Assembly (NCBI RefSeq): GCF_900109285.1
Contig: NZ_FNZQ01000005.1
Location: 1-64,000, forward strand
Direction: 5' to 3'
From: Jannaschia helgolandensis
GTDB taxonomy: Bacteria; Pseudomonadota; Alphaproteobacteria; Rhodobacterales; Rhodobacteraceae
DNA length: 64,000 nucleotides
A model generated the notes under the pieces. That model was not told where the DNA came from. It did no database searches and saw only the letters and a program-made list of their open reading frames with translations. Below are positions 1-64,000 of the stretch, piece after piece. The position numbers and the translations under genes were made by a program. Numbering within the stretch: the stretch's first letter is position 1; each line of letters starts with the position of its first letter.

Positions 1-353
1 CTTAGGGTGCTGAAGTCGGGAACTGACCAGTTCAGGCCGACCAGACGCACAGGCTTTCGACGAATCCGGTCGTCTGCCTCAACGCCATGCCGAACAGCAC
101 TTTCATGGAAAGGCATGTCTGAATGGCGGCGTTGCTATAAGTCTGCTGGCGGCCACGCCTGCCCGTAGGTGTAGCCTCCCAGCTCATCTCGGGGGCGAAC
201 CAGATCATCAGCGAACCTCGGCGCTTGAGCGCTTCGTTATAGGCTGGCCAGTTTCTTGTCTTGTAGGTTGGGGGTGCCGGTCTGCTCATGCACCCCAGCT
301 ACCATGCTGGATTCACGAGATGAATCCCCAACCGGATTTGTGCAACAAAGCCC
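1..353 (-). mobile_element. IS5-family (IS903-like) insertion sequence, partial
   Basis: The left edge of the window cuts this element. Its upstream end reads GGGGCTTTGTTGCACAAATC on the minus strand (about 353 down to 334), which resembles the GGCTTTGTTG terminal repeats of IS903-group IS5 elements. Inside lies the start of a DDE transposase at 289-32. The other end is outside the window, so the full length and any target duplication cannot be seen. Confidence 0.7.
32..289 (-). pseudogene. IS5-family transposase, N-terminal part, frameshifted
   Basis: The 85-residue frame carries the typical IS5/IS903 N-terminus, with YKTRNWPAYNEALKRRGSL followed by GRRGRQQTYSNAAIQTCL and ALRQTTGFVESL. After ESL the family normally continues LRLVGLDWSVPDFSTL. 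The bases to position 1 encode exactly this (LRLVGLNWSVPDFSTL) in another frame, so one base is missing near 50-56 and translation stops early at 32. Either the copy is dead or there is a sequencing error. The catalytic DDE region lies outside the window. Confidence 0.8.
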
Positions 354-447
354 CGTCAAGTCAAAGATTCCTGGATTTATATCAGTATCTTTGATGGCTT
401 TCCATCTTCCGTTTGCACCATCTCTATCCGGGTTGCTGAACATGTTT

Positions 448-1377
448 TCATTTCCTTTCAAATTCTAAGTCCCTAGCGATACGAAAGCCAAGAAAGTAAG
501 ATCGAGCGGTAACTCTGGGACCACCTCTTGTGGCCGGTCGAGAATAAAGTTGGCCTGAATTATACGACCCACCTTTAACAACTATTCTTTCACATTTCCC
601 TTCATGCTGCGCGGCAGCTAAATACTCACCAGACGTCTCAAGCCCCAAATGAAATTCAGTCCAGCAGCTCATCGTAGCTTCCACCACGTTTCCCGCGATA
701 TGCTGAAATCCCCAGGCGTTGCTGGCATCCATCGCATCGACGGGCACCGGCCTCAGAGACAAGGGATCGGCGTCAGGCTTCAGGGCATTGAACCGATCCA
801 ACGGAAGGTTCTCCCCGGTGGCGTAGCGGGTCGTCGTGCCCGCGCGGGCGGCGTATTCCCACTCCGCTTCCGTCGGAAGCCTGTAGACCTCGGCCCCCAC
901 GAGTCCGTTGAGCCAGCCGAGATATTCCCCGATGTCGTAGGCGTTCACGTCCCGAACCGGAAGCCTGAGCTTTTCGGCATCGCTGTAGTCTTCCTCATCG
1001 AACAATTGGGTCGGCGTGTAGCTGCACGCCCCGGCCTCGACGCATCGCATGAATTCGCCCGTGGTGACCTCGTATCGCGCCAGCGCGTACGGCAGGTCGA
1101 TGGTGACAGTATGAATCGGTTGCTCGGTTCGGCGGCCCCGCGGTTCGCCTTCCGCTCGAGGATTAAAATCGATCTCTGCCGATTGCTCCATCGGCGCCCC
1201 CATCACGAACTCGCCCAGCGGCAGGACGATCATCTCGGGGCAATCGGGGCATTCTTGGAACATATCCAGCGGGGCCAGATCGTCGGGCATGTCGGCGCTG
1301 GCCGCCGCCGCGAGGAGCGCTGGCAGGATCAGCGCCGCCCATTCGAGGATCGCGTTCGACAGAGGTCTCGATGTCAT
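448..1377 (-). CDS. Formylglycine-generating-enzyme (SUMF1) family protein, exported
   Basis: This is a 309-residue protein with an N-terminal signal peptide (hydrophobic ILEWAALILPALLAAAASA). An FGE-sulfatase fold follows, with PLGEFVMGAP near the start of the domain, the RLPTEAEWEYAARAG hallmark in the middle, GNVVE, and the C-terminal VKGGSYNS and GFRIARD motifs. The family includes formylglycine generators and many non-catalytic or iron/copper-dependent relatives, so the substrate is unknown. I chose the ATG at 1377 because it puts the signal peptide at the N-terminus and a purine-rich stretch lies upstream; an in-frame start at 1455 would add 26 uncharged-looking residues. It is a lone gene surrounded by insertion-sequence debris, so it is probably horizontally acquired cargo. 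Confidence 0.8.
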   Translation of the reverse strand: MTSRPLSNAILEWAALILPALLAAAASADMPDDLAPLDMFQECPDCPEMIVLPLGEFVMGAPMEQSAEIDFNPRAEGEPRGRRTEQPIHTVTIDLPYALARYEVTTGEFMRCVEAGACSYTPTQLFDEEDYSDAEKLRLPVRDVNAYDIGEYLGWLNGLVGAEVYRLPTEAEWEYAARAGTTTRYATGENLPLDRFNALKPDADPLSLRPVPVDAMDASNAWGFQHIAGNVVEATMSCWTEFHLGLETSGEYLAAAQHEGKCERIVVKGGSYNSGQLYSRPATRGGPRVTARSYFLGFRIARDLEFERK

Positions 1378-1427
1378 CTGGAGGCCTCTCTCGGTTGCCT
1401 TGCGAAGCGAAGCATAGGTGTAATGAA

Positions 1428-1559
1428 CTGCAAACATCCACGCTTTGAACTGCAAACATCGGTCGTTTCTCGACCAGATTGATTGCGACTATCGCGGGTG
1501 TCCGGACCACATTATTTGCGAACGAAACCACGCTTTGTGCGACCGGGCTGCAAACATCG
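1428..1559. repeat. Short direct repeats upstream of the SUMF1-family gene
   Basis: CTGCAAACATC occurs three times, at 1428-1438, 1450-1460 and 1549-1559. CCACGCTTTG occurs at 1438-1447 and 1528-1537. The first two copies form a 22-bp tandem unit. They lie 50-180 bp upstream of the SUMF1-family start. They may be operator half-sites or the residue of a duplication; nothing here decides between these. Confidence 0.6.
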
Positions 1560-1940
1560 GGCTCAAACCACTTTATGTGAGAATGGCGGTCGCAGCTCGG
1601 TGGCAGGAATGGTGCGGCTAATCAACCCGATCAGCAGGAGCAGAGAGTAGCTTAAATCACGCCAGAAACTGTCCAACAAATGGGGAGTATGTATGAACTG
1701 CCTTCCCCTGCAAGCGTTTTGTTGATGTCCCTTTGACCCTGCTTCTATGTATTCGGTCTTTCGATGGAGCCATTCGATTTGCCCCTGACCAAGATGGGAA
1801 GTCGCGCGTCCTGTGTCTCGTTAGCTCATCGGCACTCTGGGGGCCATGCTCCCCGTCAGACTGACAAGACGCCGATTGGTCGTTGGTCCATCTCCTCCTC
1901 GCTCGCAGATTCCTATGTTTCTCGTTGTGCGGTTGCGTGT
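1460..1940. other. Non-coding stretch between the SUMF1-family gene and the IS110-family remnant
   Basis: I see no convincing gene here. The reading frames present are short or antisense to the transposase. The right part (about 1650-1940) is the 3' flank of the minus-strand IS1111-type transposase. In that group this flank normally carries the non-coding end of the element, where the guide (bridge/seek) RNA is encoded. I cannot fix the element boundary by eye. Confidence 0.4.
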
Positions 1941-2893
1941 CTATGCGCCCACAAGCGCCGCGGGACGATATCGCTCGCCTTTCGTCAATACGGCCCAGGC
2001 GATCCGCGCCATCTTGTTGGCCATGGCAACGGCAGCGACATTCACGTGCGCCCGCTCTTTCAGCCCATCTGCCCATTGCGTTATAGGCGATGTTCGATCC
2101 CGCACGAGATGCAGAACGGTCCGCGCCCCATGGATGAACAATTTGCGGAGGTATCGGTTGCCGTGCTTTGAGATGCCGATCAGCTTGGCTTTTCCACCTG
2201 TGGTGATCTGCCGTGGCACGAGACCAAGCCATGCGGCAAGATCGCGGCCTTTGGCAAAGCTGCTGCCGGTGCCAACGGCGGCCACAAGGGCGCTGGCAAT
2301 CGTTGGGCCGACGCCAGGGATTTCCATCAAGCGCTGCATGTCGGCATCTGCCTTGGCCAGAGCCTTGATCTCGGTGTCGATCGCTTCGACCCGGTCGTTG
2401 ATCGTGGCCAGCTCCGCCATCATGTCCGACAACATCGACAGGATACGGTGCGACAGATCAGCGGTGCCTGTCGCAACCAATCTCACCAGCTCTTTCTGGA
2501 AGACGTGGCGACCCGTTCCGACCCGAATGCCGCGCTCCATCAGAAAGCCCCGGCCCTGATTGATAAGGCGTGTCCTTTCGGTCACCAGCCGCTCGCGGGC
2601 CCGATGCAGAGCCTGAAGATCAAGCTGCTCTTCCGATTTGATCGCGACGAATGGCATTGTCGGGCGCGTCGCGGCCTCGGCGATCGCCTCCGCATCACGG
2701 TCATCATTTTTGTGAACCTTGACGTAGGGCCGGACATAAAGCGGCGACATCAGTCGAGGCTCATGTCCGTTTTGAAGGCAAAAACGACCAATGTGATGCG
2801 CGCCGCCGCAAGCCTCCATCGCAACAATGCAGGGATCCAAACCTTCCAGCAAGTCCAGCAACCGGTGCCGTTGAAGGCGCTTGCGTAACAAGA
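1941..2893 (-). pseudogene. IS110-family (IS1111-type) transposase, 5'-truncated
   Basis: The recognisable part begins at LLRKRLQRHRLLDLLEG and continues through VAMEACGGAHHIGR, KNDDRDAEAIAEA, IPGVGPTIASALVA, AAWLGLVPRQITTGGKAKL and ISKHGNRYLRKLFIHGAR. These are the RuvC-like DEDD domain and the C-terminal Tnp20 domain of IS1111-type transposases. About 24 N-terminal residues, including the first catalytic Asp of the DEDD set, are missing. The frame stays open upstream to 3023 only because it reads antisense through the neighbouring plus-strand transposase. The break lies at 2881-2893, so this copy should be inactive as a recombinase. Confidence 0.85.
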
Positions 2894-3663
2894 CGGATCG
2901 CAACGATGCGCGCGGCATTGCCCAACTCGTTCGTCTCGGCTGGTTCCGCCGGGTCTTTGTCAAAAGCGATGAGGCACAACGTACCCGGATGCTGCTGGTC
3001 AGTCGCAGCCACCTTTTGGGCAAGTCTCAAGATATCGAAAACTGCATTCGTGGATCACTGAAAGTGTTCGGGCTCAGGATTGGCGTCATAACGAAGCGCG
3101 GATTTGAAGGCCGTGTCCTCGAACTCGTTGCGAGTGACCCAAGTCTGATAGCGATTGTGGAGCCGCTCTTGCGCGCCAGACGCACCATAGTGGAAGCATT
3201 TGAGCGCCTCGACCGACTTTGCATACAACTTGCCAGGCGTGATCCCATCTGTCGGCGGTTGATGACAGTTCCCGGCGTCGGCGTCATTGTCGCGTTAACT
3301 TATGTGACCGGAGTGGATGCCCCGGAACGCTTCAGGCGATCACGCGATGTTGGGGCACATTTTGGACTGACACCCAAGCGGTATAGCTCAGGCCAGATCG
3401 ACTACGATGGTCGGATCAGTCGATGCGGTGATGAGATGGTCCGCACGGCGCTCTATCAGGCCGCGCATGTCCTGATGCATCACGGTCGTTGGTCTTCCTT
3501 GCGGTCTTGGGCAATGCGGATCGCAAAACGCCGCAGCGTGAAGTTGGCAAAGGTTGCGCTTGCCCGCAAGCTGGCTGTTGTTATGCATCGGATGTGGTGT
3601 GATGGCACCGACTTCCGTTGGTCGGATGGACATGACTCTGATGTTCTGAATGCCGCTGCGTAG
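2887..3663 (+). pseudogene. Second IS110-family transposase, 5'-truncated, opposite orientation
   Basis: It starts abruptly at the conserved NKTDRNDARGIAQLVRLGW motif and continues through VPGVGVIVALTYVTGV, GAHFGLTPKRYSSGQ and DGRISRCGDEMVRTALYQAA to a natural stop at 3663. The ~100 N-terminal residues normally preceding NKTDRND are missing. It belongs to a different IS110 subgroup from its minus-strand neighbour. The two are joined at their truncated 5' ends, so each lost its N-terminal catalytic segment at the same junction. A short inverted repeat (TCCGCC/GGCGGA, about 3691-3706) follows the gene. Confidence 0.85.
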
Positions 3664-3947
3664 ATAGGGGAGAAGCCAGAACAAACACCGAATCCGCCTT
3701 CCGGCGGAATGGCGCGCCCGGGAGCGAAAAACTCGATGCCGCCTTGCAGCGGGCGATGCAGCCATTTGTGAAACATGCAGCATAAATCAGAAGCCCAATT
3801 TACACATCGCGGGACGAGGACGAAACCGCTCTCGCGGTAGGGGCGCTTGTGGCGGCTGATGCGCGCTAATCGGGGCGGTGCGATTTGGTGGATGGGCATG
3901 TCTGTCGGACGATTGGGACCTTCTCAATCAGATGACAGGAGGCTTCC

Positions 3948-4204
3948 ATGTCCGATCAACACGTTCCCGCTCTGCGCCGGCGGTTTCTCGAGGATATGCG
4001 TATCAAGGGTCACCCCACACGTTGCGGCACAGCTTTGCCACCCATCTGCTCGAGGGCGGGACCGACATCCGGGTGATCCAGGTGCTGCTTGGCCACGCAA
4101 AGCTGGAGACCACGACGATCTATACGAAGGTGGCGACCAAGACGATCCGGGACGTGACCAGCCCGCTCGATCTGCTGGTACGACGGGAGGCCGGGGCCGG
4201 GTAA
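3948..4204 (+). pseudogene. IS91-associated tyrosine recombinase, internal deletion
   Basis: An ATG at 3948 preceded by AGGAGG opens [20 protein letters not shown], the usual N-terminus of the tyrosine recombinase that accompanies IS91-type elements. At about 4008-4012 this frame passes directly into another frame encoding the extreme C-terminal catalytic part: [39 protein letters not shown]. That part contains the RHxxxH region and the Tyr nucleophile and ends at 4204. Most of the core is gone, including the first catalytic Arg, and the join is out of frame. This is a deletion relic, not a functional recombinase. Confidence 0.8.
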
Positions 4205-4640
4205 ACCGCCGCGTCGCAGCAAGGCCGCCACGCTCACGACGCTCAAGCGCGATCTCCGGCGTTTTGGGATCAGCAAAAAAGAGCGCCGGTCTTCGCGTTC
4301 GAGGCAAAGCCGAGAGGCAGCGAAGGTCGGCTCAACCTTTCCCAAAACGCCGTTGGCAAAGAGAAGATCGGGCACCTCGACCGGCAGAAGCTGATCGACT
4401 ACGGCAAGATGCGGGCGGAGCAAGGCGCGGGCCCGGTGACGCTCGGGATCGATATCGGAGTGATCAAGATGATCATCACCCACGCGGCAGCCGTGCACGG
4501 GCTCGATATCTCTCCGGAACCCGTCGATCTGGCGCGCGTCGCGCTCAAGCGTCTCGGGCTGATCGGCAAAGGCACAGAGCGGGATCGTCGCCCCCACGAC
4601 GGATGAGTTGAACCGCCTCTTCCGATGCTTCGATGATTGG
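4205..4640 (+). pseudogene. Site-specific integrase remnant, N-terminal (SAM-like) region, frameshifted
   Basis: In-frame pieces include TLTTLKRDLRRFG near 4230-4265, then LDRQKLIDYGKMRAEQGAG, VTLGIDIGVIKMIITHAAAV and LARVALKRLGLIGKGTERDR at 4375-4590. These match the N-terminal core-binding region of a phage-type integrase family common in proteobacteria. A run of five C at about 4591 shifts the frame: with four C it would continue RRPTTDELNRLFRCFD. Homology stops near 4640 and no catalytic domain follows. Confidence 0.65.
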
Positions 4641-4641
4641 C

Positions 4642-5124
4642 CTACGCTGACTTTGATGGGTGCGAAGCCGTTATCAACTTCATGGAAATCTCAATCATTT
4701 CAGACGGATTGAAGGGTAGCCAGACAGGTTCATCAGTAAACGCTGTGTATCGGAGTGCATGCTTTTCATGCAGTGGCGAGAGTGCGTCGATCAACTGCAC
4801 GACGTCGCTTGAGAAGGTGACTCCCCGACACTTACACTCATCAGCAAGCCCTCTCAGGCTGTACCTTAGATTGAATGCTTTGAGCGCCTTGTCATCGCTG
4901 CCGGTCTTGTACAGCGCCAATTTCAGAAACATTTCGATAGCATGACAAATCAAGTGAATTATGGGAACATTCTGCTGCATGGTTGGATCACTGCCGTGTT
5001 CAAGCCGATGTCCTTCAATCGCGTGTCGAGCGCAATTCAAGTAGCTTAGTGCATGCCAGCGGTACACGAACGGTTCCGGCCCCGAATATTTCGGATCGCC
5101 CAATCGCAGATAGTCGTTCGACAT
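4642..5124 (-). CDS. Hypothetical protein, all-alpha, HEPN-like appearance
   Basis: This is a 160-residue soluble protein that I do not recognise. Composition suggests helices throughout, with HLICHAIEMFLKLALYKTG and YSLRGLADECKCRGV in the middle. The H-x-x-E-M-x-L-K stretch recalls HEPN-type proteins that use His residues in compact helical bundles, but I see no clear RxxxxH RNase motif. Its lower GC and codon use differ from the flanks. It sits between an integrase remnant and plasmid-type genes, which fits accessory cargo. The 3' end abuts the integrase scar. The function is open. Confidence 0.5.
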   Translation of the reverse strand: MSNDYLRLGDPKYSGPEPFVYRWHALSYLNCARHAIEGHRLEHGSDPTMQQNVPIIHLICHAIEMFLKLALYKTGSDDKALKAFNLRYSLRGLADECKCRGVTFSSDVVQLIDALSPLHEKHALRYTAFTDEPVWLPFNPSEMIEISMKLITASHPSKSA

Positions 5125-5251
5125 TAGGTTCCCTCAATATTCAGTCGCTATAGTGCAACGGCTAGCTTCAAATGGGAAGGGAAAGCCCTGCATCAGCTGG
5201 CTGCCTCGCGGGCGCCCTTCCCATCCAGGAGTCTCGCGGCCGAGTGATGCG

Positions 5252-5336
5252 AGAGTCAGAGGGGTGCCGTTCCGGCCCGTGACGGGTTTGGAGGTCGAGA
5301 GAGAGGCTCCCGGCTGCCCGTCGCGGAGGTTTTCCA
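5252..5336 (+). promoter_or_regulatory. Conserved leader, copy 1 (upstream of the DUF932 gene)
   Basis: About 77 bp (5252-5328) are nearly identical to 7757-7834 upstream of the ParB remnant. Shared blocks are AGAGTCAGAGGGGT, GTGACGGGTTTGGAGGTCG, AGAGAGGCTCCCGGCTG and GTCGCGGAG. The last block contains the GGAG ribosome binding site, 7-8 bases before each ATG. An imperfect stem CGAGAG/CTCCCG (5296-5301 with 5307-5312, loop AGAGG) lies just upstream of the ribosome binding site; it has one mismatch that is repaired in copy 2. Confidence 0.75.
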
Positions 5337-6527
5337 ATGAACACCGAAATCATCGATACCGGGCGTGATATCAGCGGCGGCTACAAGGTGGATGTGTCGC
5401 GCGGCACGAACGTGGATCGCGTGTCGTCCGAGTGGTTCTCGCGGCCGGATGACGAGCGGTACCTGTCGCTCGACGATCTCTTTGCATCCGTCAAGGGCCG
5501 GGCGGAGCGCAGCCGGACGCGCACGGTGGAGAGCGCGGCGATCCGGGTCGAGGCGCATCGCGACGACCCGGAGAAGCTCGGGCTGGTCTTGCCTGGCGCG
5601 GATGAACCCATCGCGCCGACGCATTGGAGTTTCGGCCAGCTCTCGAGCCTCGTTGGCGCGCCCGCGGCCTATCTGCGACAACTGCCCGCGCCGCTCGCGG
5701 GCATCAACCTGCAATACAGGCTGACCAATCACCGGGCCGAGCAGATCAAAACCATGGAGGTCGCGAATAGCCGCACGGAACTGCGCGCTGTCACCGGCCC
5801 CGACTATGGCCGCATCTACGACCACGAACTGGTCTCCGCCGTGCAGCGCATCGCGGGCAACGGGACAGGCGACACGCGCTGGAAAGTGCCGGGCGTGCTC
5901 GACTGGTCCACCGGCATCTACAACCCGCGCGTGGACGTGACGAAGGAGACGACGACGCTCTACGCCTCGGACCGCGACGTCTTCCTGTTCCTCGTCGATG
6001 ACCTCAACCCGATCGAGGCGGGGCTGCTGCCCGACGGCTCGCCCGACCTCTATTTCCGGGGGTTCTACTGCTGGAATTCCGAAGTGGGGGCCAAGACGCT
6101 CGGCATCGCGAGCTTCTACCTGCGCGCGGTCTGCCAGAACCGCAACCTCTGGGGCGTCGAGGACTTCCAGGAGATCACCATCCGGCATTCTAAATACGCC
6201 GCCTCCCGTTTCGCGCATGAGGCCGCCCCGGCGCTCAGCCGCTTTGCCGAGTCCTCGCCCGCGTCCTTCATCGACGGAATCCGCGCGGCGCGCGAGAAGA
6301 TCGTCGCGCGGTCGGACGACGACCGGCAGGACTTCCTGCGCAAGCGCGGGTTCTCGAAGGCGGAGACGGGGCGGATCGTCGAGACGGTGCTGGCCGAAGA
6401 AGGCCGCCCGCCCGAAAGCGTCTTCGACTTCGTGCAGGGGATCACGGCGGTAGCCCGGTCCAAGCCGCAGCAGGATGCGCGGCTGGTGATGGAGGCCAAG
6501 GCGAAGGTGTTGGTGGAGAATATCTGA
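5337..6527 (+). CDS. DUF932 domain protein (plasmid/phage type)
   Basis: This 396-residue protein has the DUF932 layout: an N-terminal region with HWSFGQLSSLVGAPAAYLRQLP, the central ELRAVTGPDYGRIYDHELVS motif, a metal- or substrate-site-like DRDVFLFLVDD, and FRGFYCWNSEVGAKTLGIASF. The family is common on plasmids and phages; its biochemical role is not established. The ATG at 5337 has GGAGG seven bases upstream, within the shared leader. The gene ends 69 bp before the convergent RES gene. The leader shared with the ParB gene suggests the two were co-regulated as plasmid leading-region or maintenance genes. Confidence 0.85.
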   Translation: MNTEIIDTGRDISGGYKVDVSRGTNVDRVSSEWFSRPDDERYLSLDDLFASVKGRAERSRTRTVESAAIRVEAHRDDPEKLGLVLPGADEPIAPTHWSFGQLSSLVGAPAAYLRQLPAPLAGINLQYRLTNHRAEQIKTMEVANSRTELRAVTGPDYGRIYDHELVSAVQRIAGNGTGDTRWKVPGVLDWSTGIYNPRVDVTKETTTLYASDRDVFLFLVDDLNPIEAGLLPDGSPDLYFRGFYCWNSEVGAKTLGIASFYLRAVCQNRNLWGVEDFQEITIRHSKYAASRFAHEAAPALSRFAESSPASFIDGIRAAREKIVARSDDDRQDFLRKRGFSKAETGRIVETVLAEEGRPPESVFDFVQGITAVARSKPQQDARLVMEAKAKVLVENI

Positions 6528-6584
6528 GAGAGGTGATTTTTTCTCAGAGCCTTAATGCCAAGAGCTAAAGTGTCGCATGAAGAT

Positions 6585-6610
6585 ATCGAGGGGCGTCAGA
6601 ACCCCTCGAT
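6585..6610. terminator. Hairpin between convergent DUF932 and RES genes
   Basis: ATCGAGGGG (6585-6593) pairs perfectly with CCCCTCGAT (6602-6610) across an 8-base loop. It covers the stop codon of the RES gene and lies 58 bp after the DUF932 stop. There is no T-tract on the plus strand, so termination strength is uncertain. Confidence 0.5.
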
Positions 6611-7285
6611 CGTGAACTCGGGCGCGCCTTGCCAGACCAGCTTCCAGCTCGCGCCCGGGCGGACATTCTGGATGATCCCGGGATCGAAGGCGACGAAGCA
6701 CCGCCCGCCCGGGTGACGCACGGATGGGTAGATCAGCCCGCGATGCCCCTCTGCCCTCAGATCCGCGGCAAGGCGCTGCCCGGCCGGGTAGCCCCGCTCG
6801 GGGGCCGGATCGAGTGCGGTGTGCCCCTCTCCGTGCAGATCCGGGAAATCCCCGATGAAATCCGCCAGCAACTCGACGTAGCGTGCCTCGTCCTCGTAGC
6901 GGCCGATGAAGCCCAATTCACGGGTCCGGTGAAACCCAACTTCCTGCGCGCTCGTCAGCATGTTCCAGGCGCAGTACCACGCACCGCGGTCGCCAGTGTT
7001 GAACCGGTTGCCCTTGGGCCTCGTGTAGGTGAAGGCCGCGTTGATATGGCTCTGACCGTAAAGGGTCAGGTCATGGGACCGCCGCGCGAAGGCGAGTTCG
7101 CGGCGATCGAGCGCGGGGCTGCCCTCGCGCTCCGCGATCAGGCGGGCACTGGTCTCGCCTTCGATCTCGGCGAGAACCGCGGCCTCCTCGTCGCTGTCGA
7201 CCAGCCCACGCAGCACTGGGGGCTTGTGATGGGTCTCGGAAATCAGCCTGACAAGGGCGCGGTCATTGACCGACGTGATCCTCAA
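6596..7285 (-). CDS. RES-domain toxin (NAD+-degrading type)
   Basis: This is a 229-residue RES-family protein. Family motifs are visible: NRFNTGDRGAWYCA with the conserved Arg, SAQEVGFHRTREL with the Glu, and LIYPSVRHPGGRC with the Ser. RES toxins of RES-Xre systems deplete NAD+ (family knowledge). The start overlaps the stop of the upstream antitoxin by 4 bp (ATGA), so translation is coupled. The order antitoxin then toxin is standard. Length is at the upper end for the family because of an N-terminal ~60-residue helical extension. The gene looks intact. Confidence 0.85.
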   Translation of the reverse strand: MRITSVNDRALVRLISETHHKPPVLRGLVDSDEEAAVLAEIEGETSARLIAEREGSPALDRRELAFARRSHDLTLYGQSHINAAFTYTRPKGNRFNTGDRGAWYCAWNMLTSAQEVGFHRTRELGFIGRYEDEARYVELLADFIGDFPDLHGEGHTALDPAPERGYPAGQRLAADLRAEGHRGLIYPSVRHPGGRCFVAFDPGIIQNVRPGASWKLVWQGAPEFTIEGF

Positions 7286-7671
7286 AGCCCGCCCCGCAGC
7301 GCATCGACATATCCCCGCACGCGCAGGATCTTGGGCAATCCTCCCTCGATCATCGCGTCCACGGGACGCACGCCGTCGAACTCCGGACCCCGGTTGGGCA
7401 GCTTCACCCAGTCGCGCGAGATCGGCTCATTGAAATAGAGCTCGAGCGACTTGTAGAGGCCGATGAGCGCGGACAGGCGCAGCATCTGGTCGCGCGTCAG
7501 ATCTCCGGCAAAATCAGGCTTCTTGGCCCGTTTCCAGGTGGATTCCGACATATCCGCCAGCGCCGCGGCCTCCCGCAAAGTGAGTGACCAGGCGTCCGCG
7601 ATCCGCGTGAAGGCCTTGAGCGCGACCCCCTGCCGATCCGGCGCAGGACGTTCCAGAACAACGTTTTCCAT
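7282..7671 (-). CDS. Xre/MbcA/ParS-type antitoxin of the RES-Xre module
   Basis: This 129-residue protein has an Xre-like helix-turn-helix (SLTLREAAALADMSESTWKR) and a C-terminal DUF2384 toxin-binding domain (LIGLYKSLELYF, FDGVRPVDAMIEGGLPKILRVRGYVDAL). It is the first gene of the pair and probably autoregulates. The ATG at 7671 has AGGAAGGAG nine bases upstream. A promoter candidate on the minus strand has TTGCAA and TATATC separated by 17 bp, and the -35 box falls between the arms of a palindrome at 7712-7739. Confidence 0.85.
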   Translation of the reverse strand: MENVVLERPAPDRQGVALKAFTRIADAWSLTLREAAALADMSESTWKRAKKPDFAGDLTRDQMLRLSALIGLYKSLELYFNEPISRDWVKLPNRGPEFDGVRPVDAMIEGGLPKILRVRGYVDALRGGL

Positions 7672-7711
7672 GTGTTGGCGCTCCTTCCTAGTTTGACTGA
7701 TGATATAAGAT

Positions 7712-7739
7712 CATATGGATTGCTTTGCAAGTCCATATG
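7712..7739. promoter_or_regulatory. Palindromic operator for the RES-Xre operon
   Basis: CATATGGA (7712-7719) and TCCATATG (7732-7739) form a perfect 8-bp inverted repeat around a 12-bp centre. It overlaps the spacer and the -35 element (TTGCAA) of the predicted antitoxin promoter. The likely ligand is the Xre antitoxin or toxin-antitoxin complex (inference from similar systems). Confidence 0.6.
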
Positions 7740-7756
7740 AGCTTTGCGGTGCCTCA

Positions 7757-7841
7757 AGAGTCAGAGGGGTTCCGGATTTTCCGTGACGGGTTTGGAGGTC
7801 GGGAGAGAGGCTCCCGGCTGGCCTGTCGCGGAGATATCCCG
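7757..7841 (+). promoter_or_regulatory. Conserved leader, copy 2 (upstream of the ParB remnant)
   Basis: This is the second copy of the leader at 5252-5328. Here the stem is perfect: CGGGAG (7800-7805), loop AGAGG, CTCCCG (7811-7816). GTCGCGGAG follows and supplies the ribosome binding site for the ATG at 7842. The copies differ by a few substitutions and 1-bp indels, mostly in a variable stretch between the two conserved blocks. Confidence 0.75.
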
Positions 7842-8178
7842 ATGACCAAGCAACAGAAAATCACCCTCAGCGCCTCGCGCGACATTCCCTTCAACAAGCT
7901 GATGCTGAGCCAGTCGAACGTGCGCCACGTCAAGGCGGGCGTGTCGATCGAGGAACTGGCCGAGGACATCCAGCGCGCGCCGCTGCACCCGCTCGACCAA
8001 TTCCGCGCCTTTCAGGCGATGCGCGAGAAGGGCCGGACCGAGGAGGAGATCGCCGCGGCCTTCTTCGTCTCGGCCAGCGTGGTCAAACAGCGTCTGAAGC
8101 TCGCCGCCGTGGCGCCCTCGCTGCTCGACGCCTATGCCGAGGAGGAGATGACGCTCGACCAGCTGATGGCCTTCACGG
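7842..8178 (+). pseudogene. ParB-like (ParB/Srx nuclease-fold) protein remnant
   Basis: The N-terminus MTKQQKITLSASRDIPFNKL, the QSNVRHVKAGVSIEELAEDI motif, and the later QRAPLHPLDQFRAFQAMREK and EEIAAAFFVSASVVKQRLKL (HTH) segments identify a plasmid ParB-like protein. Two defects are visible. The ~70 residues normally between SIEELAEDI and LAENIQRAPL, including the GxRRxxA nucleotide-binding box, are missing in frame, as if the similar LAEDI/LAENI-coding segments had recombined. The C-terminal part is cut off at about 8178 (MTLDQLMAFTV), where IS5-family sequence begins. Confidence 0.8.
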
Positions 8179-8179
8179 T

Positions 8180-8485
8180 CAGGCCAACCATGATGCGTGC
8201 AAAGACGCCCTTGTCGCTCCATCGCTTCCAGCGGTTATACAGAGTCTTGTGCGGACCGTATTCCGCAGGTGCATCGCGCCACCGCAACCCATTGCGATTG
8301 ATGAAGATAATCCCGCTCAGCACACGCCGGTCATCGACGCGCGGCTTACCGTGGGACTTCGGGAAATAGGGCTCAAGGCGCGCCATCTGCGCGTCGCTTA
8401 GCCAGAAGAGATAAGACATGAAACCGCTCGTTTTTCGAACCGTGAATCACGCCACACCTCGGAAATCAATGGGTCCTGACCTTAA
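8180..8485 (-). mobile_element. IS5-family (IS427-like) insertion sequence fragment
   Basis: The transposase N-terminus runs from the ATG at 8419: MSYLFWLSDAQMARLEPYFP, VDDRRVLSGIIFINRNGLRW, GPHKTLYNRWKRW. It is cut off after about 80 residues at the junction with parB. The outer end has TCAATGGGTCCTGACCTTA (plus strand, about 8467-8485), resembling the inverted repeats of this IS group. The rest of the element and the 3' part of parB are absent, so a deletion followed insertion. Confidence 0.75.
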
Positions 8486-8571
8486 GAGATCGGTTTAAGA
8501 ACCATGTCGGCGAGCGGCACCTGCTGTTCACCGATTTGATCCAGAGCTATGGCAATGAGTGGCGAAACTGA
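8486..8571 (+). other. C-terminal fragment of an unidentified gene
   Basis: Just beyond the IS end, a frame encodes DRFKNHVGERHLLFTDLIQS followed by YGNEWRN and a stop at 8571. It reads like the tail of a real protein cut off by the IS-associated deletion. I do not recognise the family. The remaining bases to 8657 show nothing. Confidence 0.35.
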
Positions 8572-8657
8572 TTTCGATCCCAAAATCACCGAAGCATCGG
8601 AGCGCGCAAATGTTCGCAGCGGCGAGGCTCAATTGAACACGTCTCACCCGGCGTCAG

Positions 8658-9605
8658 TCAGAACGCCCAATTGAAGCCGGTCGCCTCTTCAGATGCTGTC
8701 CACAGCCTTTCCATGACTGGCTTGTCATAGGCATGGGGGTTGAGTGTGCCACGGCCGACAGGTCCCACGAATTCCATCCTGCCCGTGGGACCATAAAGAG
8801 CGCGCTGTTCCAGCCCGTCCTCAGTGGCGCACATCACCTCGGGATAGGCACCCTTTTCAGCGGATTGCACCATAGGAGTGAGGGTCATGAGCCTGAAGAG
8901 CAGTTTGGTCAGCCAATTGCCGCTGGTGGCGATCAGCGACGTTGCCGAGGATCCCGGATGGCAGACGTAGACCTCGACGCCTTTGCCGGTTGAAGCGATG
9001 TGATCCTGCAACTCATAAGCAAACATCATCTGCGCGAGCTTGCTTTGGCTGTAGACAGGATTGGCGCTGTAATTTTTGTCCCAGTTCATATCATCGAACT
9101 GGATTGTTTTGATCCCCATGTTATAGCCGAGGCTGGCGACAACGACGATCCGGCCCGTTGACTTCTCAATACGGTCAAACAGCATACCGCATAGCAGGAA
9201 ATGACCGTAATGGTTGGTGCCAAGCTGGCTTTCAAAACCGTCCTCGGTGAGCTTCTGGGTCGGCACCTGCGCGATGGCGGCGTTGCAAATGAGAGCGTCG
9301 ATTCGGGACACAGATATTAAAGTCTCTGCCGCAGCTGCGCGTACGCTGGCGAGCGACGCAAGGTCCATGCGAATGAAGCTGACATCGGCGTCTGTCCCGA
9401 ACTCGGTCTTCAGGTCCGCGACTGCCGCTTGCGACTTCTCGGCCGAGCGGTTCAGCATGACAACCCTGGCTCCCTTGCTCAGCAGAATTCGTGCCGCTTG
9501 AAATCCAGCGCCCGCGTTGGCCCCCGTTATAAGGTAGGTCTTGCCCTTTAGGTCGCCGAGGCGCTCCGGGGTCCAGCCATTGGGGCCGAATTTCGTGTCC
9601 GTCAT
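8658..9605 (-). CDS. Short-chain dehydrogenase/reductase
   Basis: This 315-residue SDR has TYLITGANAGAGFQAARIL with the TGxxxGxG cofactor motif near residue 25, ICNAAIAQV in place of the usual NNAG, a catalytic Ser in VVVASLGYN, and YSQSK as the YxxxK catalytic pair. It resembles retinol-dehydrogenase/oxidoreductase-like SDRs; the substrate is unknown. The ATG at 9605 follows GGAGAAAG. It is divergent from an AraC-type regulator across 164 bp that contain a CTTGAT/ATCAAG inverted repeat, so that regulator probably controls it. Confidence 0.85.
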   Translation of the reverse strand: MTDTKFGPNGWTPERLGDLKGKTYLITGANAGAGFQAARILLSKGARVVMLNRSAEKSQAAVADLKTEFGTDADVSFIRMDLASLASVRAAAAETLISVSRIDALICNAAIAQVPTQKLTEDGFESQLGTNHYGHFLLCGMLFDRIEKSTGRIVVVASLGYNMGIKTIQFDDMNWDKNYSANPVYSQSKLAQMMFAYELQDHIASTGKGVEVYVCHPGSSATSLIATSGNWLTKLLFRLMTLTPMVQSAEKGAYPEVMCATEDGLEQRALYGPTGRMEFVGPVGRGTLNPHAYDKPVMERLWTASEEATGFNWAF

Positions 9606-9702
9606 TGTCTTTCTCCATTTGGATGCGGCAAAGACGCCGCGCAACCTTCCTTCTTGGGACTGCAGATAAGTCTCATCCGCGCAGTGAAATAGATGATATC
9701 GT

Positions 9703-9729
9703 CTTGATTACTTGCCTGATTGTATCAAG
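9703..9729. promoter_or_regulatory. Inverted repeat in the SDR/AraC divergent intergenic region
   Basis: CTTGAT (9703-9708) and ATCAAG (9724-9729) are separated by 15 bp between two divergent genes. The spacing is wrong for an FNR box. It could be an AraC-family site. This rests only on position and symmetry. Confidence 0.35.
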
Positions 9730-9769
9730 GTGGTTGCGAAAGCTGATCTGAAGCCATGAGACTGCCCCC

Positions 9770-10663
9770 ATGAGCAAAAACGAAATCAAGCAACTCATCG
9801 CGCGCCGGACTGAGAAAGACGGCCTGACAGACACTGGCATCGCAGGCGTGCGTACGTTTCGGGCCACCCAGGCAATTCCATGCGTCCCGGCTGTCTATGA
9901 CCCTTGCGTTGTGGCCATTGTCAGTGGCGCAAAAGAAGCCGTTCTGGATGGACACAGATATGTTTATGACGACAGCCAATACCTGTGCTGCCCAATGTCG
10001 ATGCCGGTCAAGGCCGGTACACCTAATGCGTCATCCGAAAATCCACTTTATGGCGTCTTCGTCTCACTCGATCCGCACGCGATGTCCCAACTGGCGCTGG
10101 AGATGGAAAACGCCGGGGGAGTTTTGCCTACCGCCGTGGGAGAATTGCGCGCACAGGGGATTAGACTGTCAAAGTGGGATGATGGCTTCACTGAAGCGCT
10201 GCTGCGATTACTACATCTCGGGGCCAGCCACACCGATACCGCGGTCCTTGGCGAGGCACGGTTGCGAGAGTTGTACTATGCAATCCTCAAGGGCGAGGCA
10301 GGTAAATCTGCGCGACAGGCCTTCGGTGCAGGCAACGCCATCGCACGTTCCATCGCGCATGTGTCGTCCCATCTGGATGAACCGATCTCGATTGATGACA
10401 TGGCGACCCGCGCAGGCATGAGCCGCGCTGTGTTTCATCGCAGGTTCAAACAGGTAACGACGATGGCCCCTATTCAGTTCGTAAAGTCGATGCGCCTCAA
10501 CAACGCCGCGATGAAGATTGCCAGTGGCATGACTGTGAACGAAGCGGCAATTGACGTCGGATACGTCAGCCCGTCTCAGTTCAGCCGAGAGTTTAAACGC
10601 ATGTATGGGCAGTCGCCGCGACAATGGAGCGAGGGCAACCAACTTCCGGTAGGAGTTGCTTGA
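9770..10663 (+). CDS. AraC-family transcriptional regulator
   Basis: This 297-residue protein has an AraC_N-type cupin sensor domain in the N-terminal half (ACVVAIVSGAK-like segment PCVVAIVSGAKEAVLDGHRY; PMSMPVKAGTPNASSENPLY). The C-terminal double helix-turn-helix includes ISIDDMATRAGMSRAVFHRR and VNEAAIDVGYVSPSQFSREF. The family with this N-terminal domain often controls an adjacent oxidoreductase, which matches the divergent SDR gene. The inducer is unknown. The gene is intact and followed by the convergent LysR gene 27 bp later. Confidence 0.88.
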   Translation: MSKNEIKQLIARRTEKDGLTDTGIAGVRTFRATQAIPCVPAVYDPCVVAIVSGAKEAVLDGHRYVYDDSQYLCCPMSMPVKAGTPNASSENPLYGVFVSLDPHAMSQLALEMENAGGVLPTAVGELRAQGIRLSKWDDGFTEALLRLLHLGASHTDTAVLGEARLRELYYAILKGEAGKSARQAFGAGNAIARSIAHVSSHLDEPISIDDMATRAGMSRAVFHRRFKQVTTMAPIQFVKSMRLNNAAMKIASGMTVNEAAIDVGYVSPSQFSREFKRMYGQSPRQWSEGNQLPVGVA

Positions 10664-10690
10664 AGCCGTGCAGGCAGCTTTGCTTCGTCG

Positions 10691-11575
10691 TTAGCGACCA
10701 AGCGCATCAGCGAGAAACCGGACGAAAAGCAAGGTCAGCGTTTCACGCCGTGAGGAATCAGGCCAGACGGCATGCAGGTCGATGTCGCCCAATCGCCACT
10801 TCGGCAGAAGCCGGACAAGCGAACCGGATGCTACGCCCCGCGCCGCCAGGTTTTCCGGCAGGACAGATGCTCCCACGTCTTGCATGGCGAAGTGGTAAAG
10901 GGCGTTGGCGCTGTCGACCTCGATCTGCGATCTCCCCGTGACGCTTTCGGTCTCACCCTTGTCGGATGTCAGTTCTATCGTGTCGGACCGTTGCTGGTAT
11001 CTGATCCAGTCCCAATCCTCCATATCAGCGGGTCGTGAGGGCACCGGGCGGGCGCTGGCGTATTCTGCACCCGCAACCAGCGCGCGAGGGATGATGCCCA
11101 GCTTGCGGGACATCATCGCACTGTCCGAAAGCGACCCCGCTTTTATCGCAAGATCGAGCCCGTTCTCGATGATCTCGACCCTGCGATCACTATAGAACAG
11201 AGACAGTGCCACGTTTGGATACCGCTTGATGAACGCTGCCATGGCAGTCGAAAGATCCGATGTAGACAGGAACGCCGGGATGGACACACGAAGCGCGCCT
11301 ACAGGATCCTGCATGGTCGCGTTGATTTCGTTCAATCCCGCCTCCGCACTTCGCAACATCTGGGTGACGTGCATATAGAGCGCCCTGCCTTCGCCGGTCA
11401 GCGCGAGCTTGCGAGTTGTCCGATAGAGCAGCGTCGTGCCCAAATGGTTCTCCAGATCGGTGATCGTCTGACTGACGCGAGAGGGGGCCACACCGATATC
11501 CTGTGCCGCAGCCCGGAATGACCCTTTGTCGACCACGCGGGCGAAGACGGCCATGTGTTTAAGGTGGTCGATCAT
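10691..11575 (-). CDS. LysR-family transcriptional regulator
   Basis: This 294-residue LysR protein has an N-terminal HTH (MAVFARVVDKGSFRAAAQDI, SRVSQTITDLENHLGTTLLY) and a C-terminal effector domain typical of the DsdA/ArgP-unlike group that often controls SDR or quinone-oxidoreductase genes. The ATG at 11575 was chosen because it starts MIDHLKHMAVF, the normal LysR N-terminus; the open frame extends to 11656 without family similarity. It is divergent from a DUF2218 gene across about 96 bp, a probable target. Confidence 0.87.
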   Translation of the reverse strand: MIDHLKHMAVFARVVDKGSFRAAAQDIGVAPSRVSQTITDLENHLGTTLLYRTTRKLALTGEGRALYMHVTQMLRSAEAGLNEINATMQDPVGALRVSIPAFLSTSDLSTAMAAFIKRYPNVALSLFYSDRRVEIIENGLDLAIKAGSLSDSAMMSRKLGIIPRALVAGAEYASARPVPSRPADMEDWDWIRYQQRSDTIELTSDKGETESVTGRSQIEVDSANALYHFAMQDVGASVLPENLAARGVASGSLVRLLPKWRLGDIDLHAVWPDSSRRETLTLLFVRFLADALGR

Positions 11576-11671
11576 TGTTCTGCATTTCAGAATTATAAAA
11601 TCAGCATTCATCAGATATTCGAAATCGCTCCAAGTGGATAGATGTCGCTTCAACAATCACGGAGCGACCCG

Positions 11672-11947
11672 ATGAACACACAGGCGACATTCAAGACAAG
11701 CAAGGCGCAACGGTATCTCGGCACGCTCTGCAAGCATTTCGGTCATAAGGTTCCTGTGCAAATGGATGGCGACCGTGGCCGGATCGAGTTGCCGTTTGGC
11801 CAGTGTGAGCTAGCCGCAAGTGACGACGCACTGCAGATCGAGGTGTCGGCCGAAACGAAGGGTAACCTCGACAAGGCAGCGCGGGTCATTGCCAACCATC
11901 TTGAACGCTTTGCCTTCCGCGAGAACCCGCAAATCGAATGGCATTGA
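11672..11947 (+). CDS. DUF2218 family protein
   Basis: This 91-residue protein is typical of DUF2218: KAQRYLGTLCKHFGHKVPVQ followed by GRIELPFGQCELAA and a closing HLERFAFRENPQIEWH. The function of the family is not established; members often lie near siderophore, oxidoreductase or LysR genes. I start at the ATG at 11672 (MNTQATFKTS) with GGAG about 11 bases upstream. An in-frame ATG at 11642 is possible. It is divergent from the LysR gene. Confidence 0.8.
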   Translation: MNTQATFKTSKAQRYLGTLCKHFGHKVPVQMDGDRGRIELPFGQCELAASDDALQIEVSAETKGNLDKAARVIANHLERFAFRENPQIEWH

Positions 11948-11998
11948 GCAACCTCACACGCCCCTCCGCAGCACCCATCTCCTGTCAATGGAGCGCTA

Positions 11999-12259
11999 CA
12001 TGACACTGAAAACACTTATGGCATCTGCGTCATCGCAGATGACGACCTCGTCGCTGTCCACGCCCGGTATGAAGACGTCGGCACCACACCGGCCACCGGC
12101 TTCGACGTCTTCCGCATCGAGAACCGCAAGTTCGCCAGGCATTGGGACGTCATCGCGCCGATGCCAGGCCCGGATGCAGCGCGTAACGAAGCAGGGCAAA
12201 ATCTGATCGAACCCGGCTCCGCATTCCGCCCCGGAGCCCCAAACAGGAGCAAACAATGA
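11999..12259 (+). pseudogene. SnoaL/NTF2-like protein, C-terminal fragment
   Basis: The frame from about 11999 encodes YGICVIADDDLVAVHARYED, then FDVFRIENRKFARHWDVIAP and MPGPDAARNE, ending at the TGA 12257-12259. VAVHARxxD, FDVFRxExxK and HWDVI are hallmarks of the C-terminal half of SnoaL-like polyketide-cyclase-fold proteins. No start codon or N-terminal half precedes it, so the gene is truncated. Its stop overlaps the ATG of the next SnoaL-like gene (ATGA), which shows they were once an operon. Confidence 0.65.
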
Positions 12260-12747
12260 ACCGCAGAACCCTTATCACGACATCGCTTGGCGCATCGCTG
12301 GCGATCATCCTGGGAACACATGCAGGAGCACAGGAAATGGACGAACAGACACAAGCATCCTTCGACACCGTAATGGCCTTCATGGGCGCGATGGGATCGG
12401 GCGACATGGAAACGATGAGCAGCCTGATGGCCGATGACATGGTCTGGCACAACGAAGGCGACGAAAGCCTGCCCTGGATCGGCGAGACCCGTGGCAAGGA
12501 GAATATCTTCGAATTCCTCGGCATATTCTCCGAAAACCTGCAAACGACCAAATGGGAAAACACAGACGCCTTCGCCTCGGGTGACACGGTGGCCGTGTTC
12601 GGTGTGATGAACGCCATCACCACCCGGTCAGGCAAGGAGACGGGAGACTTCTCCTTCGCGCTACGCGCCAAGGTCCGCGATGGTCAGGTGGTGCTGTGGC
12701 ACTGGTTCGAGGACAGCTTTGCCGTCAGCCAAGCTTATCACGGCTGA
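12256..12747 (+). CDS. Exported SnoaL-like (NTF2-fold) protein
   Basis: This 163-residue protein has a signal peptide (MNRRTLITTSLGASLAIILG, cut near HAGAQE), then an NTF2-like fold with VMAFMGAMGSGDMETMSSLM, MADDMVWHNEGDESLPWIGE and a C-terminal VVLWHWFEDSFAVSQAY. The family includes cyclases, isomerases and ligand-binding proteins; no reaction can be assigned. The twin Arg near the N-terminus is not followed by a full Tat motif. The start overlaps the stop of the upstream SnoaL-like remnant. Export to the periplasm is unusual for this mostly cytoplasmic family. Confidence 0.75.
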   Translation: MNRRTLITTSLGASLAIILGTHAGAQEMDEQTQASFDTVMAFMGAMGSGDMETMSSLMADDMVWHNEGDESLPWIGETRGKENIFEFLGIFSENLQTTKWENTDAFASGDTVAVFGVMNAITTRSGKETGDFSFALRAKVRDGQVVLWHWFEDSFAVSQAYHG

Positions 12748-12818
12748 CCCAGACCCAGTGGCATGGCCGGTGCCGACGCCCGGCCATGCAATCACCAACC
12801 AAGGAAGGCGCGCGTGCA

Positions 12819-13190
12819 ATGACCTATGCAATCACCGCCGTTTCGGGCCAACTCGGCCGGGAAATCGCCCTGAAATCAATTGACAAGCTTGGGGTCAAAG
12901 ATGTCGTGGGCCTGGCCCGCACGCCGCATCATGTTAAGGACCTCGGTATCAAAGTTCGCCCCGGTGACTATGACAAACCGGAAGAGCTTCGGGCGTCGTT
13001 GCAGGGCATCGATGCGCTTGTCCTGGTGTCCGGCATGGCCGCCCCCGAAGACCGTATTCAGCAGCATCGCAACGTGATTGAATCTGCCAAGGCCGAGCAA
13101 ACCGGGGCGGTTTCCGAAGATCGCAGAAAAGGGTCATGGCCCCGCGTCGGGGGCCATGACGGTTCGCGATCAGTTATCGTTCATCATTGA
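12819..13190 (+). pseudogene. NmrA-like/NAD(P)-binding protein, C-terminally truncated
   Basis: MTYAITAVSGQLGREIALKS has the Rossmann GxxGxxG-type start. VVGLARTPHHVKDLGIKVRP, GDYDKPEELRASLQGIDALV and LVSGMAAPEDRIQQHRNVIE match QorB/NmrA-type quinone reductases over about 95 residues. Similarity stops near 13100 (IESAKAE) and the frame runs on into unrelated sequence, overlapping the convergent EF-hand gene. About 190 C-terminal residues are gone. An in-frame ATG at 12819 follows AAGGAAGG. Confidence 0.7.
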
Positions 13191-13751
13191 ATCGTTGCTC
13201 GTGTCCTGGTCGACGCCGCCTCGCATGCTCTGCATCCGCGTCATAACATCTGCGGGGGCAGTCATTTCCCCGGCGGTCACGATCCCGTCACCGTCTGCGT
13301 CGAGATACTGGAACCGATCCACCATCGTTTCGCGGATCATCGCGCTGTGCAGTGTCTCGAATTCACTGATGGAAAGAGACCCGTCGCCATCGGCGTCGAA
13401 TTCTCCGAGCTTGGCCAGCAGGCCGGTGCGCAGTTCCTCGGGCGAAACGGTGCCGTCGCCATCTGTGTCGAAGGCCAGCATCATGGACATGGGGCCCATA
13501 CCGCCCATCATGCCGCCACCCATTTTTTGCATATGGGCCATCATCCCTGACATACCGCCTTGGCCGCCCATCATGCCGGACATGCCACCTTGGCCGCCCA
13601 TCATGCCAGAAGCCGCACCTTGCTGCATCACACCACCGCCCTGTCTGGCGCCAGTCTGCCCCCCGTGCTTTTGATCGGCATCGGCGAAGGCGGCTCCGCC
13701 GAATGCGACGCCGACCAGAATACCTGCTGTAAGAAGTGTTTTGCGAACCAT
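13170..13751 (-). CDS. Exported EF-hand protein with Met/Gly-rich repeats
   Basis: This 193-residue protein begins with a signal peptide (MVRKTLLTAGILVGVAFGGA). A low-complexity Met/Gly/Gln segment follows, with two direct MMGGQGGMSG copies and then MMAHMQKMGGGMMGGMG. Three EF-hand loops come next: DTDGDGTVSPEE, DADGDGSLSISE and DADGDGIVTAGE. EF-hands bind Ca2+; Met-rich periplasmic repeats often bind Cu(I) or Ag(I), which is inference here. The ATG at 13751 follows AGGAGA. It is divergent from an OmpR-type regulator across 171 bp and is its likely target. Confidence 0.8.
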   Translation of the reverse strand: MVRKTLLTAGILVGVAFGGAAFADADQKHGGQTGARQGGGVMQQGAASGMMGGQGGMSGMMGGQGGMSGMMAHMQKMGGGMMGGMGPMSMMLAFDTDGDGTVSPEELRTGLLAKLGEFDADGDGSLSISEFETLHSAMIRETMVDRFQYLDADGDGIVTAGEMTAPADVMTRMQSMRGGVDQDTSNDSMMNDN

Positions 13752-13922
13752 GATATGTTCTCCTTTCGGGTTTGTGACGTATTGAACATGGAGAGCGATA
13801 AGCCGTCTTGAAACGCAGGTGAATGAAGGATTTGTAACGCTTTGTCGTAACGGGGCGCGTGGTTACACTTCGCGACAAATCTTTTGGAGATAGGTCCCGC
13901 CGAACCCGGTAAAGGACATCCC

Positions 13923-14645
13923 ATGACCGATTTGCCGCATATTCTTGTCGTAGACGATCACCGCGAAATCCGTGATGCCGTTACGCGTTATCTTGAACGC
14001 AACGGGATGCGGGCGACTGCGGCGTGCGACGCAGTCGACATGGATGCCAAACTGGCCAAGGGCCAGTTCGATCTGATCGTTCTGGACGTTATGATGCCGG
14101 GCGAGGACGGGCTGTCAGTCTGTCGCCGCCTGTCGGCCAATGGGACATCGCCAATTTTGATGCTGACTGCATTGGGCGAGGAGACGGATCGCATCGTCGG
14201 GCTGGAAATCGGTGCCGACGACTACCTGGCCAAACCTTTCAACCCGCGTGAGTTGCTGGCGCGGATAAAGGCAATCCTGCGCCGCGCGTCCCGGCCCGAA
14301 CCCTATGCCGGCGCGCTTTCGGGCCGCCGTATCCGTTTCTCGCAATGGACACTGGATACCGATCAGAGAAGCCTGACAGGCGAAAACGGCCGCAAGGTCG
14401 ACCTGACAGGCGCAGAGCTCAAGCTGCTGACCGTGCTGCTGGAGCGTCCTCGGCTGGTGCTTAACCGCGACGAATTGCTGGACCTGACTGCCGGTCGCTC
14501 GGGCTCGGCTCTCGACCGGACCATCGATAACCAGATCAGCCGTCTGCGCCGCAAGATAGAAAGTGACCCATCCCGCCCCCAGCTTATCGCAACGGTGCGC
14601 GGGGGCGGCTATTGCTTCGCTGCCGACGTGCAGGAAGAGGAATGA
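13923..14645 (+). CDS. OmpR-family response regulator
   Basis: This 240-residue protein has an N-terminal receiver (ILVVDDHREIRDAV, phosphoacceptor Asp55 in LIVLDVMMPGEDG, the TALGEET switch region, and the KPF Lys motif) and a C-terminal winged helix (LTGAELKLLTVLLERPRLVL, RTIDNQISRLRRKIESDPSR, TVRGGGYCF). The ATG at 13923 is the first that gives a receiver N-terminus; upstream bases GTAAAGGA may serve as ribosome binding site. Its stop overlaps the start of the kinase gene (ATGA). With the kinase and SHOCT genes it forms an operon facing the EF-hand gene. Confidence 0.9.
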   Translation: MTDLPHILVVDDHREIRDAVTRYLERNGMRATAACDAVDMDAKLAKGQFDLIVLDVMMPGEDGLSVCRRLSANGTSPILMLTALGEETDRIVGLEIGADDYLAKPFNPRELLARIKAILRRASRPEPYAGALSGRRIRFSQWTLDTDQRSLTGENGRKVDLTGAELKLLTVLLERPRLVLNRDELLDLTAGRSGSALDRTIDNQISRLRRKIESDPSRPQLIATVRGGGYCFAADVQEEE

Positions 14646-16051
14646 TGCGCGTCCTTTTCGACAGTCTGCGCGGTCAACTCGTCCTGCTGATCGTCTTGGC
14701 ACTGGTCGTGGCGCAGGCGGTAAGTCTGTGGTTGTTCGTCGACGAGCGCAGTCAAGCCGTCCGCACCGCGCTTTGGTTCGAAGTGGCGGGCCGGGCCGCA
14801 AATGTCGCTCTGCTTCTGGAAGAAGCGCCCGAAGACCTGCATTCGGCGATCCTGACAGCAGCCGACTCGCCGCTGGTGCGGTTCGCGTTGTCGGAAACAC
14901 CTGTCGTTGCTCAGGACGACCGTGCTGTTGGCGGCGCGGTCGAGGCTCGGGTGCGCGGCCTTATGGGCGGCATACCGGGTCGCGAGGTCCGGGTGAAACT
15001 GAATGTAGTCGATCAGAGTATTCCTCCGCCGATGGCGGGTGCCGGACCGGAAATGGTGCAGATGCACATGGCGATGATGCAGGGTCAACTGTCGGCAATC
15101 GAGATGCAGTTGGCCATCGCGCTGGCGGATGGCCCCTGGTTGAATGTCGTCACCCGGTACGAACGACCGCCGCTGCAATGGCCGGTCGCGTCGATCTTGA
15201 GTTTCGTTACCACCGCGGCCATCATCCTGGTTACCGTCTGCTGGTTTTTGCTGACTCGCCTGACAGGTCCTTTGCTGCGTGTTTCGCGTGCCGCCGAAAA
15301 ACTGGGCCGGGGTGAGGATGTATCACCCCTTCCGGCACATGGGCCTGCCGAAGTGCGGGATCTGACCCAGACCTTCAACCGGATGCAGGACAGGCTGACA
15401 CGATTTGTCAGCGACCGGACCCGGCTGCTGGCTGCGCTCGGGCACGACCTGCGCTCGCCGTTGACCGCGCTGCGTGTCCGCGCCGAAATGGTCGACGAAC
15501 AGGAAACGCGCGAAGCCCTTGTCTCGTCAATCGAGGAGATGCGGGAAATGGTGGACGCGACGCTGGCCTTCGCGCGCGGCGTCGCGACGTCCGAACCCTA
15601 TGAGCCGGTCGATCTGCAACAGTTTCTGGAGAGATTGCGCACCGACATGCTGGACGGCTTTGAACTGGTGCCATCTGCGCCTGTGCAAGTGCGTCTGCGC
15701 CCGCAAGCCTTGCGCCGCGCCCTGCGCAACATCCTCGATAACGCCGTGCGCTATGGCGGAGGCGCGCGTGTCAGCTATGGTCAGGAGGACGATCACGCGG
15801 TCATCCGCATACGCGACGAAGGCCCCGGAATCCCTGAACCCGAGCTGGATCAGGTGTTCGAGCCGTTCTTCCGGCTGGAAAAATCCCGCTCGCGGGAAAC
15901 CGGAGGCTCCGGTCTGGGCCTATCCATTGCGCGGACATTGTTGCGTGCGCATGGCGGTGATGTCCGCCTGTCGAACCACCCCGAAGGCGGCCTTTTGGCG
16001 GAAGTGACACTTCCGCTTCATCCGCGACCCCAACCAAACGAAGGTGACTGA
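14642..16051 (+). CDS. Membrane sensor histidine kinase with Met-rich sensor loop
   Basis: This 469-residue kinase has TM1 at about residues 10-33, a periplasmic domain at about 34-180, TM2 at about 183-205, a HAMP segment, HisKA with His268 in LGHDLRSPLTALR, and an HATPase domain (NILDNAVRYG, DEGPGIPEPE, GGSGLGLSIA). The periplasmic loop has an unusual cluster at residues 131-155 with seven Met and one His (core EMVQMHMAMMQGQ), a plausible soft-metal site. The start ATG overlaps the regulator stop. Together with the Met-rich EF-hand protein this suggests a metal-responsive system, though the signal is inferred. Confidence 0.88.
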   Translation: MMRVLFDSLRGQLVLLIVLALVVAQAVSLWLFVDERSQAVRTALWFEVAGRAANVALLLEEAPEDLHSAILTAADSPLVRFALSETPVVAQDDRAVGGAVEARVRGLMGGIPGREVRVKLNVVDQSIPPPMAGAGPEMVQMHMAMMQGQLSAIEMQLAIALADGPWLNVVTRYERPPLQWPVASILSFVTTAAIILVTVCWFLLTRLTGPLLRVSRAAEKLGRGEDVSPLPAHGPAEVRDLTQTFNRMQDRLTRFVSDRTRLLAALGHDLRSPLTALRVRAEMVDEQETREALVSSIEEMREMVDATLAFARGVATSEPYEPVDLQQFLERLRTDMLDGFELVPSAPVQVRLRPQALRRALRNILDNAVRYGGGARVSYGQEDDHAVIRIRDEGPGIPEPELDQVFEPFFRLEKSRSRETGGSGLGLSIARTLLRAHGGDVRLSNHPEGGLLAEVTLPLHPRPQPNEGD

Positions 16052-16052
16052 C

Positions 16053-16358
16053 ATGAGTAAATACATGATACCAACCACGATGGCGGCTTTTGCAACGGCT
16101 GCCACTCCCGGATTGGCCGATACCGGCAATGGGTTCAGCCATATGTGGGGTGCCGGTTATGGCATGACAGGCGGGCTGATGATGGTGCTGTTCTGGGGCG
16201 TGATCATCGGGATCATCGTTCTGGCTGTGCGCGGCTTATCCGGGCGCAGTTCAACCGGAAATACGCCGACCGCACAGGATATTCTGCGCGACCGCTATGC
16301 GCGGGGCGAGATCGACGAAGATGAGTTCGAGCGCCGCAAGGCCAAACTCGATATGTGA
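16053..16358 (+). CDS. Small membrane protein with SHOCT domain
   Basis: This 101-residue protein has a hydrophobic N-terminus (PTTMAAFATAATPGLA) that could be a signal peptide and one strong TM segment (LMMVLFWGVIIGIIVLAV). The C-terminal SHOCT motif reads DILRDRYARGEIDEDEFERR. SHOCT domains are short oligomerisation tails of unknown role. A Met/Trp/Gly stretch (HMWGAGYGMTGGLMM) precedes the TM helix. I start at the ATG at 16053, one base after the kinase stop; a GTG at 16044 is possible. It is the third gene of the two-component operon. Confidence 0.8.
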   Translation: MSKYMIPTTMAAFATAATPGLADTGNGFSHMWGAGYGMTGGLMMVLFWGVIIGIIVLAVRGLSGRSSTGNTPTAQDILRDRYARGEIDEDEFERRKAKLDM

Positions 16359-16531
16359 GGCCTGACCACAACAGCCACGCACGGAGGTCATGAAAAGCGC
16401 CGCAAATCATTGGACAGTATCAAGCGTTCTGTACCGCCCCGTTGGCCATGTCGGGAAGAAGGTCGTCCAGCAATTCTTGGAACGTGGCGACGATAACCAC
16501 GGGCCCGGTTCATCAGGCTGGTTGTCATGAC
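16359..16531. other. Non-coding or decayed stretch after the MCE remnant
   Basis: On the minus strand an ATG at 16528 overlaps the MCE stop and opens MTTSLMNRARGYRRHVPRIA, running about 48 codons with no family I recognise. In Mla-type operons an auxiliary lipoprotein gene usually follows the MCE gene, so this could be its eroded start. A competing minus-strand frame ends FQELLDDLLPDMANGAVQNA at 16420. Neither can be called a gene. Confidence 0.3.
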
Positions 16532-17671
16532 TTACCTCTCGTAGGTCGGGACGCGATCATTGAGAAGAAAGCGTGCGGGGTTCTGGTCGATCCGGCGGAC
16601 GAGTGTCTCAAGGGTTCATACCAAGGTGCGGGCTTCTTGGGCGAGCCGTGTCAGTTCACGAAGACCGGTGTTGGCGAAATCGCCGACGCCCGGCGCACTG
16701 ACCGCGACCTCTTGCTGGACTTGGGCCACGACGGCATCGGCACGTGCGATCAAGGCCTTCAGATCGGTGGCGATCATCGGAACGTCGCGGGCTACGGCTT
16801 CCACAGTTACACCGATCCTTTCAGACGCCAGGCGGATATCGGCGAGAACCGGAGCGATATCAATTTCCATAAGGCCGCTCGCCGCATCGAAGGCAGCCTC
16901 CGCAGAAGCCAGTGCACTCTCCGCCCCGGTCATTGCGCCATCCAGAACATCCAGAGAGCGCTGCGCTCGCTGAAAGAGCACGTTTGCGGATGCGATCGTC
17001 TGTTCGGTCTCAGTCGCCAAGGGGGCAAACCGGCCCGTCAATCCGGTCAGATCGGCGGCCACCTGATCGACGGCCGCCGCTGCGGTCGCGACGCCCGCGC
17101 GTATATTTGCGACCACGGATGGCACATCTTCATTTATGACGATCTCGAGGGCAGCGATGGCAGATCCTGCACGGGTCAATATGTCCCGCGCCTCGACGAC
17201 GAGCAGCGTGCCATCCCCATCCACAAGCTCGTCGAAACTATGGGAGGCATCAGTTACAGCGGCAAAGGCAATTTCGGCCCCTCGCAAGGTCGTTTCCAAT
17301 TCCGCCAAACGGGCGTTCAGCAGGGTTGCTGTTGCTGCATATCCTTCAAGCGTTTCGCCAGTCCGGTTTCTGAGATCCAGGATGGTTTCACTCATTAGAA
17401 TAACCGCCTCGGAAACCTGTTCCAGAATTAGAGGTACCTGGTCGCTCAGGATAGCTTCGGCCCGGGTGAATGTATCGCCGACTTTCTCGATTGCATCGCC
17501 TGACCTGCTCAGCGTCAACTCGGCTGCACCGAAAGCTAGCTGTGCTGACGCCAGCGCGGTATCTGCCCGCTCCAGCGTCGTCTCGACCGCTGCCCCGATG
17601 CTGTCGAGCCGGTCGGTGAATCGGGTTATCTGAAGCGTGGCATCGCTGAAGGTTCCGGTAATCTCGGAAAA
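16532..17671 (-). pseudogene. MCE/MlaD-family substrate-binding protein, headless, nonsense mutation
   Basis: The long helical C-terminal region of an MCE-type protein is present, with repeats such as TRFTDRLDSIGAAVETTLER and LVVEARDILTRAGSAIAALE. The N-terminal TM helix and the MCE domain are absent, because the sequence joins directly to the mlaF remnant near 17670. A TGA at about 16613-16615 interrupts the frame. In the same frame it continues TLETLVRRIDQNPARFFLND then RVPTYER to a TAA at 16532, the normal family terminus. A single CGA-to-TGA change would explain the stop. The gene is non-functional. Confidence 0.8.
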
Positions 17672-18345
17672 AACCTTGCGGTCGGCCAGAACCGCAACCC
17701 GGTCGCAAATCGCATTCAAGCTGTCCAGATCATGTGTGACGAGGAACACCGTTAACCAAGAACATTCTGTAACTGCTTGATGAGAATGTTGAATGCTGCC
17801 GCGACGGTGGGGTCGAAACCGGCCGTAGGTTCATCGAGAAAGACAATCACGGGATCGAGCGCGATGGCGCGCGCAAAGCCCGCACGTTTGCGCATGCCGC
17901 CCGACATTTCCGATGGATACTTGGTCTGGGCGTTTTCAGGCAAACCGACCATGCGCACCTTTATGCCCACCAGCGTTTCGCGCAGGTCATTATCCAGATG
18001 CAATTGCTCTCGCATCGGCGCCTCTACGTTCTGACGTACGATCAGTGAGGAAAACAGCGCGCCGTCCTGAAACATTACGCCCCAGCGGCGGCGCCGACGG
18101 CGGTATTCGGCCTCTGGCGTATCGCGAACACTCTGACCGAATACCTCGATCTGGTCCCGCTGCGGTTTCATCCGACCGACGATAGCAGGCAGGAGAACCG
18201 ACTTGCCGGTCTCCGATCCGCCTACGATGCCGATAATCTCGCCCCGACGCACGTCGACGTCGAGATCTTCATGTACGATATGTGTGCCGAACCGCGTCAC
18301 CAGGCCCCGGACGCGAATAATATGGTCATTGGGCGTATCAGACAT
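17672..18345 (-). pseudogene. mlaF: Mla-type ABC transporter ATPase, frameshifted and truncated
   Basis: From the ATG at 18345: MSDTPNDHIIRVRGLVTRFG, the Walker A IVGGSETGKSVLL (Glu in place of the usual Gly/Ser-Ser), signature SEMSGGMRKRAGFARA and Walker B PVIVFLDEPTAGFDP. At about 17755 a base is missing in LG-LTVFLVTHDLD, giving a stop at 17752; the alternative frame resumes VFLVTHDLDSLNAICDRVAV and LADRKV. The last ~30 residues are lost where the sequence fuses to the MCE remnant. The start overlaps the mlaE stop (TGATG). The ATPase of this transporter is probably dead. Confidence 0.82.
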
Positions 18346-19478
18346 CAGACACCCACCACGGCAAAAAAGACTGAAAACAGCGCGTCCATCACGATGACCA
18401 TGAAGATCGACAAGACAACGGAAGCCGAGGTCAACCGGCCGAGCGATTCTGCATCGCTGCCAACCATCATCCCTTCGTAACAACCGATGATTCCGATAAT
18501 CAGTGCGAAGAATGGTGCCTTGATCATGCCGATACCGAAATGCCAGACATCGGTGTTCGATACGAGCCGCGACTGAAACACAGCTGGCGAAACCCCAAGT
18601 TCGATCCACGACATGATGGCACCGCCAACCAGTCCAGAAATATCGGCGATGAAGCCGAGCGCGGGCAGCATCAGCATCAGGGCAAGTACGCGCGGCACCA
18701 CCAGGATTGTCACTGGATCGAGACCAAGGGTGCGCATTGCGTCAATCTCTTCACGCATCTTCATCGACCCGATGGCGGCAGTGAAAGCCGACCCCGAACG
18801 GCCTGCCACGATGATCGCGGTCAGTAGGATGCCAAGTTCGCGCAGCACCGAGATGGCAATCAGATCGACGACGAAAACCTCGGCACCGAATTGGCGCAAC
18901 TGCGCTGATCCCTGAAAGGCCAGGACCACACCGATAAGGAACGCCATCAACGCCACGATCGGCACCGCATTCAGCCCCACTTCCTGACAGTGGTGGACCA
19001 GCGATGTCAGCCGCAACCGGCGCGGATTGACCAGGATCGCCGCCATGGCGCCGACTGTCTGACCGAGAAACGATATCATTTCAAAACCGATCCTTGCCCC
19101 ACGCACGACCTTGCGGCCAAAGCGTTCAAGTCGGTCAGCCAACAGGCTTGGTTTTATGGTCGCGATATTTTCGGGTGGCAGGTTGCGGCGTACGGTCTCG
19201 AGCAGCTGGGTCTGCGGTTCGCTCGCTCCTTCAAGAGCGATAGTCCGGTCGCCTGTTGCACCTGACCGTTGCAGATCGACAAGGAACCAAGCCCCGGCCG
19301 TATCGATCCGGGTCAAACGGGCCATGTCGATGACCTTCACGCCGCGCGCCATATTGCGTGCACGCGCGCGGTCAAGGCCTTGCAAAGCATCGATATGCAA
19401 TCGGCCCGACAGCACCAGACGCGGCCCGTCGATCACAAGATCAAATATGTCTTTCGGTGTTTTCCGGCCTTCGCTCAC
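18345..19478 (-). CDS. mlaE: MlaE-type ABC permease with N-terminal STAS domain
   Basis: This 377-residue protein has an N-terminal STAS domain (VIDMARLTRIDTAGAWFLVD) and a C-terminal MlaE permease domain (GLNAVPIVALMAFLIGVVLA, FQGSAQLRQFGAEVFVVDLI, AGRSGSAFTAAIGSMKMREE, IDAMRTLGLDPVTILVVPRV). Such proteins are the membrane part of phospholipid or intermembrane lipid transporters, with MlaF-type ATPase and MCE protein as partners. It is the only intact member here, since both partners downstream are broken. The start is GTG, overlapping the arcC stop (GTGA), which suggests it was once translated together with the arc genes. Confidence 0.88.
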   Translation of the reverse strand: MSEGRKTPKDIFDLVIDGPRLVLSGRLHIDALQGLDRARARNMARGVKVIDMARLTRIDTAGAWFLVDLQRSGATGDRTIALEGASEPQTQLLETVRRNLPPENIATIKPSLLADRLERFGRKVVRGARIGFEMISFLGQTVGAMAAILVNPRRLRLTSLVHHCQEVGLNAVPIVALMAFLIGVVLAFQGSAQLRQFGAEVFVVDLIAISVLRELGILLTAIIVAGRSGSAFTAAIGSMKMREEIDAMRTLGLDPVTILVVPRVLALMLMLPALGFIADISGLVGGAIMSWIELGVSPAVFQSRLVSNTDVWHFGIGMIKAPFFALIIGIIGCYEGMMVGSDAESLGRLTSASVVLSIFMVIVMDALFSVFFAVVGV

Positions 19479-20379
19479 CCCCCGCCACCCTCAAGGTGGA
19501 CCAGAGTACCGGCCTGCCCCGACAATAGCTTCGGAGCATCTTCAAGGCGACCGATAGCAGCCGTGGTGCCGCCTTCCCTCAGGAACGACAATGCAGCTTC
19601 CACTTTGGGCCGCATCGACCCGGCGGGCAGGTCCATCGCACCGGCTTCGGCCTCGCTCAGGGTCATGAGAGGCTGCGCTGTGGGTGTATCGAAATCCACA
19701 AATACCGCTTCGACATCCGTCAGAAACAGCAGGGCCTCCGCCCCTAGACGTGCAGCAAGAAGCGCGCTTGCCCGGTCCTTGTCCACGACTGCCTCAACCC
19801 CATGATGAGTGCCGTCGGCACGGCGCACGACAGGGATTCCGCCACCGCCGCCACAGATTACAACGGCACCATGTTTCAACAGTATTTGGATGGCCTTGAG
19901 ATCAGGCAGATCGAGCGGCAGGGGCGAAGGTACGGTGCGGCGCCAGTGATCCCCATCCTGCGCGATGGTCCAGCCGCGCGGTGCGCGCGATGGCCTCGGC
20001 TTCGGCGCGACTCCAGACCGGACCGATGAACTTGGTCGGAGCGGCAAACGCCGGATCGTCGCCATCGACCACGACCTGCGTCAGAAGTGTCACGACGGGC
20101 CGGTCGTGCGCCAGCGCATTCTCGAGAGCGCGTTCGATCACATAACCGATCATTCCGTCTGTCTCCGCCCCCAGAATGTCGAGCGGCCAGGAATCGGCCT
20201 GCATCGCCAACATACCCACTTGCGGGCCGTTGCCATGGGTGACGACGAGACTGACCCGCGCGCACGATTTGGGCCAGATATTCAGCCGCAAGCGTTACAT
20301 TACGCTCCTGTGCTGCGGCCGTCATCTCCTCACCACGGCGAAGCAGGGCATTCCCACCCAAGGCTGCGACAACTAGCAC
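19475..20379 (-). pseudogene. arcC: Carbamate kinase, two frameshifts
   Basis: Carbamate kinase makes ATP from carbamoyl phosphate, the last step of the arginine deiminase pathway. Three reading frames together give the whole protein: VLVVAALGGNALLRRGEEMT; then [40 protein letters not shown] and [16 protein letters not shown]; then [60 protein letters not shown] and GSMRPKVEAALSFL. Frame changes lie near 20255 and 19990. A GTG start at 20379 directly follows arcB. Length and order are otherwise normal, so decay is recent or some shifts are sequencing errors. Confidence 0.85.
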
Positions 20380-20380
20380 C

Positions 20381-21109
20381 TCAGGCTCCCAGCGTCGCGA
20401 CGAGCACTGCCTTGATCGTATGCATGCGGTTCTCGGCCTGATCGAATACGATGGAAACGGCGCTTTCAAAGACTTCGTCCGTCACCTCCAGTGCGTCCAA
20501 TCCATGCTCACGTGCGATCCTTGCGCCGACCTCGGTGTCGACGTTGTGAAACGCCGGCAGACAATGCATGAATTTCGTATCCGGGTATCCGGTTTTTTCC
20601 AGCATCGCCGCGTTCACCTGATATGGTATCAGCGCTTCAATCCGGCGGGCCCAGACGACTTCAGGTTCCCCCATTGACACCCAGAAGTCCGTGTACAGGA
20701 AATCACACTTCCGCACCCCTGAGTCCACATCTTCGGTAAGCGTCAGGCGAGCGCCGGTCTGCTCGGCTATGACCTTGGCCTCCTCAATCAGCGTCTTATC
20801 CGGCCAGAGCGGCTTGGGCCCGCAAAGCCGCACATCCATGCCCATCTTCACGCCGCCGATCATGAGGCTGTCGCCCATGTTGTTGCCGGTATCCCCGAGA
20901 AAGCAGAATGCGATCTGGGACAACGGCCGGTCGCAGTGCTCGCCCATCGTCATCAGATCAGCAAGAATCTGGGTCGGATGAAACTCGTCCGTCAGGCCGT
21001 TGTAGACTGGCACGCCTGCCCATTCGGCCAGTTCTTCGACAATCTTCTGGCCGAAACCGCGATACTCGATCGCGTCATAGACCCGGCCCAGAACCCGTGC
21101 GGTATGCAT
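20381..21109 (-). pseudogene. arcB: Ornithine carbamoyltransferase (catabolic type), N-terminally truncated
   Basis: 242 residues match the C-terminal two thirds of the enzyme: [80 protein letters not shown] and [20 protein letters not shown]. About 95 N-terminal residues, including the STRTR carbamoyl-phosphate site, are missing. Sequence upstream of 21109 ([16 protein letters not shown]) does not match. The rest of the frame is open. It lies between arcA and arcC remnants in the standard order. Confidence 0.85.
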
Positions 21110-21157
21110 GAACCGCTGTCGTACGGAGTGCGTGATAGTCCTCGGGCGGGATACGCA

Positions 21158-22083
21158 TCAGTCGTCGTGGGGATCTCGCTCGATCGGGCAGGTCATGCAG
21201 TGTCCGCCGCCCTGCCCCGCCCCAGTTCCGAGCCGCGCAGGGTAATGACCTCTAGCCCTGCCTTGCGCAGCAATGTGCTGGTATGGGTGTTGCGGTCATA
21301 CGCCATGACGACGCCGGGCTCGATCGCGAAAACGTTGTTGCCATCATCCCACTGTTCGCGTGCCTGTGCCTGGGCGTAACTACCAGCACGTCAACGCTTC
21401 CGCCTCGTCGGTGTAGCTTGTGGCAATGTCACGGTCGCAAAGAGAAAACACCGTATCGAGATGCGTCGCGGCGCGTGCTGGTGGCATGGCGCAGCCGATG
21501 ACGCGCTCGACGGCACCGGCGGCGAACAATGCGCGCGCGACCTGCCCCACAGCCTGCGGTGTTGTGCGCTCGCCCATTCCGATCAGGACAATGCCGCGCC
21601 CGTTGGGCATGACGTCGCCACCTTCGAGGCTGGCGGGTTGCATGTCTTCATCCGCACCACCCCACCAGACCTTCTCCTTATTTGCGAACATTGGGTGAAA
21701 GCGATAGATCGCATCCATCAGCAGCGTTTCCTGCTGACGTACGCGCCAATGCATTGGGTTCAGGGTCACTCCGCCATAGATCCAAGCCGAAGTGTCGCGT
21801 GTGAACAGCATGTTCGGCAGTGGCTGCAGCAAAAAACCTTCGCGGCCAAGAACTGCGGCCATCATCCCTGTGGAGCGAAGTGCAGATCGTGGACCGCGAT
21901 GCCGCCGATCAGGAAGCGCGCAAGTTCTTGTGCGGGCATCTCCTCGAGCCAGCCGAGAAGTTCGTCAAGCACCCCCACGCCGACGACATTCGCGGGCGTC
22001 AACCGCTCGTGAGCCAAACCCGGTGCGCAGACGATCACGCGCCGGAGCTTGCCGGTTTCGGAATGGACGCCAAGCGCGGTCAT
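21158..22083 (-). pseudogene. arcA: Arginine deiminase, internal deletions and frameshifts
   Basis: Arginine deiminase converts arginine to citrulline and ammonia. Three separate frames remain. The N-terminal one is LGVHSETGKLRRVIVCAPGL to 21862. The central one has [40 protein letters not shown] and [10 protein letters not shown], to 21380. The C-terminal one is [20 protein letters not shown] followed by [20 protein letters not shown], with the catalytic Cys, ending at 21158. About 60-70 residues are missing after the first piece and about 40 before the last. The gene cannot make an active enzyme. Confidence 0.85.
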
Positions 22084-23204
22084 AGCATCACCGCCAGGCT
22101 CAGCGCAGCCATGATGAGGACCGTGAGGATCAGCAGCAGTGGCGCCACGAAGCGCAACCAGCGGTCGTAGGGCACCCGTCCTATGGCCAGCGCGCCGACA
22201 ACTACCGCTGAGGTCGGTGTGATGAGATTCACGATACCGGATGCCGACTGATAAGCGGTAACGGCCAGCGACCGGTCCACGCCCGCGAAATCCGAAACCG
22301 GTGCCAGGATGGGCATCGACAGGACGGCAAGGCCAGACGTTGAAGGGACGAGAAGCTCATCGCCACTTCGTTCCAATACATTCCATTGATGAACACGACC
22401 TCAGACTGGCCTGCGATCGCCTGTTCCGAGGCGTTGAGGATCGTGTCCGTTATCCGGCCTGCATCCATGATGACCACGATACCGCGCGCGAGATCCATAA
22501 TGAGCGCCACACCAAGGAGGTCGCGCGCCGTCTACGAACGCTTCGACGAAAGGCTTTTCGCCGATCAACGCGACGGTGCCGATAACCAGCGCCGCGCCAA
22601 GGAAAAGCATCGACATCTCGGCCATCCACCAGCCCTGAACGGCCACGCCCCAGATCATGACCGCAAAGGTTATGCCGAATAGAATGAGGACGAGTTTCTG
22701 CCGTCCTGACAGATCGGCGGCCAGACCGACAGTTTTGCCCATGAAATGGCGCAAATTGTCCTCGCGCCGGTCCGCGACGATAGAGCGCGAGGGGTCGGCC
22801 TTCACTTTCGCCGCATAGCGCATCACGAAAACCACGCAGATCAGCCAGCCGATTCCAAGGATCGCCAGTCTCAGGAGCAACCCGTCGGTAAACGGAATAT
22901 TTGCGGCATCGGAGGCGATGGCGGTTGCGAAGGGATTGATCGTCGATCCCAACACTCCGATCCCTGCACCGAGCAGGATCACCGCCACGCCGGTCAGCGC
23001 GTCGTAGCCTGCGGCGATCATCACCGGTATCAGGATTGCATAGAACGCCAGCGTCTCTTCTGCCATGCCATACGTCATGCCTCCCGCGGCAAACAGAGCC
23101 ATCAGGATCGGGATCATCCACTTTTCGCGGCCTTTCATGACATGGCTTTCTTCTGTCGCGTCCGACCCGTTGCGGGACCTTTGGCTCAGGAATGCCGGAA
23201 TCAC
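22080..23204 (-). pseudogene. YfcC/ArcD-type arginine-ornithine antiporter, decayed
   Basis: The frames MKGREKWMIPILMALFAAGG, TYGMAEETLAFYAILIPVMI, LLGAGIGVLGSTINPFATAI, then LARGIVVIMDAGRITDTIL and VPSTSGLAVLSMPILAPVSD with NLITPTSAVVVGALAIGRVP identify the YfcC family, which in arc operons supplies the arginine/ornithine antiporter. About 135 N-terminal residues are missing and at least two frameshifts break the rest, near 22505 and 22375. Its stop overlaps the arcA start (ATGA), so it was the first gene of the operon. Confidence 0.8.
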
Positions 23205-23215
23205 CGGTGCTTCGA

Positions 23216-23229
23216 TTGATGCCGATCAA
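23216..23229. promoter_or_regulatory. FNR/FixK-type box upstream of the alcohol dehydrogenase gene
   Basis: TTGATGCCGATCAA matches the TTGAT-N4-ATCAA consensus exactly. Its centre is 69.5 bp before the ATG at 23292, which leaves room for a class II promoter with a short leader. Confidence 0.75.
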
Positions 23230-23291
23230 GTCCGGAACCGCATTTTCCATGCACTAGCTTGCATGACCTTACGCGATGAGGAGATTTTCCA

Positions 23292-24320
23292 ATGACGATC
23301 CCCCAGACGATGAAAGCTGCCGTGGTTACCGAACTCGGCAAACCGCTGGATATCCGCGAACATCCCGTGCCACAGATCGGAGCCGGTCAGGTGCTGGTCC
23401 GGGTACGGGCGTCCGGTGTGTGCCACACTGATCTGCATGCAGCTATGGGTGACTGGCCCGTAAAACCAACGGCACCCTTCATTCCGGGGCACGAAGGTGT
23501 AGGCGAGATCGTAGCCCTTGGTACCGGTGTTACCCATCTGAAGGAAGGCGACCGGGTCGGCGTGCCCTGGTTGCACTCAGCCTGTGGCCGGTGCGAACAT
23601 TGCACCGGAGGCTGGGAAACCCTTTGCGAAAGTCAACAGAACACCGGCTATTCCGTCGATGGAGCTTATGCCGAATACGTTGCGGCAGATGCCGATTATG
23701 TCGGCCAATTGCCCGACGGGTTCGATTTTGGTCCTGCCTCGCCTGTGCTTTGTGCGGGCGTGACCGTCTACAAGGGATTGAAAGAAACCGAAGTTCGGCC
23801 CGGTCAATGGGTCGCCATTCTGGGGATTGGCGGACTCGGTCATATGGCGGTACAATACGCCAAGGCCATGGGGATGCATGTCGTGGCAATCGACATCGCC
23901 GACAGCAAGTTGAAGCTCGCGAAATCCTTGGGCGCCGACGAGATAATCAATGCCGCGGACGTCGATCCGGTCAAGGAGGTCATTTCGCAGATCGGCGGCG
24001 TGCATGGCGCGCTCGTCACTGCCGTGAACACCAAGGCATTTGCCCAGGCGACGGGCATGCTGCGCCGTCATGGCACGATGTCACTCGTCGGCCTGCCCCC
24101 CGGCGACTTTTCCCTGCCGATCTTTGACGTCGTACTGAAGCGTCTGACGATCCGCGGCTCCATCGTCGGCACGCGCCTCGATCTGTCCGAAGCCTTGGCC
24201 CTTGCGGCGGAAGGGCAAGTGAAGACGACATTCAACTGGGCAAAACTCGACGACATCAATGAAATTTTTGATTGGATGCGCGAGGGCCGGATTGAGGGCC
24301 GGGTTGTTCTGGAGATCTAA
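23292..24320 (+). CDS. adhP: Zinc-dependent alcohol dehydrogenase
   Basis: This 342-residue medium-chain alcohol dehydrogenase has the catalytic zinc site [17 protein letters not shown] with [12 protein letters not shown], a structural zinc site ([15 protein letters not shown]), and the NAD-binding [17 protein letters not shown]. It is closest to AdhP-type ethanol-active enzymes that interconvert aldehydes and alcohols with NAD(H). The perfect FNR-type box upstream suggests low-oxygen induction, as for fermentative alcohol formation. The ATG follows GAGGAG. The gene looks intact, unlike the decayed block on its left. Confidence 0.9.
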
Positions 24321-24335
24321 ACTGAGGTCGTAACA

Positions 24336-24956
24336 TTGCTTCATGAGCAGCTTGACCCAAAATCTGACACGAACGAGATCAGCTTTGCCGCCCTTCTCGA
24401 AAGTCTGAGCAATCAAGCCCGCGCTGGCACGGAAGTAACACTTGGCAGTGCGCTCGATCAGGCAGGGGCGCGGATGCACGGTGTCGCGATCCTGCTGTTC
24501 GCCCTGCCCGACTCTATCCCTCTCCCCATCCCGAGTGCAGGGGCAATTCTTGGTGTTCCGCTTATGATAATCTCGGCTCATCTGGCTCTGTACGGAGAAC
24601 GGGGCAGTCTGCCGCGACGCGCCAGACGCATACGCCTGCCGCTGCGGATGATCGAGACCATGATACGGTTTCTCGCCGTTCCGTTACGATGGGCGGAAAG
24701 CAGGAGCTACGAGCGACTGCCGATATTCGCGAAACGCGAAAGGCTTGTCGGTGTCGTCTGCCTGCTCATGTCTTTACTTCTGGTGATGCCAATTCCGCTT
24801 ATGAACGCACCGCCGGCCATTGCGATAGCCTGCATGTCTTGGGGCCTGGTTCAGCGAGATGGCGTTTTCGTGGGGATAGGAATAGCTGTTTCCATCGGCG
24901 TTTTAGTCAGCATCCTCATTTTTGCCGATCTGATCCTGAACGCGCTTACCGCATAG
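24336..24956 (+). CDS. ExoD-family membrane protein
   Basis: This 206-residue protein has the ExoD signature (HGVAILLFALPDSIPLPIPS, GAILGVPLMIISAHLALYGE, ERLPIFAKRERLVGVVCLL) and four or five hydrophobic segments. ExoD affects exopolysaccharide production in rhizobia; its mechanism is not known. No ATG fits the frame, so a TTG at 24336 with TGAGGT upstream is the likely start. It lies 15 bp after the alcohol dehydrogenase and is probably co-transcribed. Its 3' end overlaps the convergent stress-protein remnant by 54 bp. Confidence 0.75.
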   Translation: MLHEQLDPKSDTNEISFAALLESLSNQARAGTEVTLGSALDQAGARMHGVAILLFALPDSIPLPIPSAGAILGVPLMIISAHLALYGERGSLPRRARRIRLPLRMIETMIRFLAVPLRWAESRSYERLPIFAKRERLVGVVCLLMSLLLVMPIPLMNAPPAIAIACMSWGLVQRDGVFVGIGIAVSIGVLVSILIFADLILNALTA

Positions 24957-25788
24957 CGGTACAATAAGAATGTCAAAATTCGAATATGACAAAAGTTCGT
25001 GCGCTGTGCTGCCCAAGATCGCGGAAGACAGCCAGGAACGGCTATGTGCCCCAACACAAATCAGGTCCGAACCCAATTCTGCTGCAACGCGAGGTAATAT
25101 ATCTATTGCGCTGCCTTCGTGTAGAATTACTTCGCGCTTTTCGATTTTGATCGGCATGCTATTGAGCCATATGTCGACTTCTCGCCTGATATCGTCTTCG
25201 ATTCCTCTCTTGTCAGTGGCCGATATGCTCCCTGTTCGGTCGGTGGACATTGTGAGGTTTTTGAACGGTACATGATAGGCGTGCATCAAAGCCACGTTAT
25301 TTGCTCCAACAAGCTCGGTCGCGAGAGATACCGCGTTCGATGAACAGGTCGAAAAATCCAAGCCGACGACGGCGCGAACATAGTGGGCGACGGGCTCCCG
25401 CCTTGCCACCAGAATCGGAACCTCCGAGGTGCGCGCCATGCGTTCGATGGTTGTTCCACGGAAAAACTCAGCAATTCCGCGATCTCGGTGGCGACCTATG
25501 ACAATAAGATCCGCACCAAGATCGACGGCGGTAGAGGCGATATCAATACTGGGATCACCGAATATGAAAGAGACCTCGACATCGAGCGCCTTGGTGTCTT
25601 CGATCTTCGCTAGCTGTGACGTGATAAACTTCTCGGCGACTTGTTTCTGCATATCACCGATGATCAATGGCCAGTCCCCGTCGACGACATGAATGACATG
25701 CAGCTTGGCTACGGGCGATCAAAGACGCCCGTCGCAGTGCAATATCGGATCGATCAGAAAGATCTGTGGCAACCAGAATTTTCTTCAT
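24903..25788 (-). pseudogene. Universal stress protein, tandem UspA domains, frameshifted
   Basis: From the ATG at 25788 (upstream GGAGAGGAG) the frame starts MKKILVATDLSDRSDIALRR and ASLIAR, then shifts near 25715. The next frame continues AKLHVIHVVDGDWPLIIGDM and gives a first UspA domain ending ADLIVIGRHRDRGIAEFFRG and a second with VVGLDFSTCSSNAVSLATEL and SDLICVGAHSRSWLSSAILG. One extra base or two missing bases explain the break. The C-terminal ~15 residues lie inside the convergent exoD gene. It may be a recent pseudogene or a sequencing error. Confidence 0.8.
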
Positions 25789-26032
25789 CGCTCCTCTCCG
25801 GTTAGAATAGATTACACTGAGTCATAATAATCGCCAAGTCGTTTGAAAGTCCGGAATCTATTTCAACGTTTCATTTTCAGCTGCTCAATACCTGAGCACG
25901 GGTAGATTCACCTACTATCGGCTTGCAGACTGCCGAATGTCAAAAATGACGGTACCGTTGAAAATGAATCACCTTGTCCTGCAGCCTGCGAACTCTGCCG
26001 TGCCTACCTGTCACACCCCGTGTTATTGCTCA

Positions 26033-26245
26033 CTATTTCTGTCGGGTAGATGCCCCCAATGCCGTATAGATAGGACAGGACCGAACATATGCGGTAACTA
26101 CGAGAACGATGCCAACGACCACGGAAGCAGCAACAATCAAAGGGGCGAACGATAGAATATACTGGTTCCAAAGCGGTGCCAGTATGAGAAACAGTCCAAT
26201 AATATATCTGATAACGCGGTCAGCCGCTCCGATATTGATCGTCAT
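26033..26245 (-). CDS. DUF2892 (YgaP-like) small membrane protein
   Basis: This 70-residue protein has MTINIGAADRVIRYIIGLFL, the N-terminal family signature, and two TM segments ending in a YVRSCPIYTALG motif with the conserved Cys. In YgaP the same domain anchors a rhodanese, but here it stands alone. An upstream ATG at 26263 is also possible. The 243 bp between its stop and the stress-protein remnant contain no gene or box that I recognise, only an AT-rich stretch. Confidence 0.75.
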   Translation of the reverse strand: MTINIGAADRVIRYIIGLFLILAPLWNQYILSFAPLIVAASVVVGIVLVVTAYVRSCPIYTALGASTRQK

Positions 26246-26337
26246 GATTTTTCTTTTCTTCATGTTGCGTTATATTGCTGTCCAAAGAGCATTTACTGTC
26301 TGGCCCGTCAGGTTGTTTAGCCGATAAAGTGCAAGCT

Positions 26338-26652
26338 TCATTCAGGCGCCGACTTTCCGACGATTTCAGTTAGCTTCGCAGTCTCGGCATAATATTGATT
26401 GATCGCCTTCTGGACGAACTCCGCCTGCACCTGCTGCATCTCCGGGACCGATTTACAATGAAAAAGCTTTTGCTGGGTCTGGACGTCTTCCTTCATCCGT
26501 GCGGCTGCGAATGTCGTCAGCTCAGCGCCAAAATTCGCAAGGTTCTCCAGCCATGTCATCCCGTCCCAGGGTGTATGTGAAATCGGCCGGAAGCAGGCAT
26601 CCGGGTCGCCAATATCCTGAGCCGCAGGGGGAGTGTCGCTGTTGCTGTCCAT
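26338..26652 (-). CDS. Phasin-like protein
   Basis: This is a 104-residue protein. TWLENLANFGAELTTFAAAR, MKEDVQTQQKLFHCKSVPEM and QQVQAEFVQKAINQYYAETA follow the phasin pattern of amphipathic helices and the FVQKAxxxYxxE motif. Phasins coat polyhydroxyalkanoate granules; a PHA synthase gene lies 15 kb away in the same island. The ATG at 26652 follows AAGGAGACC. It is divergent from the kinase-like/ATPase gene, and a near-consensus FNR-type box sits midway (67.5 bp from this start). Confidence 0.75.
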   Translation of the reverse strand: MDSNSDTPPAAQDIGDPDACFRPISHTPWDGMTWLENLANFGAELTTFAAARMKEDVQTQQKLFHCKSVPEMQQVQAEFVQKAINQYYAETAKLTEIVGKSAPE

Positions 26653-26712
26653 CTCGGTCTCCTTGATTCTGCCTACATGCCGAAAACGATAGGACATGTT
26701 GCAGTGCGGGGA

Positions 26713-26726
26713 TTGATCTCGCTCAA
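26713..26726. promoter_or_regulatory. FNR/FixK-like box between phasin and kinase-like/ATPase genes
   Basis: TTGATCTCGCTCAA has one mismatch to TTGAT-N4-ATCAA. Its centre is 67.5 bp from the phasin start and 65.5 bp from the ATG at 26785, so it could serve both divergent genes. Confidence 0.6.
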
Positions 26727-26784
26727 GCCATGGTCCGGAAAAAACGCTTAGTATTGGCATGCATCTCTCCTGGTCGGCAGGCAA

Positions 26785-28386
26785 ATGGGTAAGAACAGGC
26801 AAAAAAGTCATGTCAAGACGAGCGGGTCCGCGGCTCAGGCAGAGGTCATTCGCTTTCTCGAGAGCGGAGCGGGTTTCGGAGGCAGCACGCAAAGGATCGA
26901 CACGCATGGTGCTATCATCTTCCTGACCGGAGATCGGGCTCTAAAAATCAAACGCGCCGTGAAGTACGACTACATGGATCTGTCGACCGTCGCAAAGCGT
27001 CATACCCTGCTTGATCGCGAACTCGAACTCAACAAGAGCACTGCGCCGTCAATCTACAGGAGCGTCATGCCGATTGTCCGTCGGAAAGACGGGACGCTCG
27101 CGTTGGACGGCCCCGGAGACGTGCTTGAATGGGTACTGGTGATGAACTGTTTCCCTGCAAAGGCAGAACTGGCACACATTGCCGACGATTGCGGAATTGA
27201 CGATGCTCTGGCCCTGAAAATAGGGGCTTCGATTGCCCGATATCACACGGCATCACCGGTCCGCAATCTGGACGGCGCAGCCCTGATTGAGGAAATAATC
27301 GACGAACTCGAACGTGTATTCCGCTCCATGGGCGAAGCAATCAATGTTGAAGCCTCCGATTTCATTGCGCGAAGCCGAAAGGTTTGGTCTGACCTGTCCG
27401 TGATTTTACACCAAAGGTCCAGAAACGGGCACATTCGGCGATGTCACGGCGATCTCCATCTGCGCAATATCGTTGTGATCGGCGGCGTCCCAACGCCTTT
27501 CGATGCCCTCGAATTCGATGAACGCCTAGGCACATGCGATACCCTTTACGATCTTGCGTTTCTGCTGATGGATCTCGACCACCGCGGAATGGGTCACCCG
27601 GCAAATCTGGTGCTGAATGCCTATTTCTCCGAAGCGTGCTCGGATTTGACCGATGCCGGTCTCTCGCTTCTGCCGTTATACCTCTCGATCCGGGCTGCAA
27701 TACGCACGATGGTAGATGTTCAGACCGCTGCCGTCGCGGCAGACGGAATCGAAATGATGGGCGAGGCACGCGCCTATCTGATGCAGGCCATGGATTATCT
27801 CGATCCGAAGCCGACTGTCCTCCTGGCGATCGGCGGTTATTCCGGCACCGGCAAATCTACGGTCGCGCGTGCCATCGCGCACAAGATCGGTGCAGCACCG
27901 GGCGCGATGCACATTCGCAGCGATGTCGCTCGCAAGACGCTTCTGCATCATGATCCACTCACCCACCTCGGCGCGGAAGGCTATACGCCCGAAGTGACGG
28001 CCCGAACTTATGACGCCATACGCCATCAGGCCCGTATTGTTCTTGAACAAGGTCATTCGGTGATCCTTGACGCCGTTCATGGAAATGCTGATGCGCGCCG
28101 GGCCGCCGAAGATATCGCGACAGATGCCGGATGCGATTTCGTCGGAATCTGGCTGGAATCGAAAACGGCTACACGGCTGGCGCGAATCTCAACGCGCGGA
28201 CCGGACGCGTCCGACGCGGATTCAACCGTTGTGATACGACAGGCCGGGGCGGATCCGGGCGCGATGCAATGGCATCGCATCGACACAGATCGATCCCTGG
28301 AGGAAGCCCTGTCAGCCGTTTCAATGACCCTGAATCCGCATAAGATAACTGATAAACAAACCCTTGGTGAATCTGATGTGGGGTAA
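26785..28386 (+). CDS. Bifunctional aminoglycoside-phosphotransferase-like/P-loop ATPase protein
   Basis: This 533-residue fusion has two parts. Residues ~20-345 resemble the APH/kinase fold (ALKIKRAVKYDYMDLST with the ATP Lys, RRCHGDLHLRNIVVIGG with the catalytic HGDLHxxN, FDALEFDERLGTCDTLYDL). Residues ~345-520 are an AAA_33-type P-loop domain (LLAIGGYSGTGKSTVARAIA, MHIRSDVARKTL). The architecture recurs in proteobacteria next to stress genes; the substrate is unknown and antibiotic resistance should not be assumed. Start and FNR-like box are 65.5 bp apart. The stop overlaps the start of the protease gene by 11 bp. Confidence 0.82.
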   Translation: MGKNRQKSHVKTSGSAAQAEVIRFLESGAGFGGSTQRIDTHGAIIFLTGDRALKIKRAVKYDYMDLSTVAKRHTLLDRELELNKSTAPSIYRSVMPIVRRKDGTLALDGPGDVLEWVLVMNCFPAKAELAHIADDCGIDDALALKIGASIARYHTASPVRNLDGAALIEEIIDELERVFRSMGEAINVEASDFIARSRKVWSDLSVILHQRSRNGHIRRCHGDLHLRNIVVIGGVPTPFDALEFDERLGTCDTLYDLAFLLMDLDHRGMGHPANLVLNAYFSEACSDLTDAGLSLLPLYLSIRAAIRTMVDVQTAAVAADGIEMMGEARAYLMQAMDYLDPKPTVLLAIGGYSGTGKSTVARAIAHKIGAAPGAMHIRSDVARKTLLHHDPLTHLGAEGYTPEVTARTYDAIRHQARIVLEQGHSVILDAVHGNADARRAAEDIATDAGCDFVGIWLESKTATRLARISTRGPDASDADSTVVIRQAGADPGAMQWHRIDTDRSLEEALSAVSMTLNPHKITDKQTLGESDVG

Positions 28387-29539
28387 TGCCATAAGGATTG
28401 CACGGATCCATGGTTTCGAGATCAAGGTCGATGCAAGTTGGCTTCTGATCGCCGCGCTGATCGTCTGGAGTCTTGCTACCGCCTACTTTCCGGTCGAATT
28501 CCCGGATGCCCGGACTCCGGCGCTTCTTGTCATGGCCGTGGCGGCGATGCTGGGACTTTTCGGGTCATTGATCGTGCACGAATTGGCGCATGCCATCGTC
28601 GCGCGACGCTTTGGCCTTCGCATTTCAGGCATCACCCTGTTTCTTTTCGGAGGTGTCGCAGAACTCCAGTCGGAGCCGGTGAGCGGAGCGACCGAATTCT
28701 GGATCGCCATCGCCGGGCCGTTTGCCAGTTTCTGCCTCGCACTCGGATTCTGGTTCAGCGCTCTGGTCTCAGACATCATCGGGCTGCCGGCCGCTGCGCT
28801 CTCGATCTTCGGCTACCTGGCCGTAATCAACCTTGTCCTTGCCCTGTTCAATCTTCTGCCTGCGTTTCCGATGGATGGGGGTCGGGTGCTGCGCGCCTGG
28901 CTCTGGACGCGATCGGGCGATCTGGTGATGTCCACCAGACATGCAGTTACCGTTTCGAACGTGATCGCCTATGGGGTGATAGCGCTGGGTCTTTACGCCG
29001 TTTTCTCCGGTGCATTGGCTGCAGGGCTCTGGCCGATCCTGATCGGACTGTTCCTGTTGGCGACATCGCGCGCGTCCCTTGCCCGGCTGGAGACGGAGGT
29101 TGCGTTCGACGGGCGGACTGTCGCGACCTTCATGACGCGCGATCCATGGACGGCACGCGTGGATCAATCGCTGTCGGACCTGGTGAATAATGTGTTCCTG
29201 GAACACGCCATCACATTCGCACCCGTTTTGGAGAACGGGACCCTGCTGGGGTATGTCGATACCCAGATTGTCCGCAAGATCGACCGCGAACACTGGACGA
29301 CAGTGATGGTTGAAGATGTGATCGAGAACGTGAATAACGATAATTCTGTTTTCTGTGACATGACTGGCCTCGACCTTATGGCGCGGATCATGAAAACAGG
29401 TCGGAGAAAATTCCTTGTTGTCGATGCAGAAAGGCTGGCCGGTGTGATCACTCTCACAGATGTTTTAGCGGTCATTAACGTATCGCGAGAGGTTGGGCCT
29501 GCGCCCCACCAATCGTATAGTCGAACTGCCCCGGAATGA
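28376..29539 (+). CDS. Site-2 protease family (M50) metalloprotease with CBS domains
   Basis: This 387-residue membrane protein has about six TM segments. The zinc site is LIVHELAHAIVARRFGL (HExxH) with NLLPAFPMDGGRVLRAW providing the Asp, and there is a C-terminal CBS pair (VATFMTRDPWTARVDQSLSD; MARIMKTGRRKFLVVDAERL). Such enzymes cleave substrates within the membrane; CBS domains usually sense adenosine nucleotides. It overlaps the upstream kinase-like gene and is probably co-transcribed. I start at the ATG at 28376; a GTG at 28364 is in frame. Confidence 0.87.
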   Translation: MWGNAIRIARIHGFEIKVDASWLLIAALIVWSLATAYFPVEFPDARTPALLVMAVAAMLGLFGSLIVHELAHAIVARRFGLRISGITLFLFGGVAELQSEPVSGATEFWIAIAGPFASFCLALGFWFSALVSDIIGLPAAALSIFGYLAVINLVLALFNLLPAFPMDGGRVLRAWLWTRSGDLVMSTRHAVTVSNVIAYGVIALGLYAVFSGALAAGLWPILIGLFLLATSRASLARLETEVAFDGRTVATFMTRDPWTARVDQSLSDLVNNVFLEHAITFAPVLENGTLLGYVDTQIVRKIDREHWTTVMVEDVIENVNNDNSVFCDMTGLDLMARIMKTGRRKFLVVDAERLAGVITLTDVLAVINVSREVGPAPHQSYSRTAPE

Positions 29540-29579
29540 GCTCAGGCGCTTTTCATCTAATTGATTCAGAGTGTTGACT

Positions 29580-31112
29580 ATGGATATTGCCGATGATCGC
29601 GCCGTCCTTTTCGCGATTTTCGATGCCGCGGTCGATGCGATCCTCGTGTCGGACCATGACGGCACCATATTGCGCGTCAACAAGGCAACCGCCCTGCTCT
29701 TCGGCAGGTCCGTAGACGATCTCATGGGACAAAACGTCCGCATTCTGATGCCTGACGACATGGCAGTACGTCACGACGGATTCCTGCACCATCATCTCGA
29801 GACGGGCGAGAAGCGCATCATAGGGATCGGGCGAGACGTCGAGGGTCTGCGCGCAAACGGAACCGTCTTTCCACTGCATCTATCGGTCGGCCGCGCGGAC
29901 ATCGACGGCGAAGTCCTGTTTGTAGCGATTTTACATGACCGATCACATCGGCAAGCCGCCGAAGAGGCTGCGGCCCGATCTCAACGAATGGATGCGATCG
30001 GACAGATGACCGGAGGCATCGCCCACGACTTCAACAATTTGCTTACGGTGGTTGTCGGCAATCTGGAACTCTTGGAGATGTCCGGGCCTGCCGCACAAAG
30101 CCGTGCGTTGATTTCCGACGCGCTGGAGGCCGCGGAACTGGGGGCAGACCTCACCTCCCGGCTTATGGCTTTCGCCCGCAAAAGCAGCCTGAAGTCCGAG
30201 GTCATCGTCCTGAACGATCTGGTCGAACAATCCCTGGCCATGTTGAATCGAACCATCGGCGCACACATTTCGATCGACGCTGTTTTTGCCGAAAACGCCT
30301 GGCCTACGCGTGCGGATGCGACCCAACTTCAGACGGCCGTCCTTAATCTTGCGCTCAATGCACAGGACGCCATGCCCGGCGGTGGGAAAATCCTTGTCGA
30401 GACGCGCAATGTCGAACTGGACGATCGCTACATCGCGCAGGAGATCGGGGTCGAACCCGGAAAATACGTCCGGCTTTCAGTCAGCGATACGGGTGAAGGA
30501 ATGTCGGCCGAAACGCGCAACCGGGCGATGGAGCCATTCTATACGACAAAGCCGGTTGGCCAGGGCACTGGGCTTGGACTTTCAATGGTCTATGGCTTCA
30601 TCAAACAGTCGGAAGGTCACATCGCCATCTACAGCGAGATCGGAGAAGGAACGACAATCAGCCTCTATTTCCCTGCGATGGTGGATGAAACAGAGACCGG
30701 GAACGCCGTCGAGGAAAACCAGGATGGGCTATCGCGCTTTGGCGCGGAGAGGCTTGTTCTCGTGGTCGAGGACGATCCCCGCGTGATGCGACTGTCGCAG
30801 ACCCGTCTGATGGCCTTCGGATTTCGGTGCATTACCGCAACGACCGGCGATGCTGCATGGAGCATCCTGAAAGACCGAGACGATATCTCCGTCGTGTTCA
30901 CAGACCTGGTCATGCCCGGCAGGATGTCGGGTCACGATCTTGCCCGGAAGATCGCCGAAGACAAGCCCGGAGTGCGCGTTCTTATGACCTCCGGCTTCTC
31001 CGAAAGCGTCCTGCGCGGCGGCAGGATAGAGGCTGAATTCGCGATTTTGCGCAAACCTTACCGGCAAGCCGATCTGGCGCTCGCCCTTCAGACCGTGCTC
31101 GAAGACCGGTAA
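29580..31112 (+). CDS. FixL-like PAS hybrid histidine kinase
   Basis: This 510-residue soluble hybrid kinase has a PAS domain (1-125), a HisKA domain with His149 in GGIAHDFNNLLTVVVGN, HATPase (DTGEGMSAETRNRAMEPFYT, GQGTGLGLSMVYGFI) and a C-terminal receiver (LVLVVEDDPRVMRL, Asp in VFTDLVMPG). The PAS region NVRILMPDDMAVRHDGFLHH then ETGEKRIIGIGRDVEG closely follows FixL around its heme ligand, and His65 aligns with that ligand. Heme binding and O2 sensing are therefore likely but inferred. There is no TM segment, which is known for some FixL proteins. It ends 25 bp inside the convergent regulator gene. Confidence 0.88.
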   Translation: MDIADDRAVLFAIFDAAVDAILVSDHDGTILRVNKATALLFGRSVDDLMGQNVRILMPDDMAVRHDGFLHHHLETGEKRIIGIGRDVEGLRANGTVFPLHLSVGRADIDGEVLFVAILHDRSHRQAAEEAAARSQRMDAIGQMTGGIAHDFNNLLTVVVGNLELLEMSGPAAQSRALISDALEAAELGADLTSRLMAFARKSSLKSEVIVLNDLVEQSLAMLNRTIGAHISIDAVFAENAWPTRADATQLQTAVLNLALNAQDAMPGGGKILVETRNVELDDRYIAQEIGVEPGKYVRLSVSDTGEGMSAETRNRAMEPFYTTKPVGQGTGLGLSMVYGFIKQSEGHIAIYSEIGEGTTISLYFPAMVDETETGNAVEENQDGLSRFGAERLVLVVEDDPRVMRLSQTRLMAFGFRCITATTGDAAWSILKDRDDISVVFTDLVMPGRMSGHDLARKIAEDKPGVRVLMTSGFSESVLRGGRIEAEFAILRKPYRQADLALALQTVLEDR

Positions 31113-31846
31113 TCCTGTTCGACTGCTATTTCGGTCAACATGTATCCAATGCCCCGGACTGTCTTTATCAGCGTCGGACGAGAGGGATCACGCTCGATCT
31201 TCTTGCGAAGGCGAGCCACCTGATTGTCGATCGTGCGGTCCAGAGGCGCCCATTCCGTCCCATCGATAAGATCCATCAGGCGATCGCGCGACAGGGGGCG
31301 CTTGGCATTGGCCACGAAGGCCGCCAGAAGTTTGAAGTCGGCTGTCGTCAGATTGCAGTCTTTACCATCTCGGTCGGTCAGCTGCATTCGATTAATATCA
31401 AGCTTTAACCCATCAAGATCGTGCAGCAGGTCTGTTGGCGGACTTGCGTCAACGGGTTCCGCGCGGCTTGCACCCCGCATCTTACTCCGACGCAATACGG
31501 CGTGCACACGGGCAAGAACCTCGCGTACGTGAAAGGGTTTCGTCAGATAATCGTCGGCGCCGAGTTCAAGACCAACCACGCGATCGATCACATCGTCCTT
31601 TCCGGTCACCATGATGATCGGCACATCATGGGTGCGGCGAATGTCCCGCGCGATATCCAGTCCGTCTTCGGTTCCCAAATTCAGATCCAGGGTCACAAGA
31701 TCGGGGGGGGCATCCGAAAATGCCTCCCGCACACCGTTGCCGTCTGATGCTTCTTCCACGACGTATCCGGCCCCTTCCAGACAGCGTCTAAGGAGTGTGC
31801 GAATTTTCTGATCGTCTTCAACGACGAGAATGGTCTTGTCGGCCAT
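31088..31846 (-). CDS. OmpR-family response regulator
   Basis: This 252-residue regulator has a receiver (ILVVEDDQKIRTLL, Asp54 in LVTLDLNLGTEDG, TKPF Lys) and a winged helix (TTADFKLLAAFVANAKRPLS, RTIDNQVARLRKKIERDPSR, TVRGIGYML). The ATG at 31846 was chosen over the open frame to 32002 because MADKTILVVEDD is the standard start. It is convergent with the hybrid kinase and divergent from the Crp/Fnr gene. Whether it is the kinase's partner is not shown; an OmpR-type rather than FixJ-type output would be unusual for FixL. Confidence 0.88.
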   Translation of the reverse strand: MADKTILVVEDDQKIRTLLRRCLEGAGYVVEEASDGNGVREAFSDAPPDLVTLDLNLGTEDGLDIARDIRRTHDVPIIMVTGKDDVIDRVVGLELGADDYLTKPFHVREVLARVHAVLRRSKMRGASRAEPVDASPPTDLLHDLDGLKLDINRMQLTDRDGKDCNLTTADFKLLAAFVANAKRPLSRDRLMDLIDGTEWAPLDRTIDNQVARLRKKIERDPSRPTLIKTVRGIGYMLTEIAVEQDYRSSSTV

Positions 31847-31922
31847 GGCAATGATCCGGCGGAACGACCCATGAAATAACGATAAATACAGGTGTGGCCA
31901 GCCGCAACACGCTAATCGGCGG

Positions 31923-31950
31923 AAAGATACAAACCGATACAAACCGATAC
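31923..31950. repeat. Short tandem repeat GATACAAACC
   Basis: The 10-bp unit GATACAAACC occurs at 31926-31935 and 31936-31945, followed by a partial third copy, in the intergenic region between the divergent OmpR regulator and the Crp/Fnr gene. One turn of the helix per unit suggests a possible regulator-binding array. There is no other evidence. Confidence 0.45.
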
Positions 31951-32017
31951 TGCCGCGCGTGTCTGACTGCGACACATCATTGGGATGGTGCCTGCGAACC
32001 AAACCGGAGAGCGCAGC

Positions 32018-32698
32018 ATGTACGTAACACTTTCAGCCGAACCGATGTCTTTCCACACGCCATCGGTTATTCAACCGCCTTGCACGCAATCGAAGCCGCT
32101 TGTGCAACGGCAATTCAAGTCCGGTGCATATCTTTATCACGAAGGCGATGACGCCACCAATCTTTACGAGGTCGTGTCGGGTGTCCTTCGCCTGACCCGT
32201 GTCCTTGAAAACGGCAAACGGCAAGTCATCGCGTTCGGACTGCCTGGCGATATCGTCGGCTTCCCGAACGGGACACGACACCACACCGATTGCGATGTGC
32301 TCTCCTCCGCCGAGATCGTCATCTACAAGCGCCGCGTTTTCGAAGCGGGCGAAAGCGATCCGGAAACGCATCAGCGCCTTCTGCGCGCCGCGCTCCGCGA
32401 GATCAGCGCGATGCAGGACCACGTCATGATGCTCGCACGCAAATCGGCGATGGAGAAGATCGCATCGTTCCTTCTTGTCCTGTCGCAGCGGACGGGCGCT
32501 CCCATCGGCAACTATGCGACGTTCTCCCTGCCGATGAGCCGTGCAGACATCGCGGATTTCCTTGGCCTGACGATCGAAACCGTCAGCCGTACGTTTACCA
32601 TATTGCGCAAGTCGAAGACGATCGCCCTCGGCACGCCGCAGACGGTTCTTGTCCTCGACCTGGATGCCCTCATCGACGCATCTCAGGCCGACACCTGA
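32018..32698 (+). CDS. Crp/Fnr-family transcriptional regulator (FixK-like)
   Basis: This 226-residue regulator has a cNMP-type beta-barrel (FKSGAYLYHEGDDATNLYEV, GFPNGTRHH) and a C-terminal HTH (MSRADIADFLGLTIETVSRT). The recognition helix ETVSRTFTIL keeps the E-x-x-S-R residues that read TTGAT in FNR/FixK proteins. Only two Cys are present (PPCTQ, TDCDV), so the four-Cys [4Fe-4S] ligand set of FNR/FnrL is absent; it is more FixK-like and oxygen-blind itself. It sits amid eight TTGAT-N4-ATCAA-like sites and is the natural candidate to bind them. The ATG at 32018 lies close after GGAGAGCG. Confidence 0.88.
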   Translation: MYVTLSAEPMSFHTPSVIQPPCTQSKPLVQRQFKSGAYLYHEGDDATNLYEVVSGVLRLTRVLENGKRQVIAFGLPGDIVGFPNGTRHHTDCDVLSSAEIVIYKRRVFEAGESDPETHQRLLRAALREISAMQDHVMMLARKSAMEKIASFLLVLSQRTGAPIGNYATFSLPMSRADIADFLGLTIETVSRTFTILRKSKTIALGTPQTVLVLDLDALIDASQADT

Positions 32699-32708
32699 CG
32701 AGGTCGCG

Positions 32709-33134
32709 CTAGTAGCTACCGTCTTCCAGAAGATGATCGTGACCAAGTTCCTCAAGGCCGCTGGCGATTTCGTCGGCGGCCATAGGGTGAGAAAGCAGAT
32801 AGCGGGACGCCGGCGCGTCCGCGCGTTGCATAGCCAGCGCCAGGGCCTCCGGCCACTCGTCGCTGTCGAAGTCACCGCGCCCGACCCACATCAACGCAAC
32901 AAGCTCCTGTTGATGATCGGGGTCCAGCCCATCGATCTCTGCGACCAGTTCCTCCCGGACAGCGCAGGTATCCACCTCTTCCTTGAGCGTAATGTGGTGT
33001 TCACCGTACAAAGCATTGTCGCGGGCATCTCGCGGCGTGTCCGCATCCCCAAGGCTTGCCGCCCGCAATTTGAACAACAGTCGCCGCAGATATCCCGGCT
33101 CAATTGTCAGGATATTGATATTTTCCGGTTCCAT
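32709..33134 (-). CDS. DUF3775 family protein
   Basis: This 141-residue acidic protein ends DGLDPDHQQELVALMWVGRG then DFDSDEWPEALALAMQ and YLLSHPMAADEIASGLEELG, the DUF3775 pattern. The function is unknown; members often lie next to DUF2267 and stress genes. It is the third gene of a minus-strand operon with the polymer-forming-like membrane protein and the DUF2267 gene (12-bp gap). It is convergent with the Crp/Fnr gene 10 bp away. The ATG at 33134 follows AAAGGATG. Confidence 0.75.
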   Translation of the reverse strand: MEPENINILTIEPGYLRRLLFKLRAASLGDADTPRDARDNALYGEHHITLKEEVDTCAVREELVAEIDGLDPDHQQELVALMWVGRGDFDSDEWPEALALAMQRADAPASRYLLSHPMAADEIASGLEELGHDHLLEDGSY

Positions 33135-33146
33135 CGTCGCATCCTT

Positions 33147-33575
33147 TCAATCTGGCCACATGTCGCGGATCGCTTGCGGCAACCCCGCTTTGACGTCCCG
33201 GATCTCGCCTTCCGAAATCCTGTTGTCCAAGGTGCGGAACACAGCTTCGATGTCACGTGGGCCGCGCCAGTCGAGGACAGCCTCAACCTGTTTCTCGATG
33301 GCGGTCACGAAGTGCTCCGCCTTCCGGTCACGCACTGGCGTATGCGCCGGTTGCCAACCTTCAAAGAACATTCCGCGGATCAAAAGGGGCATCTGCGCAG
33401 ACAGTTGCGCGGTCTCCTCGTGCCCCAGGTGATCGCGGAGCTGGACCAGTGTCACGCGCAGCAGGCGCATCGCATCCCGGCTGCTGCTCCAGCCCAGCCT
33501 GTCCCGCACCTCGTTGATCCATTCGTGGGTCAGTTGCACGGTATGATCGATCACTTCCAGTCCCTGCGCAGACAT
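33147..33575 (-). CDS. DUF2267 family protein
   Basis: This 142-residue protein has the DUF2267 pattern: THEWINEVRDRLGWSSSRDA, MRLLRVTLVQLRDHLGHEET and AQLSAQMPLLIRGMFFEGWQ, then DIEAVFRTLDNRISEGEIRD. The family is often induced by stress or low oxygen; its biochemical function is unknown. The ATG at 33575 starts 4 bp after the upstream stop, so translation is likely coupled. It is the middle gene of a three-gene operon downstream of a perfect FNR-type box. Confidence 0.8.
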   Translation of the reverse strand: MSAQGLEVIDHTVQLTHEWINEVRDRLGWSSSRDAMRLLRVTLVQLRDHLGHEETAQLSAQMPLLIRGMFFEGWQPAHTPVRDRKAEHFVTAIEKQVEAVLDWRGPRDIEAVFRTLDNRISEGEIRDVKAGLPQAIRDMWPD

Positions 33576-33579
33576 GGCT

Positions 33580-34779
33580 TTACTCCTGTTCCGGGTTGCG
33601 TTGAATTGGCTGCATGTCGACATCGAGCGCAGGGTCAATATTGCCGACCATCCGTTCGAACAGTGCCGTCGCTATTCCGCCGATCCCCAGCAGGACCAAG
33701 GCGAAATTCGCCATCCAGCCGAGCACCGGGATGTAATTCAGCAGCGCTATGAAGCTTACGCCGATCACGAGAGCCAGCAGTCGCATCCAGATCACCGGAT
33801 TCTCGGCGGTTCCAAAGGCTCGAAGAACGCGCATGGCAAGGACGTAGGCACCGAGGATATATCCCAGGATCCAGACAAGCAGGATTGCCAGCAGGACGAT
33901 CGGCACGAGCGGGACACCTAGTATGGTCATCGCACTGACAGGCACCAACCCGAAGAGCATCGACAGGCCGATCACTCCGGTCAGCAAGGCCATGCCGGGT
34001 CGTGCATCGATGCTTCGGCGCAGCCGCCGGACCTGCACCGGAGCGAGGGTGAGAAACAGCGCACCGATCACGACGAAGAAACCGAGCGTGACCAGAAATC
34101 CGCCGAATACCGTCAGGAACGTTGGACCGCGCGGCATCTCCCAGCCTTCCCACATCTCGTAGGCATTGTTGAAAATCTCGCTGCGCTGGAAAGGCTCATA
34201 TACAATCCGGTCTGCCGATAGAACGAAGTCGGGGATATCGATGCGCTCTGGTGTCGAATATGTCAGTTTGCCGCCGATGCGGGCATCCGGACCGAACGTG
34301 AGCGTCTCCGCCCCGAGCAGGACATCCCCGGCGACTTCGGAATTGAGGGTGATCTTGCCGCCGACCGCTGCCAGCGCGCCCCGTATCGGACCATTGATCG
34401 TGATCCTTGCACCCGCCAGACGTGCGTTGCCCGCAACCTCCGCGCCCGGACCGGTCACGACGCTGAACCCCGTTGCCGTCAGATCACCGCCTACCGTGCC
34501 TCTCAGACCGACGGAAAAACCGGCCCCATAGAGATCGCCGCCGGTCGTCGCATCCACCCCGACCGCAAAACCGGCCGCGTGACCGTCCTGCGCGATCATA
34601 CCGTCCAGGGTCACGGTAAAGCCGGTCGCCAGAACGTCCCGGTCCGCCTGCAACTGCGCAGCCGAGTCTCCGCTTCTCAGAATGTCGCCGCCGATCTGGC
34701 GATCCGGGGTCTCCGCCGCTCCTGGGCTGGACAGAACAGCCAGCACAGCGGCGAGCATTGCACCCTTTATCCCGATCAT
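33580..34779 (-). CDS. Membrane protein with bactofilin-like polymer-forming region
   Basis: This 399-residue protein has a signal peptide (MLAAVLAVLSSPGAAE), then a beta-helical repeat-like stretch rich in G-D/G-A-G turns (VLATGFTVTLDGMIAQDGHA, GGDLYGAGFSVGLRGTVGGD, GNARLAGARITINGPIRGAL), as in polymer-forming proteins. Four or five C-terminal TM helices follow (FLTVFGGFLVTLGFFVVIGA and onward). The function is unknown; the layout suggests an envelope-scaffold protein on the periplasmic side. The ATG at 34779 follows GGAGAG. A perfect TTGAT-N4-ATCAA box is centred 67.5 bp upstream, so low-oxygen control is likely. Confidence 0.75.
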   Translation of the reverse strand: MIGIKGAMLAAVLAVLSSPGAAETPDRQIGGDILRSGDSAAQLQADRDVLATGFTVTLDGMIAQDGHAAGFAVGVDATTGGDLYGAGFSVGLRGTVGGDLTATGFSVVTGPGAEVAGNARLAGARITINGPIRGALAAVGGKITLNSEVAGDVLLGAETLTFGPDARIGGKLTYSTPERIDIPDFVLSADRIVYEPFQRSEIFNNAYEMWEGWEMPRGPTFLTVFGGFLVTLGFFVVIGALFLTLAPVQVRRLRRSIDARPGMALLTGVIGLSMLFGLVPVSAMTILGVPLVPIVLLAILLVWILGYILGAYVLAMRVLRAFGTAENPVIWMRLLALVIGVSFIALLNYIPVLGWMANFALVLLGIGGIATALFERMVGNIDPALDVDMQPIQRNPEQE

Positions 34780-34839
34780 CACATCTCTCCTCGGACCGAT
34801 TTGTCCAGGGAAGGATGCGCACCGAAACACGCAAGCCGG

Positions 34840-34853
34840 TTGATCGCGATCAA
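34840..34853. promoter_or_regulatory. FNR/FixK-type box, perfect palindrome
   Basis: TTGATCGCGATCAA is an exact match and is flanked by CCGG on both sides, giving a 22-bp perfect palindrome (34836-34857). Its centre is 67.5 bp from the start of the minus-strand operon and 325 bp from the plus-strand stress-protein gene. Confidence 0.8.
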
Positions 34854-34857
34854 CCGG

Positions 34858-35171
34858 AGATGGGGAAGGCGATGTTAGGACCAGTCATGTCACACAAGGG
34901 CAGACAACCTGACGTGAGGCATGGAAATCCGGAGGCATCGACCTCGGGCGAGACGCTGATCGAGATAGGCCGGAGGAGTGACATGCGCGAGGATCGCAAC
35001 CTTGATTGCAATAATTTCAAATCCGGCGGTGCCAATCCTCGCAGGTCTGCCCGCAGGGTTCAGGGTCCGCGTATCGGATCGACACCATCACTCCCAGACA
35101 TCGGGCACAGGTCACGCACGGACGCGTTTCGTGTCTGACGTCGCGCAGCCCATCCAGCAAAGGAGGACATC
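34858..35171. other. Intergenic stretch before the universal stress protein gene
   Basis: An open plus-strand frame covers most of it, but codon pattern and composition do not look coding and no family is recognisable. It may be a long 5' leader of the stress-protein gene. A ribosome binding site AAAGGAGGA lies just before 35172. I see no second FNR-type box. Confidence 0.45.
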
Positions 35172-36011
35172 ATGTCCATCAAGACCATACTTGCCTGTCT
35201 CACCTCTGAATCCAGCGCCGACGCCGTCATGACAGCCGCCTGCGCCCTGGCCCGCCGTCACGACGCACACCTGATCGGACTGCGCACAATCGAGGCTCTG
35301 ATGGTCTATCCCGGTATTGCCCTGCACATTCCGGACGCCGCTCATGACGATTACGGGTCCTCACAGCTCGAACAAACCGAAACCTTGAAGGCGGTTTTCG
35401 AGAAGTACACCCATGCAGAACAGTTCGTGTCCGAATGGCGGCCGGTGAGGACCGGGATGGCAATGGCTGCCGACCGGATCGCAGAAAGCGCGGGTTGCGC
35501 CGATATCGTCGTCATTGCGGGGGGCGGAACGGACATCCACCAGTCGGCGGATATGAAACTCCTGGAGACGGTGATCCACGATTCCGGTCGTCCGGTGCTC
35601 GTCGTTCCCCCGACCGCTCGCCCCGATACACTCGGTCGTTCCGTTCTGATCGGCTGGAACGGCACGCGCGAGGCTGTCCGGGCGGCCCACGATGTTCTTT
35701 CCCTGCTTCAGGAAGGGGACATCGCCCATATCGTGCACGTGAACGACAGCAGCCATGGTGCTGACCAGGACGCGACCTCGCGCGAACTTGCGGCCGCCTT
35801 CGCCCGCCACGGGGTCGAGACGACCCTCGTTCAGAAGACATGGACGCACCCTGGTGTCGCTACTGCCTTGAACAAGGAGGCTTTCGAGAGAGGCGCAGAC
35901 ATGATCGCCATCGGGGCCTTTGGCCACTCCCGCGCCTATGACTTCATTATCGGCACGGCAACGCGGGACCTGCTCGGCAGATCCGATCTGCCGGTCCTGT
36001 TCTCGCGCTGA
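35172..36011 (+). CDS. Universal stress protein, tandem UspA domains
   Basis: This is a 279-residue cytoplasmic protein. UspA domain 1 starts MSIKTILACLTSESSADAVM. Domain 2 starts GRSVLIGWNGTREAVRAAHD and ends IAIGAFGHSRAYDFIIGTAT, matching the G-x2-G-x9-G(S/T) nucleotide-binding pattern with a substitution. The ATG follows AAAGGAGGACATC. Tandem Usps are typical of low-oxygen dormancy-type regulons. The FNR-type box at 34840 is distant (325 bp) but could act on a long leader. The gene is intact. Confidence 0.9.
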   Translation: MSIKTILACLTSESSADAVMTAACALARRHDAHLIGLRTIEALMVYPGIALHIPDAAHDDYGSSQLEQTETLKAVFEKYTHAEQFVSEWRPVRTGMAMAADRIAESAGCADIVVIAGGGTDIHQSADMKLLETVIHDSGRPVLVVPPTARPDTLGRSVLIGWNGTREAVRAAHDVLSLLQEGDIAHIVHVNDSSHGADQDATSRELAAAFARHGVETTLVQKTWTHPGVATALNKEAFERGADMIAIGAFGHSRAYDFIIGTATRDLLGRSDLPVLFSR

Positions 36012-36205
36012 TCCCGGGTATCGGCACAGTCCTGTCCGTGTGGTCGCAGTGGCGGCATCCGCCCTGCGCCGGATGCGACCCATGTCGATCTGCCTGCAAG
36101 GCGGCAATCGCCGGTACACTGAAACGGTGCTGATGCCGAGGATGTCATGAGATCGCACAGACCGGTGGATCAACCCGGCTCCGCCAATATTAGCAAAGTT
36201 TGTAC

Positions 36206-38938
36206 ATGACAAAGCAGACCCCGGCCGAACCGATCCGCATTGCAACGAACGGTGCCGATGCACCGGCGGGTTCACCGCTGACTGAACCGTTCACCCTGAC
36301 GGTCGACGACGTGCTGATATCGCTCGGCGCCAGTCGCACGGGTCTGAGTGAATCGGAAGCCATCGACAGGCTCCAGCGACATGGCCCGAACCGCCTGCCC
36401 TCGTCGGCGCGGCGCAATCCATTTCTCCGTTTCCTCGCGCATTTCAATAACGTCCTGATCTACGTCTTGCTTGCCGCCGCGATCACGACGGCCAGCCTGC
36501 AGCATTACATCGATACCTCAGTCATCCTCGCGGTTGTGATTGCGAATGCGATTATCGGCTATATTCAGGAGGATCGCGCCGAGAAGGCAATGGACGCCAT
36601 CCGGGACATGCTGGCACCGCAAACCACCGTGCTGCGCGACGGCGAGCGCCGCGCAATCGACACGGCCGATGTGGTTCCCGGTGATCTTGTCCTCCTTGAG
36701 CCGGGGGAAAGGGCACCCGCCGACCTGCGCCTGATCGAGGCCACGGGTCTTTTCATTGACGAAGCGATACTTACCGGTGAATCCGTCCCGGTCGAGAAAT
36801 CGGTCGATGCCCTAGCCCGCGCGACTCCGATCGGCGACCGGACCTGCATGGCCTACAGCGGCACGCTGGTGACCAACGGGACGGGCCGCGGCGTTGTTGT
36901 CGCCACGGCAGAAAATACCGAAATCGGCAGGATCGGCGGACTGATTTCGCGGGTGCAGACGCTGACCACCCCTTTGGTCGCGCAGATGGACGTCCTCGCC
37001 CGATGGCTCACCATTCTGATCCTGCTGATTGCTTCGGTCCTGTTGGCCTATGGCTACTTTGTCGGCCAGCTGCCCTTCGATGAAATTTTCATGAATGTCG
37101 TCGGCCTGTCCGTCGCCGCGATTCCGGAAGGACTTCCGGCCGTGATGACCATCGCCCTTTCGGTCGGTGTCAGGGCCATGGCGCGCCGCAATGCCATCAT
37201 TCGTCATTTGCCCGCGATCGAGACGCTGGGATCCGTTTCGGTAATCTGCACCGACAAGACCGGCACCCTGACGCGCAATGAAATGATGGTGGTGACGGCA
37301 CTGACGCAGGCAGGGCTTTTTGCGATCGAGGGCCATGGCTACGATCCGACCGGTGCCATTCACCCAAGCCCCGCATCCAATACCCTGGCCGAGCTTGGCC
37401 GCGCGGCAGCGCTTTGCAACGACGCCGCATTGCGTCTGTCCGGTTCGACCTGGCAGTCAATCGGCGATCCGATGGAGGGTGCCCTCCTCGCTTTTTCGGC
37501 GAAGACAGAGGTCGATATCTCAGGTTGGTCCCGACGCGACGAAATACCCTTCGACGCCGTTCACCGCTACATGGCGGTGCTGGTCGAAGCCCCGGACGGT
37601 CGGCATTCCATAATGGTCAAAGGGGCGCCGGAACGCGTGCTTGCGATGTGCAAAACCCAACGTGGCGACGGTGCCGACGTCCCGCTCGACCAGGACTACT
37701 GGCAAGGCGAGGCGCATCTCATCGCCTCGAAGGGACAGCGTGTACTGGCTTTTGCAATGCGGGACGCGACCGTTGACGGCTTCGGATCAGACCAGCCCGA
37801 CGGCGAATTCACCTTGATCGGCCTCGTCGGCATGATCGATCCGCCACGCCCCGAGGCGATTGGTGCAATCGAGGAGTGTCATGCCGCAGGCATTACCGTC
37901 AAGATGATCACCGGAGACCATGCCGGGACCGCTTCGGCCATCGGTCAGCAGATCGGGTTGCGAAATCCCACATCGGTGCTGACCGGTGCAGATCTCGATG
38001 CACGGAGCGACGCAGATCTGGCGCAGGCAGTTCTGGATACAAACATTTTCGCGCGCACCTCGCCCGAGAACAAGCTGCGCCTCGTCACCGTATTGCAGGC
38101 CCATGGTCTGACCGTCGCGATGACCGGAGATGGCGTGAACGATGCGCCGGCCCTGAAGCGTGCCGACGTCGGCATTGCGATGGGGGTCAAGGGTTCGGAT
38201 GCCGCCAAGGAGACGGCTGTTCTGGTGCTGGCGGACGACAACTTCGCTTCCATCGCCGCCGCCGTCTCCGAGGGGCGCACGGTCTACGACAATCTGCGAA
38301 AGACCATAGGTTTCGAGTTGCCGACCAGCTTTGGAGAGGCGGGCGCGATCACCATCGCGCTGATACTCGGCCTCGCCTTGCCGGTCTCGCCCTTGCAGGT
38401 TCTCTGGATCAATCTCATCACAGGTATCACGCTGGGTCTGGCCCTGGCATTCGAACCGACCGAGCCCGGCACGATGCAGCGCCCGCCGCGTGCGCGCGAG
38501 ACGCCGTTGCTGGATGCCACGCTGGGCTGGCATATCGTTCTTGTCTCCGTCCTGTTCGTCCTGGCCGTGTTCGGTATCGGTGCCTATGCCACGGCCAAGG
38601 GCTATCCGCACGCGCTGTCGCAAACTCTGGCGATGAACCTCCTCGTGGTGTTGGAGATTTTTCATCTCTTCTTCATCCGCAATATTTTCGGCACATCGCT
38701 GACCTGGGCCAGCGCGAAAGGAACGAGGGTGATCTGGACATGTCTGGCCCTGATTGTTCCCGCCCAATTCATCGTCACCTACTGGTCGGCGGCACAACAG
38801 GTTTTCGGCACAAGGGCGGTGTCCGTTGTGGACGGATCGGTGATCATAGCGATCGGGGTCGCGTTCTTCGCAATTCTGGAAGCGGAAAAACAAATCCGTC
38901 TGTCACTGTCGTCCCGTGCCGGGCCTGTCCATGAATAA
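36206..38938 (+). CDS. Cation-transporting P-type ATPase (P2 type, Ca2+/Mg2+-like)
   Basis: This 910-residue pump has an N-terminal cation ATPase domain (LGASRTGLSESEAIDRLQRH), the A-domain ILTGESVPVEK, TM4 AAIPEGLPAVMTIALSVG, the phosphorylation site ICTDKTGTLTRNEM (catalytic Asp), MKRGAPE-like VKGAPERVL, and the hinge MTGDGVNDAPALKRADVGIA. PEGLPA in TM4 and the C-terminal cation ATPase domain place it among PacL/PMR1-like P2 ATPases; the ion is not certain. The ATG at 36206 has no clear ribosome binding site. No FNR-type box precedes it. It lies 194 bp after the stress-protein gene. Confidence 0.88.
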   Translation: MTKQTPAEPIRIATNGADAPAGSPLTEPFTLTVDDVLISLGASRTGLSESEAIDRLQRHGPNRLPSSARRNPFLRFLAHFNNVLIYVLLAAAITTASLQHYIDTSVILAVVIANAIIGYIQEDRAEKAMDAIRDMLAPQTTVLRDGERRAIDTADVVPGDLVLLEPGERAPADLRLIEATGLFIDEAILTGESVPVEKSVDALARATPIGDRTCMAYSGTLVTNGTGRGVVVATAENTEIGRIGGLISRVQTLTTPLVAQMDVLARWLTILILLIASVLLAYGYFVGQLPFDEIFMNVVGLSVAAIPEGLPAVMTIALSVGVRAMARRNAIIRHLPAIETLGSVSVICTDKTGTLTRNEMMVVTALTQAGLFAIEGHGYDPTGAIHPSPASNTLAELGRAAALCNDAALRLSGSTWQSIGDPMEGALLAFSAKTEVDISGWSRRDEIPFDAVHRYMAVLVEAPDGRHSIMVKGAPERVLAMCKTQRGDGADVPLDQDYWQGEAHLIASKGQRVLAFAMRDATVDGFGSDQPDGEFTLIGLVGMIDPPRPEAIGAIEECHAAGITVKMITGDHAGTASAIGQQIGLRNPTSVLTGADLDARSDADLAQAVLDTNIFARTSPENKLRLVTVLQAHGLTVAMTGDGVNDAPALKRADVGIAMGVKGSDAAKETAVLVLADDNFASIAAAVSEGRTVYDNLRKTIGFELPTSFGEAGAITIALILGLALPVSPLQVLWINLITGITLGLALAFEPTEPGTMQRPPRARETPLLDATLGWHIVLVSVLFVLAVFGIGAYATAKGYPHALSQTLAMNLLVVLEIFHLFFIRNIFGTSLTWASAKGTRVIWTCLALIVPAQFIVTYWSAAQQVFGTRAVSVVDGSVIIAIGVAFFAILEAEKQIRLSLSSRAGPVHE

Positions 38939-39406
38939 GTCCTCCGATCGTCAGATCCCTCGCTGTCCCGACCGGGCTTTTACATGCGAGAATTGCCACC
39001 TGTCGGCCGTGAAGGCTGTCACGAAGACCCGTTTGCCACCTGATGCGCGTCAGGGTTTCCGGGGACATCTTCGATCCCGCGGTGAACCCGGCGCGACATT
39101 TGCAGCGGTGTCCGCCCCGGACCACCAATATGCGCCGGACGTTTGCTCGGAAACCGTGCCCCGTTGATCTCAGTCAAAGCCGAACCGCCCCCGACGAAGT
39201 AGGTGCCAGGCTATGGAAACCTTACGCACACTTCTTCAGTCCCTGCAGACTGGCGGTCTCTTGTCCGGGCACCACCGATCCGCGCCGGTAACTTCGTTCC
39301 CGGTGTTTTCAATTCCCGTCGCCAGCGCCGCAATCGGCATCCGTCTCAAGCGCTTTGTGCAAAATCCGATCAGGCCCGGCCGACAACAGCCTGAAAAGGA
39401 GCTATC
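38939..39406. other. Intergenic stretch with an FNR-like box
   Basis: There is no supported gene in these 468 bp. A plus-strand frame from the ATG at 39213 (METLRTLLQSLQTGGLLSGH) follows the box at 39164 but matches no family I know and overlaps the next gene's start. GAAAAGGAGC just before 39407 is the ribosome binding site of the MBL-fold gene. Confidence 0.45.
39164..39177. promoter_or_regulatory. FNR/FixK-like box upstream of the MBL-fold hydrolase gene
   Basis: TTGATCTCAGTCAA has one mismatch to consensus. Its centre is 236.5 bp before the start at 39407, longer than at the other genes, so control of that gene would need a long leader. Confidence 0.5.
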
Positions 39407-40288
39407 ATGCCCTATCCCGTCGACATGACAGTTCGGCCCGACGTCTCGGGCCATTTCGATCCCGCAACGAACACCATAAGTTATATCGTAAGGGACAGTG
39501 CCAGCGACCACTGTGCCATCGTAGACAGCGTCATGGACATCGACTACGCCGCTGGACGTATCACCTACGACCATGCCGATGCCCTGATCGCCGAAATTGA
39601 ACGGCGCGGCCTGACGCTGGACTGGATCATCGAGACCCATGTTCACGCCGATCACCTGTCCGCCGCCCCCTACATCCAGCAGAAACTCGGCGGCAAGATC
39701 GGCATCGGGGCCCAGATCGTCACCGTGCAGGAAACGTTCGGCAAGATCTTCAACGAGGGCACCAGGTTTCAGCGCGATGGCAGCCAGTTCGACGCCCTGC
39801 TCGAGGATGGCGATACCTATCAGATCGGCGAAATGACCGCCTTCGCCCTTCATACGCCGGGCCATATGCCTGCCTGCATGACACATGTGATGGGCGATGC
39901 CGCATTCGTCGGTGACACGCTCTTCATGCCGGATGGCGGAAGCGCGCGGGCGGACTTTCCCGGTGGGGATGCGGGCACCCTCTATGACAGCATTCAGAAG
40001 GTGCTGCGCCTGCCCGACACGATGCGCCTTTTCATGTGCCACGATTATGGCCCGAACGGACGGGACATCGCCTGGGAAACAAGCGTGGCCGAGGAGAAGG
40101 CTCATAACATTCATGTCGGCGGCGGCACCACACGCGCGGCCTTCGTGAAGATGCGGCAGGCACGTGACGCCACCCTGGACATGCCCAAGCTGATCCTGCC
40201 GTCCCTTCAGGTGAACATGCGCGCGGGCGAAGTGCCCTGCGACGACGACGGCCATCCCGTCTTCAAGGTCCCGGTCAACGCGATCTAA
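39407..40288 (+). CDS. MBL-fold hydrolase, persulfide-dioxygenase-like (Blh type)
   Basis: This 293-residue metallo-beta-lactamase-fold protein has the metal motif ETHVHADHLSAAPYIQQKLG (HxHxDH), HTPGHMPACMTHVMGDAAFV and GDTLFMPDGGSARADFPGG with the Asp ligand, and the late MCHDYGP His. The pattern and length fit the ETHE1/Blh group that oxidises glutathione persulfide. The next gene is a remnant of the phosphatase-SQR-like partner often found with Blh, which supports a role in sulfide detoxification. The ATG follows AAAAGGAGC. Confidence 0.85.
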   Translation: MPYPVDMTVRPDVSGHFDPATNTISYIVRDSASDHCAIVDSVMDIDYAAGRITYDHADALIAEIERRGLTLDWIIETHVHADHLSAAPYIQQKLGGKIGIGAQIVTVQETFGKIFNEGTRFQRDGSQFDALLEDGDTYQIGEMTAFALHTPGHMPACMTHVMGDAAFVGDTLFMPDGGSARADFPGGDAGTLYDSIQKVLRLPDTMRLFMCHDYGPNGRDIAWETSVAEEKAHNIHVGGGTTRAAFVKMRQARDATLDMPKLILPSLQVNMRAGEVPCDDDGHPVFKVPVNAI

Positions 40289-40298
40289 GGCAGGTTGC

Positions 40299-41220
40299 AT
40301 GGATATCAGGATCCTGACGCCCCGCCTGTCTGTCTGGTCGACACGTTAGGCCGAAACGGGGTGACGTCGAATTATCGCTATGACCTGGCACCCTATACAT
40401 GGGAGCTGGTGTGCGGGCTGATCGTGGAAGGGCCGTTTTTACCCAACCCCCCATGCCGATCAAATGTGCGGGTGCGCCGCATAAGGCAATGTACCTGTCA
40501 GGCGAAGCGTGGCAGCGGCGGTGCGTCCTGGGTCGTATCGACATCCATTTCGCCACTGCCGGTCCCGTCCTCTTTGGGGTGAAGGATTATATCCCCGCAC
40601 TGATGGAGTACGTCGACCGCTATGGCGTGTCGCTTGACTTCCATCATAATCTCGTTGCTGTCGACGGTCCGGCGAAAGTCGCCACCTTTGAGGTAAAACG
40701 CCCCGATGCAGCGTTGAAAACGGTCGAAATGCCCTTCGACATGCTGCACGTCTGCCCACCACAGACCGCACCCGACTTCATCAGGGTTTCACCCCTAGCC
40801 GATGCCGACGGATGGGTGGACGTCGACCAGGCGACGTTGCGGCACAAGACCTTCTACAACATCTGGTCGCTGGGTGACGTCATGAACGCGCCGAACGCGA
40901 AGACTGCCGCCGCTGCGCGGGTTCAGGCCCCGGTGGTCGCGGCAAATGTTTCCGCCGACATGGATGACCACGCGCCCACAGCACAATACAATGGCTACGG
41001 CGCCTGCCCGCTGACCGTGGAACGGGGCAAGATCGTGCTGGCCGAGTTCGGTTATGGCGGGATGCTTCTGCCGACCCTGCCGAAGGCGCTCATCGACGGA
41101 ACCCGGCCAAGCCGCGCAGCATGGTTTCTGAAGGAGAAAATCCTGCCGCCGCTCTATTGGCAAGGAATGCTGAAGGGCCGTGAATGGATGGTGCATCCCG
41201 AAACTATCGAGCCTGACTGA
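40299..41220 (+). pseudogene. Phosphatase-like/sulfide:quinone oxidoreductase-like fusion, decayed
   Basis: The ATG at 40299 opens MDIRILTPRLSV, the start of the TIGR01244-type phosphatase domain found fused to an FAD oxidoreductase. After 16 codons it stops. Downstream GVTSNYRYDLAPYTWELV occurs in one frame and FTQPPMPIKCAGAPHKAMYL, VLFGVKDYIPALMEYVDRYG, MLHVCPPQTAPDFIRV and YGACPLTVERGKIVLAEFGY in another, matching the C-terminal half of SQR-like proteins. About 250 residues between the pieces are missing and there is a frameshift near 40420. It is not functional. Confidence 0.8.
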
Positions 41221-41477
41221 CTGACTGTCGGTGCTCCTCCGGGAATGCATGGCATCGAGAACTCGTTCTGTCTGCTCTGGAAACGCTCACGGCGATCGAT
41301 ACACAGCTGTCGGAGCCACCACCCCGATCAGGAAGGGTATTGCGTGCACGGGGTTTCTGCGTCACCTTTCCGGGGCAGTTTCCTGTTTCGAATGACGTCG
41401 CCTGCTGGCCGGGCCCGCCGGATCGGTCTGCGATTCTGCATATGGTCTCTGCCCCCCGCTCCGGGCCGCCAGCCGAC

Positions 41478-41491
41478 TTGATCGCTGTCAA
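41478..41491. promoter_or_regulatory. FNR/FixK-like box upstream of phaC
   Basis: TTGATCGCTGTCAA has one mismatch to consensus. Its centre is 70.5 bp before the ATG at 41555. The spacing matches the boxes of adhP, the phasin-like gene and the polymer-forming-like gene. Confidence 0.65.
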
Positions 41492-41554
41492 TTGCAGCTC
41501 TGAGTGAACCGCTATCCTGAGCCGAGACCCAGCCATGAAGGGGTGCAGCGTCCA

Positions 41555-43363
41555 ATGACCTCTGCCGTAATTCCCCACAAGTCCGCGACCGCTCCGGCTC
41601 GTTTGCCCGTTCCCCTGCCCCTTCCCAGCACTGCACCGGCCAAGGCCGCTCACCCCCATGCGGTTCTCGATCGTGCATCACGGGCTGTGCTGGCAAGGTT
41701 GACCGGCGGCGTATCTCCTTTCTCGATCCAGTCGGTCTGGCAGGGCTGGGCGCTGAATCTCGCCCGGTCGCCCGGTCGCCAACTGGAGCTTGTGGAGCGG
41801 GCGCAGGTGAACGCCGGAAAGGTGGGGGTTCTTGCGCTGTCGCATGCCCTGGGTCGGGAGGCCGAAGCACCGTTCAGGCCCCGGTCGTACGACCACCGCT
41901 TCGCGCATGCCTCCTGGGACATGCCGCTGTTCGCACTCTGGAAGCAGGCGTTTCTTGCAACGCAGGACTGGTGGGAAGCCGCGACGGACAACATGCCCGG
42001 ACTGCGCCCGCAGGACGCCGACCGGGTCCAGTTCCAGGTTCGTCAGGCCCTCGATCTCGTCTCTCCGTCGAACTTTCCCTGGTTGAATCCCGAGATCATG
42101 GAGGAGACGGCAAGAACGGGCGGGCGAAACCTCATGGAAGGGACGGCGCTCATGACACAGGATCTCATCCAGACCCTTCTGCAGACAAAGCGCCCCGCCC
42201 CGGAGGGTTTTCGTATCGGCATCGATCTCGCCTGCACGCCGGTCGAGGTCATTTTTCGCAACGAGATGTTCGAGCTGATCCAATACGCGCCCCAGACCAA
42301 AACGGTGCGCCCCGAACCGATCCTTTTCGTTCCGGCCTGGATCATGAAGTATTACATACTCGACCTGTCGCAGCAAAACTCCATGGTCCGCTATTTCGTG
42401 CGGCAAGGATTCACGGTCTTCATGATTTCATGGCGCAATCCGGGGCCCGAACACGCTGATTGGTCGCTGGAGGATTATCGCACGAACGGCATCATGGCCG
42501 CGCTCGATGTGATCGGGGCCGTCGTGCCTGACGTGAAGATTCACGCCAACGGTTATTGCCTGGGTGGCACCCTCCTCGCGATCGCCGCCGCGACGATGGC
42601 ACGAGACGGCGATGATCGCCTGGCAACGATTACCCTGATGGCAGCACAGGTAGATTTCGCCGAGGCCGGCGAACTGCTGCTGTTCGTCGACGAGAACCAG
42701 GTCGCCTTCGTAGAGGACTTCATGTGGGATCAGGGCTATCTCGACCGCCCGCAGATGACCCGCACCTTCGCCTCCATCCGGGCCGAGGATCTGATCTATA
42801 CGCGTGCGGTCAACCGCTACTTTCTGGGCAAACCGGACTTGCCGACGGATCTGGGCGTCTGGAACGGCGATACGACACGGATGCCGGCAAGGATGCATTC
42901 CGAATACCTGCGCGGACTGTTTCTCGAGAACCGGCTGACGGCAGGCCGGTTTGCAGTGAACGGTCGCGTTATCGCGCTCAAGGACATCACAACGCCCATG
43001 TTCGTGGTCGGAACCGAGACAGACCACATCGCGCCCTGGCGGTCGGTCTACAAGATGCGCCTGTTTAGCGATTGTGATTTGACCTTCGCCCTGACCAGCA
43101 GCGGTCACAACGGCGGCATTCTGAGCGAGCCGGGCCATATCGGCCGGCACTACCGGATCGGACGGCGCGCGCATGGCGATCTCTACCAGGACCCCGACAC
43201 ATGGTTTGAAAACCACGACAGCATCGAGGGGTCGTGGTGGGAAGAATTGTCAGACTGGCTTCTGGCGGCATCGGGTCCGGCTGTTCCGGCGACGTCTCGG
43301 CCAGCAGTCCGGCGGTCCCCCGACAATGCGACAAATGCACCGGGCCGTTACGTGTTCGACTAG
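41555..43363 (+). CDS. phaC: Class I poly(3-hydroxyalkanoate) synthase
   Basis: This 602-residue enzyme polymerises hydroxyacyl-CoA to PHA on granules. The alpha/beta-hydrolase core has ANGYCLGGTLLA with the nucleophile Cys in the lipase-box position, TETDHIAPWRSVYK with the Asp and TSSGHNGGILSEPG with the His. The PhaC N-terminal domain is present (WDMPLFALWKQAFLATQDWW). I start at the ATG at 41555 (AAGGGGTG upstream), not the GTG at 41504, because the FNR-like box would then sit at the usual distance and the extra 17 residues are not family-like. A phasin-like gene with a similar box lies 15 kb to the left. Confidence 0.9.
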   Translation: MTSAVIPHKSATAPARLPVPLPLPSTAPAKAAHPHAVLDRASRAVLARLTGGVSPFSIQSVWQGWALNLARSPGRQLELVERAQVNAGKVGVLALSHALGREAEAPFRPRSYDHRFAHASWDMPLFALWKQAFLATQDWWEAATDNMPGLRPQDADRVQFQVRQALDLVSPSNFPWLNPEIMEETARTGGRNLMEGTALMTQDLIQTLLQTKRPAPEGFRIGIDLACTPVEVIFRNEMFELIQYAPQTKTVRPEPILFVPAWIMKYYILDLSQQNSMVRYFVRQGFTVFMISWRNPGPEHADWSLEDYRTNGIMAALDVIGAVVPDVKIHANGYCLGGTLLAIAAATMARDGDDRLATITLMAAQVDFAEAGELLLFVDENQVAFVEDFMWDQGYLDRPQMTRTFASIRAEDLIYTRAVNRYFLGKPDLPTDLGVWNGDTTRMPARMHSEYLRGLFLENRLTAGRFAVNGRVIALKDITTPMFVVGTETDHIAPWRSVYKMRLFSDCDLTFALTSSGHNGGILSEPGHIGRHYRIGRRAHGDLYQDPDTWFENHDSIEGSWWEELSDWLLAASGPAVPATSRPAVRRSPDNATNAPGRYVFD

Positions 43364-43468
43364 GTCCGGTGGCCGTCCGAATGGATGACTGGGCGATCGA
43401 CCGGGCATACCGGGCCTATCGCATCTGCCACCGAAGATCCGAAGTTCCTTGGAGCAACGTCTGTCGGT

Positions 43469-43495
43469 GCACCGCGGGGGATGCGCCCGCGGTGC
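43469..43495. terminator. Hairpin between convergent phaC and clp genes
   Basis: GCACCGCGGG (43469-43478) pairs perfectly with CCCGCGGTGC (43486-43495) over a 7-base loop. It lies 106 bp after phaC and 15 bp after the clp stop on the other strand. There is no T-tract on either strand, so it may act as a bidirectional stabiliser or terminator. Confidence 0.5.
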
Positions 43496-43509
43496 GGCCC
43501 TTGGTATAC

Positions 43510-46299
43510 CTATTTTGCCATCGCCTCTGAATCCGCCTCCACTTCTGCATCCGCCTCTTCCTCGGGTGGGGCGGGGTGCGGTGCCGCGCCGCTTTTCTCG
43601 AGCCGCACCTTGTCCGCATCGTCATCCCAAAGAGCGCGCACCTCGTCGCCGTCCTCGACCGCTCCACTGAGCATTTCGCGCGCCAGCACCGTCTCAAGCT
43701 CGGACCGGATCAGACGCCGCAACTCGCGGGCGCCGAACTCGGGCGCATAGCCTTCGTCGGACAGGTGATCGATCAGACTGGCATCCGGGATAAGCGTCAC
43801 ACCCTGCCCTGCGGCTGTCGCAGCCACGCGGGCCAGTTGCATCTCGACGATCTGGCGGATCTCGGAACGGTCGAGCGCGTGAAACACGATCACCTCGTCG
43901 ATCCGGTTGATGAACTCGGGCCTGAAATGGCTCCGCAGAACGCCCATCAGATCGGCCTTGAGTTTCTGTGCATCCGCCTTCTCGGTGCCGCGGATTGCCA
44001 GATCGCGCTGAATCACGTCCGAGCCAAGGTTCGATGTGGCGATGATGACCGTATTCTTGAAATCGACAACGCGCCCCTTGCCATCCGTCAGGCGACCGTC
44101 ATCGAACACCTGCAACAGAATGTTGTAGACGTCGCCATGCGCCTTCTCGATTTCGTCCAGCAGAATTACGCTATGGGGTCTGCGGCGCACCTTCTCGGTC
44201 AGTTGGCCGCCTTCGTCATAACCGACATAGCCCGGCGGCGCTCCGATCAGACGAGCGACAGTGTGCCGCTGGCCGTATTCGGACATGTCGATGCGGATCA
44301 TCGCATCTTCATCTCCGAAAACCACTTCCGCGAGTGCCTTGGCCAGTTCCGTCTTGCCGACGCCCGTCGGACCGAGGAACAGAAAATTGGCGATCGGTCG
44401 ATCCCCTTCGCGCAGGCCCGCGCGGGCAAGCCGGATGGCGTCCGAGACCGCGGCGATGGCCTCGTTCTGTCCGATGACGCGCCTGTGCAGCCGGTCCTCC
44501 ATATGCAGAAGCTTCTCCTTCTCCTCGACAGTCAGTTCCGTCACCGGAATGCCGGTCAGCTTCGAGACGACCTGAGCGACATCGGCGGCGCGCACCTCGG
44601 AAGAGCCTGACGCCTGCGCGCGTTTCCACTCCTCGGTCGCCTTCTTCAGATCTGCCTCCTTTTCGGTCAGACGCGCGCCGATTTCGGCGGCTTCGTCGAA
44701 ATGCTTGCGTGCGGCGGCATAATCCTGCTCACGTTTCAGCTGCCTGACCTCGGCGTCCATTTCCTGCGCCTCGACGGGACGTGCACTCTTGGCAAGCTTC
44801 ACGCGCGCCGAGGCCTGGTCGATCAGGTCAATTGCCTTGTCGGGCAGGAACCGCGCTGTGACATAGCGGTCCGATAACTCGGTGGCCGCGATGATCGCTT
44901 CGTCCGAGATCGTGACCTTGTGATGCGCCTCGAACATGTCGCGCAGGCCACGCAGGATCATGATGGTCTGGGCTATGGTCGGCTCCTCGACATAGACCGG
45001 CTGGAAACGGCGCTCCAGCGCCGCGTCCTTTTCGATGTATTTCTGATACTCGTTGAGCGTCGTTGCCCCGATCAGGTTCAACTCGCCGCGTGCCAGCGCG
45101 GGTTTGAACACGTTGGCAATATCGAGGCCCCCCTCACCGCCGCCCTGCCCCGCACCCACGATGCTGTGGATCTCGTCGATGAAAAGAACCAGGCTTTCCT
45201 TCTGATCAAGGATTTCCTTCAGGATCTCCTGGAGCCGTTCCTCGAATTCCCCCCGGTACTTGGCCCCCGCCACCAGCGCGTTGACATTCAGTTCGACCAG
45301 CCGCTTATCGGCCAGCGCTTCGGGCACCTCGCCGGCCAGGATACGCTGCGCCAGCCCTTCGACGATCGCAGTCTTGCCGACACCCGGATCGCCGATCAGC
45401 ACAGGGTTATTCTTCTTGCGCCGCGCCAGAACCTCGATGGTGGTCTCGATCTCACGCGCGCGCCCGAAGACGGGGTCCAGTTTGTTCTCGGCCGCCAGTT
45501 TCGTCAGATCGCGCGAATATTTATCGAGGTTGGGCGTATTGCTCGGCGCATCGACGCGTCCCCCCTCGGCACCCCGGCCGACGACCTTCGTGACTTTTTG
45601 GCGGATTGCCTGGGACGACAGGCCATAGCGGCGCAGGATATCGGCGGCCATGCCCTCCCCTTCTTCGGCCAATCCGATCAGCAGGTGTTCGGGACCGACA
45701 TAGGAATGACCCAGATCCGAAGACGCCTGTAAGGCGCGCGCCATGGCGTCCTTCACGCGGGGTGCGACGCCGATCTGCGTCGTCTCCGAGACATCCTCTG
45801 CCTTGCCGCGCGGGGCCGCGTCTTCAAGTTGCTGCCGCAGATCGGTCGAGGAAACCTTGAACTGGTCAAGTATCGTCGCGACAACCTCGCTTCCGGTCAG
45901 CGCCAGCAACAGGTGTTCGGTATCGACCTCCCTGCGCCCGAATTCTGTCGCGGTGCGGGCGGCATCCTGCAACAGCTTCTCGGCCTGGGAACTCAGTCGT
46001 TCCGTCAGGGCGCCGCCATGCCGCTGGCCAGCCTGCATCGTATCGGCCTCACCGGCTGACCGTTCGGTCCCGGCCCCTCTGTATGTCTGGAACAACCCGT
46101 CACCGATGAAATCGTCGAAAAGGCTGCCGCGCCGCCCAAACAGCGATTCAAGCGGCGAACTGGACTGCTGCTGCCGTGCCGCTAGACGTCGGTAATCCAC
46201 ATCGCAAAGCTCTACGGTGCGCCGCAGACCGTTTTCCACTATCTGAGCGCGCAGGCTTGCAGGACGGGTGTTGCAAATGTCGCAAATACCATTCGCCAT
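43510..46299 (-). CDS. ClpG/ClpK-like AAA+ disaggregase
   Basis: This 929-residue Hsp100 protein has an N-terminal Cys motif (MANGICDICNTRPASL ... ELCDVDY), then SPLESLFGRRGSLFDD, a Clp_N domain, AAA-1 (GDPGVGKTAIVEG, KYRGEFEERLQEIL, LVLFIDEIHS), a short coiled M-domain, and AAA-2 (LFLGPTGVGKTELA, PPGYVGYDEGGQLT, VILLDEIEKAH). No IGF/IGL loop is visible in the NLGSDVIQRDLAIRGTEKAD region, so ClpP need not be its partner. The N-terminal Cys segment, lost loop and length fit the ClpG/ClpK stand-alone disaggregases that give heat tolerance. The ATG at 46299 follows AGGAGAG. An FNR-type box lies 107 bp upstream. Confidence 0.82.
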   Translation of the reverse strand: MANGICDICNTRPASLRAQIVENGLRRTVELCDVDYRRLAARQQQSSSPLESLFGRRGSLFDDFIGDGLFQTYRGAGTERSAGEADTMQAGQRHGGALTERLSSQAEKLLQDAARTATEFGRREVDTEHLLLALTGSEVVATILDQFKVSSTDLRQQLEDAAPRGKAEDVSETTQIGVAPRVKDAMARALQASSDLGHSYVGPEHLLIGLAEEGEGMAADILRRYGLSSQAIRQKVTKVVGRGAEGGRVDAPSNTPNLDKYSRDLTKLAAENKLDPVFGRAREIETTIEVLARRKKNNPVLIGDPGVGKTAIVEGLAQRILAGEVPEALADKRLVELNVNALVAGAKYRGEFEERLQEILKEILDQKESLVLFIDEIHSIVGAGQGGGEGGLDIANVFKPALARGELNLIGATTLNEYQKYIEKDAALERRFQPVYVEEPTIAQTIMILRGLRDMFEAHHKVTISDEAIIAATELSDRYVTARFLPDKAIDLIDQASARVKLAKSARPVEAQEMDAEVRQLKREQDYAAARKHFDEAAEIGARLTEKEADLKKATEEWKRAQASGSSEVRAADVAQVVSKLTGIPVTELTVEEKEKLLHMEDRLHRRVIGQNEAIAAVSDAIRLARAGLREGDRPIANFLFLGPTGVGKTELAKALAEVVFGDEDAMIRIDMSEYGQRHTVARLIGAPPGYVGYDEGGQLTEKVRRRPHSVILLDEIEKAHGDVYNILLQVFDDGRLTDGKGRVVDFKNTVIIATSNLGSDVIQRDLAIRGTEKADAQKLKADLMGVLRSHFRPEFINRIDEVIVFHALDRSEIRQIVEMQLARVAATAAGQGVTLIPDASLIDHLSDEGYAPEFGARELRRLIRSELETVLAREMLSGAVEDGDEVRALWDDDADKVRLEKSGAAPHPAPPEEEADAEVEADSEAMAK

Positions 46300-46399
46300 G
46301 TGATGCTCTCCTGATGCAATTTTCTGATGCAATTCTTCGGCACGGGGGTCTCGTGCGGGCCGACACGTGCCAGACCAACACGGAACCTGCGCCCGTGGA

Positions 46400-46413
46400 T
46401 TGATTGATATCAA
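46400..46413. promoter_or_regulatory. FNR/FixK-type box upstream of the clp gene
   Basis: TTGATTGATATCAA is an exact TTGAT-N4-ATCAA match, centred 107.5 bp before the clp start on the minus strand. A second exact box follows 140 bp to the right for the divergent gene. Confidence 0.7.
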
Positions 46414-46539
46414 CGGCTGCCACGTTCAGTCTAGGTCACAGCCGCGCCGACGCCGGTATGGGAAATAAGATGCACAGCATCACCTTCCCATCCTCACCGC
46501 AGCGGCTTCTGCGTCTGCCCGTTCTGCGCTTCAGATACG

Positions 46540-46553
46540 TTGATCCCGATCAA
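46540..46553. promoter_or_regulatory. FNR/FixK-type box upstream of the stress-protein gene at 46647
   Basis: TTGATCCCGATCAA is an exact match, centred 100.5 bp before the ATG at 46647. Confidence 0.75.
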
Positions 46554-46646
46554 CCCGCCGCCCGCCATCTCATGGCAGGACTGTCCCAGACGACAGCCGC
46601 GACGTTCGCCAAGAGGGTACGGAAACCGCCCGCACGAAAGGTCATC

Positions 46647-47501
46647 ATGAAAAACGCAAGCCTTCTCATCCTGGTCTCCGGTTCTGCAAAGGCCGAAGAT
46701 CTCGATCCGATGCTGCAATCCGCCGACGCGGAGCGGATGCACCTGTCGTTTCTGGTCCTTGGGGGCCTGCCCCGCACTCCGATCTATGCCTACGGAACGG
46801 AAGCCTATGGCATTCCCATGATCCCGGACATCTGGCAGGAGGAAATCGAAACGGCGACCGCTGGGCTGACCGAGACCGCCAAGATGATCGAAGCGCGTCT
46901 CGACGCTTCCGGAGCGACCGGCGACGTCGACACTCTCGCCTGCGATATTGCCGCCCTGCCGGCCATCGTCGGCCAGCGGGCGGCAACCTGCGATGCCGTC
47001 GTGATATCGAACGACCTGCGGGGCAACGACTCCCTGTTTCGCAACGCCGTCCAGGGCGTCCTCTTTCAATCCCCGTCCGGTGTCATCCTCAATGCGACCC
47101 GCGCCGCTTCCGCCCTCCATCCCACCCGCATCTTCATCGCATGGGACACCGGCCTTCCGGCAGCGCGCGCCGTCCATGCCGCCCTGCCCCTGCTGAAGGA
47201 AGCGTCTCATGTGACGATCGCGGTCTTCGATCCCGTCACGTCACAGGACCGCTACGGAGAAAACCCCGGTTCGGATGTCGCACGCTGGCTGAGCCATCAC
47301 GGATGTCATGTCGACCTTCAGCAATATCCGAGTGGCGGAGAAGAGATCGGAACCTGCATCCAGAAGCGCGCTACCGAGACGGGGGCCGATCTGATCGTGA
47401 TGGGAGCCTATGGCCACTCCCGCATGCGACAGGCCGTCTTCGGAGGGACCACAAAGTCGATGGTCGAGCAGACGGACAGGCCTGTCATGCTCGCGCATTG
47501 A
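46647..47501 (+). CDS. Universal stress protein, tandem domains
   Basis: This is a 284-residue protein. The first domain is divergent (MKNASLLILVSGSAKAEDLD). The second is classical UspA (TRIFIAWDTGLPAARAVHAA and LIVMGAYGHSRMRQAVFGGT with the G-x2-G nucleotide motif). The start at 46647 follows GAAAGG; the frame is open upstream to 46404 but that part lacks similarity and contains the FNR-type box. It is divergent from the clp gene, and each has its own exact FNR-type box. It is the third tandem Usp in the island. The gene is intact. Confidence 0.87.
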   Translation: MKNASLLILVSGSAKAEDLDPMLQSADAERMHLSFLVLGGLPRTPIYAYGTEAYGIPMIPDIWQEEIETATAGLTETAKMIEARLDASGATGDVDTLACDIAALPAIVGQRAATCDAVVISNDLRGNDSLFRNAVQGVLFQSPSGVILNATRAASALHPTRIFIAWDTGLPAARAVHAALPLLKEASHVTIAVFDPVTSQDRYGENPGSDVARWLSHHGCHVDLQQYPSGGEEIGTCIQKRATETGADLIVMGAYGHSRMRQAVFGGTTKSMVEQTDRPVMLAH

Positions 47502-47659
47502 TCTGCCCGGGACGCGCCATTTTCTTCGGTCTACCGACTTGGCCATCCTGCCAACGATTTCGGCCTTCTTGCCAAGGATAACATGCAGATGGCGACGTGG
47601 CGCGGCCGACCGGAGGAAAATTATCCCGACACTCCGGCCAGACGTGCCGGGGCGCAAAT

Positions 47660-49441
47660 TCAGGGTGTTCCTGAAATTCCATCCCGCAGGCCCTGATCCG
47701 CGGTTTGTCGCAGGTCCGTCTGTCCGGCCACCTGCGGATTTATCCTCAGGGCGCGGAGCGCGTTGAGGATGACCGCAATGTCGATAACCTCCTGCAACAG
47801 TGCGCCCTGGACCGGGGTGATATACCCCAGCGCTGCAACGACCGATGCGGCCGCGCCGCGGGCCCCCATGGCCACGCCGACGTCTGCCGACGCCAGCGCA
47901 GGCGCATCGTTCACGCCGTCGCCCACCATCATCACCGTCCCGTGGCTCCGCTCGGAAAGAACCAGGCTTACCTTCTGATCGGGTGTCAGGTCGGCGTGAA
48001 CCCCGTCCAGCCCCAGAGTGCCGGAAACCGCATCCGCGACGACGCGACGATCGCCTGTCGCCAGTATGATCCGCTGGATTCCGGCTTTCCTCAGGCCCGC
48101 AAGAAGCGTGGCGGTGCCGGATCGCAATGAATCTGCCAGAACGAAATGACCGGCCAGCACCCCATCGACTCCCAGGGCGACAACCACGGAACCCGGATCA
48201 CCGGAAACCCGGCTGACGTCGTTGACGACATTGCCCGAGGTGCGGGCAGCGACGAAGCCGGGGCTCCCGACCAGAACGGCCTGACCGTTGATAGTGCCCG
48301 CAACGCCCTCGCCTGCGGTTTCCACGACATCCGCAGGGACCGGCAGAACAAGGCCGCGGTCCCGAGCTACGGCGACGATGGCCTGTGCAATGGGATGTTT
48401 CGACGCCTGATCCATGGCCGCGGCAAGAAACAGCATGTCATCGCCGGACAGGTTGCCATGCGACTGTGTGGACACGATCCGGGGTTGCCCGTCGGTCAGC
48501 GTGCCGGTTTTGTCCAGGATCAGCGTGCGGATGCCTGCCAGCGCCTCAAGCGGCGCAGCCCCTTTGACCAGCACGCCGAAATGCGTGGCCCGCGACAGCC
48601 CGGCCACAAGCGCTACCGGCACCGCCAGGATCAGCGGACACGGAGTCGCCACGACCAGCACGGCGACCGCCCTGACCGGATCGCCCGTGAACCACCAGGC
48701 CGCCGTCGCCAGCGCTACGGTCACGGCCAGGAAAAGCAGCGAATAGCGATCAGCCATACGCGCCATCGGTGCCTTGGACTTCTGTGCCGCCTCGACCAGC
48801 CTGACAATGCCGGCATAGGTGCTGTCCGCCGCGCGGCGGCCTGCGCGCAGATCGAACGCTTCGCCCGCATTCATCGCGCCGCTCATCACGTCGTGTCCCT
48901 GCGCCAGACGAATGGGCATCGCCTCGCCCGTCAGTGCAGACTGATCGACCAGCGCCGCGTCACTTGCCACCGTGCCGTCGACGGGTGCCACTTCGCCCCG
49001 GCGGACCAACAGCAGATCGCCTGGTTCGATACAATCAAGGGAAACATCCTCCAATGTGCCGTCCGCATATCGCGTGGCGCTTCTGGGGACCCGCGACAAC
49101 AAGGCGCTCATCTCGCGTCGCGCGCGGCCTGCGGCGAAGCTTTCCAGATAGGTTCCGCCCGAATACATCACCGCCACGACGGCTGCGGCCAGCGTTTCGC
49201 CGAACACGAGCGCGGCCGACATCGACAGGGCCGCGACGATATCGAGACCGACATCTCCGTTTCGAAGACTGCGCACGATCTCGACCAGGAGCGCGGCAAG
49301 GATCGGCACGACACCGACCGACCACACAAGATCCGCTGACCCGCCACGGCCCATGGCAAGAAGCGCAAGCCCTGTCAGCAGGCCCAGAAGCCCGATGACC
49401 AGAAGTGCCAGATCCCGGCGTGTCGATAAGAATGCCGCCAT
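47660..49441 (-). CDS. Heavy-metal-type P1B ATPase with TPC motif
   Basis: This 593-residue pump has about eight TM segments, A-domain ALTGEAMPIRLAQG, a TM metal motif ATPCPLILAVPVALVAGL (Thr-Pro-Cys instead of Cys-Pro-Cys), the phosphorylation site ILDKTGTLTDGQPRI, the SKHPIAQAI His-Pro dipeptide, and MMVGDGVNDAPALASADVGV. No N-terminal CxxC metal domain is present. TPC-type pumps are a separate P1B subgroup for which Ni/Fe or other divalent metals have been proposed; I do not assign the metal. The ATG at 49441 follows GGAAGGA; other in-frame ATGs (49480, 49495, 49531) exist. An exact FNR-type box lies 166.5 bp upstream. Confidence 0.85.
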   Translation of the reverse strand: MAAFLSTRRDLALLVIGLLGLLTGLALLAMGRGGSADLVWSVGVVPILAALLVEIVRSLRNGDVGLDIVAALSMSAALVFGETLAAAVVAVMYSGGTYLESFAAGRARREMSALLSRVPRSATRYADGTLEDVSLDCIEPGDLLLVRRGEVAPVDGTVASDAALVDQSALTGEAMPIRLAQGHDVMSGAMNAGEAFDLRAGRRAADSTYAGIVRLVEAAQKSKAPMARMADRYSLLFLAVTVALATAAWWFTGDPVRAVAVLVVATPCPLILAVPVALVAGLSRATHFGVLVKGAAPLEALAGIRTLILDKTGTLTDGQPRIVSTQSHGNLSGDDMLFLAAAMDQASKHPIAQAIVAVARDRGLVLPVPADVVETAGEGVAGTINGQAVLVGSPGFVAARTSGNVVNDVSRVSGDPGSVVVALGVDGVLAGHFVLADSLRSGTATLLAGLRKAGIQRIILATGDRRVVADAVSGTLGLDGVHADLTPDQKVSLVLSERSHGTVMMVGDGVNDAPALASADVGVAMGARGAAASVVAALGYITPVQGALLQEVIDIAVILNALRALRINPQVAGQTDLRQTADQGLRDGISGTP

Positions 49442-49600
49442 CCGTGTATTCCTTCCAGATCGGTTTGTGCGCCGCTTCATCTTCGAACGTCGCATCTGCG
49501 ATGCCCCGGTTTCGGTGCGAAGGCCGGCCATGCGAAATCCAGGTGCACCGCTGGCAGGATGACGTCGCAGGCTAAGGTCCTGAATTGCAGCCATTGCCGG

Positions 49601-49614
49601 TTGATCGAAATCAA
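49601..49614. promoter_or_regulatory. FNR/FixK-type box upstream of the P1B ATPase gene
   Basis: TTGATCGAAATCAA is an exact match, centred 166.5 bp before the preferred ATG at 49441 and 76.5 bp before the ATG at 49531. Confidence 0.7.
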
Positions 49615-49809
49615 CCTCTCTCGCCAACCGCTCCGAATACGCGTTCGCATCGGTCCGGGTGATGAGGATCGGGTTCTTGCGGCCCCGGCGCGTCGGTATG
49701 CGAGGCAAGCTCCCTGCATTAATATGGCGTCACCGGACCCGGCCGCGCCGCGCCGCCCTGCGCATCAGCGAACTGGTGTTTCAGGGGTAAATCAGATGTC
49801 CGGGCAACG

Positions 49810-49850
49810 TCCGACTTGGATCACCCCTATATCCGACGTGGATCACCCTT
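49810..49850. repeat. Imperfect 22-bp tandem repeat
   Basis: TCCGACTTGGATCACCCC followed by TATA is repeated as TCCGACGTGGATCACCC and followed by a degenerate GGATCGACCC. It lies about 70 bp before tRNA-Arg. The origin is unknown. Confidence 0.5.
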
Positions 49851-49916
49851 GGATCGACCCGGTCAAAATCGGGTCTTGCACCCTGTCGCAACGGGGGCTA
49901 TCTCGCCCCTCGTAGT

Positions 49917-49993
49917 GCGCTGGTAGCTCAGTTGGATAGAGTACTTGACTACGAATCAAGGGGTCGGGGGTTCGAATCCTCCCCAGCGCGCCA
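49917..49993 (+). tRNA. tRNA-Arg (anticodon ACG)
   Basis: The 77-nt cloverleaf can be drawn. The acceptor GCGCTGG pairs with CCAGCGC, followed by G and encoded CCA. The D arm contains AGCTCAGTTGGATAGAG. The anticodon arm is CTTGA-CTACGAA-TCAAG with anticodon ACG. The T arm is GGGGGTTCGAATCCTCCC. The A34 is expected to be edited to inosine. It marks the boundary between the accessory island and core genes. Confidence 0.95.
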
Positions 49994-50212
49994 AAGCCTC
50001 CTTTTCCGCAATAGCTTGCAGCCCGATGCTCGGCATCATTCCGATGGTCGCCGCCTGAACCATCTGCCCGCAGCATCCGCTCGCCCAAGGGGCACGTCAT
50101 TCTTTGACGAACGGACTCTATACAAATCGGGTTGGATTTAGGGCGCAGGACGTTTGCCCGCGACCGATATTGCCTTGAAGACAGCGCAGGATTTGGCTAC
50201 CCCGTAATGTAT

Positions 50213-50286
50213 GCGGGTGTAGCTCAATGGTAGAGCATTTGCTTCCCAAGCAAGTGACGAGGGTTCGATTCCCTTCACCCGCTCCA
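50213..50286 (+). tRNA. tRNA-Gly (anticodon CCC)
   Basis: The 74-nt cloverleaf has acceptor GCGGGTG pairing with CACCCGC and encoded CCA. The D arm is AGCTCAATGGTAGAGC. The anticodon arm is TTTGC-TTCCCAA-GCAAG with anticodon CCC. The T arm is GAGGGTTCGATTCCCTTC. It lies 219 bp downstream of tRNA-Arg; the intervening bases hold no gene. Confidence 0.95.
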
Positions 50287-50494
50287 ATCCTGCCGACCTC
50301 GCGTTCTCGCCCTCTAACCTCCTGCAGGGAATGGGCCAGCTCCGCAGTTCATCACAGGCGGGAAACAGAAATGTCGCCTGCGTTTGCAATCTCAACCCGA
50401 GGCATATCCCTTCAATTATTTTTAATATTTTCAATGCTTTACACAGCTACATTAATGTGGTTGCGCCCGTGTCACCCGGCGCTAAAACCTCCGC

Positions 50495-50977
50495 ATGACA
50501 ATCCCGCTTCTGACATCCCTCGCCAGTGCCGCCCTGCGGGACATCGGCATCCCGGCCCCCTTTACCTTCGGACAGGCCGACCGCGTGCGCTTTCACGAAT
50601 TGGATGTGCTCAACCACGTCAACAACGCCCGCTACCTGTCCTGGTTCGAGACATTTCGCATCGCCTATCTTCGCGACTACGGCATCAGCACATACTCCGA
50701 TATAGCAAGCCGCCCGGTGCTGGTGCTGAAATCCGTCGCCGTCGACTACAAGGCCCCGCTGCACCTTGAGGATATCTACATCGTCGCCGGACGCACACGC
50801 GCGTTTCGCAATACATCCTGGACGATGGAATACGGCGTCTGGTCCGAAGGACGTCTCTGCGCGACAAGCACGGCAGTTATTGTGCTGATGGAAGCGGATA
50901 TTGTCACACGTAAAAAGCTGCCTGACAGTTATGTCAAAGCGTTCACCGGACGCGACGGTGCGGTTTACGAGGGGTGA
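50495..50977 (+). CDS. Acyl-CoA thioesterase (4HBT hot-dog fold)
   Basis: This 160-residue hot-dog protein has RVRFHELDVLNHVNNARYLS then WFETFRIAYL, the 4HBT signature with the catalytic Asp, and VDYKAPLHLEDIYIVAGRTR. It hydrolyses acyl-CoA or acyl-ACP; the chain length is unknown. The ATG at 50495 has no strong ribosome binding site. The 208 bp before it after tRNA-Gly include an AT-rich segment (50410-50460) that probably carries the promoter. It is convergent with pgi. Confidence 0.85.
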   Translation: MTIPLLTSLASAALRDIGIPAPFTFGQADRVRFHELDVLNHVNNARYLSWFETFRIAYLRDYGISTYSDIASRPVLVLKSVAVDYKAPLHLEDIYIVAGRTRAFRNTSWTMEYGVWSEGRLCATSTAVIVLMEADIVTRKKLPDSYVKAFTGRDGAVYEG

Positions 50978-51027
50978 GCGGGTAAAGTCGGTCCCCCCAG
51001 CATTGTATGTTGACCAAGGATGAAATG

Positions 51028-52617
51028 TCAGCCGCGCCAAGCCTGCAGTTTCGCAAGAAGCGTACGGGTTGACGCGTCCTTGGCCGACGCGTCGCCCCCT
51101 TCGACCAGCGGACCCAGCGAAGTGGCCAGTTCCTTGCCGAGTTCCACCCCCCATTGGTCGAAACTGTTGATATCGAGCATCATACCTTCGACGAAAACCC
51201 GGTGTTCATAGAGCGCGACGATACCGCCCAGAACCTCGGGCGTGAGGCGCGGATAGATCAGCGTCGTAGACGGGCGATTGCCTGGGAACACGCGGTGGGC
51301 TGCCTGACGTTCCAGTTCCGCGCCCTCGAAGCGGTCGGCGATGGTGGCGCGTGCTTCGTCAAGGCCGCGTCCTTTCAGCAAAGCTTCTGACTGGGCCAGG
51401 CAGTTGGCGATCAGCAATCTGTGGTGATGATCCAGCGCCGGTTCCGACCCCATTGCCGCGATCATGAATTCGCAGGGAACCGGCGTGATGCCCTGATGGA
51501 TCAACTGGTAGAACGCGTGCTGTCCGTTGGTCCCCGGCTCCCCCCAGACGACGGGACCGGCGGGGCCAGGCAACGGATCGCCCGCCATGGTGACGCCCTT
51601 GCCGTTGCTCTCCATCTCAAGTTGCTGAAGGTAGGCGGGCAGGCGCGACAAACGGTTGTCATAGGGCAGCACGGCGCGGGTCGGATAGCCGCAGACCTGA
51701 TGGTGCCATATGCCCTGCAAGGCCAGCAGAACAGGCATGTTTTCCGCCAGGGGCGCGGTGCGGAAATGGGCGTCCATTTCGCGCGCGCCTTTCAGGAAGG
51801 CATCGAAATTGCCCGGTCCGATGGCAATCATCAGCGACAGGCCGATCGGACCCCAGACAGAATAGCGTCCACCCACCCAATCCTCAAACCCGAAGACGCG
51901 GGACGGGTCGATACCGAAGGCGGTGGTCTTGTCTTCCGCCGTCGATAGCGCCGCAAACTGCGCCGCCGGGTCGCTTATCGTTTCCGCCATCCAGTCGCGG
52001 GCGGTACGTGCGTTGGTCAGCGTCTCGATCGTTGTAAACGTCTTGGATGCGACGATCACCAGCGTCGTCGCCGGGTCCAGATGTCGCGCCGTGTCGGCCC
52101 AATCGGCCCCGTCAACATTCGATACGAAATGGCAGCGCGGGCCGTCGTGGAACGGCGCCAGGGCCAGCGTCGCCATCGCCGGACCAAGGTCCGATCCGCC
52201 GATGCCGATATTTACTACATCAGTGATGCGCCCGCCCTGCCCCTGAAAGGTGCCGTCGCGCACGTCGCCCGCGAAGGCTCGCATCCGTTTTAGCGTCGCC
52301 TGAACGCCCGGCATCACATCGGACCCATCGACCATCACCGCGTCCTGTCCGCGCAATGCGGTGTGCAAGACGGCGCGATCCTCGGTCTGGTTGATGCGCT
52401 CGCCCGCGAACATCGCATCGCGGCGTGCGGGCAGGTCGGATGCCATTCCAAGCAGAGTGTCCAGCGCATCGACGGCCAGAGTGGTCTTGGACATATCGAA
52501 CATGAATGCCCCGGCACTGACCTGCATTCTGCAGTTTCGATTGTCATCCTTCAACAAATCAGCAATGCGCTGCTTGGGTTGCCCACGCAGAGTTTCAATC
52601 CCTGTCCAGAAGTTCAT
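51028..52617 (-). CDS. pgi: Glucose-6-phosphate isomerase
   Basis: This 529-residue isomerase interconverts glucose-6-P and fructose-6-P. Signatures are [60 protein letters not shown] (phosphoglucose isomerase signature) and the C-terminal [13 protein letters not shown] with the catalytic Lys region. It is the third gene of a zwf-pgl-pgi operon (10-bp gap to pgl). Length is normal for the bacterial enzyme. The start ATG at 52617 follows GAGGAGACG. Confidence 0.95.
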
Positions 52618-52627
52618 CGTCGTCTCC

Positions 52628-53299
52628 TCAAGGGGCCCAGTGGACGGTGGCGTCCTTCAGGAAGGCAGCTATCGGCGCGGTCATCGGGTCAAGTTTGCGG
52701 GCGCGTTCCAGGACCGCACGCTTCTCGTCCCCCATGATCAGAATGTGGGTTTCCATCGCTTCCGACAACACCCGGCGCGATAGGGTGACACGCGGTTCCT
52801 CCGCCCCCTCGGCGCGCATCGGCACAAGGATCGGGGCCGCGTTCGACATCGCAAGCGCCAGTTTATCGGCACCGGGAAAAAGGCTGGCAGTGTGCATGTC
52901 CGGCCCCATCCCCAGAAGCAGAAGCGAGATCGGAAATTCGCCTTCGAAACCGGGCTCCAGCGCAGGGATGCCGTCTTCCGGAGTTGCCGCGTCATTCACC
53001 ATCGGGACCAGCGTCGCCTTTGCCGCCTGGCCCGTTAGCAGGGTCGTTTTCAAAAGTGTCGTATTTGACCGCGGATGTCCTTCCGGGACCCAGCGTTCGT
53101 CATTCAGGAAGACATGGACGCGCGACCAGTCAAGGTCGACGCCGGACAATATCTCGAAGATCGGACCGGGGGACGACCCGCCGGACACGCAAAAACTGGC
53201 GTGATCGTGGACCATCAGACTGTTCTTGAGTGCCGAAGCCAGTCTGTCCGCCAGCCCCATGGCCAGCATTTCACGGTCGGCATATTCCTGCAAATCCAT
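52628..53299 (-). CDS. pgl: 6-phosphogluconolactonase
   Basis: This 223-residue enzyme hydrolyses 6-phosphogluconolactone. [40 protein letters not shown] and [20 protein letters not shown] are the family's sugar-phosphate binding motifs. It lies 3 bp after zwf and 10 bp before pgi, an operon feeding the oxidative pentose phosphate or Entner-Doudoroff pathway. The gene is intact. Confidence 0.95.
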
Positions 53300-53302
53300 A
53301 GA

Positions 53303-54754
53303 TCAATCCTCCAGATCGCGCCACCGACGTCCATCGCGATGCATCAGCATAAGCGCGTCCTCCGGCCCCGAAGAGCCTTGCGCATAGGCTTGCGGCCTGT
53401 CGCCGCGTTCTTCCCAGCCCTCGATGATCGGGTCGGTCCAGGCCCAGGCCGCCTCGACCTCGTCACCGCGCATGAACAGGGTCTGGTTGCCGCGGATCAC
53501 ATCCATGATGAGCCGCTCGTAAGCATCGGGTATTTCCTCGCCATCGGGTCCAAGTGCCTCCGCGAACGACATGTCCAGCGGCACATTGACCAGACGCATA
53601 CCGCCCGGCCCCGGTTCCTTGATCGTGACCGACAGGTCCATGCCTTCGTCCGGTTGCAGGCGGATCGTCAGCGCGTTGGCCATCGACCCTTCGTCACGAT
53701 CGAAGATGGAATGCGAGGTCTCCTTGAACTGGATGACGATCTCGGACATCCGCTTGGTCATGCGCTTTCCGGTCCGCAGGTAGAAGGGTACGTGCTTCCA
53801 CCGCCAGTTCGAGATGCCGATTTTCAGCGCGACATAGGATTCGGTGCGCGAATCCGGGTTTTCAGCGTCCTCCACATAGGATGGCTCCTTGCCCGCCTTA
53901 TACTGGCCGCGCACGACGTCCTTTTGGCCAACCGGGTCCAAAGCACGGATTACCTTCAGTTTTTCGTCGCGCAGGCGATCCGGATCGAACTGACTGGGCG
54001 GTTCCATCGCGGTCAGGCAAAGCAATTGCATCAGATGGTTCTGCACCATGTCCCGCATCGCGCCAGACTTGTCGTAATAACTGCCGCGCCCGCCGACACC
54101 GACGGTCTCGGCCACAGTGATCTGTACGTGATCGATATAGCGTTCGTTCCAGAGCGGTTCGAACAATACGTTGGCAAAGCGCACAGCCATCAGGTTCTGC
54201 ACCGTTTCCTTGCCCAGAAAATGGTCGATACGGTAGATTTGCGTCTCGTCGAAACTGGCGGCCAGATCGGCGTTCAGCTTTTTGGCAGTCTCGAGGTCCG
54301 TACCGAAAGGTTTCTCCACCACAAGCCGCGAATTTTCGCAGGCGATGCCATGGGACCGCAGCTTTTCCGCCAGCGTTCCGAAGATTGAAGGTGCGACCGA
54401 AAAGTAGAATGCCTTGATCGCCTCGTCGCGAACCGATTTCTTCAGTTCGGCCCAGCCACTGTCGCCTTTGGCATCGATAGCGATATAGCTGCACTGATTC
54501 AGAAACGCTTCGATGGTCGCCTTGTCGCGCTTGGATTTGGAGACGAATTCATCCAAAGCTTCTGCAACCAGTTTCCGAAAACCGGCGTCGTCCAGCTTGG
54601 ACCGCGCGGCACCTATCACGCGCGCATCCTGTGGCATCTGACCGGCCAGGAACCGACGATATAGCGAAGGCAGGATCTTGCGTGTGGCAAGGTCGCCTGT
54701 GGCCCCGAAAAGAACCAGATCGAACGTATCGACGGGAATCGTGCGAGAGACCAT
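53303..54754 (-). CDS. zwf: Glucose-6-phosphate 1-dehydrogenase
   Basis: This 483-residue NADP-linked dehydrogenase is the first step of the oxidative pentose phosphate and Entner-Doudoroff pathways. It has the Rossmann motif LVLFGATGDLATRKILPSLY, the active-site RIDHFLGKETVQNLMAVRFA and the C-terminal YERLIMDVIRGNQTLFMRGD. It is the first gene of the zwf-pgl-pgi operon and is transcribed leftward. Its ATG at 54754 follows AGGAGCC and lies 27 bp from the anmK stop, so the two may share transcripts. Confidence 0.96.
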   Translation of the reverse strand: MVSRTIPVDTFDLVLFGATGDLATRKILPSLYRRFLAGQMPQDARVIGAARSKLDDAGFRKLVAEALDEFVSKSKRDKATIEAFLNQCSYIAIDAKGDSGWAELKKSVRDEAIKAFYFSVAPSIFGTLAEKLRSHGIACENSRLVVEKPFGTDLETAKKLNADLAASFDETQIYRIDHFLGKETVQNLMAVRFANVLFEPLWNERYIDHVQITVAETVGVGGRGSYYDKSGAMRDMVQNHLMQLLCLTAMEPPSQFDPDRLRDEKLKVIRALDPVGQKDVVRGQYKAGKEPSYVEDAENPDSRTESYVALKIGISNWRWKHVPFYLRTGKRMTKRMSEIVIQFKETSHSIFDRDEGSMANALTIRLQPDEGMDLSVTIKEPGPGGMRLVNVPLDMSFAEALGPDGEEIPDAYERLIMDVIRGNQTLFMRGDEVEAAWAWTDPIIEGWEERGDRPQAYAQGSSGPEDALMLMHRDGRRWRDLED

Positions 54755-54781
54755 GAGACGGCTCCTGTTTTTCTGTTACCG

Positions 54782-55930
54782 CTAACGGGCCTTCGTTACC
54801 CGGCGGCTTGATGTGTGTCTAGCCGTTGTGGGCAGGCTGTCCAATACACCGTCTGGGCGGCTGACCTGACCGCCGCCGACGCGCGCCTTTACGCCGGTCG
54901 TTTCGGGGAAGCTGGTGGGCAGGCCGCGCAAGACGCGCACTGCAAGGAAGGCAAAGGCCTGCGCCTCCAGCATGTCACCGTTCAGGCCCACATCTTCGAT
55001 GGGGGCGACGTCGACCGTAAGGGCCGTCAGCGCGTCCATGATAGCCGGGTTCAGGCGTCCGCCGCCCGTCACCAGAAGGCGCGTCGGCATTGTCGGGCAT
55101 TGCGTCAGCGCGTGACCGACACTGGCCGCGATCACGGCAACCCAGGTCGCGGCGGCATGGCTGGGCGGCAGGGCGTCGATAGCAGCCCCGGCCTGTCGGA
55201 AGGCGTCCCGGTCGAGCGATTTCGGCGGCATCCGGTAGAAATAGGTGTGGTGCATCAGTTGCGCGACAAGGTCCGGGGCGGCGCAGCCTTCCCGCGCCAA
55301 GGCACCGTCCCGGTCGAATGGCTGACCCAGCCAATCCATGCAGAGATCATTGATCGGCGCATTCGCGGGGCCGGTGTCGAAGGCCAGAAGCGCGCCATCG
55401 TCCTCCATCGCGCGGGCCGGGTCGATCCACGTCAGATTGCCGACGCCACCCAGATTGAGGATCGCAATTGGCTGCACAGCACCGATATGGCGCGCGCAGG
55501 CATGGTGGAAGGCCGGGGCCAGCGGCGCGCCCTCGCCGCCCAGCGTGACATCGGAAGTGCGGAAATCCCAGACGACGGGGGTTTGCAACACCTCGGCCAG
55601 AAGCGCGCCGTCGCCGACCTGATGCGTGCGGCGGCCTGCGGGGTCATGGGCCAACGTCTGACCGTGGAAACCGACGACCTGCACGCCTTTAAAACGCGAC
55701 AACAGGCGGGCATGCGCGGTTTCCACGACTTCCGCAGCCTGTGCCACACCCGCCTCGCCCGGCCAGCGGCCCATGGCGGCAGCGATCACCGCGCGGTCGG
55801 TGGCGGTATATTCCTGGTAGTCGCTGGCCCCGAACCCGGCGATCGTTTCGCCATCGGTCAGCAGCTCCGCCGCATCGACGCCATCCATTGACGTGCCGGA
55901 CATCGCCCCAAGGGCGCGAATGGGCTCCAT
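54782..55930 (-). CDS. anmK: Anhydro-N-acetylmuramic acid kinase
   Basis: This 382-residue kinase phosphorylates and opens 1,6-anhydro-MurNAc during cell-wall recycling. ALGAMSGTSMDGVDAAELLT at the N-terminus, VVGFHGQTLAHDP and ILNLGGVGNLTWIDPA, LLAFDTGPANAPIND are family motifs. I use the ATG at 55930 (MEPIRALGAMSG) rather than 55945. It is divergent from tyrS across 64 bp, a common arrangement in alphaproteobacteria. The C-terminus is typical. Confidence 0.93.
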   Translation of the reverse strand: MEPIRALGAMSGTSMDGVDAAELLTDGETIAGFGASDYQEYTATDRAVIAAAMGRWPGEAGVAQAAEVVETAHARLLSRFKGVQVVGFHGQTLAHDPAGRRTHQVGDGALLAEVLQTPVVWDFRTSDVTLGGEGAPLAPAFHHACARHIGAVQPIAILNLGGVGNLTWIDPARAMEDDGALLAFDTGPANAPINDLCMDWLGQPFDRDGALAREGCAAPDLVAQLMHHTYFYRMPPKSLDRDAFRQAGAAIDALPPSHAAATWVAVIAASVGHALTQCPTMPTRLLVTGGGRLNPAIMDALTALTVDVAPIEDVGLNGDMLEAQAFAFLAVRVLRGLPTSFPETTGVKARVGGGQVSRPDGVLDSLPTTARHTSSRRVTKAR

Positions 55931-55994
55931 GCGACTTTCCCTCACCTGTTGCCCGCGTTAAGGCGGGTCCAGTCACAGATGTACCGGAAGACCC

Positions 55995-57248
55995 ATGACC
56001 TACCACCCCAAATCAGACTTCATGCGCGTGATGACGGAGCGCGGCTTTCTGGCCGACTGCACCGATTATCAGGGGCTGGACGAAGCTTTGATCGCAGGCA
56101 TCGTGCCGGGATATATCGGCTTCGACGCAACTGCGTCGTCGCTGCACGTCGGATCATTGATCCAGATCATGATGCTGCGCTGGTTGCAGAAATGCGGTGG
56201 CAAGCCGATTGTTCTGATGGGTGGGGGCACGACCAAGGTGGGCGACCCCAGCTTTCGCGCCGACGAACGCCCGCTGCTGACAGAAGAACAGATCGATGCG
56301 AACATCGCGGGCATTCGCGCGGTATTCGATAGTTACATATCGTTCGGCGACGGAGCGTCCGACGCCCTGTTGCTGAACAATGCGGAATGGCTCGACGGGC
56401 TGAATTATCTGACGTTCCTGCGCGATGTCGGGCGCCATTTCAGTATCAACCGGATGCTGTCGTTCGAGAGCGTGAAGTCCCGGCTGGACAGGGAACAATC
56501 GCTGTCGTTCCTCGAGTTCAACTACATGATCCTTCAGGCCTACGACTTCATGGAACTGCATCGCCGTCACGGTTGCCTTTTGCAGATGGGCGGATCGGAT
56601 CAATGGGGCAACATCGTCAACGGCATCGACCTGACGCGGCGCATTCTGGACGATGCCGTGTTCGGCCTGACTTCGCCCCTGCTGACCACATCGGACGGCA
56701 AGAAGATGGGCAAGTCGCAGTCGGGGGCGATCTGGCTGAACGGCGACCTGCTGTCGGCCTATGAGTTCTGGCAATTCTGGCGCAACACGACAGACGCCGA
56801 CGTGGGGCGGTTCCTCAAGCTCTATACGGAGATTCCGGTCGAGGAATGCGACCGTCTTGGCGCGCTGGAGGGGTCGGACATCAACGCGGCAAAGGTGCGG
56901 CTTGCCAACGAGGTCACAACCCTTTTGTATGGCGCTGACGCGGCGGCAGCTGCGGAAGCCACGGCCCGCGAAGTCTTCGAGAAAGGCGGCGCGGGGGACG
57001 ACCTGCCGACTGCCATCGTTTCATCGTCCGAGGCTGCCGAGGGCATTTCCATTGTCCAGTTGTTTGTCCGCGCAGGATTGGCCAGGTCCGGCAAGGAAGC
57101 GAAACGCCTGATCGCCGAAGGCGGAGCGAAAATCAACGATGCGGCCGTGACCGACCCCGGACTGGTTCTGGATGCGACTGACTTGGCCTGCCAGGTCAAA
57201 CTGTCCGCTGGACGCAAGCGGCATGCGCTGATCCGTATGACAGATTGA
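55995..57248 (+). CDS. tyrS: Tyrosyl-tRNA synthetase
   Basis: This 417-residue class I synthetase has [20 protein letters not shown] as the HIGH region, [15 protein letters not shown] in the Tyr pocket, [11 protein letters not shown] as KMSKS, and a C-terminal S4 RNA-binding domain ([20 protein letters not shown]). It attaches Tyr to tRNA-Tyr. It is divergent from anmK. The length is as expected. Confidence 0.96.
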
Positions 57249-57317
57249 CGCGGGAACCATGCATATCGGTCGAAAGTTTGGTTGTCGTCGACCAATCGCA
57301 ATTACAGGAGGACCGCC

Positions 57318-57557
57318 ATGAGCCCCCCCGACACAAATATTGAGAAGCAGAAGCAGAAGCACGCAGGTCCGATCATCGGAATTACTGCGGGTTTGGTCTT
57401 CGCCGCTATCATTCTGGTCGTCTATCTGTTCTTTATCGTTTCACCCGAAGACAACTCGCCGGACAATACGCCGACCGGAGATGCGGTCCAGACCGATGGC
57501 AATGCCACCATCCAACCGAGCGATGCGGCGACGGATCAGAACCCGTCAAGCAACTGA
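57318..57557 (+). CDS. Small single-pass membrane protein
   Basis: This 79-residue protein has a basic N-terminus (NIEKQKQKHAGP), one TM helix (IIGITAGLVFAAIILVVYLF) and an acidic, Thr/Asn-rich tail. The layout suggests an inner-membrane protein with a small periplasmic tail. No family is recognised, although similar small proteins are common in Rhodobacteraceae. The ATG follows AGGAGGACC. A hairpin terminator follows 20 bp after the stop. Confidence 0.75.
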   Translation: MSPPDTNIEKQKQKHAGPIIGITAGLVFAAIILVVYLFFIVSPEDNSPDNTPTGDAVQTDGNATIQPSDAATDQNPSSN

Positions 57558-57577
57558 TCTATTGCTTAAATTTGCTA

Positions 57578-57603
57578 GGGCCGCCTTTATGGGGCGGCCT
57601 TTG
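57578..57603 (+). terminator. Rho-independent-like terminator between convergent genes
   Basis: GGCCGCC (57579-57585) pairs with GGCGGCC (57593-57599) over TTTATGG and is followed by TTTG. It ends the small membrane-protein transcript and may also serve the convergent cyclophilin genes. Confidence 0.65.
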
Positions 57604-57631
57604 CAATCCATTCTAATGATCGGCTTCGATT

Positions 57632-58186
57632 TCAATCGATGACGCGAACCTCGGTCATTACGTCCGGATTGTCCTGAACGCTGCCGTTCGGCCCCTGCCC
57701 GCGCTTGATCTTCTCGACGACGTCCATGCCGCCGGTCACGCGCCCGACTACGGTGTATTGACCATTCAGGTTCGCCGCAGGGGCGAACATGATGAAAAAC
57801 TGGCTGTTGGCGGAATTCGGATTGGACGACCGTGCCATGCCGACCACGCCCTCCTCGTAGGGAATGTCCGAAAATTCCGCGTCCAGGTCGGGACGGTCAC
57901 TGCCACCTGTTCCGGCCAGATCGAGGTTGGTGCCGGCGCGACCATACTGCACGTCGCCGGTCTGGGCCATGAAGCCATCGATCACGCGATGGAAAACGAC
58001 GCCGTCATAGGCCCCTGCTTCGGCCAGCGCCTTGATCTGAGCAACGTGAGCCGGAGCCACGTCTTCCAGCAGGTCGATGGTGATCGTGCCATTCGCTTCG
58101 CCCGTCACGTCGATTTCGAGGCCGACGGCGAATGCGGCAGATGCCGACGAGAGGCTGATCGCCAGAGCACAAAATATCTTACGCAT
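57632..58186 (-). CDS. Periplasmic cyclophilin-type peptidyl-prolyl isomerase
   Basis: This 184-residue protein has a signal peptide (MRKIFCALAISLSSASAAFA) and a cyclophilin domain (VVFHRVIDGFMAQTGDVQYG, ANSQFFIMFAPAANLNGQYT, VVGRVTGGMDVVEKI). It catalyses prolyl cis-trans isomerisation in the periplasm. Its start overlaps the stop of an upstream cytoplasmic paralogue by 8 bp. The pair probably arose by duplication. Confidence 0.93.
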   Translation of the reverse strand: MRKIFCALAISLSSASAAFAVGLEIDVTGEANGTITIDLLEDVAPAHVAQIKALAEAGAYDGVVFHRVIDGFMAQTGDVQYGRAGTNLDLAGTGGSDRPDLDAEFSDIPYEEGVVGMARSSNPNSANSQFFIMFAPAANLNGQYTVVGRVTGGMDVVEKIKRGQGPNGSVQDNPDVMTEVRVID

Positions 58187-58679
58187 CGGCAGCCACCTTG
58201 ACGGAGATCATCTTGTCGGGGTTCGCGGGCGGCTCGCCACGGGCGATCTTGTCGACATGGTCCATGCCCTGGGTGACGCGGCCATAGACGGTATACTGCC
58301 GGTTCAGGAAATGATTGTCGCCGAAGTTGATGAAAAACTGGCTGTTGGCAGAATCCGGGCTGGCAGAACGGGCCGCGCCAAGGGTGCCACGGTCATGCGG
58401 CACGCCGGAAAATTCAGCCTTGAGATCGGGCTTTTCGCTGCCGCCGGTTCCGGCGCGCGCGGTGTTGCCGCCCTCCTTGCCATGCTCGACGTCGCCGGTC
58501 TGCGCCATGAAGCCATCGATCACGCGGTGAAAAACCACCCCGTCGTAGGCGCCTTCACGGACCAGTTCCTTCATCCGTTCGCAGTGACCGGGCGCTACGT
58601 CGGGCAACAGTTCGATATGGACGGGGCCGTCCTTCAACTCGATGATGATGGTGTTCTCGGGGTCTTTGATGTCGGCCAT
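58179..58679 (-). CDS. Cytoplasmic cyclophilin-type peptidyl-prolyl isomerase
   Basis: This 166-residue cyclophilin lacks a signal peptide. MADIKDPENTIIIELKDGPV, GVVFHRVIDGFMAQTGDVEH, ANSQFFINFGDNHFLNRQYT and VYGRVTQGMDHVDKIA are the family core. The ATG at 58679 follows AGGAGGCCCC; the frame extends further upstream without similarity. It is the first gene of a two-gene operon with the exported paralogue. Confidence 0.93.
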   Translation of the reverse strand: MADIKDPENTIIIELKDGPVHIELLPDVAPGHCERMKELVREGAYDGVVFHRVIDGFMAQTGDVEHGKEGGNTARAGTGGSEKPDLKAEFSGVPHDRGTLGAARSASPDSANSQFFINFGDNHFLNRQYTVYGRVTQGMDHVDKIARGEPPANPDKMISVKVAADA

Positions 58680-58772
58680 CGGGGCCTCCTGATGTGGTGT
58701 CCGGCGATTAGCTAGGGCATCGGGCGGGCAAGGGAAACCCATCGTCCGCTCGCGACACGCGTAACGGTTGCA

Positions 58773-59501
58773 TTATGCCTGTTTGCCAGCGGCGACATGT
58801 AGGCGCTCAATCTCTTGCGGGTCCAGTGCCAGCGCCGTGGCGAACCGTTGCAGATAGGCCCGTTCCGACGACGCATCGGGGTCGATGGCAGTCAGGGCGG
58901 CGGCATAGACCTCGGCCTCGTGACCGCGGGGAACGTCGCGGGCCAGCGCTTCCGGGTTCAGCGGCTCGGACAGGGCGTCGCGGATGGCCTGTTGATCTTC
59001 GGGCGTGTCGGCATCGCCCATGATGTCGTCCAGAGCCTGCCGTTCCCCGGCGTCGATTTCACCGTCAGCGCGCACAGCCTGACCGATCGCCCGGATCATT
59101 GCGGCGGCCGTTGCTTCGTCCTGCGGGCCCTGTTCGGCGCGGCGCATCACATCAGCGTCACTGCCCTGCGCCATGGCAGACCCGCCCGCCATCGCGGCCA
59201 ATCCGCCCAACAGTCCCCCCATACCACCAGAGCGAGCCGTGCCGGTGGCCCCACCAAGCGAGCTTAGTATGCCGCCCAGACCGCCCGATGAACCGGCGCC
59301 CGTCGTGCCGCCGCCCAATGACCCGAGCAAACCGCCAAGACCCCCGGATGACGACGACCCGGCGGTGGTTGTGGACGATCCGCCTGCCCCGGCCAGCCTG
59401 TCCTTGAGTCCGGCCATGCCGCCGCCTTTGCGGAACGCCTGATAGCCCTTGGCGGCTGCAAAAGCCAAAGCCATTCTCATGGCAGTTTTCTTGAGCGACA
59501 T
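58773..59501 (-). CDS. DUF533 family (TerB-like) protein with Gly/Ser-rich linker
   Basis: This 242-residue protein has an N-terminal MRMALAFAAAKGYQAFRKGG, then a Gly/Ser-rich tract of near-repeats (SSGGLGGLLGSLGGG, SSGGLGGILSSLGGA, SGGMGGLLGGLAA), then a helical TerB/DUF533 domain (AAAMIRAIGQAVRADGEIDA, GERQALDDIMGDADTPEDQQ, LDPQEIERLHVAAG). DUF533 proteins are probably membrane- or envelope-associated; the function is unknown. The ATG at 59501 is the first giving the family N-terminus; the frame stays open to 59792. Confidence 0.82.
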   Translation of the reverse strand: MSLKKTAMRMALAFAAAKGYQAFRKGGGMAGLKDRLAGAGGSSTTTAGSSSSGGLGGLLGSLGGGTTGAGSSGGLGGILSSLGGATGTARSGGMGGLLGGLAAMAGGSAMAQGSDADVMRRAEQGPQDEATAAAMIRAIGQAVRADGEIDAGERQALDDIMGDADTPEDQQAIRDALSEPLNPEALARDVPRGHEAEVYAAALTAIDPDASSERAYLQRFATALALDPQEIERLHVAAGKQA

Positions 59502-59566
59502 CGGAAATCTCCCGGCTGGTTCAGATGCCGGGAGATCTAGCACGGGTCGCAGCTGGGGCCACAGGT

Positions 59567-61924
59567 TCAGTTCGAAGGCAGCAGGTTCGGCACGATCGTG
59601 ACGATTGACGGGAAAATCCACAGGATTGCCAGACCCAGAACCTGGATCAGCACGAAGGGGATCACCCCGCGATAGATATGCCCCGTCGTCACCTGCTTGG
59701 GCGCGACGCCCCGCAGATAGAACAATGCGAACCCGAAAGGCGGCGTCAGGAAAGACGTCTGAAGGTTCACCGCGATCATGATCGTGACCCACTTCGGATC
59801 GAAGGTGCCGCCATAAATGACAGGCCCGACGATGGGAATGACGATGTAGATGATCTCCAGGAAATCGAGGACGAAGCCCAGCACGAACAGTACCAGCATC
59901 ACGATCAGGAAGACTTTCAATTCGCTGTCGAAGCTTTTGAGGAAGTCCTGGATGTAATATTCTCCGCCAAAGGAAATCAGCACCAGGTTCAGCAGCTGCG
60001 ACCCGATCAGGATGGTGAAGACCATCGACGTAACCTTGGCCGTCTCGCGCACGACAGGGCCCAGAACGCCGGTGCGCAGCAATACCCAGGAGGCATAGAG
60101 CAGGCCCAGAAACGCCCCGTGATAGGCCAGTTGCGCGATGATCAGCGCGATCCAGTCGGCGGCGGTCGTGGTTGCCAGCCCTGTGCGCAGGTCGAAATTC
60201 ACGCCGAACAGCAGCATGACCACGATGGCCAGCGACGCCAGCAGGATCGACACGCCGGAGCGGCCTTCTTCCTGCAACTTGCGATAGGCAGCCAGCATGA
60301 TCGCGCCACCGGCACCCAAAGCCGCGGCGGGCGTCGGGTTGGTGATGCCCCCGAGGATGGACCCCAGGACGGCAATGATCAGGACCAGCGGCGGGAACAC
60401 GACCCGGATTAGTTCGTTCTGCGCCAGACGTTCGAAGGCGGGCCAGACGCCGTAGAGCGTGATCGCCATCGGTACCGCCATCAGGACAAATGTGGTGCCC
60501 GGTGACGTCATAGGTCCGATCAGCACGGCATCAAGGATGAAGGCCAGCAAGACGCCGCCCGCCCCGATCAGCAGAGGCCGCGCATCGGCCAGTGGATTGA
60601 TGCCCCGCGCGGCGGCCAGAACGATGCCCATGCCGATGAACAGGATCGCAATTCCGGAACCGATGGGGGCGGCATTTCCGATTGCCGCAGTGCGCGCGGC
60701 GATCAGTTCTTCTGCCGAAAGCTGACGAGACAGCTGCACTCCGCCCGCATCGTTGATTGCGGCCTGTTCGGCAACGGCGATGTCCCAGGCTTCCTGACCA
60801 TGCAACTCGATCATCGCGGCCTGACACGAGGCGGAGACGTTGGTGCGCAGTGAGGAGGTTTCACCCGCCTCGCTGAAACTGCTGACGGCAACATCCTGCG
60901 GTCCGATCAGTCCTGCGAAGCCAAGGGCGATAGCCCCTACGATCAAAAGGATCGGCACACCGACAAGCCAGAGCAAGGCGTCCTGTTTGGTCGTGGTCGA
61001 GGGGCGGCCCTCCTCGAACTGGACAGCCGGAGCTTTGGATGGATTCAAGAGGGCGTAGCCGAAGGCATAGGCCCCATACAGGAACGCCAGGAAGATGCCC
61101 GGCAGGAGAGCCGCCTGAAACAGAGTGCCGACCGAGACGACGGCGGGCTGCCCCAGATAGGTCAGCGCATCTGAGCAGCCGGCCAGTGCGGCCCGCTGTT
61201 CCTGCGCGGTAGAATAGATGTCACCTGCCAGTGTGCCCAACAGGACAATCACGATGGACGGCGGAATGATCTGACCCAGGGTTCCGCTTGCAGCGATCAC
61301 GCCGGTCGCCAGTTCGGGCGAGTAATTATTGCGCAGCATCGTCGGCAGGGCCAGCAGCCCCATGGTTACGACGGTCGCGCCCACGATGCCGGTCGAGGCG
61401 GCAAGAAAGGCCCCGACGATCACGATGGAGACGGCCAGGCCGCCCGGCAAGGGGCCGAAAACGCGCGCCATCGTGGTCAGCAGGTCGTTGGCGATTTTCG
61501 AGCGTTCCAGCGTAATGCCCATCATCACGAACATCAGCACCGCCAGCAGCGTTTCAATCGACGCACCTGCGATCACACGCTCGTTCATGCGATTGACGAT
61601 GAAGCCAATGTTGCGGTCCAGCGCGGTTTCCCAGCCCTGCGGGAAAAGGGACACCGCCTCGCGCGGAAGGTCAGGGTATCGGAAAACCGAGATGCTGTCG
61701 CGGGCGACGCCTTCGGCGATCAGGGCGGCATATTCGGCAGAGTTGGTCGCGATGGCCTGATGGATCAGGATGCCCGCGCTATCGAGAGCGGCGATGATCG
61801 CGAAGCTGATCGTGCCGGCACCCGCAATGGCGAAGGCCACCGGGAAGCCCGACATGATCCCCCCGAACAGGCAAAGGAAGACGATGATCAGGCCGACTTC
61901 GACCCCGTCCAAACCGAAAAGCAT
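59567..61924 (-). CDS. dctM: TRAP transporter large permease (DctM type), extended
   Basis: This 785-residue membrane protein has DctM motifs (FPVAFAIAGAGTISFAIIAA, LLAVLMFVMMGITLERSKIA, GATVVTMGLLALPTMLRNNY, GQIIPPSIVIVLLGTLAGDI, and a C-terminal TIMIAVNLQTSFLTPPFGFA). A usual DctM has about 430 residues; here an insertion at about 260-460 carries charged hydrophilic stretches and extra TM segments. It forms the transport channel with DctQ and DctP. The ATG at 61924 lies 89 bp after dctQ, and that gap carries two GGGCG/CGCCC hairpins. Confidence 0.88.
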   Translation of the reverse strand: MLFGLDGVEVGLIIVFLCLFGGIMSGFPVAFAIAGAGTISFAIIAALDSAGILIHQAIATNSAEYAALIAEGVARDSISVFRYPDLPREAVSLFPQGWETALDRNIGFIVNRMNERVIAGASIETLLAVLMFVMMGITLERSKIANDLLTTMARVFGPLPGGLAVSIVIVGAFLAASTGIVGATVVTMGLLALPTMLRNNYSPELATGVIAASGTLGQIIPPSIVIVLLGTLAGDIYSTAQEQRAALAGCSDALTYLGQPAVVSVGTLFQAALLPGIFLAFLYGAYAFGYALLNPSKAPAVQFEEGRPSTTTKQDALLWLVGVPILLIVGAIALGFAGLIGPQDVAVSSFSEAGETSSLRTNVSASCQAAMIELHGQEAWDIAVAEQAAINDAGGVQLSRQLSAEELIAARTAAIGNAAPIGSGIAILFIGMGIVLAAARGINPLADARPLLIGAGGVLLAFILDAVLIGPMTSPGTTFVLMAVPMAITLYGVWPAFERLAQNELIRVVFPPLVLIIAVLGSILGGITNPTPAAALGAGGAIMLAAYRKLQEEGRSGVSILLASLAIVVMLLFGVNFDLRTGLATTTAADWIALIIAQLAYHGAFLGLLYASWVLLRTGVLGPVVRETAKVTSMVFTILIGSQLLNLVLISFGGEYYIQDFLKSFDSELKVFLIVMLVLFVLGFVLDFLEIIYIVIPIVGPVIYGGTFDPKWVTIMIAVNLQTSFLTPPFGFALFYLRGVAPKQVTTGHIYRGVIPFVLIQVLGLAILWIFPSIVTIVPNLLPSN

Positions 61925-61965
61925 CTCGTGTCCCCTTCGGGCGTGGTTTGCCCGTGAATTCTATC

Positions 61966-62007
61966 GGGCGTGAACCGCCCGCTGTTTGGTTTGGGCGTGA
62001 ACCGCCC
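61966..62007 (-). repeat. Paired hairpin repeats between dctQ and dctM
   Basis: GGGCGTGAACCGCCC occurs exactly twice, at 61966-61980 and 61993-62007. Each copy folds into a 5-bp GGGCG/CGCCC stem with loop TGAAC. A similar GGGC-GTGGTTT-GCCC lies at 61939-61953. They may lower dctM expression relative to dctP/dctQ or protect the upstream RNA. Confidence 0.6.
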
Positions 62008-62013
62008 TTGTCT

Positions 62014-62910
62014 TCAGTTGATTCTGGATGCCAGAGCGATGTCTTCGTCGCCTGTGATGTCGTAGTCCATGTACCGACCCGCACTCATCTCGCCTTCACG
62101 CAATTCCAGCCAACTGCGCCAGAAGAAGACGCAGGCCTGGAAAAATGCGGTGGCGACGAACAGCAGGATAAGGATCTTGAACAGGAAATAGGCATTGAAC
62201 CCGTTCGGACTGAACCCGATGGTCTCGACGTTCCAGCGCATCGCCCGCGCTTTCAGCATCAGCCGGTCCAACTGATCCGAGGCGGATGTGGCCGGGGTAA
62301 TCAGGCTGCGCCAGAGGAAGAACCACGAATACAGCCAGATCAGGATCAGCGCGGGCATCATGAACACCACGCTGCCGACCATGTCGATGATACGCTTGGT
62401 GCGATGCCCGACCGCGGAATAGACCAGATCGACACGCACGTGCCCGCCCTGAATGAACGTCCATGCGACGCAGAGGCTGACGATGATCGCGTTATAAAGC
62501 TTCAGTTCCTCGGAGTACCACGAGAGGTCCTTGGTAAAGACCGTACCGAATGGCCCGATGCTGATTTCCGAGACGCGGAAGATGCGTTGCAGGAAGACGA
62601 TCATGATCTGCTGCATCACCATCAGGAAGCCTGCCCATGCGGCGATACGCCCGGTCCAGTTCAGCACGAATTCCGACCCGCGGACCAAGCCCCAGCCAAA
62701 TCGACGCGACAGGCCGGTCGCTATGGTCAGGATCAGGAACAAGGCAAGCAGAACGAAAAACAGCTCCTGACTGGCTCCGTAGTATACGAAGCGCAGCACG
62801 GATTCACTGTTGGACCAGTCCAGCCATGTAGCTGGGTTGATGACGGCGTATACCAGATTATAAAACGCGAGGCCCAGGTTCGTGAAGAACCACAGGATGG
62901 CATCAATCAT
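62014..62910 (-). CDS. dctQ: TRAP transporter small permease (DctQ type)
   Basis: This 298-residue protein is longer than the usual ~170 residues for DctQ. TM segments are MIDAILWFFTNLGLAFYNLV, LFFVLLALFLILTIA, IAAWAGFLMVMQQIMIVFLQ and LKLYNAIIVSLCVAWTFIQG then GGHVRVDLVYSAVGHRTKRI, the DctQ core motif. GGGGGACATA precedes the ATG at 62910; an ATG at 62925 has no ribosome binding site. It lies between dctP and dctM. The extended N-terminus matches DctM partners of the long subtype. Confidence 0.85.
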   Translation of the reverse strand: MIDAILWFFTNLGLAFYNLVYAVINPATWLDWSNSESVLRFVYYGASQELFFVLLALFLILTIATGLSRRFGWGLVRGSEFVLNWTGRIAAWAGFLMVMQQIMIVFLQRIFRVSEISIGPFGTVFTKDLSWYSEELKLYNAIIVSLCVAWTFIQGGHVRVDLVYSAVGHRTKRIIDMVGSVVFMMPALILIWLYSWFFLWRSLITPATSASDQLDRLMLKARAMRWNVETIGFSPNGFNAYFLFKILILLFVATAFFQACVFFWRSWLELREGEMSAGRYMDYDITGDEDIALASRIN

Positions 62911-63020
62911 TATGTCCCCCGACATGGCGCATGGGGTGTCCCCCCCGTCGTGTTGGCCCGCCCCCGAAGGGATGGGCCGCTATCACTACAGGCCGCTCAG
63001 TGGCGACCCCAAAGGACAAA

Positions 63021-64000
63021 TCAGCCGCGAACGCGGTCGCGCTCGGTCCGATACTTGCCTTCCGAACGGGTGATCCAGTTCGACGAGGACTTCATGCTCT
63101 CCATCGCCGAGTTGTGGATTCTGGCGAACAGTTCGTCGCCCATGTTTTCGTCGGTGACTTCCTGGCTGGCCACGCCCATCGCATCCCAGACGGCATCGGG
63201 GAATTCGCGGACCGTCACACCACCGGACTGAAGCCGGGCCAGAGCGGAGCCGTTGTTGGCCATGAATTGCGCCAGGTTCCACTGGTGCCCTTCGCCGGAC
63301 GCGATCTCGATGATTTTCTGGTGGGCAGGAGACAGCTCATCGAAGACATCGCGATTGGTGGCGACAGTCAGGCCGGCACCCGGTTCATGGAACCCTGCGG
63401 TGTAATAGATCTTGGTGATCTCCTGGAAACCGGCCTTTTCGTCGGCCCAGGGACCGATCCACTCGGTGCCGTCGATCGCTCCCGAGGCCAGCGCCTGATA
63501 GACTTCCGATCCGGGCAGGTTCTGGACGGAGGCGCCCATCTTGCCAAGAGCCTGACCGCCGAGGCCGGGCATGCGGAACTTGAGACCCTGAAAGTCTTCG
63601 GGGCTGTTGATTTCCTTGCGGAACCAGCCACCGGCCTGAGCGCCGGTATTGCCACCGAGGAAGGATTTCAGACCGAAGATCTGGCCCAGCTCGTCGTGCA
63701 GTTCCATGCCGCCGGCATGGTAATACCAGTTGGCCAGTTCCTGCGCCGTCATGCCGAATGGCACGGCGGTGAAATAGGCATAGCCCGGGTGCTGACCGAC
63801 GAAGTAATAGTCGGCACCGTGATACATGTCGGCCTGACCGGAGGTCACTGCGTCGAAAACCTCGAACGCGCCGACCAGTTCGCCAGCGGCCTTCAGATCG
63901 ACGGTAAGCTGGCCATCGGACATGGCGGTGATGCTGTCGGCGACACGCTGAGCGCTGTCGTGGACACCGGCAAGGCCGCGTCCCCAGGTCGTGACCATGG
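63021..64000 (-). CDS. dctP: TRAP transporter solute-binding protein (DctP type), partial
   Basis: At least 325 residues of a periplasmic binding protein. The window's right edge cuts the N-terminal signal peptide; the sequence starts inside the mature domain at MVTTWGRGLAGVHDSAQRVA. Motifs FEVFDAVTSGQADMYHGADY, GAQAGGWFRKEINSPEDFQG, LKFRMPGLGGQALGKMGASV, YQALASGAIDGTEWIGPW and FHEPGAGLTV match the alpha-keto-acid-type TRAP receptors, including the conserved Arg in LKFRMPG that contacts the substrate carboxylate. The substrate is probably a carboxylate, not further defined. It is the first gene of dctP-dctQ-dctM. Confidence 0.9.
   Translation of the reverse strand, partial: MVTTWGRGLAGVHDSAQRVADSITAMSDGQLTVDLKAAGELVGAFEVFDAVTSGQADMYHGADYYFVGQHPGYAYFTAVPFGMTAQELANWYYHAGGMELHDELGQIFGLKSFLGGNTGAQAGGWFRKEINSPEDFQGLKFRMPGLGGQALGKMGASVQNLPGSEVYQALASGAIDGTEWIGPWADEKAGFQEITKIYYTAGFHEPGAGLTVATNRDVFDELSPAHQKIIEIASGEGHQWNLAQFMANNGSALARLQSGGVTVREFPDAVWDAMGVASQEVTDENMGDELFARIHNSAMESMKSSSNWITRSEGKYRTERDRVRG

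Follow-up and report, generated by a model that had tools for sequence, protein, structure and literature searches.

Known systems

The closest described counterparts of the locus analyzed here are the hFixL-FxkR-FixK(f) cascades of Rhizobium etli and R. leguminosarum/johnstonii, in which a hybrid haem-PAS kinase, the OmpR-type regulator FxkR, and a K-box before fixK are joined to a cysteine-free Crp/Fnr regulator with TTGAT-N4-ATCAA targets. FixK is described as "generally restricted to" Rhizobiales in the excerpted text of one report (PMC2908626), and literature excerpts date hFixL-FxkR-FixKf to the ancestor of the Rhizobiaceae. The same box serves the FnrL regulon of Rhodobacterales, which has usp genes among its targets (excerpts of PMC5398030). 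FnrL senses oxygen itself via a cysteine-bound cluster, in contrast to the FixK-like protein described below. In the DosS/DosT-DosR dormancy regulon of mycobacteria, a haem kinase governs genes for Usp, CBS-domain, and P-type ATPase proteins under hypoxia; its regulator belongs to a different family and a FixK step is absent, and that system resembles the present one by analogy only.

A predicted sensor and relay with a FixK-like regulator

In a 64-kb stretch of Jannaschia helgolandensis DNA (the window), the sequence points to a complete hFixL-FxkR-FixK oxygen cascade beside likely targets. Genes lie on the plus strand unless marked minus. The product of 29580..31112 is an hFixL-like hybrid kinase with haem-type PAS, HisKA/HATPase, and receiver domains by Pfam, and the best PDB matches are FixL PAS structures. 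In an alignment with relatives (one row incomplete), the haem His was present in 32/33 and the receiver Asp in 33/33. The first-pass annotation had recognized a FixL-like kinase next to a Crp/Fnr gene; the FixL likeness holds, but the receiver domain that makes the kinase a hybrid was missed, and the two genes are separated by an overlooked, divergent gene (31109..31846, minus strand) for an FxkR-like OmpR-type response regulator, identified by Pfam and by tree. The C-terminal domain of this regulator is OmpR-type (Trans_reg_C, Pfam) and not the LuxR/NarL-like domain of the FixJ-type regulator expected of a FixLJ-FixK system. In the FxkR tree, R. johnstonii FxkR9 adjoins the clade of the J. 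helgolandensis protein (support of 98/88); an FxkR search of genome contigs yielded distant OmpR relatives, which were taken as outgroups, and 30 of 80 outgroup loci, chosen by hand, were used.

The Crp/Fnr gene is closely preceded by a putative K-box, GATACA-N4-GATACA at 31926-31941, which with a third, imperfect repeat spans 31926..31951 on the plus strand. It is the only GWTACA-N4-GWTACA match in the genome and is a variant of the rhizobial GTTACA-N4-GTTACA. For the regulator gene itself, an MYVT start common to relatives supports the coordinates 32018..32698. Its FixK-like product carries the ETVSR recognition helix, as the first-pass annotation had stated, and lacks the FNR-type N-terminal cysteine motif, which separates it from FnrL/FnrN. 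In the FixK/Fnr tree (an earlier version had unreliable long branches and was superseded), the protein falls in a separate clade with support of 99/98, outside the rhizobial FixKf branch. The hybrid FixL domains, the kinship of FxkR to the rhizobial regulator, and a FixK-type protein with an FNR-type helix and no Fe-S cysteines all agree with the hFixL-FxkR-FixK type. The neighborhood also recalls pRL9 of R. johnstonii/leguminosarum, where adhP, usp, and an APH/ATP-binding gene lie close to fxkR9, whereas gene order differs from that of the rhizobial cascade and a cbb3 oxidase is absent from the present island.

Boxes are concentrated among the island genes

The first-pass annotation had listed exact TTGAT-N4-ATCAA boxes at 23216, 34840, 46400, 46540, and 49601 and one-mismatch boxes at 26713, 39164, and 41478, and all eight were found where claimed. 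The exact box at 23216..23229 lies in the promoter of an adhP-like zinc alcohol dehydrogenase gene (23292..24320) and also in what was the promoter of an arginine-deiminase operon, now remnants (19490..23204, minus strand) with ADI and OTC parts by Pfam, a DcuC-family carrier, and a piece that we take to be carbamate kinase. The one-mismatch box at 26713..26726 separates a phasin-like gene (26338..26652, minus strand) from a gene run encoding a kinase-like protein with an AAA_33 ATPase domain (26785..28386), an M50 peptidase with CBS domains (28376..29539; both by Pfam), and hFixL. Between an operon for polymer-forming-like, DUF2267, and DUF3775 proteins (32709..34782, minus strand; Pfam, with no match for the polymer-forming-like protein) and a universal stress protein gene (35172..36011, Pfam) lies the exact box at 34840..34853; a P-type cation ATPase gene (36206..38938, Pfam) follows. 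One-mismatch boxes stand 5′ of a metallo-beta-lactamase (MBL)-fold gene (39164..39177; gene at 39407..40288, Pfam) and in the promoter of the PHB synthase gene phaC (41478..41491; gene at 41555..43363), and between these two genes is a remnant without a Pfam match (40334..41220), presumably of a sulfide:quinone-reductase-like gene. The region between a Clp ATPase gene (43510..46299, minus strand) and a second universal stress protein gene (46647..47501) holds two exact boxes, one on the Clp side (46400..46413) and one on the Usp side (46540..46553). The last exact box (49601..49614) precedes a P-type ATPase gene (47660..49480, minus strand), and tRNA-Arg and tRNA-Gly genes (49917..50286) mark the right side of the island. 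Both the arc operon and the sulfide:quinone-reductase-like gene show decay; sequencing error was thought an unlikely source of their broken frames, as N-terminal parts are missing too.

A spacing of 65 to 71 bp to the start codon, claimed for several boxes, was borne out when measured from the box center: 69.5 bp for adhP, 67.5 for phasin, 65.5 for the kinase-like ATPase, 67.5 for the polymer-forming-like gene, and 70.5 for phaC. Distances are longer for the Usp gene at 46647 (100.5 bp), Clp (107.5 bp), the P-type ATPase starting at 49480 (127.5 bp), and the MBL-fold gene (236.5 bp). Three further one-mismatch boxes lie within the window, at 11322, 31388, and 56157; the site at 31388 falls inside the fxkR frame and was set aside as a control site for fxkR/fixK.

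That the boxes are a chance cluster is scarcely credible. Shuffled windows gave 0.06 exact boxes against 5 observed, and 1.42 against 11 when one mismatch was allowed. The whole genome (3.56 Mb) has 8 exact boxes and 114 with at most one mismatch, compared with 0 and 4, respectively, for a reversed control pattern. Five of the 8 exact sites are in the window, where boxes are thus denser than in the rest of the genome; of the other three, two lie within predicted coding frames and one directly before a predicted frame. Orthologous islands from 31 relatives contained 50 exact boxes, compared with 0 to 2 for each of 19 letter-permuted palindromes, and boxes are kept before the same genes: polymer-forming-like (14/16), hFixL (15/28), M50-CBS (8/16), phasin (8/18), and MBL (6/10), after matches starting beyond 35% of the query were discarded. 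Some sites do fit chance better: the one at 31388 is in a coding frame, that at 39164 is remote from its gene, and a box like that at 49601 precedes the P-type ATPase gene at 47660 in 0/7 relatives. Boxes were likewise found before caATP in 0/15 relatives, before arcA in 0/5, and before phaC in only 1/12, and 10/31 relatives' islands had no exact box. For the set as a whole, the shuffles, the reversed pattern, the permuted palindromes, and the recurrence at equivalent genes contradict chance clustering; the eight listed boxes are real and far above chance.

The earlier reading of the region as one coordinated low-oxygen island therefore stands as to the concentration of boxes, their recurrence before the same genes in relatives' islands, and the presence of the island's own FixK-like protein without a cysteine cluster. 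It had missed the OmpR-type FxkR and its K-box link, and it does not hold for the decayed genes or fully for the boxes at 39164 and 49601, which are less well placed or absent from relatives; that the island is a regulon, and a low-oxygen one, we infer.

The trio and K-box recur in relatives

The 31 islands were drawn, mostly best-scoring first, from 56 FixK-positive relatives; genome G221 was omitted because its contig resembles that of G239. The hFixL-FxkR-FixK trio occurs together in 29/31 of them; G042 has FixK, a box, and targets, with neither hFixL nor FxkR nearby. Counting the island described here, the K-box is exact in 25/32 islands and has at most one mismatch in 29/32, and a single other exact site occurs in 1.2 Mb. 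It was looked for and not found in the islands of G042, G316, and G180, nor was it found in Terrarubrum. Ahead of R. johnstonii fixK9a and R. etli fixKf, the same script likewise recovered a site of the K-box kind. Since the GWTACAN4GWTACA pattern alone occurs in 177/390 genomes, it marks FxkR by position only. Trio and K-box are thus present in many related genomes, some of them Rhodobacterales, within islands of stress, storage, and fermentation genes.

In 20/28 relatives, the kinase gene or its operon is preceded by the box and not by the K-box, which suggests that feedback is wired differently from that in Rhizobium. Here, too, the hFixL run stands under a FixK-type box, whereas fixK9a-hfixL9 of R. 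johnstonii is K-box driven according to excerpts of PMC7888657. Among 62 promoter-near boxes of relatives, a TANNNT hexamer peaks 22 to 23 bases past the box, a −10-like spacing.

FixK or FnrL on the boxes

The genome also encodes an FnrL (L012) with the cysteine motif CSSCPIRHRAVC and the helix ETVSR; because both proteins carry this helix, FixK and FnrL are not separable by sequence as the box binder. FnrL, as the genome's cysteine-motif oxygen sensor, could bind the boxes and be their main protein, leaving the local FixK an overlapping or minor part. Dinoroseobacter FnrL directly activates usp genes (excerpts of PMC5398030), and boxes also occur in relatives without FixK. We nevertheless regard this reading as unlikely, as the boxes are clustered around fixK and not elsewhere, and as box number follows FixK inside genera. 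The mean number of exact boxes in FixK-positive genomes exceeded that in FixK-less genus mates by 4.2 (0/20000 permutations; 14 genera containing both kinds of genome, 43 FixK-positive and 71 FixK-negative genomes, taken as exchangeable within a genus, with G065 and G080 entered as negative although G080 belongs to the FixK clade in the tree). Genera g24 and g83 showed the reverse, with fewer boxes in FixK-positive genomes. The polymer-forming-like gene (E < 1e-70) was present in 35/57 FixK-positive genomes (the 56 relatives with E < 1e-50 and G380 at 3e-46) and in 1/69 hand-picked FixK-negative genomes; the 4.1-kb locus of that sole negative genome contained no box.

Origin of the island

In nine same-genus genomes, DNA similarity to the window was found only beyond the island, resuming past tRNA-Arg/tRNA-Gly, and the island's FixK groups with other genera in the tree. 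Together these observations suggest that the island was acquired by transfer. An IS110-type transposase is encoded at 1941-3023. No integrase was found among the ten left-end proteins scanned; the window begins at the contig end and so does not show the left border. Neither half of tRNA-Gly recurs elsewhere in the 64-kb window, and a sharp junction within tRNA-Gly was dropped as a candidate, since the tRNA differs over its whole length from relatives' copies. A plasmid location, considered because related trios or their parts lie on named plasmids, was set aside: the contig continues with pgi and a gene for a thioesterase, which are common to same-genus genomes.

Proposed circuit and significance

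Protein families, gene order, the enrichment and conservation of box and K-box, the kinship of FxkR to its rhizobial counterpart, and the −10-like spacing can be read from the sequence itself. On this basis, the island, about 26 to 30 kb, probably encodes an hFixL-FxkR-FixK-type low-oxygen circuit that is complete in itself. As oxygen falls, the haem-PAS kinase hFixL would signal to FxkR by predicted phosphotransfer, and FxkR would bind the putative K-box at 31926 and switch on fixK. FixK, without an oxygen-sensing cluster of its own, would then bind the TTGAT-N4-ATCAA boxes and activate the genes for alcohol dehydrogenase, PHB synthase, phasin, the universal stress proteins, Clp ATPase, and the P-type ATPases, as well as the polymer-forming-like operon, with a possible role in low-oxygen survival. 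Activation of the kinase-like/M50-CBS/hFixL run would close a positive loop. More tentatively, sensor, relay, regulator, and effectors may form a transferable cassette that moves jointly across Rhodobacterales. Its feedback would be rewired, placing the sensor-kinase genes behind a box of the terminal regulator, and its FixK would have originated separately from rhizobial FixKf even though the hFixL-FxkR pair is shared.

The circuit has so far been described mainly from root-nodule bacteria and their kin, and the recurrence of trio and K-box alters where, and for what, it may have evolved. An hFixL-FxkR-FixK island predicts a second oxygen threshold alongside FnrL, and the targets of such a circuit would become predictable from sequence.

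Boxes cluster in the island

A pattern scan of the window recovered all eight FNR/FixK-like boxes (TTGAT-N4-ATCAA) of the first-pass annotation, five exact and three with one mismatch; three further sites, absent from its list, bring the window to 11 sites at ≤1 mismatch. Shuffling of the window gave an expectation of 0.06 exact sites, versus the 5 observed. The possibility raised there that boxes are equally frequent elsewhere was also tested: the 3.56-Mb genome has 8 exact sites, 5 of them in the island, and the reversed control pattern has none genome-wide. Two of the three outside sites lie within predicted frames, and one (locus L003) is immediately 5′ of a predicted frame. Allowing one mismatch, the genome has 114 sites versus 4 for the control.

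From left to right, the island comprises arc operon remnants and adhP-like dehydrogenase, ExoD, Usp, and phasin genes; a kinase-like ATPase, an M50-CBS peptidase, a hybrid haem-PAS kinase (hFixL), an OmpR-type regulator (FxkR), and the Crp/Fnr regulator FixK (32018-32698); DUF3775, DUF2267, a polymer-forming-like protein (without a Pfam hit), Usp (Usp35, 35172), a P-type ATPase (caATP, 36206), and an MBL-fold protein; and a sulfide:quinone-reductase-like remnant (sqr, without a Pfam hit), phaC, a Clp ATPase, Usp (Usp46, 46647), and a P-type ATPase (p1b, 47660), followed by tRNA-Arg and tRNA-Gly. Five gene starts lie 65.5 to 70.5 bp from a box centre, in agreement with the 65 to 71 bp noted previously. 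The box at 26713 is almost equidistant from the phasin and kinase-like genes; because the latter overlaps the M50-CBS gene and hFixL starts about 40 bp further on, the box probably serves the sensor gene hFixL too. At 62 promoter-near boxes of relatives, TANNNT hexamers peaked 22 and 23 bases 3′ of the box (16% and 8%; 0 to 5% at other offsets), the spacing expected for an activator centred near -41.5. On visual inspection, three genes of the window (phaC, phasin, and kinase-like) match it.

Boxes recur in relatives' islands

FixK homologues (E < 1e-50) were found in 57 of 390 genomes searched, including this one, and weaker homologues of genomes G080 and G380 belong to the same clade. hFixL, FxkR, and FixK occur together in 29 of the 31 relatives' islands fetched. 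Within the fetched stretches, G042 had neither hFixL nor FxkR and G372 had no hFixL; a 49-kb Tropicibacter plasmid as long as the G372 contig carries an hFixL-like gene about 17 kb off, on the far side of the origin. G133 has a truncated FxkR. The conservation of boxes that the first-pass annotation had proposed to check was borne out: the 31 islands hold 50 exact boxes, versus 0 to 2 for each of 19 permuted palindromes, and 10 of the 31 have no exact box. Boxes with ≤1 mismatch precede the polymer-forming-like gene in 14/16 relatives, hFixL in 15/28, M50-CBS in 8/16, phasin in 8/18, MBL in 6/10, adhP in 2/5, Usp35 in 5/22, Usp46 in 5/18, FixK in 2/31, and phaC in 1/12; none precedes p1b (0/7), caATP (0/15), arcA (0/5), arcB (0/5), or sqr (0/4).

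FixK and FnrL as candidate box users

The FixK clade of the window (99/98) lacks the FnrL-type motif and is distinct from Fnr proteins (100/99) and from rhizobial FixKf, which forms its own branch (100/100). FnrL, a further Crp/Fnr protein encoded in this genome, carries the cysteine motif CSSCPIRHRAVC and an ETVSR helix identical to that of FixK. Two distributions favour FixK as the predicted box user, with FnrL likely acting on the boxes jointly. Within 14 genera, FixK-positive genomes have a mean of 4.2 more exact boxes than FixK-negative ones (0/20000 permutations), with genera g24 and g83 showing the opposite. The polymer-forming-like gene (E < 1e-70) was found in 35/57 genomes searched as FixK-positive, versus 1/69 FixK-negative (distant hits of around 30% identity came from five others among the 69), and the 4.1-kb locus of the single FixK-negative carrier is devoid of boxes.

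Island borders and decayed genes

Remnants of arginine-deiminase genes (ADI, OTC, DcuC-family carrier, carbamate-kinase-like; 19490-23204) adjoin the exact box at 23216. Alignment to intact relatives shows arcA and the carbamate-kinase-like gene scattered over several frames; the first 87 residues are missing from arcB, and roughly the first 100 to 140 from the carrier. Since these frames are broken or lack starts, the arm left of 23216 is probably non-functional. The quinone-reductase-like gene (40334-41220), directly 3′ of the intact MBL-fold gene, lacks its first 262 residues. Elsewhere in the window (6596-7671), a RES-domain protein adjoins a small frame that we take to be helix-turn-helix-like; these may form a toxin-antitoxin pair.

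We fetched ~17 kb adjoining pgi from nine same-genus genomes. DNA similarity to the window was limited to 50495-52617 (thioesterase, pgi), except that five of the nine also matched over 48 to 49 bases within the 3′ portion of tRNA-Gly; seven have a tRNA-Gly at the equivalent place. The window tRNA-Gly (within 49917-50286, with tRNA-Arg) is identical to same-genus copies at 49 to 51 of 74 bases, whereas those copies share 69 to 72 of 74 with the G058 copy, so the window tRNA-Gly may belong to a foreign segment with an approximate border. The relatives' neighbouring tRNA-Asn block lies on another contig of this genome, C8, followed by ~13 kb of other DNA that ends in a 98-base stretch resembling the relatives' tRNA-Asn end and flank (a partial repeat); this segment (L230 2167-15672) looks like a second insertion. 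The ccoN of this genome is also on C8, with a single one-mismatch box about 2.4 kb upstream.

In the tree, the window's FixK groups with those of G388, G042, G105, and Sulfitobacter (95/95), and three same-genus FixK proteins form a separate branch. A Sulfitobacter plasmid carries the three regulatory genes beside ccoNOQP and ccoGHIS. A Terrarubrum (Hyphomicrobiales) plasmid has hFixL, FxkR, and FixK in the window's order and strands beside ccoNOQP (L249 5166-8762); no K-box (putative FxkR repeat) was found there within one mismatch.

Proposed input to FixK and probable feedback

The FixL-like assignment of the kinase held, its PAS domain matching solved FixL PAS structures best. Of 33 aligned hFixL-type proteins, one of them truncated, 32 have the haem His and all 33 the receiver Asp. 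FxkR was reportedly described in a 2012 paper. In a tree with 30 outgroup loci plus another regulator of the window, the opposite-strand OmpR-type regulator groups with R. johnstonii FxkR9 (98/88). The genome contains a single GWTACA-N4-GWTACA match, the K-box GATACA-N4-GATACA at 31926; published FxkR sites are GTTACA-N4-GTTACA (PMC4999443, PMC7888657). Used on rhizobial loci for calibration, the same script returned GTTACAAACTGTTACA 5′ of R. johnstonii fixK9a and GTTACACACTGTTACA 5′ of R. etli fixKf; between R. johnstonii fixK9b and fxkR9 it returned a site with one mismatch. The K-box is exact in 25 of 32 islands, this one included, and within one mismatch in 29; it was not found at that tolerance in the islands of G042, G316, and G180. 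Across 1.2 Mb, a single additional exact site occurred. On R. johnstonii pRL9, a gene annotated as APH/ATP-binding that resembles the window's kinase-like gene (L192 22746-24389) lies ~10 kb from fxkR9, with a one-mismatch box 50.5 bp upstream of its start.

Among the open-licence matches listed, no title or abstract describes an hFixL-FxkR-FixK cascade in Rhodobacterales. Boxes precede hFixL, or the M50-CBS or kinase-like gene leading into it, in 20 of 28 relatives (controls, 0 to 3 of 28), and none of 29 genomes, this one included, has an exact K-box ≤350 bp upstream of hFixL. In R. johnstonii, by contrast, the sensor operon fixK9a-hfixL9 is K-box driven (PMC7888657). This difference in the sites 5′ of the hFixL genes suggests that feedback probably runs via FixK here but via FxkR in R. 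johnstonii.
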